Positions 1-64,000 of a stretch of DNA of 64,000 nucleotides are shown here, in pieces (position 1 is the stretch's first letter; each line of letters starts with the position of its first letter). The translations under genes were made by a program, and so were the position numbers. Source of the stretch: Styela clava (taxonomy: Eukaryota > Chordata > Ascidiacea > Stolidobranchia > Styelidae); the NCBI RefSeq assembly GCF_964204865.1, contig NC_135261.1, positions 13,082,001-13,146,000 of the forward strand, given 5' to 3'. The notes beneath the pieces are model-generated. The model saw only the letters and a list, made by a program, of their open reading frames with translations. It was not told where the DNA came from and did not search any database.

Positions 1-157
1 AGAAGAGCGATTGTAAACATTATAAGTTCGTTTCCGTAGATTTTGCCAGCTACTTTTTAGTTTTGTTCCAATATTTTGGATAGATCAAATTATCTCTATA
101 GTCATTTTGTCTTCCAGAAAGTTTTAAGTTTAAAGTGACTGGTTGTTAGTATTTTAA

Positions 158-275
158 ATCAAAATGGTGGTATTTAAACATGCGGATCTGTTTATAAGCG
201 CCAACTCGCAAAAAAATAAGTTCTAAATAAGCACCTAATGGCAATGGTGAATGAAGTACATAAAGAATTCAAGGA
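158..275. repeat. Fragment of the 'gcgccaactcgcaaaa' dispersed repeat
   Basis: The stretch around GGTGGT...AAGCGCCAACTCGCAAAA... and GGCAATGGTGAATGAAGTA matches, with divergence, the repeats at about 46.6-46.7 kb and, inverted, about 49.73-49.77 kb. It lies just beyond the stop codon of the fibrinogen-domain gene, so may fall in its 3' UTR. Confidence 0.5.
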
Positions 276-351
276 TGGATGTTGAATGGTCATTGAATTT
301 TATTGCAAAGAGCTATTACGAGATAATAAATTACTAATTATACATATTTAC

Positions 352-661
352 CTAGGTCGCTGGATTAGTTTTGATATACATCCGTGTCTCTTTATATGCT
401 TCGCTTCCACTCGAAAACGAGATTACACCATTCAAATTTGTGTTGGAGCATTCCGCCGTGTTTTCTTTCATCCACCATCCACCCATATTTGGATCCAAAC
501 ATTTTGAATTGCCCGCGGTTTTCGTGTCCCGTGCATAAAATTTTTCGCCGTGTGAACTTTCTATGAACATTTCACCGCCAGGATGATCTGATTTCATGTC
601 GTAGTTTCTTTCAGCTAACGTCAGCACCCAACCTGTGCTTTTTGCACCCACTTTGAATTCA
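352..661 (-). CDS. Fibrinogen-related domain, exon D and stop codon
   Basis: Acceptor GAATCCAG, phase 2 in, stop TAG at 352-354. It encodes EFKVGAKSTGWVLTLAE, a segment ending EKFYARDTKTAGNSKC, then LDPNMGGWWMKENTAEC, SNTNLNG and the end ETRMYIKTNPAT. Family landmarks: the second disulfide pair around GGWW (C-x-GGWW-x-C), SNLNG-like, and the terminal 'K-x-T-x-M-x-I' strand. The calcium-binding 'DRDND' loop is replaced by ARDTKTAG, so calcium binding is doubtful. A copy of the SINE family lies just upstream, in the intron before this exon. Confidence 0.85.
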
Positions 662-3600
662 CTGGATTCAACGAAGCATTTATATTATAAACGATTGGGA
701 GGGATTTATATATATATATATATATATATGAACTATGAATAAGATGATTTTGATGAATACTAAACGCCCCTCTTCGCAGGTTCGAATCTCGTGGGGGGTA
801 ATTACGCGGGAGAGGATCGCTGGACTGCTCGCCGCTGCAGGGTGGTTCACGCAACCGCTGGTTGGTTACGGCTTCCTTCATCATCAAGTCCTTGCACCTG
901 AAACAAATACTAGACATGGGATGGTAACCTGTTGAGAAGTAGTGGTTATCCATATGATTAGGCCGTCTTATCGGCTTTCCCCTATTTCGGTATAAATATG
1001 TAAATCTTATTCTTTGAAAATTCATGGTGGCAGCAGCAGTTGAACTCTGCAGTTTAGATTTGCGCAAAGCAAAACTACGGTCAATCACCTGAGATATAAG
1101 AATTCGGGAGTGGAATTGCATGACTAAATAGAAAAAATCCATCTATTCGCGTCGAATCATCTCGGATTTGCTGGTGTTGAGGGTTTCAATGGTGTGCATA
1201 TGGAATCAGTGCGCGTAAGCTAAATTTGTAGGATGACAGGTAGTTGAATTATTCTTAAATTCAAGTCTTGTAAGCTCCGTTGATAAAACTGAGCATTTCC
1301 ATTCAATAGATGCTGACGTGAATTAATTGATTGACACTTTACGTCATCAGGTTTTAGTCCAGTTTCCACGACGCGTTAAACTCACAAAACATAATTTGTA
1401 GATTTTGGGGGCCCAGTGGCTGACTATCATAGGACTTTGGGGAATATATTTACTTTACATTTAAGTAATGCTTATATACACTACTTCGAGAAAAATTGAA
1501 TCAAAAACATGAAACTCATAATGGAAGCTTTCAGCTTTGTCTATCATCCTAAGATGTATTTTAATAAAGCTTGCCAATTGCTAAAAGTACCATTTACATT
1601 GCATTGCAAAGTACCACATTTATAGCCCATTTTGGATAAGAAAAAAAAATTTGTTACGGCATTTTGAAACTGCAAACCTCAAAGTGCGAGACATGAACAG
1701 TGATAATCAACCTTTACTCTGTGCGAGCCAAATTGGGCAAATTATTCATATTGAATCAATAAGCGAGTATGTAATTGATACAAAGAACAGGATAGAAAAA
1801 GGTACAATTGCCCGTGTAACGTAGGTACCATTACGGTAAGTAAATTAGTGAAAGATTTCAAAAATACATGAAATACTCACCCGAAACTAAGCGCATGCAT
1901 TTTATTTGCCATCGGGGACGATTCTATAGCAATAATGAGTAAACTGTATTTTTCTTTACTAGTCACGGTATGTAAATCTTCTAGTCCTGAAAATTGATTT
2001 GAGTATTAATTTGAATAAATTATTTTTTAAATAAGCATTATGAGATATAATTGAAATAACCAAATGGAGACAATGAGACCGGACGAGTAATGGTGACATT
2101 TAAAAAAAAAATACCTAAAAAATTGTGTTTTTATTGATATTAAACGTCAAAAATTGTTTTCTCGTTCTCACGTCGCACAATCAGATCAGGATCATTTCAT
2201 TGTCCAGGTTTTTGAAGGTTTCTATGGAGCCTAGCAAAACGCCTCGGCTATAGTCAACGTTAATCATCTTTGCACTCCTCAATATAGTCATATTTTTTAT
2301 TTTCAAACTGTAATACAGCCAATGACTTTTTATCTTTATTCTCGGTATTCGGACCATAGAAACTAAAACCTACCAAACCAATAATCGCTATTTAAGTCGC
2401 CAAATGTTTGTTCATAGTCGGATAGGTCTTTATCCCATGTTCCAATATTAACATTTCTCTGAATCAGCTGAAATTGAATTACCAAATATGTGGAAGATGT
2501 TCTAGCATGGTGCATTGTCAATACAATATATTTAGTATTAAAATATTTCATGTTATTTGAATGATGTTCTCACAAGCAATGTATTTAAACAACATAGCTT
2601 ATATTGGATTTAGCCCAATGAAGTCAGCAGTTTTTTGCTAGCTATTGTACCTTTATGAGGAGCGATTCATATACAAACAAAACCGCACTTAATAGTTAAC
2701 ATCTATGACGTCACTTAGTCTTACCATAAATGGTCCGTCGAACACTGCCGGGACGTCTCCCTTGTGAGATATCTCTGGGTAGCAGCGGACACTACGGCCT
2801 CCCAATACATGAGGATCAAAATATATCCTAGCATCTACTTGAGTTGTAACATCCTTATCAGCACGAACGTCATCGCATTTCGAGGGGGCAATTAAACTAA
2901 CGTCTGAAAAATCAAGTTGCATTATCAAAGATTCGATTCGGAAAGGATTCGATAATAATTACAATATTAAAAATATAACCGTCAATATTGGAAGGTATAT
3001 TATCATGCAACACCACGATTCATGAAAGAGTTCTAAGTTTTCCACGGGTACTTTGTGAATTATAAAAAATATATGGTTTTCATAGAAGTATTTAGGTAAA
3101 TATGAGTAGGGCATTTCCCGTGAAACCATAGTTTTTGCATATCAGTAGAGGTTACGCGAGACTAACTCTCAATCCTTCCTCAATGCCTTGGATGCTATTG
3201 GATCCGTATGCTGTAGCAGGAAAAAATACCATACTATGCGAGTCCTGCTGCACACTCGACAAAAATTCATTTTTTAAACATTATTTATGTATGGGTGCAT
3301 TTACTACCTCGTTATTGTGTAGGAAATTCTCATTTATTTCATAGTGAGAAAACGTACTGTACATTATATACAAAATACAAAGAATTGGGTAGTGTGATAT
3401 ATGCTTTTCATCTTCATAAGTCTCATCTTCACAATCAAAATGTATAATTATATTATTTCCTAAATTATGTCGTTTTTCCCTCACCCTGTACGTCAGTCGA
3501 AAGCTCAGCTGTCTTATCTAAAAAAAATATACTATAAGTATATGCAAAGTATGCACAAAAAATATAGAACAAACACAATTTTTGTGGCAATGTCGCCGAC

Positions 3601-6600
3601 TAATTATTTATCTGAAACACATAAAAACAAGCTGATAATCCAGGTACAACTTTTTTGTATCGAGCTTGTAGGGTAAATTATTACATTGCTATATCTACTC
3701 TTGAATGAAAATTACAAACATGATTCACCTGTGACGAGTTTTGACAAGGCGGCAACTTTTTCTAAAAGGTACACATGTATATATTATTAAGATTTGCACT
3801 TTCGTAAAATAGCTTATTTGCTTAAAAAAATGAAAAAAGAAAAGTTCTGGTGATTGGTCAATCATGCAATATCAGAATATGCAGCTTCTACTTGTTCATA
3901 GCCATCTTGTTCATCATAATAATTGGTCTTTCTTGGCAAGGACTATTTCCGAAACCAAAAACACGCAATACCGTCCGTAATCGTGTAAATGTGGCTTTTA
4001 TATTGATTCGAAAAAAAAACACCTTTCATCGATGCGCTTTTTGATTTCCAAGAAACATACCCATACTGCCTTACAAGTAAGTTGGCTCTTCTAATGGAAT
4101 TTTTATGGGTCTAGAATCATGCTTGTTCATATAGTGATATAAAAAAAATTTTTTACACCCGGGCAGGCTTGGTAAATGGTGGTAAAATTGTAGAAAATAA
4201 TAGAACGTAAAATTCTATTGAAATGACGCGTATTGGCTTGTTTACGTCTGCCTACGCGTTTTAATTTTTGAAAAAAGTAACATATGTTGCATCAGGAATC
4301 CGTGGTGCAGTAATAATTAGGGTGTGACGTCATCAAAACTGCCAACTAAGGTGTTGAATTCGTAATATAAACGTGAATTTCAAAGTAACTATTTTGCTAT
4401 AATAAAGGTTGCGATGGGGTTTTGTTGTAAAATAGCAGAAGAAAACGTTAGAATGAAAATTCATTAGTTACAATTAATTCTTAACTCTCTACTAGGCACA
4501 CCTACTCTCAAGTTCAAGGTCATTTTTTACAAATTTCTGGCCACTTCGTCGCATAAAAATTTTTTGATTAGAGGAGTGGTTTTTAAAGTTATATAGCCAG
4601 ATAGAACTCTAGCATACGCTTGTAAAAAGCCGTGAGTAAATGTTTAGGGCCTAATAGTTGATAAAAACATTTTTTTTAAAGTGACCCATGTAAAATGAAC
4701 CCAGGTGAAACAGCTGAAAAAAGTTAAAGATTCTCTAGCCTGAGTTTAATATTTGTAAAAAAAAGTCGACTCAAAGCCAGTTCCCACACTCACAAACAAA
4801 GCATTAAGAAGGCCGAACTATGCTCGTCCCATGATGAAATCAAACCTTGGCTTTAGGACAAGTAATCAATACCCGTAATCAATAAAAAGCACACATATTG
4901 ATGCATCAACTCTATACAAAATAAGCAAAAACGTATAATATTGCAAACTTGCAAAAAAACACTGGTTGAAACTGGTTTCATAGTTTGAGACAATGCTACC
5001 AACAACGCAACTCAAATGTGGCGGTCTGATACATTGTTTATATTTCACATAGCTGTAAAAAAAATATCGAGTTTTTTCTGATACATTAACACTTCGAACA
5101 TTAACAAATGAAAGCTTAAAACTATTGGAATTTAACACATCACTTTTGACTGTAAACGCGTGTGTACAAAGAGTTTATCAATGTTTTACTTCCATAAATG
5201 TTTCCAAACACGAACAGATTTGGTTTAAAGTCATATAAGCCAAGTTTATCGCCATTGACCACTAGGTCTTTCTCTACAGTCTACAATCTACATAAACATG
5301 CAATTCGTGATTTTTCAATTTGATGCTTTTTTTTTCTATTAGGCATGGTTGAGCTGTGACTTCACTGCTGTGAATGCCAATTTTGTTTTGATATACCAAT
5401 CTTACAGGTTGACACCCATTATTCAGATGATTTTATTTGTTAAAAGAAATCTACATTGTCAATTGATATTATTTGATCCTGTAACTAGTACGCATTCATT
5501 CACTTACCTGTTATGTTAGTATCATGGTCTGTAAAATATGGAATATTTATTTGCACATTTTGTGAACAGGTAATTCGAGTAAAGCTTTATTAATTATCAA
5601 CAATTTGAGAATTTCTAAAAAAACAGTAAAAATATTAGGTCATTACGAATTACGATAAATATACAAATAATTTAAAATAACAATCTCACTGGTTATTAGA
5701 TTCTTCACTGCAGTTACATCAGCTAGATAAACATGATAAAAATGAAGTTAGTTTGTTCAAACGAATGCTATTTATATGCTTCAAATATTTTCGCAAGCCC
5801 GAATAAATTGCTCACCGGTTCAACAAAAACAAAATATTTCAAATTGACTTTATATTTACATAATTTTCATACGAAGTGTTTTTGCTTACTTGTGTATGAT
5901 ACAAGACTAGCTGTGTTTGCTGAAAACAATACAAAATGTTAGGTTATCAAATTCACAGTTTAATATCATCAATATTGAATTTATTAGAACATATTTCAAA
6001 CATACATCACATTATTGCCATTGAGATTGGGAATATGAGTCGAAAAATGTTCCTAGCTAACACAAAATACCAAAAAAATTTGTCTCTGCAAATTAATTCA
6101 GGCTGAAGAAGACTCAGAGAAAACTGACATTCGATAACAAACACTTCAGCGTATACAAGCTTTCTTTAATTGACTATTGTGACCAAAATTTTACGCATCA
6201 TCAAAGAATTTAAAATTTGGACTTCAACTCGGTTTTCAAATATGTACGGTATGTCTGTTTATTTACCTCAAAAATGTAACAGTATCTGCCTAGTAAATAA
6301 ATGGTATAACAGAGACGGGATACATGTTCAAAACAATACCAATAAAAGTCTGCAAACTGGGACTCAGTGTTAGTACAACATTTCTTTTTCTAATTGTTAA
6401 TCTGACACCATGTACAATAAAGTTAGTTAAGGCATACATTTACGCAATTTCACTCACTGTTTATGGTATCAATAACTGTTTTATGTCCTGTAAACCAAAT
6501 CATTTGAAACAATAAAATATTACACCAATCAGCAATGCCCTAATGCTACAGAACAGGATGGAGATACAGAAAGAGATTCCATCATTTTAATTTTACATAC

Positions 6601-9600
6601 TTTGTTTTAAAATGAATGAATGATAGAGCAATTGTGTAAATTTAAACAATTGTTTAAATTGAAAATGCTGTTATACCGAGCTAACTCCAACATGAGCAAA
6701 AAAATTTCTGGATAAATAATTGCAATTCATCATATCCAAAACTTTAAATGAGTGGCTTACTCGAGAGATAATACTAATATTTTTTATTACATTGAAGTAA
6801 TGCAAAACGCAGATATAGAAAATCAACATTTTTTGAAATGAAATAACAGATATATACATTCTACGCAATATTTTTAAATTGGCTTTTGTTTTTGAATAAA
6901 ACAAATCATCTCACCGCCTAGAGTAGTGCCCAATGTTGATGTTACAGCTAAATGAAGAATATAAAAGTACTTTTCGATTCAAATATTCTTTTACAACATA
7001 ACAAAGTTGTGATTCCAGGGAAAGTTATTTAAGCCGGCGGGCAGTGTAGCTCATAAAGAAATCAAGAAAATTATAAAAAAAAAATAATGTTCATTCAAGA
7101 ATTTGTGAAAATATTTCTAATCATACACTTAATTAATGATAACATGGGATTTATAATAAGAATAAAACATTTTAGCAGTTAATACAGAGATTCTTTATAG
7201 AAATTGATTTACCATTTATTGCATCGATCACTGTTTTATGTGCTGTAAAATGAAGAAATAAATTTAACAAGTAATTTTCATTTTTGTGAAGACAAGCACA
7301 AACATATAAAACAAGCGGTGCCTATGGGTTGAATATCCGTTGGGATTGTTCACAAAACAATTTTTAATCTTTCGATTTATGACATAATGTCCGTCTGTAT
7401 TTTTTTGGTTTATAAATTTTTTATTTCAAAATACGCTGTTGAGTATAAGGTCATGCAATATAGTCGAAAACGAGAGAGCAATGCCCAAATATATGTAACG
7501 TAAAAAAATTTGGTAGAAACATGTGGGATTCATAACTAAAATAAAAACGCATGAAACTTGCCTCAATTGTAAATGGGTTACATTGTTTCAAATATGCATT
7601 GCCATCAAATATTCATTCAAATTATCAACAAAGGTGGATTTGGTTGTTTGACCATTCATATAAACTAGTTTCTATAGTCAAAATAAGCAAGGTCAATGAT
7701 GAGAACTTTTCATTTCAATTCAACTCGTATTTAAATTCATTCATATCGAATTAGCAGCAACTCCAAAAAAATTTTCAGAATTGATAAATATTTTGGTCTA
7801 GGATTGGTGTGATAACGTACTAAAATAATTTTTAAAAAGCTGCGAGATATCAATCCATGTTTTCTATACTAATGTGATAGTTAAGTACCGGTAATACACA
7901 ATCATTGATTAATCTTAAAAATAGGTCACATAAATTTGAACAGTAAGTCAAAAGTACATGTTTATGATTGGCTATAGGCAATGATCCCAAATAAGTGTTA
8001 TTCAGAAGAAATGAATGAAATAGAAATTCAACTCACTGACAAGTGTAGTGCTCAGGTTACTTGCTGCAGCTATAAAACAAGAATATGGATTATAAAATTG
8101 AATATGAAAAACATCATCTGTCACTCTCCCCTAAACAAAGTACAACCTCAAAAGCGCATCTGGAGCAATAAAATAGGATAAGGTTGCAAAGGGCTCCTAC
8201 TACTGCCACGGTAAAATAATTGCATTAGAGAAACTTTTTTAATGATTATTTCCACTTTTTTATACTATCATTTTTCTCATAGATCGAATTTGACTGGTAT
8301 AAAGAAATATGAATTCAAAACAGTGTGTGACTGTATATTATTCTACAATTGAAAATACTCTCACTCAGATTTAAATCGTTTTCAACAAGTATTGATTGAC
8401 CATTATATATATTTCAGGCTCTACGTCGACTAACAACAGCAAAAGATTAAAATAATATACATTAAAGCGAAAAACGTTCAAGGGTGCAATAAAAGAGCAA
8501 TTCTTAAACACATGGACTTGAAGTGGGTTTGCATCAGTGCCGGTACGGTGAGGTTGAAGCTAAGTGCGCTAAAATGATCGGCGAAAATGCATGGTGAAAT
8601 AAAGTGTTTTCTATATTCAACTAAATGTGTCCAACAGCAAATTTTGGGGGAAATACAGGTAAGGGATAGGACTAAGGAAAATTAGAAATAAATGAAATAT
8701 ATGATAGCCATCTAGCAGCACCAATCGTTTAAGTACAAAAAATTTCAAATCAATTAATGTCTTAGTTGTGGAGTAAAGGAATCTTTTTTTAACGACAACA
8801 ACAATTTCTTGTTTGACGAGGCAAATATTTCTTTTTTCTTTTTGATTATACTTACTTGTTAAACCATCGCTGACCATTTTATGTGCTGTAAACAAGCAAA
8901 TATGTTTAATAAACAAAACAAAAAACATTCTCAAAAATACCATGTCATACTAGGGCTAGGCTGATATTAGTTGTCAGTAATATTAAGACAATCCAGTATT
9001 TTTAAACATCCCAAACGTCCTAAAGTCATACGTCATTTTCGAAATAGACCACAGAAACTTATCATTGTAGACGCTGAGCGTAGAGTATAGAAAAGTTTTT
9101 TTGTACCCAAAAGTCGAGGAAACATTGATTTAAACATAGTTTGAAACGAGAAATTGACGAATTAATGTTCCGATGGTATAATTTCATTTAATTGCGTAAA
9201 AGTATAATTTTTCTGTCAAATAGAATTTTGGCTTGCAGAACCATCAGATTCAAATCACACTGTTTTTAAGAGAAAATACTACTTTTTTATCTAAAATAAA
9301 CTTCACCCGTTTGTGCTGTCAGAATCTTTGTAGTTTCCGCTAAAACAATGAATATAGTAATTTCTTACAGAATGGCAAGAAAATATCATGCTTATAATGA
9401 ACAAAAAATAGAGTAAATATATCAAAATGTCTGTGACACAAAAATTCATTCAATATAATTGCGCTGAAACCAATTTTGTTTATAAACAAAATAACCTAAA
9501 GTTGAAACCGAAGAGTTTATTTTCATAATATCATCAAAATATAATGGTAAAAACATTCTGTGATTTATATATTGTTACAAAGCTTTCCCCTAAAATATTA

Positions 9601-12600
9601 TGTTTTCACTTACCCTGGATATCGGTTGATTCGGCTAATTAAATATTAATAAAATAGTTAACTGAATAAATAAAAAACAAGCATTTAATAAGTCATTATC
9701 TCCAATCGCCAATTAGCTAATAATTGTTATTGTCAAAATCGTGAGAATTTCCTAATTATCTGTCCAAGCAATGACTTAGCTAAACAGAGATAGTTGTCAA
9801 ATAGAATAAAAATGATCCTTTGTGTTTATCATATTTTAAATACCAACTCACCTTTGACTAGCGTATCCAATTCACCCATCTTTGCTAAATACAAAAAATA
9901 CTTTCATTAATTAATTATTTTATTTATATTGGAAATAAAAAAAAATGATTTTAGAAATTTTCAACAGTTGGTCCTCTAATATATGAGCATGGTATTTGAT
10001 ACATAAATTCATATTTTTAACATAGAAACTTCATGTGTCGAAAATGCCAAATAAAGGGGAGAAGAATATACAGTTGAACATGAAAAAAATGGAAATTATT
10101 TTAAAAGTTTCACTTTGACTTCAAATACAACGGAAATGAATATATCAGACAGACCCCATTGTGCTAATAAACATTCGCCACAAAATCGAATTCCGTTTTT
10201 TAGTAAAAAATTTGAAAATTTATTCTATATTTATATGTTGTTCAAAGTCATTGTTTTTTTTGAATATAGAATATAGCTCTCCATTTTGGATTTATATTTG
10301 ATTTATTATTTTCATCCCTACTTACTCAGAATTTCAGCTGTTCTGTCTGAAAATTAAAAATATACAAATTCATCTTATCCTAAAATCTTCTAACTCATAT
10401 CATTTAGTATGTTGAGGTGTGGTATTCTGCAGTCATGTTCCAGCTATAAATTTACCGAATAATTAACAGGAATATTTAAGCTGTCTCGATTTGTGACTGC
10501 CAAATTAACCATGTTTGTAGCAAGAAGAGTGAGCAGAGAATATCTTGATTCAATTAATCATTTGATTTCTTGAAGGTGGTTGATTTCTTACTGAAGTTTG
10601 GGGATTAAAAGGTTGTATTTAATTTGTTAGATAAATAAGGTTTGAGATAATAAACAAAAGGCTGTATTTCAATGATAATAATGAGGCAACTAAGCCGAGT
10701 CAATCAGAATTTTATCATTGGTATCAATGCTTCTACCCATGAAGATTTCCATCCACTGGCATTTAAACCCATCAACATTTTTAAAGAGCGTGTTTATGAA
10801 AACTATATATAAGAGATGGGATATTTTCGTGTGAGTGGTCAAATCTCATTGAGAAAGTGTGAACTGGATAAAAATTAAATTTACAAAAACGTTCTCTAAA
10901 AATGTCTAGTGTTTAAAAACTTAAAATGGAAGTTTTAAAAGTTGCCAAAAAAACATTTGGTGTTTTATACATGGCAGGTTTAATTAAGTTGCAACGATAT
11001 GACAAGATATGTGTTGTAATAACTTAGAAACTGATAAACAAAACATACTTGAGACCCAATTATCAAAAAAAACTTTGGAAATAGTATGAGCATTCTTTCA
11101 CAAATCTAATAACAGTATATTGCAAAAAAGATAAATGTCATATCTCAGTTGTCATATAAAAGCGCTTCCATAATTTAAAATAGAATAGCAATCCTTCCAC
11201 ACATTCTGTGTACAAAAATGTAATAGTGATCAAGCTACTTTTGACTGATGATCCCTGTGCAGATACATGGCATTTTTGTGCATTCTCACCTTCCGTTATA
11301 TTCTTTATCTCTGTCACATTATCTGAAAAAATACATAAATTTTATAACTGATTAGAACTGATAAAGAAAAATGTTTTTTAGGTTTAAAGCTCACTGAATA
11401 TTATAAAATTTGCTAAGAGATAAACTGATTTTATTGCTGAAAAGACAAAAAGTGTATTTTCTTCAATAAACTTCTTACAGTTCATTATCTATTTAGTTGA
11501 AAGTTCATTTATGGTGGGCATATGATACTTGAATATTCAAAAATGATAGAAACACTTACCGGCAATAATTTCTACACGCGCTGTTATGTATATATATATA
11601 TATGAATCATGTAAACAATGATAACATTTATTACTATTACTAGTTTTAGCTATGAAATATTTTTCAATTATGAAATAAGGCTAAAGTTTACATCTTAAGC
11701 TTAGGAAAGAACATTGGGAAACATTTCTTATGTTAATAAGGGTGTGATTAGTGATTTTCGAGTATTTTTTGCCAAAACCATAATTAATTCCCCAACGCTC
11801 TTATAAATGTATAGTTTTTGAATAATAAAAGCTTACCAGTAACACTCAGTATGTGCTCTGTTAAGTAAAATATGCATATTCACACGAGGTATATAAATAT
11901 GTATAATCATTACTATTTTTTTCTAGTTTTGGCGGTCAAATATTTTTTTATTATTGAATAAGGTTATTAAAGTTTACATCTTGAGAGAAAGATGAAGAAA
12001 AGTTTCTATGATAATATGGATGGTTAATATCATAGCCTTGTCAATATCTGACAATATTATAGGTTAAACAATATCTTTCTGGGATATGAAGACTATTGGC
12101 TCGGTGGTGTGGCGCATCCTTCTAAGCGCTGGAAATATGCTCATCATCGCGCCTCCGATCACCCTATGTGAGTTAGCAGGTTCGAATATGTAAATTGGCG
12201 ATAAATATGTAAATTGGCCCAATTTATGACTATTGGTTTACAATCAGAATTTGATCAAGAATGAAACAAATTAATGAAATATAAAAATTCATCTCACGGG
12301 TAACTGTCGCTTCTGCGTCCACTACTGCTTCTGTAACACAAAAATAAAAATATTTACGCCAATTGGTACCCATTTTTGACTGTCATTTGGTTCTTTGGCG
12401 CTACTCTTTTTATAGTTTGCGTTCAGGTGGAAATGAGTCTATTGAAGCCCAATTATGTAATTTGGGTGGTCTGCTGATTTATTAGATCACTACATTGAGG
12501 CCCAGATTAAAGCTCTCAAATTCAAAAAACGATCAAATAATCATATTTCAATAAATTGTTACTAGTCATATAGACTATTCATATATAAATATACAATAAT

Positions 12601-15600
12601 TATTGAGTTGTTTTTTGTTTTTCCAAAGCTTGATTTAACAAAGCGTTTGTTTAATGGCTACCTATTTTAATCTTTTTTTTTCTGAAATCCAGAAAGTATT
12701 TATGGGGGTGGATTTTGTATATCTGAAATCGTCACATCGCAGGGAGGTTTATGTTATTAGTATATTTAGACTTGCTGTGTTTTTACGACTCTTCCCATAT
12801 AAAATTTATATATAAAAACCTATAAAACTCATTAAACTATAAAAAAAATTTGGGAAAAAAATGGGAACAGGATCTGTGAAATAAGTTTTCTTTATGAGCC
12901 CACAATTTCTGCTAACAGTTCTGATTTAATTTGCAAAAACTCTTATTATTCTAGTGGTCTTAAGCAATCATTTGGGTAATTTACCGTTGTTTTCCCAATC
13001 GTTGAAAGCAACAGTTCACCATCGATGATTAAATAGAGTCGAAACTTTTCTTATTGAACTTCATTAGCATAACGTGGCATAAAGTTATTCTATTTTTTAA
13101 AACTAAAATTAAATAATTTACCCACTTTTTGTGGCATTGATATATACTTCATGCTCTGCAAAACAAAAATTAGTATAAAATTTTATGCAAACATGTAAAA
13201 TTTGGTATTGAAGTCGTGGTTGCTCCTGAGCATTGAAATCTTTTGAAGTCGGTTGTAGAGGTAGTCAGATTTTTTATTCCGAAGTCAGGATTCAGAGAAA
13301 AAGTAGCTCCACTATTTTGCTATAGAAAGTTTCATGCTTACTTTGTTGGTGACCTGAAGTCGAGTCGAAGTCATTAAATGACCTTTATCAGATGGTCCCA
13401 TTTCTCAGATACATAGACCAGTTGCATATTTGCCGAATCAGACTACTAAACTAAATCTCACTGCTGACTATCACAAATTATATATACCTCGTCGATGTTA
13501 ATTTACATTTTAACAGCCATTTGCCTTTGATTATTAGGCAATTATCCTCTGTAATGCTAAGTGTGCCAGGGGTCAGACCTTTAATACAGGAAGGCCAGAT
13601 ACAAATAACTGTGTCACACCGTGGGCCACAATTTTATTTAACATGGATTTCTAGTTGTTGCAGGTACCAACGGTTTGTTTATTGATCTTATTACATACGT
13701 TGTTCGCTTCAAATTGATTGGAATTACTCGCAGGAACTACATTGAACTATATTAGGAATTCGCTTAGCGGGACGCACATCATTTAAAATTGGCATTTCTT
13801 CACAGGCCGCGGGCCACACACCTGCTATAGATCATCATTGTACAATTCCTTGAACGATATTTCAAAAGAAAAAATTCAACGAGAATTATTTTTAAAATCT
13901 GAAATTAAAGTAATTGACTAATTTCAATGTGAAGTTCATTACCTCCTTGCGTTGTCTGAATTTTTGTTGTTTCCGCTAAAGATAACACATTGAAGATTTT
14001 TGAATTGAAGAATAAATCGTGTAATAATATCTGTCTAAATTTACTATAATATGCAATTTAAAAGAAAATGAGTGTTAATATTTGTATTCAAAATTTGCAA
14101 CATGTTGAGCAAACTTTACAGCTGTCTCAAATAATATATTTATTTTAACAAAAAAAGAGTATCCAAACCATAAGTTTTTATGAGTGTTTATTCCAAAATT
14201 GCCAATTTGCATTGATATATCATGGATAAGACAAAGCACTATCAACCAAATCAGAGATCGCGTTCAAAATCAAATTACAGGAGCTAGATTTATATTATTT
14301 GTAGAATGAAATTTGTGTATATACACTGAGACAATATGCAAAATGTATGTTAAATGTCTCCTTGAGGTAAAAAGCTTTCTCAATGAAACGTTCAAAGATT
14401 TCGACTTTGGACTGATTGTGGTTGTCATCAGTGAGTAAAAGGTAGGTAACTAAAATATTATTTTATACTCGGTTTGAATAGATATATGCCAATAGTCAAG
14501 TGATTATATTTAGCATATGTTAATAACGATTGCTCACACCAAAGATTTTCTTGCGCAAGATATCATCTCAAAATTTATTGGGAAACTGATATTGATGTGA
14601 TAAAACAGGAAGGGGCTAGAATGCCGAGTGTATCAAACATGATTTATCGTAAAATTTTCTATATTGCCTAAAAAGAATGTTATGCGCTTCAAACTATTAT
14701 TAATATCATACTGGTTATTTAGTGTTTGTAGCTTTGTTACAGATTTGTTGTCGATAGATATGTTGATCGACTTACCCTGAATATTCGTTGATTCATCTGT
14801 AAAATTATATAAAAAATCAAACTTTCAATAGGTTTAAATGTTTGAGGAGAATTTGTAACAGATAATTGATTTGAATTGTATCTATAGAATTACTCCAAAA
14901 ATGGGGGCTCCCGAAGTATGCGAACCAAGATGGCGGACATCGGAATGTAATATGTGTACTAGGTTAGGGTTAGGCCATAATTTTAGGTATAAATACTACG
15001 GGAGGCTCTTGGCTAGTCTTCGAACTTATAATAGGACTAAAATAAGGAAAATTGGAAAAAAATTATCGCCTAACCCTAACCTGTTACCCATGTTACGTTC
15101 CGATGTCCGCCATCTTGGTTCGCATACTTCGGGAGCACCCAAAAATGGTTCCAAAATAATAAATATTATTAAGAATTACCTATAAAATCAAAGATACATG
15201 ACATGAAAGGCAAGCGCTTAACATGAAAACCACATAATGCATTTTGTAATATGCAACACAAAACTAATAAATCACAAAATATTATTCTTATCATCGATGG
15301 AATGAGATTGCTAGTTAAAATTGATGCAAAGAGGAAAGCTTTCACCAAGAATCAATTGAAAGTATTGTTTTTTGTTGGAAATTATGCCCAAATGAGTATA
15401 TTTGACAAATAAGTGTGAATGCAGCACTGAGAAATGTTTTAAATATGTTTCCAAAATTGTATATAGGTTTCCCATTACCAACAGGAATTTCAAAAAATAA
15501 ATTTTTTTTTCTTATGATCAATATTTCTTTCAATAAAGTTTATCGGCAACTGAACGGTAAACCAAATTTACTCCCCTTCGAGGCGTAGTTTCATTATTTA

Positions 15601-18600
15601 TGCGAAGGAGTTTAAATGGTAAGGGTTATTTGTATTTTCTCCTTTCTCACCTCCAATTTTTGTTTTTATGTTTGCCACCTCATCTAAAAATACAAATAAT
15701 TTCCATATAAAATTCGGAGACGGAAATATTATAATTTTTTTTTAATGTTAACTTACTTGTGACTAACGTAGTAAGGTTGGTCACTTTTTCTAAATGATAA
15801 ATGTCATATTTATTTTTTTAAATATTATCAGTTAAAGAGATAGAGATCTTTCAGCATTGTGAAATGCACATTTTCATATTAGATCACCAACAGTTTTCCC
15901 CAAATACGATAAATACATTCATGTTCGAGAGAATATTTATGCCTTAATTTGCTAGTTTACTATGCTATACAACCATATTGTAATAAGCACACATATATAT
16001 ATTTCTCGTTCTGGGCGTCATATTTATCCATAAATAGTAGATAGTAAATGACGACCAGTGCAGTTTTTGGCAGCAATATTGCAGTGGTTTGGTAACTACC
16101 TATTGGTCACATGAGTGGAGCATTATTTCTAAATTCTCCAGAGTCAAAATTTTCAAGAAAAACTGAAAACAACTCGCAAAACACAACTTTTCGCATGCCA
16201 TAATATTATTATGTAAAAGTTGTATTCAAGTATTTTAGTCCAGGATTCAAATTTTAATCAACTTTCATTCGGAGTCAGTTATTAAATAGTCCACAGTCGG
16301 GTAGTCCTTTTCTCCGAATGCACAAGCTGAGCTGCATGCTTTCGCAAAACATTTTACAAACTGGCGTATAAGTTAGAACTTACGTTCAATAGCAGTTCTG
16401 TGATCTGTCAATCAGAAAAGTAAACATAATTTTTATATGTGATTAAAATGCAAAACAAGCTCAAAAAAATTAACCAATATTCCCTCTCTATTTAAAATCA
16501 CAGAAAAACGATATCGTTCTCTTGTGAAAATAATTGAATCATTGCATTATTTTCGTTTTGGTGTATCTGACACTAAAATAACGCAATACTCAGAATCGAA
16601 CTAGTATTATGAGAAAATTTACAATATTACACAAGTATTTACAGTATCTCTTTTAAATCAGAAAACTCAGGGACTCTTTTGCTGCTGTTTTTTCATTCCC
16701 GTTCAGTTAATGATTGAGTATTTTTTAACTTAATAATTTGGCATTCTTGCCAGTATCAGTTCATTACGCTGATTTTTTTCAGAAATCGATAAAAGTATAT
16801 TTATGACAACACAGCCAAAGAATGTAGTTAATTCTAGGTAATTTATCATGATATTCTGATATTACTATACAATAAAGCCTCTCTGTGAGAATGTAAAATG
16901 AACATAAAATTGGAAGTTTTTTATCTTTACAAATTTACAGGCATTTCGGTACCGATCTATGATTATAAATCACATGAGCATTCTACTAATTTGTTCTTCG
17001 TGGAAATCAAGTAATAGTTCATTTCCTATTACCAGTACCTATGACTCACTATTATATTACAGAAATAAAGTTTAATGTCTGTTTATTTTCAATGTCTGAA
17101 ATCTGATGATAGCTCATAATAATCAGACATAAATATATATGACAAAGTCCAAGGCAATCATTCATTAATATTATTCAATGACTAACCAGTGATTACTTTA
17201 GTGAGGTCTTCATTTAAACCTGAAAAATATTTGATCTGCTGCGTAATTTTTTCATGCAACTTTTTTTAAATACATATAATCAAAATAATAATATGTTCTT
17301 AAATATTTTTGCATAAGTAACGTTACCAATAATCTTTTGACCAACTTGTGTTCTTGATGCTGATTAGACGAAAGAAATGAATCAATTAGTCATAGCAATT
17401 TTCAGTTTCAAAAGCCTAGCGCGAACAACGTAAAATATTGATCGGCCAATACACAGTTCTGCAAGATCTTCATTCATCACCTAGACCAGTTGTGTTATAC
17501 ACCAAATACCAAAGACAATAGGACCATTTTTTCCTAAAATAGGTCAACACACAATCCCCAAAATATCTGACAAAACAATAATTCGAATGAAAACATAGTC
17601 GTATTCTAAAAAAAGCATTCTATATATGACATGTGGTATCAAGAACATTGAGCCTTTGTTGCTTACAATAATACAGGTAACTGGTACATTTACCGTATAT
17701 CATCTAAGGTTGTAAATAAGAAACAAAATATTAATATTTTTCTAGTATCTCCTTACCCATGAGTTCCTTTTTTAAAAAGTATGTTCGCTCTAAATAGTTG
17801 AAGTTACGCAGCTATTAAAATGCGAAATCCAATGATAATTTATTATGAGTTAAGCCATGTCATAATGAACATAAAATGAATACAAGCGAATTATGGTAAG
17901 TACAATAGAAAATCGTCTTGCAACCTTCGACACTTCAAATATATTGTTCGAAACATTGTAATTGATGCTAACAAAAAGTCATAGTACTATGGCCACATAA
18001 GTTGAAGTTTAAATTGAACAACGATCATACTACTGTACTATAGTTACTATACCAATGAAAACATTATCATTTATACACAGATTGTCGATAGTTTTTTGTG
18101 TGGTTTCTGGAAACAAACGAACCTTCGATTTTTTCTAAAACTTCATCTTTTGCCTCTGAATGTAAAAATATATTATACAGTTATTTTTCTTCCATTCTGA
18201 AGTCATTAATTGTATGATGTTGATATCATGTAACTTTATAATATTATTGAAATATTGGTAGAATCCAATCGATATGCTCTTTCAGCTCATTAGAAAAATT
18301 TGCCTTCACCCTTGATCAAAGTACTGAATAGTTGTAACAAGGAAAAGCTTTCTAGCGCTGTCGTTTGCTTGAAGCGGTGTCTGCAGCATCTCAAAAGCAA
18401 AAAGCTTTTAAATGAAATAGTCAGATACTGTTCTGAGTTATCTTCCATATATGGTACTTCTCTCACTTTCAGGTGTTCTGGTCTTAATGTTTATTGGGAC
18501 TAGTGTTTTTTGTTTGATTTATGAAAATGGTATTAAATATCATACGGGATATGAGAACAAATGAAACAACCTATTATGGAACACTCATATATAAAGAGGC

Positions 18601-21600
18601 AAAATTGCATACGGTAGGTCAGGGGTCGGCAACCTTTTGTCGCTCGCGGGCCAAAATTAAAGGTTACAAGTCATTGGCGGGCCGCACATATTTTTAGAAA
18701 GTAAAAAATCGAATGGAGGACCAATGAATCACATTTTATCACACAGATCAGAAGTTAAATTTTAAGCAGCGCGCGAAGACTGACCATTTGAATATTTTTT
18801 ACGCCATTAAACCATTTGCACTTAGCATCAACTTTTCTGCGTTTTGTTGCCATTTGTCTCAATTCTAATTGAATTATAGGCTCATTAAACGAGTAATTAG
18901 GAATTATATACTTGTTACGTTATAATATAATTTAGTCTACAAATAAATTCTTTTGCGTAAAGAATATAATCGACAAACAGCTATAATTTGTTAATTCCCA
19001 TGGTCAAACCTTTGATACAGTTCACACCATTAATAAATAAAAAGCAAATGATATAATGGTAACTGATAGGTGATAGGTATGTTATGTTTACCTTTGGCAT
19101 CCTTTTTCGCTTCACTTTTAACATCTAAAAGTTGTTTAAATTATTATTTAAGAATAATTTTTATAAGTAACAAATTAGTTGTATAATTATACCGTTTGGC
19201 AACTGGCGTGATTATAAAGACTATGTATTGCACTACACTTATTTATATAGGTTTGGAAATCAAAATCTTCAGTGGAATACTTTATGCGCAGAAGTTTTCT
19301 TTAGGCCTATGCACTCTTGGAAATAACAAATAATGTGTCCAAAGTGCGTAATTCAACACTTGTAGACTATTGATCCTATTGCCAAGGAAAGAGTTGCGCT
19401 CTAAGTAAACAGTGTAACATTAAGATTATTGGTAAACTTTACCTAATATTTACTATATCGTAAAAAGTTTAGATATAAAAACAAAATTACCAGCTGCAGA
19501 GTTTTCAATCGATCTGAATATAGCTGAAATGAATCATTTAAAATATAAATGCTAAGATTAGTAAAAGTGTAACAAAAACTCGTAGAGTAGCAAAAAGAAA
19601 CATCCAGAAACGAGGTTTCAATTCCAAATCATAATAGGTCAATGGAAAGCGTTTTCAATTTTTTTTTATCTAAGAGTCTGAAGGATCCAACGTTACAATT
19701 TTTAAAATGTAGGGTTCTAATTTCTTGTTCGACTTTACAAACAACTTTGTAGTAATGTAATGAAACATTTAATGTAGATTCATTTATATAGTTGTCACAA
19801 TATGCATCTTTAAAGCTGCTTGCTGCATCAATCTAAAACACAGTTTCAAGCTGACAATAACTTTATATTGAAATAATAAAAAATATACTTTCAAAGAATA
19901 GTGAATAAAAAGATTCACGTACTCTGGATCCCTGCATCTATAAAAGTACTCTGATCTAGGAACATATAAAATTGATTTGCATTTATGAATATGAAATCAA
20001 AATATTTTCTTCAAAATAAGGTCCAGACTCTAGAACAGACATGGGAAAAGTACGGCCCGTGGGCCAAATGCGACCTGATGGGTAATTCAATCTGGCCCGT
20101 CTGATGCTGCCACAACCATACTTCAATCAAATTTTGATGTTTTAGCTAAAATATAACTCAAAGAATTTGATGAAATTGGAATTTAATTTAGTATTGGCAC
20201 GAGACTTATTTTCCACTTTGGTTTTGTAACACTGTAAATTTAGTTCATAAAATGTAACGTCACACATTCATGGCCGCAAGTCTAAGTGGGCAAGGTTTTT
20301 AGCCCCTGGTCTAAAAACCTTGGAAAAAGGCTGCCCCCCCCCCCCCCCCCCCCCAGCTGCTGCTCTAGAATTATGGAATATATATAAGCATATATATATG
20401 TAGCTCACCTGCGTGATGTTTATAATTGACTCGAGATTGATCTGTGAATTTTTTGAACATTTTCAAAGATGAGAAAAAGATATAAATATCAAAATTTTAT
20501 TCAGATCGAGACATGAACCATGAGATGAATCCTCTTTAAAATAAATGTATTGTCGGGTTGTGTCAGAGTGGGATATAACTTCGACATCAAAATCAAGACT
20601 CATGTGTTTTGACTCTTATCTAAATCAATCATATTATACAAAAAACAATTGTATAAAAAAATTATACGTACCCTCGAACAAATATTCCATCAATCTCCTG
20701 TTTTCTGAATGTATAATTGTAATGTATAAATGTTCTGAATGTATCAAAAGAATGTTATACAAGTCCGATATTTTGAAGTCTACCCGGCTACCGATAGATA
20801 GATATTTTTCAACAACCTGCCTATTTATTTTTTCATTGAGGAATTTGAACTATTTAATAAACAGAATGCTACTTACCTCTGATCATTGCGCCAACGTCAC
20901 CAGTTTGAGCTTAAAACATTAAATCTTGTTTACATATTTTATATACCAGGTCTACATTTACATTATTGAATCTGTTCATAATGTATAAATCTATATTTAT
21001 CATACTTTTTTTTCAATTCGAGTATTGTGTCTAAGTAGATACAAGAGTACTAGACAGGAAGTCCGCCACAGTGATTTAAACCAGGGCTTTGCGACGCAAA
21101 GAGATTGGAATTGCTTGCAAAAACCATATTACCTAAAGTAAAAACTCGTTTAGTGTGCACACCATTCAAAATTGGCACCTCGCCGCAGGCTGCACAATTT
21201 TTCCTGGCGGGCCGCAGATGGCACACCACTGGTTTAAACCATTTTGAAAATTCCACATTTTGAATTAAATATTTAATGGGCAATAGAAGTTATTTGAATT
21301 GAATTTACATCTAATAAATTAGGAATAACACCCACTAAACAACAACCAGATGTCAAGTATAAATCAATTTTAAATTAGTAAAGCTGCTATGAAAAAGATA
21401 GATACCGGTATATAAAATACATAATCATACCATTCAATTTGCTTTGAAGTATTTTAACGTCGACTACAGAAAACAAAAAGTTATCAGTATTATATGTGTT
21501 CTACATTACAGAGTCAATAAAAAGTCTTTCAACCTTAATTTAAATGCAGCCACATATCACCCTGGTCGAGTCTAACTTCTAATTTCAATTCTATGATGCC

Positions 21601-24600
21601 AAATCGACTTGATGCATTTTCAGATATACAGATCGACTCTTCAAAAACGCACAAGCAACTTTTTAGTTCGAGTTTTTTGTCAAAAGTTTCTGTCTCTTTG
21701 GTATGTTTGAGTTTTGTTTGCAGGACTCAAGTAGCCTACACCAAGTCGTTGGAAAAAGTGACTATGGCTTATAGGGTTTATGATTTGTAAATTACATTCA
21801 ACTTGTTATAAAATCATATTACAAATAAAATAATTTCACTCACTTTTCATCCTTTCTATTGAAGATTGGTGATATTCTGGGATATGTAAATACTCTTTAT
21901 TTAATAAAATTTGCTGTACATATACTCAGATTGAACAATATTAAATTCAGGTTTGAATAAATAATATTTAAGAAAATCTGTTTTTTTTTTTTACTTTCGA
22001 GCGTGTTTAAATGATTCTAGTCACAATAAATTCAATAATCTGAGCAAAAATTATACCTTCCTATTTCATCTCCGTAGATTTTGTTTTAGAAGTTTATGAT
22101 ATTACCAGTTTTACTTATACCTATTTACATATATACAACATATATTATTGAAAATCATAAATTACATACAACGTACACTTCTGATTGTAGATTAAACCAC
22201 AGGTAACAAATAATTTGGAATCCCAGTACATGTTATATTACAGATGATAATACTGTCACAGTAATGTCAGTACACTATTTTAATGGACTTACTTTTATTA
22301 ACAATTCCCAATGTATTCAAATTGTCTGAAACAAATGATAAAGTTCTAACTGCATTCGAATTCGTTGAATTCGATTTTAATATATTAATTTATCTGTAGT
22401 GAAATATAGTTGACAACAGATTGCCTGATTGTTTACTCGAAGTACTTCGCCATCAGAATGGCTTCAATTGAAAAATCAAAATGTTAGTCATGTGTAGCAA
22501 CAGTAAAACTTAGGGAGTGTCAATTTTTATCAACATATTTAATAGGTTCAGTATCAAAATTATCCGAATTATCGAAAAGCTGGCGAAAGTCATGAGATCG
22601 CCGTTGTTATAATATATATCTATTTATTATATAGTAGTCAAATGAGGTAATGGATAGTTTTATTGGACAGCCATTAACAAGTTTGACAAAACATATCTAT
22701 ATCACAATATTGAGTTACTCACTGCGGAGACCATGCCAGGCAGTACTCATGTAAGCTGAATGAAAAAAAAATCTCTTTTGATTCAATGAATATATCAGAT
22801 AAAAATCCGTAATAGTTGTGAAGTATTTCTATAATTTTGACCATTAGCAATATATTTGTCTAGATGGGATTTTATAGAGTATTGGCGCCATATAAATTGT
22901 GTGTAATCATGTTATGAAAACATCAACGACTCGACCTATTTCATTCATTGCTTATTTCTGGAGAAAGCATATTACCGCTATGATACTCGGAGCAGCGGCG
23001 CTTGATGCAATCTCCTTGAAAAGGTGAATAACCCTTTCATCTAGTGGATTGATTGGCTCTCCAAAATAATCTCTAGTGGGCGATGTTAGTTGGCAAATAA
23101 AAATGCTACTAAAACTATATTCCTCGGCCCTTCAAACTTTTTAAATTTTACCTAGACAAATATAACTTTGAGTGGCGCTCCTTGATAACGAGCGTCGGTT
23201 TTTCATGGCTTTTTTCAATTATAACATTGTGAACACTTCGCTTTCAATTTTGTATACGCAGTTTTTACTTCCTCACCAAAATAAACTTAACTGTGATAAT
23301 ACTTACCCACTGTTCCTTTGTTCCCAGAAACAATTTCGCCTTAATTGAAACAATGGACGATATGAAATATTGAACTTATGAACAAGAGAGCAATACTCAA
23401 ATATATGGACACGTTAACTAGAGCGAAGCAGGTCTTGCCTTTGACGCTACTGGTACCCTCAAAAAATTTCCGAGTTTCGCGTAGCAAGAACTTACAGAAT
23501 CATACCGGACAAGCAAGCGAAATTTTGTAGGAAATATCAGATTTCATACGAAATTCAGAAATAAATAAAAGTAATAGCCTTCTGGCAAAAAAAATCAATC
23601 TTTAACCACTGAAAATTTTAAAGCAATTGGTCCAGTATTCGGAGAGAAAAGCGATTTTTCAATGATAATGATGACGAACAAGAGAGCTATGCTCAAATAT
23701 ATGGACACGTTTCCCGATTCCAAGAAAAGCACCAACGTTTAAAGACATCAGTTATAACAGTGACTGCAAGCCCCGCTTTTACGATACAATTATGAATTAG
23801 TTCAGTGTCACCGCGCTGTGTTACGGTACCGGAACTGCCCTATCTTTAGAAGTTCCTGTCTTGTGAAAACGTGAATTTAAGTTGCAAGATGGTCCGACTC
23901 ACGACTGTAGTAACACCAACGATCCGAGTCACTACTGTAACATAACACCAAGTACGGCACTATTCGCCATTCACCCTTCCTCAAATCTTAGCAAAGCAAG
24001 GATTTCGTTACGAACCACCGACGTTCAATGGCATGTGAGCAGAAGAACACGAAGAGGAGTGCCAGCACATGCGTCCAAAGAACGTTCGGCGACGTCATAT
24101 CATACAAAAACAAATCTCACTTGAGCTAACAGAAATATTTGAAATAAATTAAAGTAATAGCCTTCTGAAAAAAAATTTCATCTTTAACCACTAAAAATTG
24201 GTCGAGTAATTTAAGAAAAAAGCGACTTTTTAGATTTTTCACTAGGTGTCCAAAAAGTGTCAAAGAACAACAACACAAGAGAGCTTTGCTCAAATATATG
24301 GACTTGGATCGTCACATAATTTGATGACGTCATAGCAAAAAATAAAAGTAATAATTTTCTGGAGGAAAATTCCATCTTTCACCACTGAAAATTTCAAAGC
24401 AATTGGTCCAGTAATCGAAGAGAAAAGTGATTACTTCAAAACGTGTCAAAGTACAAGAACAACATAACAACAAAATGTTTGTTATGATCACTACGTGTCC
24501 AATATTATTAAAACGAGAAAATTAGGAGGATGCCTATATTAGGTCGAGGAAATCGTGAAACCTCAAATATGTATATCGACTAAAAGATAAAGTAATAGCC

Positions 24601-27600
24601 GGGGTGCTGGAATGAAAACTACAATTTTACAAACACAAAATTGTACTTACTCGTTAATTCAGTTCTCAGGCTTCGGCGTGTACCTGTTATCAAAATGCAG
24701 CCGAATGCTCAAGTCTATGCTTCCGTAAACAAATAACTAACTAATCCCATACCCGACACGGAATGGTAACCGGACGAAAGACCGTAGTTCGCCGTATGGT
24801 TAAGCCGTCTTATTGACTTTCCTCTCCCACTGGATAAATATGTAAATTCTATACTATCCCAAAAAGTTATCGTGAAATAGGGTCTTGAAAGTTCGCGTAA
24901 CCGGTGGTCGATTACAGTTTCTGCCACCATCAAGTTCATGAATAGGGAACAAATGACTTGGTAAATCATCACATACTCGTGTAGCGAATATGAATTGTAA
25001 CTATGGATTATAATGTTATTTAACTCCTTCATTATAATAGTATGTTGCATTCTCTGAAATAGGTCACTGTATGATTTGCGACAGCCATAAAGCCTTCGTT
25101 CTATATAGCCTTCTTTGTAAGCGACCAATTTGCTAACGTATGTTTCCGGTTACGCCGAGAAGGCTGAAATATATTGTGATATTATTCTGTTTTTGACTGC
25201 ATTAAGGGTTGGGTGTATTTTCAATATATATGTATTTGTATTGGATTGTGGAATTTTCAATATAACAACATTTGTCATTCAATACATTGTGTTTATTATT
25301 GACCACTGAAGGAGTCCAGATTGGGAGTTACATTCCATACTGCTTGTTCAATAACACGGGAATCGACTATCTATAGAAAGTATACTTATAGGGACAAACA
25401 ATTCCCCCATTCTCGACACGGACTGTTAACCGGATGAGAGTCCGTGGTTCGCTATATGATTAAGTCGTCTTATCGACTTTCCTCTCCCGGGATAAATATG
25501 TGAAACCTAAGTCAGTATGTGTCAATATGTGGAACAAGTTTGCAACGTTTCATTTTTTTCATAAAAATACCCCAAATGATGGAGGCAAAACGAATCACAT
25601 AACTTTATGTAAGTTTATTGATATTCATGACTCCTAAAAAAAACAAAGAATTTATACATATATCTTACCTTCAATCGCTGATGACATATAATTGAAAATG
25701 GCTGTTAAATAAATCATAAATCGTCTTGCGGGTTTTATAACAATGCAAAATATTATTATATGTATAGCATTCTATATGTAGTACGCTACTAGGAAGTTAA
25801 TATTTTTTGAAGTTATACCGAACAAGCAAAGTACAAAAGGAAGGAAATATAGGCTACTCACAGTTCATTTCCGAGCGCATCAGTATAAGATTATCTAAAG
25901 GAAGCATGATTTAAAATATTGATATTTTGACCATACAAGTACACTATTTTTCATTTTTCAGGTAGAGACAAAAATCTATCATTAATAAAACTTTGCTAGT
26001 AAAACTATCGCCATAAATGTTGCAGACAAGCAACCCTGTTTTTGAAATCACTAAGTCAATTATTCTCAGTTTCAAACCCAAAACAACATGAAAATAACAA
26101 GTTATTATTACCGTTAAGTGCCATTTACCTTTTATCCTGTATGATAAAGTTGTTGTTTGTTCTAAAATTGATATGGAGTTGCATAAATAACCCAATATAT
26201 GCTTGAATTTTGTGAATGGTTACACCATCTGACTCACTTTCTACTCGTTAATACAATTTTCATACCTTTTGACTTTTCCAAATATGTGCTTTTCATTCCT
26301 AGGAGAAACAAATAAAAAAGAGGTTACTCTTTTTTCTTTTATTTCTGCGTTTTTTTGATTAATATTGTCTTACTTTCATAAGTCACGAATACTTTGGATA
26401 GAACATCTAAAAAAAAAATTAGATGAATTGGCAGAATCAAGCAAAAACAAAAATTATTGGAAGTTGTTTGGATCATTTAAACTGTATCTGTGTTGGTATT
26501 GGAATTTTCAGTTTGAATATGTTGCCTAATGTAATCGATAAAACCAACTATTCAATAAAAAATAATCGTATAATAGTTTTATGCATATGTTTATACAAGT
26601 TAGACGCAATTTATTGATTGAATTATACTCGAATTCAGCCCTTTTACCTTTAAAATTAGACATCATCAATTTGTTCTGTCCTGTAAACATAAAGTTACAA
26701 TATGAAAGTATTTAATGATACGGACATGCTGAATAATAGTAAAAGATAAACCATCTAATTCATTATTAAAATAAATAGTTTGACAATTATGATTCCACTT
26801 CATTTACGACTAAACAACGGTGTCATTTCCAAACAACAAACAATTTGTTGACCGTGTAAATAAAATCGCTTTGCTTTGCCACGCCCCGCGTTTAAAAATT
26901 TGAGCAAATCACATTATAAACGCAACTGTGACTGTCTGTATACACCGTCGTACAACTGTGCTTATATACAACAATAATAACTGTGCTTATACAGATCAAG
27001 AGATGCATGATCATACCTTGAGAAACAATTGACAGATAGCTTGTAATACCTGAATATATCAACAAAATCGATAATTATTTTACGCATAAACACTTGATGA
27101 TGTCTCAATTCTATACAGAAAAGGTGTGTTACCTTAACACAGCAGGGCTATATATGTTCTATGGAAAACCCTGTGTATAGTATTCAACACTTGAATTATA
27201 GATGTGATATTTTTATATCTTATAATTTATAATGGCGAAAATGAAAATTCGTGATGAACAACTCATATTACAAAACACTTTCCAAACTCACCATTTGCTC
27301 TTTGAACAATATATCGATGTGTTGCTAGAAATATGCAAAAAAAAGTAATATAAATGTAAAAACATTTAACAGTATATCTTCATTTTTGTGAGAAAGTTTT
27401 TACCAATTTGTGTTAACAAAATATAGTCTTTGACTAACGGACTTTTTCAGTTGTTCCTGATGTATTCTGGTAAACTAAATCTATACGTTAAACACGAATA
27501 AATCGGGGTATTTCAAACTTAAATTTTTTTAATCATCAGTACACAACATGTTTTTCTAGTGACGATTGAAAGCTGCATTTTTTTATACTTGTTGAGTTTA

Positions 27601-30600
27601 TGAGTTGTTGTTTTGATGATGAAGTATATAATATTAATCTAAGAGACGTCGGCCCATAAGGATTATTTCGAAATATTTATCAGTACAAAATTAGGAAATT
27701 CTTTAGTGCAGTGTAGAAAATATTATTACATTTATCATTGAAAATGGTATCTGAAATAACTTTGAAGTACTGAAATAAGTTTATTTCTGATTGCCATACT
27801 TGGTTCTTGATTAATGAAGTAATAAATATCAGCTGAGACAAAAACTTTATGAGATAAAACTGAATAAAAACGCACCATCAAACTGGAAGAACATCCGTTT
27901 TGTCAGGACTGAAATCAAAAAGATAATTGAAAAATAAGGAAGTGAGCTTTAAAAATATATTATATATATATATACTTGTATATCTAATTATCACAGTAAG
28001 TACGACAGCTTGCATATTGATCACAAGATCGAAACACATGTTTAAATATTAACCGATTAAATCAGGGGTATGCAATGCGCCCACAAGAAAAGATTGTGCG
28101 CCCGCGGAGGATAGTCTATTGCGAATGATGTGCGGTCACGAAACGAGTAATTTAATTTATTGTGGTACGTGCAAGTACTTTCAACCCCTTTGCGTTGCAA
28201 ATCCTATATCTGAGCCCAAATTATTATTCATGCCTATGATGTTACGATGCCCTAATAGCCAGCTTGTGGGAAGCGAACAACGCATGTCATGTGCCTGCAA
28301 CTACTAGAACGCCTATGGTAAATAAAGGTGTGTACCGCGGTTTCACCCAGTTATTTGTATTTGGCCCGCCTGTATTAAAGGTTGCACACCCCTGGATTAA
28401 GTCATTCCTTAGCATTAGCCTACATTTTACTCCCGAGCTAGCTACTATAGTTTTGATGACGACCGGTAAAAATTATATATTCTAATAATTTAAATTTGTT
28501 CTATAATTTACCTTCCATGCTCGAACTACTTCGACGTTCTTGTCCTGCAAATGAAAAATGTTGGTCACTAAAAAACATTTTAAATTAAACAACTTATGCA
28601 GCGATGATTTGGTTAGTTGTGAAATGAGGCCAATGAACTATAACTACAAGTATTTTTCAAACAACAAATATCAACAAATAAAGTCCTAATCTAGTATTAT
28701 ATGCAGATCTCACTTTCTAGAATTTCTTCCAGTTCCTTTCTTTCATCTTGAGAAAAACAAAAAATGTTAGTAGAAGTTTTATCACTAAATTGAAAAAATA
28801 AAAAAAACATTCCTATCAAATTACCATAATATTTTGTGAGATATACTCAGTTTAATAATATAAAATATTCTATGATCTCTCAACGTTATTTTTGATAAAT
28901 GAATCTAGATGAATATATGAAATAAAAGTAATTAAAGACATTATCGTAACATGGTACTGTATGCAAAACTTGCCAAACTTTAGAACCATATGTAATATGT
29001 ATAATAACCTGCTAGCATCTCCTGTATTGAAATATGCTTGTCTTCTCGGTCTTTTTCCACGGCTTCGAAAAGGTAATTTTCACGGTTAACATAAAAACTA
29101 TGTCCAACAAATTCTATGTATATTAATCATGAAAAACGTATCTCAAAACAAAGTTGAATAAACATTTTAAAATTTAAAATAACTGCAAAACACAAATAAA
29201 ACTCAACTACACTCCTACAACACCCTGCATCCAACAAATGCCGCAAATATTTTAACGCGATTAGTTGTACAAAATTTCATGATGCATTCTCCTGGCGTTA
29301 TTATAACAACGTCTTCAATGACCACTCGAAATTTAAAAATAAAGTACTTCTCTCAATATTTTATTTCTTGTTCACCTTACCTTTTAACTTTTCGTGTATT
29401 TCATCTTTGAATTCTATATCAAGTGTTCAAAAAAATAAACGTTAAATGGTGTAGGGTGGTAGTAGTATATTCAATGCAAAATTACATTCCGTACCATTGA
29501 TGTTGTTAGATATTTTCTTTCGTGATTCTTCATCTTGTGTCTGGTGTATATCGGCTTCTTTTTTTACATCTGTTATCAAAATACCGTTTATTTATTTTGC
29601 TGACAAAAACATTGGACTCAAAAATAAATAAAATAATAAATCTTGAATTTATCTAATTTATTACAGTTATTGTTAATGATTTTCAACCTGTGAAACTTTT
29701 AAGCCAAAGAAATTTTGATGAAGGAGATTGATTTCACGCATTCAAAAATTTGTTCAAATAGACGATACTGATTTTCAAATATATACAATGCATGTAGGAA
29801 TCGATGAATGCATGTAATAACTGAAGAATTCAACATGTAGTTTGGCCATTTATACCTTTAATTCCATCTTTTACGCGCAGAACCTCTGTAATATAATAAA
29901 TATTTATATAATATAATGATTTTAAAGATCAGTGATAATATAGACCTTGTTGTCACCATTGCGGTAAAATTTTTAATTGCCCCTCCTATGGTATACTTCA
30001 TATGATAATTCTACTTCATATTTGGGCTCATATTTAAACTAAGCGATATATATATGATGATATAATAGATATATATATATATATATATTGAAGGTGTAAT
30101 ATTGCACGCAAAGTCTTGTGGTATTTTATTTCTTTAAAAATAATTTTGATTTAAAACATACGCTAATTGCCTAAGCCCGACATCGTCTTATTTGTTTCAA
30201 ACACAGAAATATTTGCCATAATTTAACTGCTTTTTAGTAGTAATTTAGAGTAGATGATACCTTTTTCACAATTTAAAACACAATTGGAACTAATTTGTAA
30301 ACGTAACTTACCGTCAAATATTTCTTCAGCTGCAAAACGTTAAAAAGAGAATATAAAAACTAATTTTAAAACTTCTGTGTTAGGCCCATAACTTTCGGAG
30401 CACTGGTAGTGGTTTACTTTGTTACTTATAGATCTCGATCGGTAAGTATGTTGATAGGTATTTGTCTGTTAGACACTTTCGTATGTTACGCGATATCTCA
30501 CAAAAGCGAGGTTGAATCTGCTCCAAATTTTGCATGTACATTCATATATCTCGGTCCAAAAGCCTATTGATGAAGTGAATTATGTCATATAATTAGCGAG

Positions 30601-32656
30601 TTAGTAGGTAGTTAGTGATGGGACACGCGGTGTCGCTATTGAGTCACAGTGGAGGAATCGAAACCACAGTTTCTGTTTTGGGGGATTCCCTAACTTTCGT
30701 CGCTTTTTTTTCGACTTTGTTGGGCTGGTTGAGTAAAATATTGAACATGCTGAAGATCGTAAGTCGGCGGTCTCCGATCGTATATCGTTTTACTATTACT
30801 GAAAATTAGGTGTGAAATGTTACAAACCCAAATGTTTAATCGATTGATCTCTGTACAATCATATATTTTTTTTTATAAATTTAACAACAATTATTTTGAA
30901 CAAAACTTACATTTTCTCTTCTGTTGATCAGCGATTCTTTTGAGATCTGTATTATTGAGATAAAATTATGTTGGGAATTGGTGTTCAACTGATCGGAAAT
31001 GTCACAATATTTAATCGAATATTTAATCAAAACAGCTAATTTAATTCTGGAAACAGTTGCTATACCCAATCTTATATTTAACTTTAATTTACATCAAGAT
31101 ATCGAGAACTTTGAAATACCTCACTATTATACAAAAGTTTTCTTACCATAAATCAATAAACGAGTCTCAAGTACTTCTATAAATAAAATGTTAATTCATT
31201 ACAACTAATGAATTTTCATACCATAATATTATTATTGGCCCAACCAATTGATAAAAAAGTTGTACTGAATTTATAAGGAGAACTTTGATGTCGAAGTAAA
31301 TGACGAATTACACAATTATTCAACTAATATAGCACAGGCTAAATTTCAATTTAAATGTGGCTTAATTATAAAAGTATGTTTTCCATCTATTTATCTCTTG
31401 GTCGTCGATAACTTTATTTCTGTTTCCCATAGATAAAATATGGGTAGTATACCTTGCATCAATTGTTGTCTTGTCTCTTTTTTCTGAAAACAATTCAATC
31501 GACAAAATAAAACAATGGTTAGTCGTGATCAATAAATGTCCATATTTATTAGTTCGTGACTCAAGCAGAAATTTGCAAATATTCAATAACCACAAATCTA
31601 TAATATGAAATAAATTATTTGAATTACCATTGCCGTGCCAAATTTTACTGATTCCTGGACATGAACCGTTCCACATCAATACTGATTTCAACAATTTAAA
31701 ATACGAGATTTGCTCACAAATAATATCCTATGATTATCAGCAGCTGTTAATTTTCAATCATTTTGTGTATATGTAACTACAATAAAACCTTAAGCCAAGC
31801 ATATCAAGTGTCACCAAATTTGATATTTTATCTACATTTCGCTTATATGATATATAAAAAAAAAATAACAAATAAATCCGCATTTTCGATCGAATGGCTT
31901 TCTCTGACCTACATTTGACCCCAATGTATCAGTAGATTTGCACCAACCTCTCTTAAGTTCAATCCATTCATCACGAACGAAGCAGTGGACAGCATGACAG
32001 CACATACAACCAGCCCAGTAATAATTCTCAAGACGAAAGCTGGTAAACAAAGATACTACTGGGTAATAATCACTTTAAATTGTTGTAGTACATGTTCTAT
32101 TTGTGAGTTGATAACATGACTTGTCTATGGAAATAGCAAACTAGGTTTTCAACGCATATATTATTAATAAACGTATGATTACTTTTTTGTAATGTCAATT
32201 TACTTCTGCAACAATTATCATACGTGGAAAAACACAATTTCGAACACAAAAAATCTATATGTGCCCATCACGAAAGTACGTAACTGTTCCACCAGTACTT
32301 TTTCAATAATTGATTGATCGTGACTTTGTTTTGGTCAATTTTACTTGTAAAACTATTCTTGAATATATAATTTGGTCATAGATCTTTCAAAACTAATTCA
32401 TTTCGACCTACTTTTGCGATTGTGCATCACTTACACAATTATTTTAGATTCAAGATGAGGTTAACCCAATCGTCCATCGATGATAACTTAACTACATGCT
32501 GATGGCGTGGTATCATTATTTTATTTTCTATGCTTTTTATAAGTGGGGCTTTCTCATTCTGGTTGCACAATACACACCTGCATACGTAATTGATGTCGCG
32601 ACAGCGGCGTAATTTTCCGCAGCTTGGTCTGGAGAACGAGAGCGAGATCTTCCCAT
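352..32656 (-). CDS. Microexon-built type II membrane protein with fibrinogen-related C-terminal domain (whole gene)
   Basis: Spliced model of about 59 exons, 820 codons including the stop (about 819 aa) in about 32.3 kb. Order: cytosolic tail (exon 1), one transmembrane segment (exon 2), about 550-residue stalk (about 53 small exons), fibrinogen-related domain (last four exons). Every exon listed in the block entries has an AG acceptor and a GT donor, mostly GTAAGT or GTGAGT, and the reading frame passes through all of them. From the exon at 30911-30946 to the last stalk exon, every intron is phase 1 and every exon length is a multiple of 3. The architecture (type II anchor, long stalk, C-terminal fibrinogen domain) is that of FIBCD1-like receptors, but I recognise no orthologue. 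A role in surface recognition of carbohydrates or non-self is inference from the fold. Weak points are the exon 2 donor (GTTGGT), the exon at 26245-26265, and the join at 2334-2373. Confidence 0.85.
700..1015 (+). mobile_element. tRNA-derived SINE copy, preceded by (TA)n
   Basis: A B-box-like GGTTCGAATC, then GAGAGGATCGCTGGACTGC...GGGTGGTTCACG, then the body GGTAACC...TTAGGCCGTCTTATCGGC...ATAAATATGTAAATC. The same modules recur in order at about 12.1, 24.75, 25.4, 39.65, 41.5 (inverted), 43.1 and 62.55 kb. It sits in the intron between fibrinogen exons C and D. A run of TA dinucleotides (about 708-729) precedes it. Confidence 0.7.
2276..2333 (-). CDS. Fibrinogen-related domain, exon C (left boundary unsettled)
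   Basis: It encodes KKSLAVLQFENKKYDYIE, matching the 'LRVDLxDWxGxxxYAxY' strand of the family, and ends in phase 2 at a GTGCAA donor. That phase is exactly what the next exon needs (GA|T GAA TTC gives DEFKV). Its start is uncertain. A 40-nt GT-AG intron at 2334-2373 keeps the frame but shortens the domain. Alternatively those bases are coding (SFYGPNTENK lies in the right frame) and a one-base frameshift separates this part from exon B. Both readings are discussed in the findings. Confidence 0.6.
2374..2467 (-). CDS. Fibrinogen-related domain, exon B
   Basis: Acceptor AATTTCAG, donor GTAGGT, phase 0 in, phase 1 out. It encodes LIQRNVNIGTWDKDL, then SDYEQTFGDLNSDYWF. This aligns with the family core 'WTVxQRRxDGSxDFxRxWxxYxxGFGxLxxEFWLG': QR, W, DY, FG-L and the final WFG are kept, while the GGGWT motif that normally precedes QRR is missing. 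This is the strongest evidence that the C-terminal domain is a fibrinogen fold. Confidence 0.85.
2725..2903 (-). CDS. Fibrinogen-related domain, exon A
   Basis: Acceptor TTTTTCAG; phase 1 in, phase 0 out; donor GTAAGA. It encodes DVSLIAPSKCDD, then a segment with ARIYFDPHVLGGRSVRCYPE, and ends in FDGPFM. The two Cys (SKC and VRC) match the first disulfide of fibrinogen C-domains, whose usual start is a Cys, then a Gly-rich 'SGxYxIxP' segment, then 'VxCDM'. Here the wording is divergent (ARIYFDP, VRCYPE). It is followed directly by the strand exon at 2374-2467. Confidence 0.8.
3485..8885 (-). CDS. Stalk block 5: domain-proximal microexons (9)
   Basis: 8856-8885 (30 nt) AHKMVSDGLT; 8037-8069 (33) TAASNLSTTLV; 7213-7242 (30) THKTVIDAIN; 6915-6947 (33) AVTSTLGTTLG; 6458-6487 (30) GHKTVIDTIN; 5690-5722 (33) ADVTAVKNLIT; 5508-5528 (21) NHDTNIT; 3729-3761 (33) KKVAALSKLVT; 3485-3517 (33) DKTAELSTDVQ. 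The alternating 30/33 exons are recent duplicates of one two-exon unit. The sequence is rich in Thr and Ser, with sequons NLS and NIT. The last exon ends in phase 1 and joins the fibrinogen exon at 2903. Confidence 0.8.
9307..15789 (-). CDS. Stalk block 4: mixed 33-, 30- and 21-nt microexons (13)
   Basis: 15757-15789 (33) QKVTNLTTLVT; 15651-15683 (33) NEVANIKTKIG; 14776-14796 (21) DESTNIQ; 13943-13975 (33) AETTKIQTTQG; 13126-13155 (30) EHEVYINATK; 12298-12330 (33) KAVVDAEATVT; 11837-11857 (21) QHILSVT; 11560-11580 (21) ARVEIIA; 11290-11322 (33) DNVTEIKNITE; 10326-10346 (21) DRTAEIL; 9852-9884 (33) TKMGELDTLVK; 9614-9634 (21) AESTDIQ; 9307-9339 (33) AETTKILTAQT. Hydrophobic residues recur at positions 3, 6 and 10 of the 11-mers and 3 and 6 of the 7-mers, which is hendecad plus heptad spacing. 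N-glycosylation sequons: NLT, NAT, NVT, NIT. DESTNIQ-AETTKIQTTQG and AESTDIQ-AETTKILTAQT are clearly duplicated neighbours. Confidence 0.8.
11560..12015 (-). repeat. Tandemly duplicated exon-plus-intron unit
   Basis: The two 21-nt exons (11560-11580 and 11837-11857) are each flanked upstream (higher coordinates) by matching intron sequence: TTTTAGCTATGAAATATTTTT...AAGTTTACATCTT near 11645-11700 and TTTTGGCGGTCAAATATTTTT...AAGTTTACATCTT near 11925-11985. The spacing is about 280 bp. This shows directly that stalk exons multiply by local DNA duplication. Confidence 0.6.
12095..12230 (+). mobile_element. SINE copy with tRNA-like head
   Basis: The head reads GGTGGTGTGGCGCATCC...AAGCGCTGGAAATATG...GCGCCTCCGATCACCC...GCAGGTTCGAAT, i.e. 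A-box- and B-box-like pol III promoter elements at tRNA spacing, followed at once by the ATAAATATGTAAATT tail. The middle of the element is deleted. It is the best copy for showing the tRNA origin of the family. Confidence 0.65.
13562..13835. mobile_element. hAT-like non-autonomous element remnant
   Basis: It begins near GCCAGGGGTCAGACC, contains GTGGGCCACA and GGCCGCGGGCCACACACCTG, and is about 270 bp long. The layout (CAGGGGTC end, 'gggcc' islands) resembles the elements at about 18.6, 21.05 and 28.06 kb. No clean target duplication is visible. Confidence 0.4.
14904..15139. mobile_element. GGTGCTCC-type MITE, full copy with 8-bp target duplication
   Basis: Long terminal inverted repeats: GGGGCTCCCGAAGTATGCGA at the left and its complement ending CTTCGGGAGCACC at the right, each running into the AAGATGGCGGAC segment. 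The flanks CAAAAATG (14896-14903) and CAAAAATG (15140-15147) are identical, as expected for hAT-superfamily insertion. The interior holds a second inverted region around GGTTAGGGTTAGG and CCTAACCCTAACC. It lies in the intron between the exons at 14776 and 15651. Confidence 0.8.
16384..23339 (-). CDS. Stalk block 3: thirteen 33-nt microexons and one 21-nt
   Basis: 23307-23339 SEIVSGNKGTV; 22723-22755 AYMSTAWHGLR; 22293-22325 NNLNTLGIVNK; 21844-21876 KYHQSSIERMK; 21431-21463 IDVKILQSKLN; 20877-20909 AQTGDVGAMIR; 20409-20441 DQSRVNYKHHA; 19491-19523 AIFRSIENSAA; 19092-19124 DVKSEAKKDAK; 18123-18155 EAKDEVLEKIE; 17757-17789 ERTYFLKKELM; 17327-17359 ASRTQVGQKII; 17187-17219 GLNEDLTKVIT; then 16384-16404 (21 nt) DHRTAIE. 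All but the last are exactly 33 nt with near-consensus donors (GTAAGT, GTGAGT, GTGAGC, GTAATT, GTTAGT and similar). Introns run from about 110 to 1000 bp. The run of 11-residue units suggests a hendecad repeat. Some middle units are less clearly helical (Gly, His). Confidence 0.8.
18605..18780. mobile_element. hAT-like element end
   Basis: GTCAGGGGTCGGCAACCTTT...GCGGGCCAAAATT...GGCGGGCCGCACATA is a typical end of short hAT-like elements in many animals. The other end and a target duplication were not found. Confidence 0.4.
20035..20354. mobile_element. MITE copy ending in a 21-base poly-C tract
   Basis: From CAGACATGGGAAAAGTACGG through GGCCAAATGCGACC, GCCACAACCA, TTGGCACGAGA and AACGTCACACAT to GCCCCTGGTCTAAAAACC. 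It is collinear with 34130-34525. It is followed by an uninterrupted run of 21 cytosines (20334-20354), a probable polymorphic or hard-to-sequence tract. Confidence 0.55.
21055..21245. mobile_element. hAT-like element remnant
   Basis: The stretch contains AAACCAGGGCTTTGCGACGC at one side and GGCGGGCCGCAGATGGC...CACTGGTTTAAACC at the other, with GTGTGCACACCATTC inside. TTTAAACCA and TGGTTTAAA form the inverted ends. It lies in the intron between the stalk exons at 20877 and 21431. Confidence 0.4.
23340..24470. repeat. Three to four imperfect copies of a repeat module
   Basis: Two motifs recur: GAGAGC(A/T)(A/T)(T/G)(A/G)CTCAAATATATGGACA at about 23390, 23683 and 24279, and CTTTAACCACTGAAAATTTTAAAG...TTGGTCCAGTA...GAGAAAAG at about 23600, 24180 and 24370. 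A lone relative of the first motif is at about 7466. The module fills most of a stalk intron. No coding content was recognised in it. Confidence 0.5.
24651..28544 (-). CDS. Stalk block 2: microexons, mostly 33 nt (8)
   Basis: 28512-28544 (33 nt, RQERRSSSSME), 27292-27324 (33, ATHRYIVQRAN), 26648-26680 (33, GQNKLMMSNFK), 26374-26406 (33, DVLSKVFVTYE), 26245-26265 (21, SMKIVLT; tentative), 25862-25894 (33, NNLILMRSEMN), 25669-25677 (9 nt, SIE), 24651-24683 (33, GTRRSLRTELT). All are phase 1 in and out. The 21-nt exon relies on a GTAGAA donor; a stronger GTGAGT seven bases on would give 28 nt and shift the frame, so it may be skipped. The 9-nt exon is flanked by CATCAG and GTAAGA and adds only three residues. 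Confidence 0.65.
24745..24850 (+). mobile_element. SINE 3' part
   Basis: CCATACCCGACACGGAATGGTAACCGGACGAAAG...TTCGCCGTATGGTTAAGCCGTC...CCTCTCCCACTGGATAAATATGTAAATTC matches the 3' half of the SINE family. The tRNA-like head is absent. Confidence 0.6.
25405..25505 (+). mobile_element. SINE 3' part
   Basis: CCCATTCTCGACACGGACTG...CCGGATGAGAG...TTCGCTATATGATTAAGTCGTCTTATCGAC...CCCGGGATAAATATG. It is the same truncated half of the SINE as the copy 650 bp away and in the same orientation. Confidence 0.6.
28063..28394. mobile_element. hAT-like non-autonomous element with target duplication
   Basis: The left end CAGGGGTATGCAATGCGCCC and right end GGTTGCACACCCCTG form short inverted repeats. Flanks GATTAAAT (28055-28062) and GATTAAGT (28395-28402) are an 8-bp target duplication with one change. 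The two open frames inside look like chance. Confidence 0.65.
28714..30946 (-). CDS. Stalk block 1: charged coiled-coil exons (7)
   Basis: Exons in coding order: 30911-30946 (36 nt, DLKRIADQQKRK), 30312-30329 (18 nt, SEEIFD), 29856-29885 (30 nt, EVLRVKDGIK), 29495-29569 (75 nt, starts DVKKEADIHQ), 29381-29404 (24 nt, DEIHEKLK), 29009-29062 (54 nt, AVEKDREDKHISIQEMLA), 28714-28746 (33 nt, DERKELEEILE). All have TTTCAG/TTACAG-like or AAG acceptors and GT donors, and all are phase 1 at both ends. The peptides are rich in Glu, Lys, Asp and Arg with spaced Leu/Ile/Val, as in an alpha-helical coiled coil. This membrane-proximal part has the most varied exon lengths of the stalk. Confidence 0.75.
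30050..30092. repeat. (TA)n simple repeat
   Basis: An alternating TA-rich tract within a stalk intron; shorter ones are at about 11588 and 27958. Confidence 0.7.
31453..31654 (-). CDS. Juxtamembrane stalk exons (2)
   Basis: 31628-31654 (27 nt, ESVKFGTAM; acceptor GTCCAG, donor GTAATT) and 31453-31483 (31 nt, KKETRQQLMQ plus one base; acceptor TTTTCAG, donor GTATAC). The 31-nt exon converts phase 0 to phase 1, and every later stalk intron keeps phase 1. These two are the only stalk exons not symmetric in phase, so they probably cannot be skipped alone. Confidence 0.65.
31948..32039 (-). CDS. Exon 2: signal-anchor transmembrane segment
   Basis: Acceptor TTACCAG, then 92 nt encoding a hydrophobic stretch, residues 32-50 of the protein (IITGLVVCAVMLSTASFVM), bounded by Arg31 on the cytosolic side and NGLNLRE on the outside. 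No cleavage site is obvious, so it should act as an uncleaved signal anchor. The donor GTTGGT after GAG is not strong. It is chosen because it leaves phase 0, which the next two exons require. A stronger-looking GTAGGT further on would break the frame. Another frame of this stretch is open for 72 codons but has no suitable start and is rejected. Confidence 0.75.
32578..32656 (-). CDS. Exon 1: start codon and cytosolic tail
   Basis: ATG with A at -3 and G at +4 opens 26 codons beginning MGRSRSRSPDQ and ending SITYA, then one base and the donor GTGTGT. The tail is basic (alternating Arg and Ser) and carries Tyr16 in a YAAV context and Tyr25. A YxxV motif can bind SH2 domains when phosphorylated, but this one lacks the hydrophobic residue at -2 of a classical ITIM, so signalling is only a suggestion. 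The positive charge before the membrane segment fits a type II (N-terminus inside) topology. The exon joins exon 2 in phase 1. Confidence 0.8.
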
Positions 32657-34125
32657 TCTTCGGCGGTCAATCATCAGAACGTATAAATATGATAAAGCTT
32701 TGCTATTCAGCAAACTTCAGTGGAAAACGTTTACGAATATTCTATTTAGCAAGCATCAAAATATATTGAATATTGAGCAAAAAATGTAAAAATCGGATGA
32801 AGAGAAGAACTGGACATTAGACCACAACTTGAAACAGATATTTGGCATCTAGGAATTTTGCACCCTCGTCGAAAACTTCAGAACAAGGCAGTGTGTCAGC
32901 AGTCCACTATCGCTGCATCTACCAATAGAAATGCATAATATTTTGGCCTATGGAGTGTAGCAGACAAACTGCCAGTACGGACGACTAAAAAGAGACCCAA
33001 CTCATATGCCAATTTTACTAAAGAAATTCCGACTGCGACACCTGGGAAAACCAACCACGCAAATCGTTTGAAATATACTTTGGTTGATTTGCATTAGTGC
33101 CTTGCGTTCAAATTAAACTCAATTTTCTTTGTTATACGAATTTGAAAATAAATCTATTACAATTTTTGAACTATTGAATGTCATGGGTCGTTGATACGCT
33201 GTTGGGCACAGGTATTTAATAGTTCCGAAGACTGTTGTATATACCTTTGATAACAATACCTTGAAAAGTACTCTGCGTATTGCTATGTCCTACGACTGTC
33301 GCCACTGCTTAAGAAACATCTACTACAACGTTTAACAAAACAGTTAATCGTCGTTGCAACTGATACATTTTTCGCCTGATTTAGAACTATGTACACTTCA
33401 GGAAGTCCACAACCTTTGATCAGAATCAAAATGTAGGACATGCAGTCCGGAAATAATATATATTTCAAGTTTATTAAAGATTGCATTCTCGTAATTATAC
33501 CTAGTTGGTGATGAAAATGTATGCTTTTTTACGGTGAGGAAAGTTTTGTAACCACCATTGATTCTTTTTTTTTAATGTTACTCTATCCAAAATGAATTAT
33601 AGACGTAATGTTTACTGAAATTCAAAATATAAATTTCACCCAGTATAGGAATCTGTACAAAAATAGTTGCCGTGGCATTGTAATTGTCTGTTTATCTTTG
33701 ATAAACACAAAATTGAAAGTCAAATACATTTTAAAATGATATGGTGAGTTGTGGTTAGTCTTTTATGTTACTCCGAGTGCCAATATGAGATAAACTATAA
33801 ATTCAGTTATATGCATGCAAAATGCACCTAAATTTAATCAAATCAGTTCACTATAAAAAAAACTTTTTTTTTTCATGCATTGCCTTGTGGAATTTTGGTT
33901 GCAAATTTAAGAATTTAATAAAATTTGTTTTTGAGTAAAATAAGTAGATGAAGTTTATCGTAAAATATTGATCAAAACCGTGTTGCGTAAGCTATACACT
34001 TACACCAACAAATATTTCCAACAATAAGTCCATTTTTACCGGCCTCAAAAAATATCAAAATGAATGGAAGTAATGAAAAAGAGACGTAATATTAATAAGA
34101 TATCTGTGTGATTATTCACCTTTTA
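32657..34125. other. Upstream region of the fibrinogen-domain gene
   Basis: No gene was recognised. The first about 50 bp upstream of the ATG include an AT-rich TATA-like stretch (32683-32692, TATAAATA on the plus strand), placed where a core promoter of the minus-strand gene could lie if its 5' UTR is very short. The rest is AT-rich with only short unsupported ORFs. Confidence 0.3.
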
Positions 34126-34129
34126 ACAC

Positions 34130-34525
34130 TGGCATGGGCAAACTACGACCTGTGGGTCATTGGGTACTTCAAGCTGGCCCGCCTGATAATGCCACAACCA
34201 AACCAGAACCTAATTTTTATGTTCAGCTAAAAAACAGCTCAAGGAATTTGTTGAGATTACGATTAAATTGAGTTTTGGCACGAGATTTTTTTGTATTCTC
34301 ATTTTTCTTTTGTAACACCGTTCTTCATAAACCGTAAATTTTTACGTCACATGCATGGTCCGCCAGTCTAGGTGGGGAGAATTTTTGGGCGCTCCAGAAG
34401 TTAGTGAACCAAGATGGCGTACAGCCTGATAACCCTAACCTGCTACACATACTATTTTCAGGTTGTGCGGGAGCACCAATTTTTGGCCCCTGGTTCAAAA
34501 ATCATGTCCACCCCTGTTCTAACCG
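34130..34525. mobile_element. MITE (same family as 20035) interrupted by a second MITE
   Basis: CACTGGCATGGGCAAACTACG...GCTGGCCCGCCTGATAATGCC...TTGGCACGAGA...TTACGTCACATGCATGG...GCCCCTGGTTCAAAAATC is collinear with 20035-20325. It is interrupted by the element at 34388-34477. Its outer ends (ACTGGCATGG and CCACCCCTGT) look like degenerate inverted repeats. Confidence 0.6.
34388..34477. mobile_element. GGTGCTCC-type MITE nested in another MITE
   Basis: 90 bp, from GGCGCTCCAGAAG to GTGCGGGAGCACC, flanked by perfect 8-bp duplications AATTTTTG (34380-34387 and 34478-34485). The uninterrupted copy at 20035 shows the pre-insertion sequence, so this is a dated second insertion. Confidence 0.8.
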
Positions 34526-34914
34526 ATATTTGGGGTCATGGACGAAGAATAGTTGCAATAAACTCGTGACATACCAAGTTTCGCCGTGAATGAGTGTTAA
34601 AAAATCGAGCATAAAATGATATCTATTTGCGAACTCCTGCTTTATCCACGGGATAAAATTGCTCCGAGCCTTAACTCTTTGAACCCTGACGTCTCTGAGC
34701 GAAGTTGCTCTCTCATCTGGAAGGTTCGCGGCGTCGTATCGGCAGGACAATAAAATAATTCGAAATATTGGAATTTTTGAACGTTCAACTTTTTAACAAT
34801 TATGGACTTTTTAACGAACTTTTTAACAATTATGTTGTGCGGGAGCACCATACGACCTGTACCGCGTATTCCCTTTCAATTGAAACAAAAAAAAGATAAA
34901 CCCGGTCTTATTAC

Positions 34915-35531
34915 TTACTGAATAGAGCGCGGGGGGCGCAGAAGAGCGCGAAACAGCGCAGAAGAGATGGAAACATTTTTCTTTCATTATTTATCAGCGT
35001 TCATGAAATTTTAAACAATTTGTTGGGAAACAGCATACAGTAGTAGGGAATGATCACGAGTTTATATCAGGTTTCTTCAACATCTTTGAATAACCCAACA
35101 TGACGTATGAGCACACCCAAAGTGACTATACACCAATCAAAGAAATTTTGGAACTCCAGAAGTATGTGCACCAAGATGGCGCATAGCCTGAACACAGTAT
35201 GTGTACCAGGTTAGGGTGCGTCATGAAGTATGTGCACCAAAATGTCGCACAACCTGAACACAGTATGTGTACCAGGTTAGGGTGCGTCATGAAGTATGTG
35301 CACCAAGATGACGCACAACTTGAACACAGTATGTGTACCAAGTTAGGGTGCGTCATGTTTGGTTATTTAAAGATGTTAAAGATCACTGATATAAACTCGT
35401 GATCATTCCCTACCATTGTATACTGTTTCCCATCAAATTGTTTAAAATGTCACGGACGCTAATAAATAATGAAAGAAAAATGTTTCCCTCTCTTCTGCGC
35501 TGTTTCGCGCTCTTCGCGCTCTATTCCGTAA
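34915..35531. mobile_element. Foldback element with about 190-bp arms
   Basis: The left arm starts TTACTGAATAGAGCGCG and continues through GCGCAGAAGAG, GGAAACA, AATAAATGA-like, TTTTAAACAATTTG, GGGAATGATCACGAG and TTTATATCAG. The right arm is its reverse complement, ending GCGCTCTATTCCGTAA. The arms enclose a tandem array (35161-35355). No target duplication was found. Confidence 0.75.
35158..35357 (+). repeat. Three head-to-tail 66-bp repeats
   Basis: The unit starts at 35161, 35227 and 35293 (period 66): AGTATGTGCACCAAGATG...CGCA...CTGAACACAGTATGTG...TACCAGGTTAGGGTGCGTCAT. The unit is the GGTGCTCC-type MITE sequence, so one insertion has been amplified inside the foldback element. The open frames across it are repeat artefacts. 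Confidence 0.85.
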
Positions 35532-35995
35532 CAAAGTGGTTTATAGTCACTTTGATTCAGTAAGTAGTAGGACCGTAAATATATACTACTACTGTACTAC
35601 GGTAAGACCCAATATAACAAAGGGGTGCCGCATACAACGAGTAATAGCAAGTCATGTAAGTAGGCTACGCGCTACGGTACGTACAGACAAAAGCAGATTC
35701 GTTTTTAAAAAAAGCGGGAAGCCCAGAATGCTGGAATGGTCTGAGTGCACTAGGCCTACACCATGTACACCGTACACGTATAATGCCATCATTGTTCCAA
35801 TGCTGCAAGGCTAACTTACCGGTACCGATAATGTCGGTCATCCTTATTATAATGGAATTTACATTCATCTAGTCTAGACTACATATTCTAATATTAGCAA
35901 TTCGACATTCAGTTCTGTGGTTAAGTTATTGTGTAACTACCGGTATTGAATGACAATAACCTGATAGCTGGACACTATAATTGAACTGCAGAGGT

Positions 35996-38984
35996 ATGAG
36001 TGCAAGCAGTGCATCCAGCTCATCTATGATGGCAGGTCCAATGCCTCTTCAACAGGGAATCATCAATGCTAACCAAGCCAGGTTTGCAGGTAATGATGAG
36101 AAGATTCAGGAGCTCCTTCGTGAGCTGCATACAACAATATTCGACACGCAGAAGGAAAGAGAAAATGGATTTCACAGCCTTGATAACATTGCAAAAACAC
36201 ACGATAAAATACAATCAGAACAAAAACGTAAGGAAATTCGCAAATGATAATTTTAATAACCCTCATTTTATGACTATTCATTATAAAAAAAAATTTATAT
36301 ATTTGCAGTCACAACATACTATCGACAAAAACTACGGAATCTCTACAGCACAGCTCTTGCTGACGCAGGAAATGAATGTGATCTTTTAAGAAAAGGTTTG
36401 GCAATAATAACACAGATTAAAACATTGCAAGAAGAAAAACGTATGGCTGCAAGAATATCAGGTTTGTTCATAAAAATAGATGTGAAATGCTTACATAAAG
36501 CTTATAAATTTGATTACAATTGGATTGTCAGACGCCATTCCTGGATAAGTTTACCTCTTTTTCGGACGTTGAACTCTTTAACTTTCGGGTCTCAAGTGCT
36601 TTTGCATATGCAGGCTTTTTTTTAATTGTCTGTTGATAATGCGTAGTCAAATAAGTGTTTTTGGAATGTTGTCGGGAAAACTTCCTACTTCCAGCCCCGA
36701 AGAATTTAGTGTTTTCGACCTCAACAATGTTGAATTGACCTTGTTTATAAAATATCAATCTGAACATGCAAAACTCGACTCAACACTTGACATACCCAGT
36801 TTGGGCTAGTTCACTGAACGTTGTCAAGTACATTTTTGCATATGTTATTTCTAACCCCACCTGACTACATCCCTAAATTGTCACAGTGACGAAATAAAGC
36901 CCGTCAAAGTATACAGATTGTCGTCCAAAATGCACAGACGATCACCTGATTTTGAGGTGGTAGTGACATAATCTTTGGATGACATAGCCAAGTGGAGGTT
37001 TGGAATAACATATGCGAAAATTTTTGTGCCACGTCAACTAGAAGTACTTAGGCTTACAGCGTTTAGTGAACATGCGCCCCTCGTTTAATGTTAATACTCC
37101 AGAATAAATGTTTTTGCGGCTATTTCATTCTAGGGATTCATATTATTATAAATATTATCATAATCGTAATGTATACCATTTTTACAATGAAATCATAATT
37201 TATGTTAATAAACTTCATTATTACTCTTTCAAATAGATTAACTTTGCATGATATGATATGTTGATTTGAACATACCTATGCTATGCATACAACAGTTAAC
37301 CATATTTGATGTGAATGCCCACTTTGTTATATGACAAATGACAGGTTTGGGATAATTATATGTACTTGCCATGCTTTTCAGTTTGATAAACCTTTTGTGC
37401 AAAACTACTATCAATGAGGCTCGGCCGTTGTTGTAGCTATGTAGTAGAGTTTTTTGCAGTTTTGTTTTACTGGCTTGATTGTTGTCCATTATCATCAGCT
37501 GTCTTATATTACTTTGTCTCCTATGGAATAAATATAGAAAATAATATCCATTCGGCTTTTGTACCTTGACATGATTACTGTCAGAGGACCGCATGCTGAC
37601 ATTTTTTATATTTTATTACAAATTTTGATAAAATAAGAAATCAAATTATATTCTAAACCTTTTAACAGGCATGCATCCACATGATGACCAGCCGAGGAAA
37701 ACTATGCGTCGTGGTGTTTTGATGAGCATGCTACAGAAATCAGCACAAACATTGCCGCTATGGATTGGGAAACCAGATGAAAAGTCAGTCATTTTTATAC
37801 AAATTGACTTCAACTTGAGGGGGGGGGGGTACTTAAAGTGTTGCAAACAGCCACCGACTCGCTGTGAGCTAGATGTAGAACACTAGACTTGAAACAATTC
37901 AACTCAATATTGTTTGGGATGACGCTAGATGGAGGGCAAATCCACGAAGCATAACGGCCTCCATAGTAATATTTATGTTAACTGGAACTGGTCCAATTGA
38001 GCAAGCCAAAACCAAAAAAAGAACTTAACCCATCTTTTTATCGCAATATAATTTGAATATTTTACAACAGGCCGCCACCATTATGCGGAGCAATTCCATC
38101 TAGTGTTGATTACATTGCTAAACCAGGAGACAAAGTTGCAGCGAGAGTGAGAACTGAAGAAGGCGAAGAACAATGGATACTAGCAGAGGTAATGGTGAAT
38201 TCCAAATACCAAGTGAATATTATGAGCCGATTTTCTTAAATTGAGTCCCCCACCTCCCTAGGGAGCAGTTCTTAACTGTTCCATTGTATTTAAAAATTAC
38301 AATTCCTAGGTCATTTCATTCAATCCTACATCAAATAAATATGAAGTTGATGATATTGATGAAGAGGGGAAAGAAAGACATACATTGAGCAAAAGAAGAG
38401 TTGTTCCTCTTCCACAATGGAGAGCTAATCCTGATACGGACCCAGATGCCATATATAGCAAAGGGACAGTAAGTCTGCTTCGTTCACTTTAAACTCAGTT
38501 TTCAGCCTTCTTACTTTGTGTGCTGCGAACCTGCATTTGTGTACCCAACAGACAAAAAAACTTCATTGCCAAAATTTCTCTGATTTCGTGGAACCTACTA
38601 CCTTTATAGTTGTTTTCCTGATCGCCTCGTTTTGAAATGTCTGAAGTCTCGTACCGATCGATAATTACTTAACAAACCTCCAACTGCAATACTATATAGT
38701 TTTAGTAGTCACTCCATTCTGAGATTCTTTTGAGTGGGTGCATGTTACCTGGCTTTCAGAAATTTTATCAAAATAAACTTCATTTTTAGCTTGTGATGGC
38801 ATTATACCCTCAGACAACATGCTTTTATCGATCCGTTATTCATGTTCAACCGAAGACATCCCAAGATGAATATTTGGTGCTGTTTGAAGATAATTCCTAT
38901 GCCGATGGCTATTCGCCAGCTCTTCCTGTTGCACAAAAGTATGTAGTTGTACCGAAGGAACTGAGAGAAAGCAAGCGGAGATGA
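35996..38984 (+). CDS. SGF29: SGF29, SAGA/ATAC-associated tandem Tudor protein
   Basis: Six exons: 35996-36227, 36309-36461, 37669-37783, 38071-38188, 38310-38468, 38790-38984; phases agree and give 323 aa (human about 293). SGF29 is the histone-reading subunit of the SAGA and ATAC acetyltransferase complexes and binds H3K4me2/3. The N-terminal part (EKIQELLRELH, then the LRNLYSTALADAGNECDLLRK region) is the coiled coil. The middle has RKTMRRGVLMSMLQKSAQTL and PLWIGKP. The C-terminal half is the tandem Tudor: YEVDDIDEEGKERHTLSK (the aspartates that hold the H3 N-terminus), YPQTTCFYR and VLFEDNSYADGYSP (the aromatic cage for methyl-lysine). The ATG at 35996 starts a Ser/Met-rich extension before the conserved part. 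Identification is certain. Confidence 0.97.
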
Positions 38985-39619
38985 AATATATCATACCATA
39001 TTTAGTTATTATGCAATACCCTATAGAATGAAATGTTTCTTTGTATTTTAAACCTTTCTTGTTAAGTTCATACTACAATATCAGACTTTCATTTTCCAAA
39101 AACGTATTGTTGATTCTCTCAAATAGTATATACCAAAGAAGTACGTGGGGTAAGATTGGTTGTTGTGTCTTCAAACTTTCCAGCTACATTTATCAGAATG
39201 GTTTTGAAAGTAGTTCCGAACTTGCAAGTTCCGCCATGAATGATATCTACCTGGTTTGTGATTGTGATGGATAAAATTTGTTGCTGCTTCACATAAAGAA
39301 AGAGGCTCTAAATGTCATTTTGCCAGTAGTCTGGAACTTCGGCCAGTATCATTGAATTCTGTTCAAGTGAGTCATTCTTCACCAAGCTGGTGTGATTCGC
39401 TGGGACTATTTACAGACTTATCTTTCCATTCAAAGGATCCATGATCCGTTGAAGTGCCTCGGAAGTCAAATTTAAGAAGCCGTGTAGCCATATTACAACA
39501 TGAGATTACTCTGTAAGAACCGTACATTTACGAAATTTGGAATAGTTCCCCCAGGTTTAAAGCGTCACTATACGGTGACGCCACAGAATAACTCAATTTG
39601 AAAGCCAACTCACTTCTGC

Positions 39620-39840
39620 GGTGTGGCAAATCATTAGAAACATGCTGATTGCGTCACTTCTGATTACCTTGCATGGGTTCGCATCCTGTGGGGAATAATT
39701 ATATGCGAAAGGATTGCCTGACCACTAACCGCCATGCATTCAAAAACAAAATAACCGACTAATCCCATATCCGAAATCCAGACAAGAGGCCGTGATTCGC
39801 CATATAATTAAGTTGCATCTTGATAAATCCGATCTTAACT
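39620..39840 (+). mobile_element. Degraded SINE copy
   Basis: CATGGGTTCGCATCCTGTGGGGAATAATTATATGCGAAAGGATTGCCTGACCAC...CCCATATCC...GACAAGAGGCCGTGATTCGCCATATAATTAAG: head and body modules of the SINE in order but diverged. It lies in the intergenic gap between SGF29 and BCS1L, which otherwise (38985-40061) holds nothing recognisable. Confidence 0.5.
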
Positions 39841-40061
39841 AGGTCAGTCGGGAGCCAGTAATTTAGAGTTTAGACTCTTTAAACTGATTTTACTAAGAAG
39901 GCTTGCATGCAAATAATTCGGTATCAAAACTAGGATTATCTTGGCGAAGGTGTCTCGGTCAAAGTTTTCTTCAACCCATCCTCTGACCACTAAACTGGAA
40001 CGATGACTACTATGTGAAGTCTAAACACACAACAGTAACAAATTCCACTTGTAATATTGTA

Positions 40062-43000
40062 TCATAATAAAGAAATTTTATCAGCATTTTCTAAAACCGC
40101 ATTTTTATCATATTTATGAAGCATGAAGTGCCCTTGTAGCTGTGCCATGCTTATTTTGTCTGAATGTTTGATACATTCAGTGGCAAAGTTTAATGCTTCT
40201 GCATCACTTGATTCAGGAAAAAATCTCAAGAACATACAACCAAGCTGATATTGAGAAGCATGTCCAACACATTCCTTCGAATCTATTCGACCTGGTCGCA
40301 ATAACGCAGAATCCAACCTGTAAATTAGATGATCAACAATAGGATGATAGAACTATTCAAAAAAAAATTAAAATTTCTAACAAATTAACAAAGAATTATA
40401 CCTTTCTATATGATTTGTCGTCATGAATACAATTCTAGCTTCTGAAGATACAACACCATCCAGGGCATTTAATAGTCCACTAAATGTGATGCTACTCATT
40501 CCTTGCATTCTTGGATCTGTAATAAGAGAGAATACCTTGTCAAACAAATTCTGACATGTGGCTGTGAAATGTTCAAGCATCTGATAACTCAATCATCGAA
40601 GATAAATTATGGGATTAACATATTTATTCCAGGGGAGAGGAAAAACGTTAAGAAATGCTGCCTATTCATATGCCGTACCACTATCTCTCGTCCAGTTAAC
40701 AGTGCATGTCAGGTATGAGATCAGTTAGCCAGCTATTTTTTCAGCTGTGTGAACCTGATAGTGGAAAAGGTTCTAGTTATGTGAACCACCCTGCGGCGGT
40801 GAGGAGTCCAGCAATCCTGCAAATAGTATATAAAGCTGTTTTCAATAAACTTTAAGAAATTCTTCACAGACTCCTAAGATTGAAAGACAAAAACTTGATT
40901 AAAATGATAACAAACCATTTTGCATTGCTGAGCGGTCAACAAAAGCAGCATCTATGTCTTCTAATAATATGATGCTTTGTGGTGGCACTGTGACCATAAA
41001 GTTGAGAAGTCTGTCATCAGAGAGTGACCAATCTCCAACATTCAGTATACATATACTGTATTCCAACTCACCAGCTAAAGCTGTTCTACAGAAATATATA
41101 TTTCAGGATTAGGAATCCTCAGTGCTTGGGAAGAACCATATCCCTCACTGATTGATACTTTATATTAAATGGAATAGGACTTTCAAATGTCTCCTGGAAG
41201 GAAAGCTCATAAAACAGCTTAACAATATGGTGGATCACAGCCTTTCATTTGGATACTAGGCTCACATGAACCACTCTGCGATAAGAAGAAGTGGCAATCC
41301 TCTAAACAGATTTTCACTCAGGTCTTCGACAGCAGGTTTCATCAGTGGAGCAATAGAAAACGAGCTCCTAATAGTCCCTAACTATTGAAGGAATTTCACA
41401 ATTGTCTCAAATAAATCTCTAGGAAGTTAGGGAGCCATGGAGTATTTCTAAGAACCAGAACCTAACCAATTAAACATAATCTACAAGAGAACCGAACAGC
41501 GGTTACGTGAACCACCCTACAGCGGCGAGGAGTCCAGCAATCCTCTCGCACATAACCATTTCCGCATAGGATTCGAACCCACGAGTAATCAGAGGTGCGG
41601 TGGCAAGCGAATTCTTAACGATGAGCCACACCGCCGCGCTATCATGCGATGAAATTACAGTAATTGAGACTGAGTGCAATGGACAGTACAAAGCTCAACC
41701 TACAGAACATGTACCAAACCATGCAACTGCTGATGCAGTTTTCAAAGCAGTGTAGCCTAATAATTCACAGATTACCTAACTTTTCTTCAGAATGAAGAAA
41801 ATCCAAGTTGATTAGTTGAATCAATTGAAAAACTCACATGAAACTAGTTTTTCCGCAACCAGGGGGGCCATGAAGAAGATAACCTCTTCTGTATGGAATA
41901 CCACGATCTGTATACCATTCTTGTGAAGATATAAAATGTTTGACATCACCAAGTATTCTTTCCCCTTGCCCCTCGTCGAGTATGACTGAATGCAAAGGTC
42001 TCCTACGTTGTGGATTTCCAAATTGCCTCCATTCATGACCCATTGGTTTGAATATCAATGTCATACCATGGTGTTCTTTTAATGCATCTCCTCTAGCTGT
42101 AACAAACCAAAGAATAATGTAAAAATGAGGAAAGACATGAAGATTTTATACAGAATTGATCAAATCAAAATAGACTTGGGTGAGAATAAAAATTTTCAAC
42201 AAAATTATTTTAATCCAACACAGGAGCTCAATAGAGAGGAGAGTGTAAACAAATTGGTATTACAGGCAAGGGCGCGCCAAACTTTTCTGCTACAAAGGGC
42301 GAGATCCTAATAATGATGTCATTTATACTACTTTTTTCTATGCTTTTGCAAATAGTGAAAGTATGCTGTGCCTGTCCTGTGATCATTCTGTCGCGACACT
42401 TCTGAATCACTGAAAATTCAGATAGAATGTCCAAATGTAATGATGGAGCACATTATCAATCTAACCAAAACTAATTGTTCAAGTACAAACCTTGGCTTAA
42501 AATATCTTCAAATAATGCAATATTTCTTCCTAATGTTGTTAGAGTTACTGTTTCATATGGGATGTGCTGGTTACGATCTATCATTTGTTTTTCACGATTA
42601 CGTTCAATTTTAATTGGAAATTTTTTATACCTGAAAGATGAAGAATACAAATCAGAAAGCAGCTGACTAAATATTGCAATACCAATGCAAAATAAAAAGT
42701 AATTTCACATGTTATAGTTAAGAAATTTGAGGACAATCTTGCAAAATACCAAATATAATGAGCACCAGGACTGGGTGTAAAATTGAATGAGGTTGAAATC
42801 TTTCCGCTGTGAAGTTGTTGAAAAGCTGTGTTGACACTCAAATGACAAGACATATCTGGACGCTTTGCAATCCATTGTAAAACCCAGTTGTAACTGTGAT
42901 CAGAAACTGGTATCTCCATGGTTGTGATCAGATATCTGAAAGGATGAGTAATTTTATCACTAATAATACGATGTACCTGATATTTAAGACTAATGAAAAA

Positions 43001-43758
43001 TAAGCCTTCGTGCTGTCTCTAATATATAAATTCCAACACTAAGAAAATAGCTGACTGACAGACTCTGGGTTGGCACATAATGCTAAGCATTAGGAACATG
43101 CCCGCCGTCGCACCTCTGATCAACCTGAGTGGGTTCGAATCCTGTGGGAACAATTATGGGAGGATTGCTAGACTCCTCGCTGTTGTAGGGTGGTTCACGT
43201 AACTGCTGTTCGATTACAGCTTCTTCCACCATCAAGTCTGTGCATCTGAAACAAATAACCAATCCCTTACCCAGCAAGTACTGGGAACCAGACGAGAGAT
43301 CATGGTACAACCTATTGTATTTTTTTCCCCTTACTCCTGGATAAATAACTCCTTCATATAGATCTGGGCAACATAACTATTTTACAAACAAAGAAACAGA
43401 ACATTACTCCATAAAATATAGGTTTTTGCGAGAGCATAGTCTAGCTTTGTGCTGTCAACTAATAACTTATTTACTTTCTATCTTATTCATGCATACTTGA
43501 CAAACGACCACATTCCAATTTCGACTAGCAAGATGAGGGAAAAAGAATAAACATTTCAACACATTACCCAGAAACGTATTTTTAAATCTGTTTTCATTTG
43601 ACTTTTATATTATTATTGTCTAACCTTCTCATAATTTGTGAAGCATAAGTTGCACCTTTCCTCAAGGCTCCTGCTGCAGCACCCAAGGCAAATAGACCAA
43701 ACCCTGCTCCAAAATAAGGATTATCACCAAGTGTTGATAAAGCATCAGGCAAAGGCAT
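40062..43758 (-). CDS. BCS1L: BCS1L, mitochondrial AAA chaperone for complex III
   Basis: Seven exons in coding order: 43625-43758, 42750-42935, 42491-42630, 41838-42096, 40916-41085, 40402-40516, 40062-40317. All phases fit; the product is 419 aa, the same as human BCS1L. It is an inner-membrane AAA ATPase that moves the folded Rieske iron-sulfur protein into complex III. Seen: N-terminal [20 protein letters not shown] plus a Gly/Ala membrane segment without a cleavable presequence; the BCS1-specific region ([12 protein letters not shown], then [19 protein letters not shown]); Walker [10 protein letters not shown]; Walker B IILLEDID; sensor region [11 protein letters not shown]; and LRPGRID with the arginine finger. 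It converges with SGF29; UBE2C lies upstream on the same strand. Introns hold SINE fragments. Identification is certain. Confidence 0.97.
40775..40822 (-). mobile_element. SINE fragment in a BCS1L intron
   Basis: TGTGAACCACCCTGCGGCGGTGAGGAGTCCAGCAATCCT is the reverse complement of the SINE's central module; a similar scrap lies at about 41268-41312. Confidence 0.5.
41495..41645 (-). mobile_element. SINE 5' half with tRNA-like head, inverted
   Basis: On the minus strand it reads GCGGCGGTGTGGCTCATCG...GCACCTCTGATTACTCGTGGGTTCGAATCC...GAGAGGATTGCTGGACTCC...GGGTGGTTCACGTAACCGC: A-box- and B-box-like elements, then the SINE body. It lies in the BCS1L intron between exons 4 and 5. Confidence 0.65.
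43080..43345 (+). mobile_element. Near full-length SINE in BCS1L intron 1
   Basis: Head ATGCCCGCCGTCGCACCTCTGATCAACC...GTGGGTTCGAATCCTG, then GGATTGCTAGACTCCTCGC...GGTGGTTCACGTAACTGCTG...CTTCTTCCACCATCAAGTC...AACCAGACGAGAG...CCTGGATAAATA. It is one of the most complete copies in the window. Confidence 0.65.
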
Positions 43759-44757
43759 TGCCTTCTACTATTTGTTTACAAATATGAATCTATATACATA
43801 TACAAAACAAGATTTGATGTAGAAAATGTTGAGAAAACATCAAACACAAAACAATGATACAGAAAAAATTTCTATGGAAACAGGTTGTTTTTCAAAAATT
43901 TTGCATGAACATTTAAATGAAAACATATGGACAATTCAAAAAGTATATTGGAGAAATATCTCTCAACTGATTGACTTTCGGAAACAAATATATTATGTAC
44001 ACTCTGGTAATCATAGAGCACAGGAATGTATAGATTAGAAAATAGTTCCAAAACAAAAAATATCGTTTTAGAGACTATTTTTGAGTAGGTGTAAATGATA
44101 GAAATATATCTGGTGGTCTCCACTAGTAATAGGATTTCAGTTAAGTCCAAAATCAGTATACAATATTTATGAATTGTCATATTTCAAATGGGTTGGCATC
44201 TTCATACTTGCCGTAAATAAAATCCAATTAATACATCACTGTCAAATTTTGAATCCTATATCAGTTTTGGCAGATTTGTTGGATTAAAATCGTTATATGA
44301 TATGCAGCATAACAAAACTGCACAATTTTTTTTTATTGTATACAATCTCACAAGAGTATTTCACAAAAGCTACGTTGAATTAAGTTAAAACTTTAGTCTT
44401 TTTTTTACAACTTAGTATATTGCTACTATCCAAAGAATTTAAATAGTAACTGTTGTTTATGTTAATTATAACTGATATTATAAAGTTACATATAAAATAT
44501 TTCAACAAGTTTCACAGAGTAGGAGACACAGTCTTTCATAGAAACACACAGGACAAATTTAAATATGCAATGTGTACTAACGGCACCATTGGTTGCCAAA
44601 CCGCAATAAATTCCCATAAAAAGGGCAGACATTTTTCTCAAAGTGCAACAAAAATAAACACACTCAAAAATGTGAAGATGACCAAATTCATTGTTACTAA
44701 ATAGAGTTCATCAACATTTATAAGAAATTGTCAGATAAGTTAAATACAGTGAATTTC

Positions 44758-45288
44758 TTATGCATTTTGTTTTGCATGTTTTTTATAGTGATCCAGAAGT
44801 TGAGTTTTATATTCTGCACAGTTTCTCCACAATTCCGCTGCGTGTGCATTGAGTGGACTTTCATTGTTTGGTTCTCCGAGCAACATTTGAATTGAAAGTA
44901 AAATAGTTCGTACTTCATATAATGCGGACCATTTTTCTTTCAAGATATCGAGACAAATGTTTCCATTTTCATCGACATTAGGATGAAAACAGGGTGTTGT
45001 AAACTTAACAGTTGGTGGTTCATAAGGATAGGTGCTTGAAAATTCTAAACTTAATCGATATTTTAGGTTTTCATATACGGATTCTTTTGGGCCTTCAATA
45101 GTACCGACCCATTTGAAAAGGTTATCTCCATCTGGAAATGCTGATACTCCTTTATCATTGGACATCATTAATGACATGAGTTCTTGTTGTAATCTTTTTT
45201 TCACAGAAAGGGAGTCCTTTTTCGTTGCAGAAGATGATTCTTTTGACTTATTAAAAGTCGAAGGTGACATTTGTTGATTCATATTCAT
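44758..45288 (-). CDS. UBE2C: UBE2C (UbcH10), APC/C ubiquitin-conjugating enzyme E2 C
   Basis: One uninterrupted exon of 177 codons, 176 aa (human 179). UBE2C is the E2 that starts ubiquitin chains on mitotic substrates of the anaphase-promoting complex. The N-terminal extension (about residues 1-30, Ser/Lys-rich) is followed by [20 protein letters not shown], typical of UBE2C alone. The UBC fold has the HPN motif and the catalytic Cys112 in [33 protein letters not shown] follows. Start: the ATG at 45288 opens [10 protein letters not shown]; two in-frame ATGs follow within 7 codons, and upstream only a TTG is in frame. Absence of introns sets it apart from its neighbours and could mean an old retrocopy that is still intact, or intron loss. 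Confidence 0.96.
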
Positions 45289-46120
45289 TTGCAAAGATGA
45301 CGTTGTTGATTGACAAAAAGAATGTTTTCACAAACAGCAATATCCTGATATCTAAATATGCAAGTTGGAATTGGAAAAATGACTAAGATGCACAGATGAA
45401 AAAGAATCAAATTTTCATGTACATACTGACATATGTCTGTATGTGTTCAAACTCAGCACCCAAGTATTTTCGCCCGAATTAGCCTTCGAGTATTTTTTAG
45501 AGTTTTCTTTAAATAGATATGTTGTTGCTGTTTGGGATACAAAGGGATAAGTCTGTAAGTGAGCATGTGTATCAGAAAATCTATACCGGTAGGGTACTGG
45601 GGTAAGGTAATACTTAAAATTTTGCCCATTGCAGCACTGTTTGACTGTCCCAGTACGGTACCCGGTACCGTACTAATTTTCCGTATATTTGTTTGTTTAA
45701 CCCTGTATTGTATCTTTATTTTATTGTAACAAAAAATCGAATTAAAATCACTTACTGACAATATGCTGAAGTGCAGTAGGCTACCGGTACCAGTAGCCCC
45801 AAGAAAGAAGGATAGGATTTAGTCCAACGTTATACCGTAACTTATATTACAATAGTCTATTAATCCCAAAAGAACATAAAGAGCTTTATGAATTCAGGAC
45901 AAATGTCCAACTCCAACAACAGTTCATAAAATTGTAAAAAAAGGATACTCACTTAATCCCGGTGGTAAAAATAAACTACAAACTTGTAGGTCTTAAAAAA
46001 ATTAAGACTAACACCGCTGACAAAACAATTCAAATCAAATTCGAAGCAAGCAATGAAAAATTCAAATCTTGGGAGAAATTTCAGATTTCAAATAACCTAT
46101 GACCCCGCATCCAAGGAACT
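45289..46120. other. Upstream region of UBE2C, rich in ACCGGTAC words
   Basis: No gene was recognised. Several palindromic (T)ACCGGTA(C) words occur at about 45585, 45660 and 45783; the same words recur at 46557, 49394 and 50700-50830 in the repeat island. Confidence 0.3.
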
Positions 46121-46124
46121 CAAG

Positions 46125-46995
46125 TGGCGGTAAATTTAAATCTGACTTATATTCTCGTGGATCTTTCCCGACCTTCCACACCAAAAAAATCCTTCCTATA
46201 CTTCACCATTGCAAAATTTTCGGGGCTTATTTTATGGACCTTTCCCGAGCATCGACTTCCTTGTTTACTATATGGACATTGGCTAATCAGCAAGATGCAA
46301 AAGGTGACGTAACAATGCCCCCTTTTCGCATCCGCTCAGACACTTTTCTCACTCAGACAGATTTTCAAGCGTGGTTGTTAACAATACCTCGTTTTCGCGT
46401 TTTTGAACTTTATTCGTTAGTTTTCAGTTGTGTCTCGGAAACTCAAATGTAAATCAGATAATTCAATGATCACTCTGTCTTCCTAGGAGTTTTAATTTAA
46501 TTGCAGTAATAAAAATTAGTGTAGAAATAGCTGTGATAGACTAGCCTGAAATTCTTTACCGGTACTTTTAAAAAACAGATTGTTGTATGCGACGAATCGT
46601 AATGGTGGTTTGAAACACATACCCCATTTTACAGGCGCCAACTCGCAAAAGCACTCTTAAAATAGCCTCGAAAATTTTGCAATGGTAAAGTATAGGAAGA
46701 ATTTTCCGGGGGTCAAAGGTCGGGGAAAGGTTCATAGGCCGCGAGCCGAAGCCCTGAAAAACGCCTAGAAAGTGAGTTTCGTAGCGCACATCAGGTAACT
46801 ACCTGAAAATGATTTTAAAATGTTCCTTAAAAATTTAGTAACAAATATTTCCTTGTTCCCACTTCCAAAAGTTGCACGTTTTACGGAAAAGACGCTTTTA
46901 CTACAAGGAATATTTGCTACCTACGATCAGTCTTATATTCTCTACATTTCCGTCAATGAACAATGACTTCTGCATGACGTAACAATTGAATCGAA
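46125..46995. repeat. Repeat island, arm A
   Basis: From CCTTCCTATACTTCACCATTGC and ATGGACCTTTCCCGAGCATCG through GACGTAACAATGC, TCAGACACTTTTCTCACTCAG and CCTCGTTTTCGCG to GGCGCCAACTCGCAAAA, GAACAAGG-like segments and CTTCTGCATGACGTAACAATT. From about 46232 on it is the reverse complement of arm B. Arm A also has an internal inverted pair (46140-46225 with 46660-46740). Confidence 0.75.
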
Positions 46996-47139
46996 TCAGC
47001 TGTTAGCGAGCGGATGAATCTTAGTTATTACTGCTCGATCTTGCGTTGAGTTGGGCAGCCTTTCCATAGCCCTGTTTAGGTATTATTAGTTAAGTTTTGC
47101 TGAGACGTTGTTAAAAGGTATAAGTAAGTTACATGTAAC

Positions 47140-47533
47140 CAGTGTTCCCTCCAAGGTGTGCGCGCGCACACAGCTTTCAGATGCTGCGCACACGCATAGA
47201 TTTACTGCGCACAGACGTATTTCGATGTAATGTAACAATGTTCTTTTGTTCTTTTTTCACCCTTCATCTGAATTCAAATAAAACCATCTGTTACAATCAA
47301 TTTCATTTACTATTTTCCATTTATGTTCATTGTTATCTACTGATAGCCTTCACTAAAGCATTTACAATCTATAGAAAAACCTATTGAATAACCAAAATTT
47401 TCTTAATAAGCCCACTTATTACCCGGTCAAAATTTCTTCATTGGTTTTTGAACAAATATTAGTCATTTTCAAAAAAGTGGGCACACACCAAAATTTCTGC
47501 GCACACATACTACAAAAATTAGAGTGAACATTG
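47140..47533. mobile_element. hAT-family non-autonomous element with perfect 8-bp target duplication
   Basis: Ends CAGTGTTCCCTCCAAG and the complement of its right end CAATGTTCACTCTAATT are imperfect inverted repeats of the common hAT type. The flanks CATGTAAC (47132-47139 and 47534-47541) are identical. Subterminal GTGCGCGCGCACAC and TGCGCACACA blocks are typical of this group. The internal open frame from 47142 is not a transposase. Confidence 0.8.
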
Positions 47534-47945
47534 CATGTAACCAACAAAAAAAATAGTTTAATTGTGTGACAGGAGTCGCGAGTGACCTCGAAAGGTCTTC
47601 AAGCAGCGACACCAACAACGCTGATTCTCATTAGCGAATAAATTTTATGTAATAACCACAAGCAGTTTACAACAAGAACAGCATAAAAAGCTACATCCAT
47701 TTTATAGAAGCTATCAAACGTATTTATTTTTAAGCAATGAAGTCACAAATTAACATCGTGAGCACGAAAACACAAAAAAATCAGGTATTTCTCACTTAGA
47801 AATTTACCGGAAAAGTCGAGAAAATTAAATGATGTACAATATGTACATAACATAGTGATCAGAAATATACAATTAGTCTTTTTTAGTTAATGTGGTTATG
47901 TATTTGAACAAAGGCAATATTATTTCTAGAAACAGGACTACAACA

Positions 47946-48520
47946 CTAACAAATGTCCGAAAAACAAAACAAATAAATGATACTTATTAAATCCACTGCA
48001 ATATCTAATTCACTTTCTTCTGAATTGTTTTTGAAATCCGCTATCTCGAAAATCGACTTTTCCTCTATATGTGTACTGTGATTTTTATAGTCAATACAAA
48101 AACAAAAATCTGTGCAGTATATGTTAATTTTGGCACACTTGCATAAATTATTTTGACTATTTTTCTTACACTTCCAGTTTGCCAACTCAAGAACTGATTT
48201 GAAGGCCACATGCTTCTTCAGTGAATGATTGTTGGGTGGAGAGTATAATCCGTATGTTTGCCAGTGGTAAATAGACGTGCCCTGGTATCATTTACATTCT
48301 TCAAATCCTCTTCATACAATGAACAAACAAATTCCTCAGCTTTATTTATTAATGCCTCGTTAACCTCAAAAGATCTTCATAGTTGAGGAAAAAATGAATT
48401 GAAAACCCCAATGAAGTCCTCAACATGAGTTTGATGGGCAGTTCCAATTGCAGAAAAGTGCTGAAGTATTTCAATATGAATAGCCCATCTAAGCTGTTTG
48501 CACCTATTATGATTCTTATA
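47946..48520 (-). pseudogene. Decayed mobile-element ORF
   Basis: Protein-like pieces occur in shifting frames: HNRCKQLRWAIHIEILQHF (about 48515-48450), then EDLKNVNDTRARLFTTGKHT (about 48330-48260), then HVAFKSVLELANWKCKKN (about 48210-48150), broken by stops and frame changes. Such strings resemble C-terminal parts of transposon-encoded animal proteins, but I cannot name the family. The position between facing arms A and B suggests it was the interior of one element. Confidence 0.4.
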
Positions 48521-49474
48521 TACCTTTACGCTTCAAGACTTCTTGTTTAATCAATTTTTTAGCACTGATAGCAGCAGGGATTAGAGAGCCTGCGTTCGGT
48601 CGGATTAGTGGAACATTGCCGTTTTCTTTTGTAGTACAGTATCTAAAATGAGGAAAAAAATCATATCTGGAACAGCATGAGTGTAAAAATACCACTAAAT
48701 ACTAACTAATACCTTGAATACATATGGCATTTTATCTGATGTACTCAATGAGCGTATATATGCTCATTGCATGTACTACAGTCCAGCAGTGTTTGCATAC
48801 TAGTACTAGACTATATCTACACTAAACTTTGATATATCAGAGTCTGAAATGCCCTCTGACAGTATGAGTATGGACTATAGACTATATTTTAAAACATCAA
48901 CTGTCTGTCTACAACTTGATTTCTCATCTCTCAATCGTTTCCAATGCTACTTTACTTTTCACTCCGGCATAACTTGTCATTGCTTCCCATGTTCTTGTCG
49001 ACTCTATGAATTTAGATTCAGACCAACCGACATATTTCTGTAATACACAACCGTGTATTACAGAAACAGCCATTAAATTTCTATTTCCAAATATGCTGTG
49101 GCCTATATAGTAGTAAAAGTCTGCTGAATAGTCAAGAAGAGTCATTAAATTAATCATAAACATTTCATTCAAGCCAGAAAATATCGTTGTTTGTGACATA
49201 TTATTCTAGGTCTAGCCTTCCTTGGAGTTACCGCACCGTACCTATTTAACAACGTCTTATGAGCTAGTGCTCAACGAAAATTGCTATTTTTGGTAAGGAT
49301 GTACAAGTGTTTAATATCTTACTTATACTTTTCAACACCTCCTTGGAATAATTGAACTAATAATAACTGAAAAAAAAAAACTATGCAAAGGCTACCGGTA
49401 CTCAACGCAAAAGCGAGCAGTAGTACATCTGATATTCATCCGACCCCGGGGGATCCACCTACAGCTGACTAATT

Positions 49475-50149
49475 TGATTGTTACGTCATGCAGAAGTCTG
49501 CTTTCATTGGCCCATGATACCGGAAAAGCAGAAAAAATAGGACAGATGGTAACACATATTTATTGTAGTAAAAGCGTCTTTTCTGTAAAACGTGCAACTT
49601 TTGGAAGTGGGAACAATGCAATATTTGTTACTAAATTTCTAAGGAACATTTTGAAATCTTTTTCAGGTAGTTACTTTATGTGCGCTACGAAACTGAAAGA
49701 TAAATCGCCTCGGCTCTCGGCCTATTAAGAGTGGTTTTGCGAGTTGGCGCCTGTGAAATGGGGTATGTGTTCCAAACCATCATTATGATTTATCGCATAC
49801 AACAATCTGTGTGTTAAAAGTACCAGTAAAGAATTTTAGCCCAGTCTATCACATCTATTTCTACACTAATTTTTTACTACTGCAATTAAATAAAACTCCT
49901 AAGAAGACAGAAGGGGCATTGAATTATCTGATTTATATTTAAATTTCCGAAACACAACTGAAAACTAACAAATAAAGTTGAAAAACGCGAAAACGAGGTA
50001 ATGTTTACGACCACGCCTGAAAATCTGCCTGAGTGAGAAAAGTGTCTGAGCGGAAGCGAAAAGGAAGCATTGTTACGTCACTTTTTGCATCGTGCTGATT
50101 GGCCAATGTCACGAAGTAAACAAGGATGTCGATGCTCGGGGAAAGGTCT
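49475..50149. repeat. Repeat island, arm B (inverted relative to arm A)
   Basis: Starts TTGATTGTTACGTCATGCAGAAG and ends GTCGATGCTCGGGGAAAGGTCT, the reverse complement of 46232-46995 with moderate divergence. The last 8 bases are the left copy of the target duplication of the palindrome element next to it. Confidence 0.75.
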
Positions 50150-51443
50150 ATGGTGGCCCATCGTTGTCACGCGTAAAATTGAAAATAAAAAATAAAATAA
50201 AAAACCGATAATAAAAAAAATTTTGTGAAAAAACATAAAAATAATTAAAAAAAAAATGAAAAAAAAAAATTAAAATTAAAAAAAAATAAATAAATGAAAA
50301 CGAAAAAAAAATGAAAAAAAAAAAAATTAAAAAAAAAAATTGAATAAAAAGAAAATAAAAAGGTTGACAACGATGGTCCGCCTCGTGGCCCATCGTTGTC
50401 ACGCGTTTTTATTTTTAGAAAATTTGCTTCTGCTTGGGACCAACGTTGTCAGGCATAATCCTACGCGCACAAATGTGTTCCCTGGGTTTCAAACTCACTA
50501 CTGATTTTCTTGAGCAATATTCAATATGAAAATGTTCTATAAATTCTCCATGCTACAAGTTCAACAAGAAGTAATATATTTATAATAATGATAAGAGAAT
50601 ATAGAATTGAATACGAAAATTCGGAAAATTTGTTTTTACGTGTATAAGGTAATTTGGAGAATGCTGCTTAACTACTCAGTTATCTGGACACTCGCGATGC
50701 CGGTACCGTACCGTCTTACCAAATACCGGTAGTCGGTTATAGTCGCTTTGCGTCTGACCGTACCGGTAGCCATACATTCACTCATCATCTCCCATTCTTT
50801 CACGAGTGATTGCATGGGTACCGGTACGGTCAGACGATACCGTACCGGCATCGCACGAGTGTCTGAGCAGTTAAGCAGCATTTTCCAATTAAATTACCTT
50901 CTACACGTAAAAACAAATTTTCGTATCCAATTCTATATTCTCTTATCCTTATTATAAATATATTGCTTGTGGTTGAACTTGTAGCATGGAGAATTTGTAG
51001 AACATTTTCATGTTAAATTTATTGGATATTGGTCATGAAAATCAGTAGTGAGTTAGAAACCCAGGAAACACATTTGTGCGTGTAGGATTAAGTCTGACAA
51101 CGTTGGTCCCAAGCAGCATCAAATTTTCTAAAAATAAAAACGCGTGACAACGATGGGCCACGAGGCGGACCATCGTTGTCAACCTTTTTATTTTCTTTTT
51201 ATCCAATTTTTTTTTTCAAATTTTTTTTTTTTTTTTAATTTTTTTTTTTAATTTCAATTTTTTATTTTAATTTTTCTTGTTTGTTTTATTTTTCAATTTT
51301 TTTTTTTAATTTAAATTTTTTTTTATTTCTTTTTTTTCAATTATTTTTATGTTTTTTCACAACTATTTTTTTATTTTCGCTTTTTCATTTTATTTTTTCA
51401 TTTTTTTTTTTAAATTTTACACGTGACAACGATGGGCCACCAT
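50150..51443. mobile_element. 1.3-kb palindromic (foldback) element
   Basis: The ends ATGGTGGCCCATCGTTGTCA and its complement are followed on each side by a long A-rich (left) or T-rich (right) stretch. Next come GACAACGATGG(T/G)CC(G/A)C...TCGTTGTCACGCG, then GGGACCAACGTTGTCAG, ACACATTTGTGCG, and an inner section with repeated TACCGGTAC words. The right half is the near-complete reverse complement of the left; the centre is at about 50797 with a spacer of about 20 bp. Flanks AAAGGTCT (50142-50149) and AAAGGTCC (51444-51451) look like an 8-bp target duplication. No transposase. ORFs inside are low-complexity artefacts. Confidence 0.85.
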
Positions 51444-51635
51444 AAAGGTCCATATTGTGTCCAATGGAGGAATTCAAGTATAGCAAATTCAATAAAATCA
51501 TCTACAAACATTACCCAGTATTCTTGTCTAATCAATTCTGTTCACCCCAAATTATTTTATAGATCGTTTTATCGACAAAATTAATCGATGTGCGAACGGC
51601 TACATAATTGACTTTTCTTCGACCCTTGACCTCGG

Positions 51636-52070
51636 AAATATTCATCCTATACTTTATCATTGCAAAATTTTCAGGGCTGATTTTCAGAATTTTTTAGAGA
51701 GTTGGCGTTCACAAACTGGCTCATATGTTCAAAACTATAGCTATAAGTAGCACTTATAAATACTGATAGATAATTTTAGGCTAGTCTATCGCAAAGTTAC
51801 CGATATCAATTTTTAAATATATATTGTAACGAAAATAGAGGTCCTCGGAATACATAATGACCATCAAGTTATTTGGTTAACACTATTTTTTAGGAACACA
51901 ACTAAAAACTGACGAGTAACACAAAAAACTACCAAAAGAGGCAATGTTTATTCACACTCGAATATCTGTCTGATCGGCGGCATGAATTCGATTTGTTACG
52001 TCGTTGTTACCTTATTGCTGATTTGTAATTGTTACGGAGATAAACAAGGAATTCGGTGCTCGGGAAAACA
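51636..52070. repeat. Repeat island, diverged copy C (same orientation as arm B)
   Basis: ATCCTATACTTTATCATTGCAAAATTTTCAGGGCTGATT...GAGAGTTGGCG...TAGGCTAGTCTATCGCA...AACACAACTAAAAACTGACGAGTAA...AGGCAATGTTTA...GATAAACAAGG...GGTGCTCGGGAAAACATC follows arm B module for module but is more diverged. Confidence 0.6.
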
Positions 52071-54026
52071 TCAAACAAAAATGCTGGTTCTCCCTAAAAT
52101 TAACGTAGCACTTGCTTCGACGACGGCTTTGACGACTTTATAGACGCCACAGAACGAAGACCGACCCAATACTTTTGTATAATTTGACACCAAATGTACA
52201 TTGTTTAGATATATTCTTGTTGTTGTGTTGAGTTTGGAAGAATAAACATGATTATAGTTCTATAAAATACGTTCAAAGATGTTTCGAAAGGCACGCAGAC
52301 CCCAGATCCCCAGTATTAACTATTCCGTGAATACTAATTTTTGTTTTTGATATCATTCCGCAAGACGGAAATATCACACCTTTAGATTTCAGACCAAATA
52401 TTTCGAATTCTTTTCTATTTATACCAAATTTCCCTTCATATCACAAGTTCAATTTCGCAATGTTTTCCACTTTTGACTAAAACAACGTGTTTGCATATGC
52501 GATTTTTCTCAAATTCCATGATGTTATTACTAGGAAGTTTATTGTTTGTATCTGATAAAATGCTCAAGACTTGTTTGCTGATTTTAACCGTTCTTGATTT
52601 ATCTGATTAATTATAGGGTCAATGTATGAGCTGTAGGCTACAATGTTTTACGATCACCCGCCAAGTATCTGATTTTTGTTTGTATTAATTGCAATGGTTG
52701 ATTGGTAGACTAATACAGCACTCTTGTCCTCGTCCGTTTTGTCAATTGCAAATAAACTGAACAGTATTTATTAGGCCTTAAAATTGGGTTATTCCCGTAT
52801 GTGTTGCATATACCAACAATTATTTATTTGTCTTCACAATCTGCTATCTGGTGAGGTTTAGCATAAAGAGCCGTACGAAAAAATCGGTTTCGAAAGCTCA
52901 AATTGGTTTGAACATCGTTTAGATAACGGCAAAGTAACAAATGGATTTAATATTCAGAAAAATACCACATAAAGTATCAAATCTATCCAGGGGGAGGAAT
53001 GCAGATCGCGCTGGGAATTCATATCATTCCTAACCTTGACCCGAACCCCAACTGGATAATTACTAATTTGTTAACGTAGCGGCATGTTTTCTCAAATCTC
53101 ACATTTTTAGATGAGTTTACTTTTGCACAAATGATTTTGAATCTATATGATTTGAGGCAAAAGAAATAGCACATTGCGCGTTATTCACTTGAAAATATGT
53201 TACGGCCACTACGGAGATCGAGTATATTTTAGCCCAAGTTTACTATTATTTCTAATTATGCAGCAATATTATTTATATTTTCATGTATTTAAACCTACGA
53301 TGACGTTTTCCAATTTTTTTTCAACGCCCGATATGACCTGCCTACTATTCGAAATAACAAAACAGAATGCTATAAATGCCTTTCACGCAGTACTACTTTA
53401 TCAACGGACAATACTAATTATTATCGGACGATTTCTGCAGGGTTGCCTTTTATTGTCCTAAAAAACTATATGAAATCAAAATTTGCCACAAATTTTTTTG
53501 TTACTATTGCCAAGCTAGCAGAAATGAAGCCCCAAAACACTCCGAAAGAGAATCTGCACCGAAAAGCAATTTTGGCAAATAGGTAGCATATTCACCAAAT
53601 ATGCAACCGTTTAAAAAAATATTAAAAATTATTGTGACAGTAAGTAGATATTTTTTAAAATATATTTGAGACAAATTACGGTAGCCTATACGGCAAAAGT
53701 TTAGATATAGGTGAAGGGAATGAAAAAACAAAAATATAAAATGCAATTACAGTACAAATAAGGAAAATGCACTAAGCGTGTTCACCAAGTAAAATCGCCA
53801 TCTCCCTATGCTTTGTTCCCAATGAAACTTGTTATATATATATATATACATACTGTAAAATATGAACATAAAATAATATATTGCAAAAAAAATAGTAACT
53901 AAAATTATAGAAACGGTAAGGTTGGATAAACTGAAATGAACTGTTATTTGATTTTGATAATTTTTTTACTATGTTAATTTACTCTACATCAATGTGTTTG
54001 AAACTACTGACTTCCTCCACGTATTG
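52071..54026. other. Gene-poor stretch
   Basis: No gene, repeat family or structural RNA was recognised. Open frames here are short and lack splice or codon support. A TA repeat lies at about 53835-53847. Confidence 0.3.
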
Positions 54027-57000
54027 TCACGTTGAATGCTGGGTATGATTTTGGTCATTAGTGCAGTATTGATTTTTATTTTTGGAACGGCCAAGTTTCA
54101 TCGCCAAACCTTTTCTCAACATTATCATCTCCTTTCTAACTCCACTAAGAAACAACGTATTTTCTTTGGCTCTCCTACAAAGATATGGCATTGTTTCTTC
54201 TACCGAACCGTACGGAAGAGACTTGTAAACTTCATAACCCATTTTACCTGAAAAAATGTTGATGCAATATATTGGCATTGTAATTATATGTGGCTTGAAG
54301 TCTTTTCCAGGTAAATTGTTCAAATCAGTGATATGTACAAATCCTTACACCACAAGTAGTTAGTCAAGTTCGCGTAGTCCCAGTTCGAATCCCCCCAACA
54401 CTGGTAAAACTTTATTTCTATCAAAATGTATACAAAATACAAATGTTTTTCAAAAATGGTAAAGATGGCATTTTCGATGTAATTAAAAAAACACGACATA
54501 TTCTTTCACTCATCACCTAATGACATAGTTTTACAATAGCCAAACATCTGATATAATTTAAGGAAAAAAAAAGTTTGCGAAAAGGCAACAAACATCTTAA
54601 TTTTGAGCCTACATATAAAAGTCTTGGTGGGGATATACTAGCCGCCATTCAAATAATCCTCTTTCTTTGAGAGCTTATAGAATATTATACACAGAAGGGT
54701 CGTGCGAGAGGCGGCGCGAGGCCACAACCCGGCCCGCCAAGCCATTAGTGCGGCCCTTGTCAACACTGGTTGCTAATGTATTTCGTTGCTTTTATAATTA
54801 TAATTTGTTGTGTACACGGGGAAACAAATTTTTTTATTTGGCCAAGCTATACATATACAATACATATACAATACCTACAATAGGTCGAAACGCAAATATT
54901 TAGGAAGATTTATTTTTATAAGAGTAATTTAAAAGGTTATATATACTCACTCAATGTAAAAGACATATAGTCAGCCATTCCATATAATTGGCCGAATCGA
55001 ATGTTTGAAACCGTCGCTGATTCACTCTCTTTGCGTTTTCGTCTTGCCAACAAATCCGCGACTAAACGAACACTGTCCTCGTTATGAGTCGCAAACATGA
55101 CTTGAACTTTTTTTTCGTCCATTTGGAAAATGTCTTGCACACAAGCATTGTAGCTTTAAAATGTGATCATATGCATGAAAAAAGGGATAACAGTCTGGGG
55201 AGCATCTCAAAGATGTTGCTTTCAAAGAGTTTTTTAAACACAATTACAAATGCCTTGTTAAGTATGTAATAAAAATTCAACAAGGGCTATTCTTGTTCAT
55301 AGTTTTAAAAAATAAAATGTGTTTATTTTTGCCTCACCCTGTAGTAACAGTGTAACATAAGATAACACTTTCAGTCCACAATCAACACCTAAATTACTAG
55401 GTTTTGTGTTTATTTCAGCGTTTATCAGATGATTCAGATGAAAACATTGTGCGCAATAAATTAGGCAATCCTATTACACAAATACCGTACATCAGAATCA
55501 AATGAAAAATCGATCAAATAAATAATTGTCCCCACGTTTCAGACTGATCTAAAACAATGTGCCCTAAAGTAGTATTGCGTTGCAATGAGCGGGCTTACGA
55601 AAAGTGAAACGCCGTTAAAATGTAACGCACGATAGAAAGGGTTAATGAACGAATGCTATTATTACAGGCCAATATTGTTAGCATCGTCGATTCGATTGTT
55701 TTCTTTGGCGTGACGTGTTTAAGGGAGTAAACATCGGTATTGCGCCGGTTACGTACGGATAAAAAGGTAAATCGCACGGAAAGTTACTTACCCGAGTCAT
55801 AACCTCAGTAACTACGATATGGTTTCCAAAGATTATTTATCAAACATGATGAGTGATCATCGCATAACAGGGCGTTTTCGCACTGTCCACACAGTTCCGG
55901 ACTAGAACAAATAATACCGTCGGGATCGCCATCAACTTTTTCCCACGGAATATCTTAGAATATAAACTAATTAACGTGATGCATCAGTATTTTATTGTAC
56001 AAAAATGAATTTTACTCCTTGGAATTTAATTGCAGATCTTGCAATTTTTCTTCCGGTGATATCTTAAAAATAATCTGAGTGGTAGCACTGCGATAGAGCG
56101 AGGTCGGCGTTGCACAGCTCAAATTTTGCGTGCGCCGTTGCGTGGGAATATCCTATTCCGAACTAGACGACATAACAAAATATCGAACGGCCACAGTTGC
56201 AAGTTTTACTCTCTTTCTAAACTAAGATAAACCGAAATTGAAATAAAAACTATCAGATACAAAGCTAAACAAAACGTTTTAACTTATCATTTTTATTATG
56301 TGGAGTCGTAGGTACGTAGACGTCAAATGTCGTCATAGTTAAATGAACATAAATGAAAAATAACACCAAATGCTCACAGTCGGTGACCTGGTTCAATATT
56401 TAAAAAGTATTGTTTAAAATCATAAGTAAATTTATATACTTGTCATTTGTTGCTTCCAAATTGTCGCATAGACATAATGGGTGTCTTCCAAATCGTAATG
56501 TCTGAAGTTTAGAGTTTTATTGAAGTCTCGGGATAAATATAATTGAATATAATGACAGTTGAATATAATTACATATATCGAACTTTAATTTCTTGCTTAT
56601 AATGAAACTATAACGAAATGTATCCAATTTATACCTTTAAATATCCTTGATATGTTGTATAAACTCGGGCATGTGTTTTGTTGTACGCCTTCATAAATCC
56701 GATACTGATATAATGAATCGCAGGATTCACCCAAGTGTATTCTGCGTCAGTTAAAATCGTGACATCATTTTCGTTTGCTTTGTTTACAATACGAAGCAGA
56801 CGATGCAATCCGGAAGCCAATTCAGTAACTTGCTGTTTTGTCAGTAAGGGTAATATTTCTGACTGAAATTGGAAATACAAGTTACGTAACCGAATGGTAC
56901 AAACATACACAAATCCCAAGCATTGTCCAACGAGTTATTATTACATTTTTGTTTTTAAACTGATTCAAATACTATGTGCGTAGTTAATAAATTTTGCCTT

Positions 57001-59643
57001 GTTGTAGGGAATACGCCATACCAATTCAATCTTCGGGGCGCCATTTTCAATCCCAGTCGCTAGTTGAGTTGTTGTCAATTGTGAATTCGTTTTCAGTTTG
57101 GATGATAATATTTCCTGGAAATTTTACAAAATACATTATTATTAAAATTATCGCTACACTCGGAATATAAAAATGGAGACTTTCATGAGAATTCCCCAGC
57201 TGTTTCTCACGATAGTGTAGACTGAAATTGTCTAAGAATTGTGTCAACAGCTATCTCTTAAAATCGTCGAAAGCTAATATATTTATGCTAAATGATCTTT
57301 ATTAACATTGCTCTGAGCAAACGTATGTAAAAAAGCTTGCAATTTGTTGGACACCATGTAGGCGCAAAGTTTTTATATGTCAATACAGAAGTGCTTGATA
57401 AATTTCGTCCTAATTTTGAGATCTGTGTTACATATATGAATGTTTTTCGAGTCCAAGGCCTGAAGAATTCGCGAATATGTTTGCCTTCAATTTGGTTCCA
57501 TTACATTTGAACCCAGCACGTACATTTGATTACACGACGATTGCACCTGCATACTATTGCACCTATGATTTTTTTTGTTTTAAGGATATTTGAACCCATA
57601 CTAACCCTAACCCATGGGTTTCAGCACCCGCATATAGATTGAACCCGCGGATATAACCCTTGGTTCAAATGTACGTGGGTTCAAATGTACGGTCACCTTC
57701 AATTTGTATACAGGCCCAGATGTAATTTTTATAAATGAACAGGACAATTTAATTACTTCTGAACAATGTCGCATATCAGCAGGCAACTTAAAATTTATTT
57801 ACGTTCTCTAGCACCAAAAGTATTCCTCTCAAAGGTCGCACAGGAAATATACATAAATACACTTGCAAATATTATGCGTCAACAAACGATACAATTGGTG
57901 TGTTTAAATGACAGTTTTGTTAACCTTCTATGGCCAATATGTTATGATAAAGGATGCTGGCATGGACCTTATGTACAAACTTTTACTCCCGCCCATTGAG
58001 CAAGAACTAATTAAAGTTACATATTTAATTAAGAAGTCAAGTTTATCTCAGACAAACGATGTGGTTTTATAATGTATACATGAATGATGAAACCTACCAA
58101 AAGATCAAAATTAAACAGAGCTGTTAACTTAAGTTGCATCATACAAGGCTTATCGGAACGTCTGGTACTGCTAGCCACGTCGATGCAATGAAGAACTTTA
58201 GATGTGTTGTGTTCGTACAATTCATCTCTGTCAATAATTAAACAGCAAGTTCACGTAAGCATTAAATAAATAGTGCACAAACCCCATAGAACAACGCTTA
58301 GATAAAAAGAACAAAATATCAGTATCATTCATATGATGCATCTATAAAACCGATTTTAAAGTTTGAATAATATTGTGCTACAGTAGTCAAACTAAATAAG
58401 CAATCTTAAATCATTTGTGGAACTTATTTACATCTTCACATGAAAAAAAAAGTGAAGTTTTTTTTTATTTAGGGGACGTTCAGGTTCATTTTAAAAAATA
58501 ATATTTAGCTAAGAAATAATAAACCCGTGTTCACTTCGCGATGAAATGACGCCATAATAGTCGGTACTCTCGAAGTATGTGAACCAAGATGGCGGACACC
58601 GGAACGTAGTATATGTACCAGGTTAGGCCATAATTTTATTCCAATTTTTTTTATTTTAGTTCTATTACAAGTTCGGGGACTAGCCAAGTGACTCCCGTAG
58701 TATTTGTACCTGAAATTGTGGCCTAACCCCACCTGGTACACATACTACGTTTCCGTGTCCGCCATCTTAGTTCACATACTTCGGGAGTACCGAAGATTCT
58801 TGATGGGTGAAATTTTATCATAATCCGTCGTATGCTACGCCGAAGAAAGTTTTTGTCTAACAAGTGGATGATGACCAATATAAATAGTACCCGATTAGTT
58901 CACTGCCAGCAATTTGGTCTTCGATTGTAACGGCTAGCATCGGAAGAACATCGCACTGTTCGAGTTTAGTTATAGTTTGGTTAATTTCTTCAAGATTATT
59001 TCCCGAGACAAATTGACCATAGAACGTCATGCGCATAACCTTAGAAAAAATCTTCTTTCCCATATATTTCCGAGCAACTTCAAGAATCTAAATAATGATG
59101 CAGTAAAATAAACTGACATTCAATCGGATTGTCATTAAAATATACTATTGATTTTTATCCCCAAGGTATGATTTGTCTACGGCAGAGATTACCAACCTCG
59201 CGAGGCATTCACTCCACTTAAATCCGTCAGTACGCTCCATAAACTTGAAAACATTATTTGTTAACGATCCTAAATTTACCTCGTTATTTTACAGAGTTGT
59301 GAACTGATTAAAAAACGGTTGATACCTTTGGCGCATTTTCGGCTAGTCTTGGAAGAGAGCAGATCGTGAGAACGAGAATTGATCTCATCATTTCATAAGT
59401 CGTCATATTGCCAAAGCTAACGTTTTCTGGTGCAAAAATATTTTTCGAGATATTCTTCAGATTTATTGCATCAACTTGGTCAATTTGTTTCAATGATTCG
59501 TGCGTAACAATATTCGAGGTGTTGATCGTACTTGTTCGATTTATAGGACGCGATCCTATCTTCCGTTCAATTTTCTTTTGCCGCGAACTTGCTGCTTTCC
59601 GGCAGACGCGTTCCGCATGATTTATCTTGAATAATCGATGCAT
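54027..59643 (-). CDS. PRODH2: PRODH2-like proline/hydroxyproline dehydrogenase lacking one core exon
   Basis: Eight exons in coding order: 59326-59643, 58891-59087, 58098-58227, 57022-57114, 56635-56862, 56440-56501, 54951-55153, 54027-54247; phases fit throughout, giving 483 aa. The family is a mitochondrial F(A)D-dependent dehydrogenase; PRODH2 oxidises hydroxyproline. Evidence in order: basic N-terminus from the ATG at 59643; TTYEMMRSILVLTICSLPRL; MRMTFYGQFVSGNNLEEI; VLHCIDVAS; MQLKLTALFNF; LTDAEYTWVNPAIHY; YTTYQGYLK; LEATND(N)YNACVQDIF; VMFATHNEDSVRLVADLL; RFGQLYGMADYMSFTL; GYEVYKSLPYGSVEETMPYL. These favour PRODH2 over PRODH (AEYT, VYKSxPYGS). Between YLK and the LEATN exon the family has about 37 more residues with the KLVRGAY strand; the 134-bp intron there does not contain them. 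So the gene is either mis-assembled, recently damaged, or altered in function. Confidence 0.88.
57485..57710. mobile_element. Short inverted-repeat element with GAACCCA/TGTACATTTGA motifs
   Basis: The left part has TTCCATTACATTTGAACCCAGCACGTACATTTGA; the right part has GGTTCAAATGTACGTGGGTTCAAATGTACGGTCAC, roughly its complement. Between them are ATTGCACCTGCATACTATTGCACC and TTGAACCC repeats. It lies in the PRODH2-like intron between exons 3 and 4. Boundaries are approximate. Confidence 0.5.
58563..58791. mobile_element. GGTGCTCC-type MITE, about 229 bp
   Basis: GGTACTCTCGAAGTATGTGA...AAGATGGCGGACACCGGAACG at the left and the complement at the right end, CTTCGGGAGTACC. The interior matches the copy at 14904 (GGTTAGGCCATAATTTTA, GACTAGCCAAG). 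Flanking octamers do not match, so the target duplication has decayed. It lies in an intron of the PRODH2-like gene. Confidence 0.75.
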
Positions 59644-61250
59644 ATTCAAAGTCTTCAATTCAAGTATGCTATTTTCCAAAATAGGTGAAGCAAATTTTCG
59701 ATATCGTCAATTGTACAATCCAGTGGTAACTTTATCACATACGGAGTACTCAAAATGGATAGATCACATGCTTACTAAACCGAATGAGGCACAATGACTC
59801 TGAAAACATTTAACAACACTTTATGGTAAAAAAAACCTGACACATGCCAGTTACCACTGCAAGTGATTTTTGCTCGGTTAGTTAATATCTACCAGCAATC
59901 TTTTTGCAACCTGCCATGATAAAATGGAATTTTACGTCCTGTAGTGACATTAGCCTGCTATTCCATAGTTGTCTGTTGCAATGCTTAAAGGCAAAATGCA
60001 TACATTGTAAACGGCTGAATGATATATACATATACTATGAACACGTTTCATTTATATTCGTGATACATCATTGCAAATTTTGACCAATTTATTTTCGCAA
60101 ATACAATTATTCGTCCACAACATGACGGCAGTGGCGTATCTACATAAAACTGCGCCCATGGCAAAATTTTGAAAGCATGTACATCTGTGACCCTTATTCA
60201 TTCCTATACTTGAGTAGGGCATAAACTTTTTAATACTTAACAATTAGTTTTGAAACAGTAACTGCCTAACAAGCTAATGAGCAGCAACGGATTTTCGACT
60301 CTTTGCCGCAGGCGCGATACACCAGCAAGATATACTAGAGTATATATACCTATAAACGTACGAGAAGTCACTTTGAATATACATTTTAAAAATTTGCCAC
60401 ATATATATTTGTGTAACTCTGACTAGTTTTTTCTTTTACCCTGCTGCAAGTCGCGTAATGCATGTTAGCCACATTAGGCTTAACCCACAGAAATGCTGAT
60501 TGCACACACTCTACGAAACTGCTACAGAAAAACATCAGTAGCAATGAATCAGAAACAATTACGGTTGCTATTACACATCACATATCTGTCACAAATATTG
60601 TGCTTTTCAAATAGATTTATTTGGGATTTGGCTGTTGTGTTACATTTACGGTAACATTCTCCGTTTCTTTGCGAACAAAAATATATTGATGTTTCGCATT
60701 CATGTATTTTAGATTTGATATGTTTTTGTGTTACGTCAATGAGTTTTATGCATTTCATGAGAATCTGCACTACGTTGCTTTGGCAATATTGTCCCTTCTC
60801 CACAATGTAACTTACACTAAATTAAAACACAAACGCTTCAACAAGCCTGGCTTGGTAATCTTGCAAACGCGAACAGTATCTCAGCTCCCAGATTTTCAAC
60901 CATTACAACAGGCTTACGCTTTTTTATCAAAATACTGATCTAACTTCATTTCTAGCCATGCGAGATCATTCATAATACCCAATTTGAAAAAATGTTAGCA
61001 TGCTTAGTTATACGCACGACCAGTTACATCTTGTCAAATCTGGTTTAATAGGCTGCTCCGCTTACGTCATGATAGTGGGCGTATATAAGGCGTTGCAGCA
61101 CGCGTGCTTGCCAGCGCAGTACTACTTCAGATACTTGGTACTACCTCAGTACTTGGAGATCCCATGAAAAAATCGGATTTCCCCGTATTTATTCCAAGAA
61201 TATAAAATATGATTATTCGCCCTTCAACGTATCATTCGATTTTGGTCCAG
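59644..61250. other. Region upstream of the PRODH2-like gene
   Basis: No gene was established. A Cys-containing minus-strand open frame (60549-60803) and a TATA-like site at about 61082 are commented on elsewhere. Confidence 0.3.
61079..61092 (+). promoter_or_regulatory. TATA-box-like element
   Basis: GGGCGTATATAAGGCG stands in a locally GC-richer context and could drive a plus-strand transcript starting about 30 bp on (around 61110). The membrane-protein exons downstream are on the same strand, but the link is unproven. Confidence 0.35.
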
Positions 61251-61251
61251 A

Positions 61252-61599
61252 TCAGCTGTAAAGAATGTTTATCAGTTTTTTGTTCCTAGTCATAACACAT
61301 ATAACCAAAGAAACCGCACCCGACCGTTTATCGAAGCACACACCGACAGCGTAAATCTTTATTACCAGCGAAATACACTCCCCAAAATATGCATAAATAA
61401 TAAGTAATAATACAACGCGAAATGTCCATATGGAACTTTTTGTTAAATCGGTGTTGTTGGGATCAATTGCCTTTTTCGCATCTAACTGATTGATCAGCAT
61501 TTCAGAACTTATAATGAAAGTAATAGCTGTAAGGTTATTATTTTCTGTTCTTTCAAAATTAACTCTTCTGCGTCGTATGTGATCCGATTTATCACTCAA
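61252..61599 (-). CDS. Uncharacterised open frame with one transmembrane segment
   Basis: 115 codons open, TGA stop at 61252. Seen: a basic stretch (DHIRRRRVNFERTENNN), then NQLDAKKAIDPNNTDLTKSS, a hydrophobic segment VVLLLIIYAYFGECISLVI, and a C-terminal basic tail. The first in-frame ATG is about 34 codons in; otherwise it would be an exon with a 5' splice partner outside. Unlike most open frames here it is not AT-biased low complexity. It could still be chance. Family not recognised. Confidence 0.25.
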   Translation of the reverse strand: MSDKSDHIRRRRVNFERTENNNLTAITFIISSEMLINQLDAKKAIDPNNTDLTKSSIWTFRVVLLLIIYAYFGECISLVIKIYAVGVCFDKRSGAVSLVICVMTRNKKLINILYS

Positions 61600-61710
61600 A
61601 ATTATGCTGTTTCATTTTGATTCATGGGAATATGTAATATAATCCGTCAATCGCTATTGACTCCTTTATCAATCAGTTGGTCCATCCAAGTCGTTGCTTC
61701 GCATTTGCAG

Positions 61711-61731
61711 TTCAAGGTATCGCTGTGTATG
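61711..61731 (+). CDS. Candidate 21-nt exon upstream of the membrane-protein exons
   Basis: CATTTGCAG precedes and GTAAGT follows a 21-nt segment. In phase 0 it reads FKVSLCM and would join in frame to the exon at 62792. Support is splice sites and phase only. Confidence 0.25.
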
Positions 61732-61913
61732 GTAAGTCATGTCCGTCAGCTTCGCTTGTAAAAGTTTATCAAATTTGAGCAGACCAAAAAAAGTCAACGA
61801 AAAAGACAGACAGTCCTAAATAAGCAAATTGACCTCATATTGTCATATTGTCTTCAGATGCTTCCTAATCCCCGAAAATAATTTCAAGTCGATATTTCTT
61901 GACTAAAATGCGT

Positions 61914-62020
61914 GGTACTCCTGAAGTACCACCAAGATATCGCACAATCTGAACCCTTATCTGGTACACAACCTGAGTTCAGGTTGTGCGCCATCTTGGT
62001 GCGCACACTTCAGGAGGTCT
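61914..62020. mobile_element. GGTGCTCC-type MITE, short form
   Basis: GGTACTCCTGAAGTACCACC...AACCTGAGTTCAGGTTGTGC...CACTTCAGGAGGTCT. Flanks AAATGCGT (61906-61913) and AAATGCGC (62021-62028) are an 8-bp target duplication with one change. Confidence 0.75.
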
Positions 62021-62280
62021 AAATGCGCCATATATTACCTATTTCAATTTCTATAGCAAGCACAAAATGCTAAGTACCTCATAAATGTCTCACGTCACTG
62101 AACAAGTTTGACGTCGTAAAGTAGGCCTTCAGCACACTTCTTCAATTCCAAGATTGTCCAGAAATTCATATATTACAGTATTTACGGACCATAAGGCACA
62201 CCGTCAATAATATGCTCAGATTGTTCGTTTGTGCTTTAGGCTTTATCGCCTTTTCTCAAATCAGTATCGGTACTGAGTTT

Positions 62281-62390
62281 GGTACTCCTGAAGTATGCAC
62301 ACCAAGATGTCGCATGATCTGAACCCTAACCTGGTACACAACCTGGGTTCAGGTTGTGCGCCATCATGGTGCGCATACTTCAGGAGGTCC
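62281..62390. mobile_element. GGTGCTCC-type MITE, short form, second copy
   Basis: GGTACTCCTGAAGTATGCAC...CTGGTACACAACCTGGGTTCAGG...GCATACTTCAGGAGGTCC, nearly the same as the copy 260 bp away. Flanks CTGAGTTT and CTAACTTT are similar octamers. It forms a near-complete hairpin. Confidence 0.75.
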
Positions 62391-62544
62391 CTAACTTTTA
62401 TGAACAAACAACAAACCGCCGTTTTACGTTTGTTTGAATAAAAAATAAAAACCATGGAAACTATTGGTTCTTTTTGGTTCAATGTGATTTGTACGCAACC
62501 CAATACTTCTTGCAAACTGTTGTGTCTTATACACCTGTAAAAAA

Positions 62545-62705
62545 AATAACTGGCTTACAAATCCCATAACCGGAATAAAGTGGTAACCAGACGCGAGATC
62601 GTGGCTCGCCATATGATTAATCCGTCCTATCGAATTTCGTCGTATTTTAAGTCGTTTCATCGGTTTTCTTTGCCCCGGAATAAATATGAAAATCCTATCC
62701 TATCA
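62545..62705 (+). mobile_element. SINE 3' part
   Basis: CTTACAAATCCCATAACCGG...GGTAACCAGACGCGAGATCGTGGCTCGCCATATGATTAATCCGTCC...GCCCCGGAATAAATATGAAAATCC: body and tail of the SINE family without the tRNA-like head. Confidence 0.6.
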
Positions 62706-62791
62706 CCAGTGCCGCGAAATTGCTTGAAATCGCTGAAGTGGAAATATATGTGGAACGATCTTCATTCTTGTTTTGTGTTGTCTTATTGCAG

Positions 62792-63232
62792 GATCTATTG
62801 ATCGCCGCCATTTTGACATTTATGCTTCCAAGCCGACTTCATGCTGCTCCTTGGTTTTGGCCTGCTTTTTCGTATATGTTGTTACTCAGTGCTCCGCATA
62901 TGGATGCAAAAAAACATTCATGGTTTCATAAGTTAATGTATAGGCAAAATTTTTACAGAAGAAGCGTATACTTGTCTTTAGGTTCTGGTAAGTGTCATTT
63001 ATACCAAATTGCTAATTTCAACAAGTGGTATTGCAGTATACAGTTATCTGTATCATAATCTTGCTAGCGTATATGATGTGCAAGGTTGGTTTTCTTTCAA
63101 CCCTCTTGCCTCCACCAACTCATCTGAACATAGTTATCTGAATTATTCGCAGGTCGAAGAACAAAATCGATGACAAAAAGAAAGCTACATTCAATTGTAA
63201 AGCAGAAGTGGACACCGCAAAAAAAAAATTAA
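62792..63232 (+). CDS. Last two exons of an unrecognised membrane protein
   Basis: Exon 62792-62987: acceptor TTATTGCAG, donor GTAAGT; it begins DLLIAAILTFMLPSRLHAAP, continues WFWPAFSYMLLLSAPHMDAK, then a basic Tyr-rich part KLMYRQNFYRRSVYLSLGS. Exon 63153-63232: acceptor TTCGCAG; phase 1 matches; GRRTKSMTKRKLHSIVKQKW and a stop after PQKKN. The two fit without gap, giving a C-terminal segment of about 92 aa: two probable membrane helices and a basic Lys/Arg-rich tail. Upstream exons were not found apart from the candidate at 61711. The family is not recognised. Confidence 0.55.
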
Positions 63233-64000
63233 ACGATGTGCTTCATGACGACCGATACTGGCACATCTACAAAAATTAGGCATCAGATTACAGCATTTAG
63301 AAGCAGTAAAAATGATTTGAGCGTCACGAGCAATCATATCAGTTGCGCAAGCATGTGAAATCATGGAGGTTAAAGTCCCCGAGACAGAGTGCTTCATGTG
63401 AAGAACGGAACATTACAATGTTCTGTATATTTTTACTTTCATCATATATATTTGTAATAGTAATATATTTGTAATATATATATTTCTAACACATATTAGA
63501 ATATTTTTCTCGCGTCTCATTCGCATGCATTTGATGAACCAGTGCTTTGCTTGGTTGGTGCCAAATTTAGGTCTAAAAATCGACAATTTTGCAAATTCAA
63601 ATATTTCAAAATTTTACTAAAATTAAAGAATCTACAATATCGAATATAATAAACTTCTAATATGTTTGAATATTCAATTCGTTTTGGACATCCTAATTTT
63701 ATTTTTTTTTTCATTTTCATCAACTGCTCATACTATACAACAGTAGTATGCTCGCCAGCTTTACATTTTAGGGGATTGTTCCCAGATTTAGATTGGTATT
63801 ATTTTGCTATTAGCCATAAAACTATTTGTCACCCATTTATGTATTTGACTGACCATCTGCACTGGTAGCCTACATGTACCACTTTCTGGATATTCAAATG
63901 CAATTATATTCGAGTTAGGAATTTAGAGCCTGATGTGGATCTCGTTCCTGATGAAATGCGGTTGTTTGGGGGATTACACAATATATATAAGTGTAAACAA
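63233..64000. other. Region after the membrane-protein gene
   Basis: AT-rich, with (TA)-like runs at about 63440-63482 and AATAAA at about 63646 that could serve as a poly(A) signal. No gene was recognised. Confidence 0.3.

Follow-up and report, generated by a model that had tools for sequence, protein, structure and literature searches.

A row of phase 1-1 microexons in Styela clava probably encodes an anchored coiled-coil rod with a fibrinogen-type head

In ANGPTL3 and ANGPTL2 a coiled coil is followed by a fibrinogen domain, the proteins being secreted with a short coil encoded by ordinary exons, and in fibrillar collagen genes the 54-bp exons tie exon length to the structural repeat of the rod. 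FIBCD1 is composed of an N-terminal cytoplasmic tail, one membrane segment, a coiled-coil region, and a C-terminal fibrinogen domain, and the available part of its description places the acetyl-binding S1 site at Cys414, His415, Tyr431, and Tyr405 (PMC10825690). Rows of small exons are described in schistosomes, where the available text presents MEG genes as rows of symmetric microexons that make up much of the coding sequence and give small, mostly secreted proteins, and SmVAL6 as a conserved domain joined to a row of small exons (PMC4015677). Each ascidian v-Themis gene lies in the first intron of an s-Themis gene, on the opposite strand, and is variable from end to end (PMC7018956). Ficolins and other lectins, and nothing of the build presented here, are named in the accessible text of a review of tunicate immunity (PMC5465252), and the accessible portion of a Styela paper mentions fibrinogen in its reference list only (PMC11988888). 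A search by title and abstract, mostly of journals outside subscription, returned no hendecad or 33-nt exon rows and no such gene, and within that range of journals the statement of the initial annotation that no gene of this build had been described still stands.

The window analyzed was a 64-kb stretch of Styela clava DNA, and all exon coordinates are given as its positions on the minus strand. A chain of 65 exons from 32674 to 352 was read as 922 amino acids and a stop codon. All 64 introns (73-1746 bases) were bounded by GT-AG, and exons 4-61 were without exception of phase 1-1 (58/58). Forty exons measured 33 nt, seven 30 nt, and seven 21 nt, the other eleven having single values, and the exons of at most 51 nt (57/65) together accounted for 64% of the coding sequence. 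Most exons were taken from mechanical scans for AG..GT segments open in phase. Visual inspection of the DNA gave the positions of exons 2, 3, and 10, of the start codon, and of exons 62-65, which code for the head. The chain was fixed before comparison with the NCBI proteins, and the Pfam scan of the head preceded the chain. The gene model of the initial annotation was nearly right, with its count of about 59 exons revised to 65 and its start moved from 32656 to the NCBI start codon at 32674.

The stalk opens with exon 3 (31453-31483; 31 nt, phase 0-1), followed by the phase 1-1 exons 4 (31176-31147; 30 nt), 5 (30946-30911; 36 nt), 6 (30329-30312; 18 nt), and 7 (29885-29856; 30 nt, with a weak donor), and by exons 8-10, considered below. 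Exons 11-37 (17187-28746) formed an unbroken run of 27, each exactly 33 nt, of phase 1-1, and apparently coding for one hendecad; they lie at 28746-28714, 28544-28512, 27908-27876, 27324-27292, 27049-27017, 26680-26648, 26406-26374, 26298-26266, and 26161-26129 (exons 11-19), 25894-25862, 25701-25669, 24683-24651, 23339-23307, 22755-22723, 22325-22293, 21876-21844, 21463-21431, and 20909-20877 (exons 20-28), and 20704-20672, 20441-20409, 19955-19923, 19523-19491, 19124-19092, 18155-18123, 17789-17757, 17359-17327, and 17219-17187 (exons 29-37). The distal stalk, exons 38-61 (3485-16404), comprised 24 phase 1-1 exons of 21, 30, or 33 nt at 16404-16384, 15789-15757, 15683-15651, 14796-14776, 13975-13943, 13155-13126, 12330-12298, and 11857-11837 (exons 38-45), 11580-11560, 11322-11290, 10346-10326, 9884-9852, 9634-9614, 9339-9307, 8885-8856, and 8069-8037 (exons 46-53), and 7242-7213, 6947-6915, 6487-6458, 5919-5890, 5722-5690, 5528-5508, 3761-3729, and 3517-3485 (exons 54-61). 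The stalk as a whole amounted to about 630 residues, which at the standard helix rise of 0.15 nm per residue would give a rod of about 95 nm. The Pfam scan of the stalk returned matches below the cut-off only, and Rfam gave no match within the 64-kb window.

Hydrophobic residues occupied fixed places in the 33-nt exons (n = 40), namely position 6 in 33/40 and position 10 in 29/40, followed by position 3 in 15/40 and position 2 in 12/40, while positions 1, 4, and 11 were hydrophobic in 2, 4, and 4 of the 40. This contrast between columns was reached by none of 20,000 within-exon shuffles. The hydrophobic period was 3.66 residues (11/3) in exons 12-37 and 3.56 in exons 3-11; in exons 38-61, which include 21-nt exons, it came to 3.54. 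The directions of the hydrophobic moments were concordant among the 33-nt exons (n = 40; R 0.79, p about 1e-11), with similar means of 141 degrees in the 28 proximal and 153 degrees in the 12 distal exons. For the two wrong frames, which were open in 12 and 17 of these exons, R was 0.24 and 0.23. Counted from the exon end, the second and sixth residues were hydrophobic in 46/59 and 40/59 stalk exons, versus a fraction of 0.45 in open intron windows; in the 21-nt exons this was the case for the second residue in 7/7 and for the sixth in 0/7. Among the symmetric exons 4-61, 49/58 had lengths that are sums of 7 and 11 residues, the remaining nine being of 30, 36, or 18 nt. Hendecad coiled coils are marked by a 3-4-4 core spacing and a period of 11/3, so that exon and structural repeat would coincide here; the weakness of position 3 as third core position (15/40) counts against a hendecad coil, as do the nine exons that are no such sums and the sixth residue of the 21-nt exons. 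On this residue pattern each 33-nt exon appears to correspond to one coiled-coil hendecad, a register that the initial annotation had not noticed.

Two NCBI entries from Styela clava, both predictions, cover most of the chain. The 760 residues of LOC120330418 corresponded to chain residues 163-922 with no indel and three substitutions (at 474, 714, and 779), covering part of exon 10 through exon 65 with all 55 junctions in agreement. In LOC120330417 (119 residues), residues 1-111 were identical to the chain over exons 1-7, and the tail GINGQTTC was what the window itself encodes when the exon-7 donor is read through as far as a stop in intron 7. That intron (29570-29855), inside which LOC120330417 ends, contains AATAAA three times. 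Altogether, 61/64 junctions agreed with the NCBI entries, the junctions 7/8, 8/9, and 9/10 being in neither, and neither model contains exon 8, exon 9, or the 5' part of exon 10. Among proteins of 0.55-1.75 times 922 residues, only LOC120330418 was returned by the full-length search (7999 candidates sharing most words scored) and by the head-region search (436 candidates). Querying with the first 187 residues (185 candidates) gave LOC120330417 alone.

The chain reads through as the putative single gene of the initial annotation, but the NCBI annotation splits it between exon 7 and exon 10. This split sets the fibrinogen exons apart from the membrane exon, the very outcome that the initial annotation had named as speaking against its model, although in predicted entries. 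Taken at face value, the entries would be two neighboring genes, one (exons 1-7) for a single-pass membrane protein of 119 residues and one, starting in exon 10, for a coiled-coil/fibrinogen protein of 760 residues. The separate entries with consecutive LOC numbers agree with this, as do the weak exon-7 donor (score -0.9), through which the upstream model reads to a stop, and the weak splice sites of exon 10 (29009-29062; 54 nt, acceptor -0.9, donor -0.1), where LOC120330418 starts at an internal methionine and where an in-frame stop upstream would fit a separate 5' end. An alternative exon-10 acceptor at 29113 keeps the same frame. Against two genes stands exon 9 (29381-29413), in neither NCBI model, of 33 nt and with good splice scores (acceptor 1.9, donor 6.9). 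Exon 8 (29495-29569; 75 nt), also in neither model, had a donor score of 3.3 and a weak acceptor (-0.4), the latter speaking against its being joined. Exons 8, 9, and 10 encode 25, 11, and 18 residues, each a sum of 7s and 11s. They have open frames in phase with the stalk, and, like the stalk exons, all three carry hydrophobic residues at the second and sixth places counted from the end. Two genes are therefore unlikely, and one gene is favored because exons 8-10 keep the phase and register of the stalk and exon 9 scores well, and because LOC120330418 by itself would start at an internal methionine and lack a leader, which would be unusual for a four-cysteine fibrinogen domain. By these sequence features exons 7 to 10 would be joined, and the two-entry annotation is a probable error in which one chordate gene was split. 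A short membrane form without the distal stalk and the head might also be made via polyadenylation in intron 7.

At the N-terminus of the favored single gene, exon 1 (32578-32674; 97 nt, phase 0-1) carries the start codon and a basic tail (residues 1-32), identical in LOC120330417, and exon 2 (31948-32039; 92 nt, phase 1-0) carries the hydrophobic segment, whose presence, claimed in the initial annotation, was borne out by the best 19-residue hydropathy windows of the protein, starting at residues 31, 32, and 38. The charges beside the segment do not decide topology. Six N-glycosylation sequons were found, all within exons 39-59, a number not above that in shuffles of the distal stalk (p 0.117). 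As the head and the sequons should lie outside, the segment would be a signal anchor in type II topology. The same single gene could instead begin with a cleaved leader and give a secreted multimer like ficolin and not a membrane receptor: the stretch of small residues STAS at the segment end may, we assume, be a cleavage site, and the flanking charges do not favor an anchor. The hydrophobic stretch is, however, long and 31 or more residues from the start, which is unusual for a cleaved leader, and this reading has only a small chance of being correct, smaller than that of two genes. In exon 39 (15757-15789), residue 474 is N in the window and S in LOC120330418, a change that removes the first of the six sequons.

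The head is encoded by exon 62 (2725-2903; 179 nt, phase 1-0; cysteines 703 and 734), exon 63 (2374-2467; 94 nt, phase 0-1), exon 64 (1881-1986; 106 nt, phase 1-2), and exon 65 (352-661; 310 nt, phase 2-0; cysteines 874 and 891 and the stop codon), and these are the four cysteines of the head, the stalk having none. A possible polyadenylation signal AATAAA at 299-304, 48 bases 3' of the stop codon, alone proves little given a background of 1.58 per kb in the introns of the gene. The head was identified as a fibrinogen C domain (PF00147, E 1.8e-13; score 51.3 bits, cut-off 22), found also in LOC120330418, in agreement with the C-terminal fibrinogen domain of the initial annotation. Domain and structure prediction had been proposed there as checks; the former gave PF00147, whereas AlphaFold2 on the LOC120330418 sequence alone returned a poor model (mean pLDDT 39.2; most of the stalk helix, with a few strands) that lent no support. 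Sequences of 22 solved structures matched the head, the nearest being ANGPTL3 (E 4.4e-9), ANGPTL2 (1.9e-7), and FGL1 (2.9e-7), and the FIBCD1 structure 4m7f matched at E 1.3e-6.

The head has D-T-K at the place of D-R-D in ANGPTL2, which we take to be the calcium motif, and ANGPTL3 has D-H-K. The ANGPTL2 match has a weak second stretch, which points to a gap of 17 residues in the head after NLNG. With the S1-site residues of FIBCD1 placed onto the head as we presume they fall, a Ser follows the conserved Cys and WWM stands in place of WWY. An acetyl-lectin function like that of FIBCD1 would not be supported for this head because of D-T-K and the suggested loss of 17 residues. The role in immunity or self/non-self recognition raised in the initial annotation found no support either, with D-T-K in place of D-R-D and 3/760 residues differing between two sequences. 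That the gene is a relative of v-Themis serving self-sterility or allorecognition, as the ascidian source and the fibrinogen domain might suggest, is very improbable given that the window and LOC120330418, the two sequences compared, differ at so few residues. No s-Themis (polycystin-like) domain was found by Pfam in 20 of the 36 ORFs of at least 90 aa, a scan in which a small-exon gene could be missed.

Elsewhere in the window, exons of a BCS1-like mitochondrial chaperone were identified on the minus strand, with the lid domain at 40062-40352 (E 8.4e-20) and BCS1_N below the cut-off at 41834-42145. An uninterrupted ORF of a ubiquitin-conjugating enzyme occupies 44758-45327 (minus strand; UQ_con E 5e-48), two exons of a proline dehydrogenase gene lie at 54027-56934 (minus strand; E 1.3e-8 and 1.3e-6), and a 66-base tandem repeat of three copies with 93% matches is present at 35159-35357.

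The exon row was compared with three control stretches similar in size to the locus. Phase 1-1 AG..GT candidates numbered 82 on the minus strand of the locus versus 13 on the plus strand of the same stretch and 20 and 14 on the two strands of the rest of the window, and the other eight phase combinations gave 12-36 candidates in the locus versus 11-29 on the minus strand outside it. At looser thresholds, candidates of exactly 33 nt numbered 41 in the locus versus 1, 4, and 3 in the three controls. The best automatic chain in the locus (62 exons, 39 of 33 nt) scored 277.6, and the control stretches scored 29.6, 37.8, and 24.7. It recovered 55/58 of exons 4-61 of the 65-exon chain, missing exons 7 and 10, which have weak splice scores, and exon 29, replaced by a longer variant, and adding 7 extra segments. 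That AT-rich DNA, which yields many such matches and in which several single splice sites of the chain are weak, produced the chain by chance has a negligible probability, since the score exceeds the maximum of 40.8 among the controls and 20 first-order Markov simulations and the same exons are present in the NCBI proteins. The controls and simulations rejected a chance origin and, together with the NCBI proteins, confirmed that the long minus-strand row of phase-1 microexons seen in the initial annotation is real.

Traces of the growth of this row were sparse. Among the 11 matches listed in the self-comparison of the locus, one overlapped exons (54 and 56, 35 nt) and ten lay elsewhere. The best same-length exon pairs were 54/56 (23/30 nt), 41/50 (16/21), and 42/51 (25/33), and of the 33-mers only 42/51 exceeded the maximum (22) of 200 shuffles. 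Most exons are without traceable common descent by sequence, and a few distal ones are recognizable copies. Recent exon duplication and recent intron gain by repeats were considered and rejected, the introns being without a shared recent origin. Exon duplication, mostly old, is likelier than separate intron insertions because phase, length, and register are all fixed together. All that the introns of the gene have in common is dispersed repeats, each about 100 bases long and 72-85% alike, at 25504, 24846, and 1004 and at 24432 and 23656.

The reading we prefer, with reasonable though incomplete confidence, is one Styela clava gene for a 922-residue protein, an anchored long coiled-coil rod with a fibrinogen-type head whose stalk grew by hendecad-exon duplication. 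The product would start with a short basic tail, followed by a single hydrophobic anchor, an alpha-helical coiled-coil stalk, and the head, and is probably a divergent fibrinogen head on an N-terminally anchored rod. The stalk may have grown as a symmetric phase-1 exon equal to one hendecad (11 residues, three helical turns, 3-4-4) was duplicated time after time, with heptad exons (21 nt) and 30-nt exons mixed among the hendecads nearer the head. Several chains bound by the coil, a rod of about 95 nm, would cluster the heads far from the cell surface, and the product could act as a multivalent, long-reach recognition or adhesion molecule. The reading frame would survive the gain, loss, or skipping of any of exons 4-61, and with 49 of these 58 exons being sums of 7 and 11 residues most gains and losses would keep the coil in register. 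Skipping of 33-nt exons would change stalk length in steps of 11 residues, about 1.6 nm. The analysis itself showed the exon chain with its phases and lengths, the hydrophobic register, the head domain, and the match to the NCBI proteins outside exons 8-10. We infer the joining of exons 7 to 10, the topology, the oligomer, the ligand, and the use of exon skipping. More tentatively, and with the balance somewhat against it, the gene may be an exon-coded extensible rod, in which duplication sets and skipping tunes the reach of the head over tens of nm with frame and register intact.

If correct, a splice boundary would match the structural repeat of an alpha-helical rod 40 times in one gene, and the old question of whether exons follow structural units would become testable in a single gene. 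Runs of phase 1-1 exons of 33 nt would also provide a search rule for further hidden stalk genes. What was already known consists of two uncharacterized database entries, while the unity of the gene and its exon-per-hendecad design are undescribed as far as these searches reach.

Compared with the known systems, FIBCD1 is the closest by protein layout within its available description, the link from anchor to head in the Styela protein running through exons 8-10, absent from the NCBI models. The coiled-coil region that FIBCD1 has between membrane and head is suggested in the Styela protein by the sequence pattern (period 3.66 and register), but the Styela stalk is far longer and coded by 59 exons, and its head matches ANGPTL3 better; ANGPTL3 and ANGPTL2 are the nearest solved structures to the head by sequence. 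Like v-Themis, the product is an ascidian fibrinogen-like protein, but the Styela gene differs little between the two sequences compared. By gene design, and by this only, the schistosome MEG genes and SmVAL6 are the closest in the part of their description available, the Styela gene likewise placing 64% of its coding sequence in symmetric microexons, whereas the Styela exons are nearly constant in length and would each equal one structural repeat of a coil. That exon-to-repeat logic is common to the Styela gene and collagen, applied in collagen to the triplets of a triple helix and in Styela, as the register suggests, to alpha-helical hendecads.
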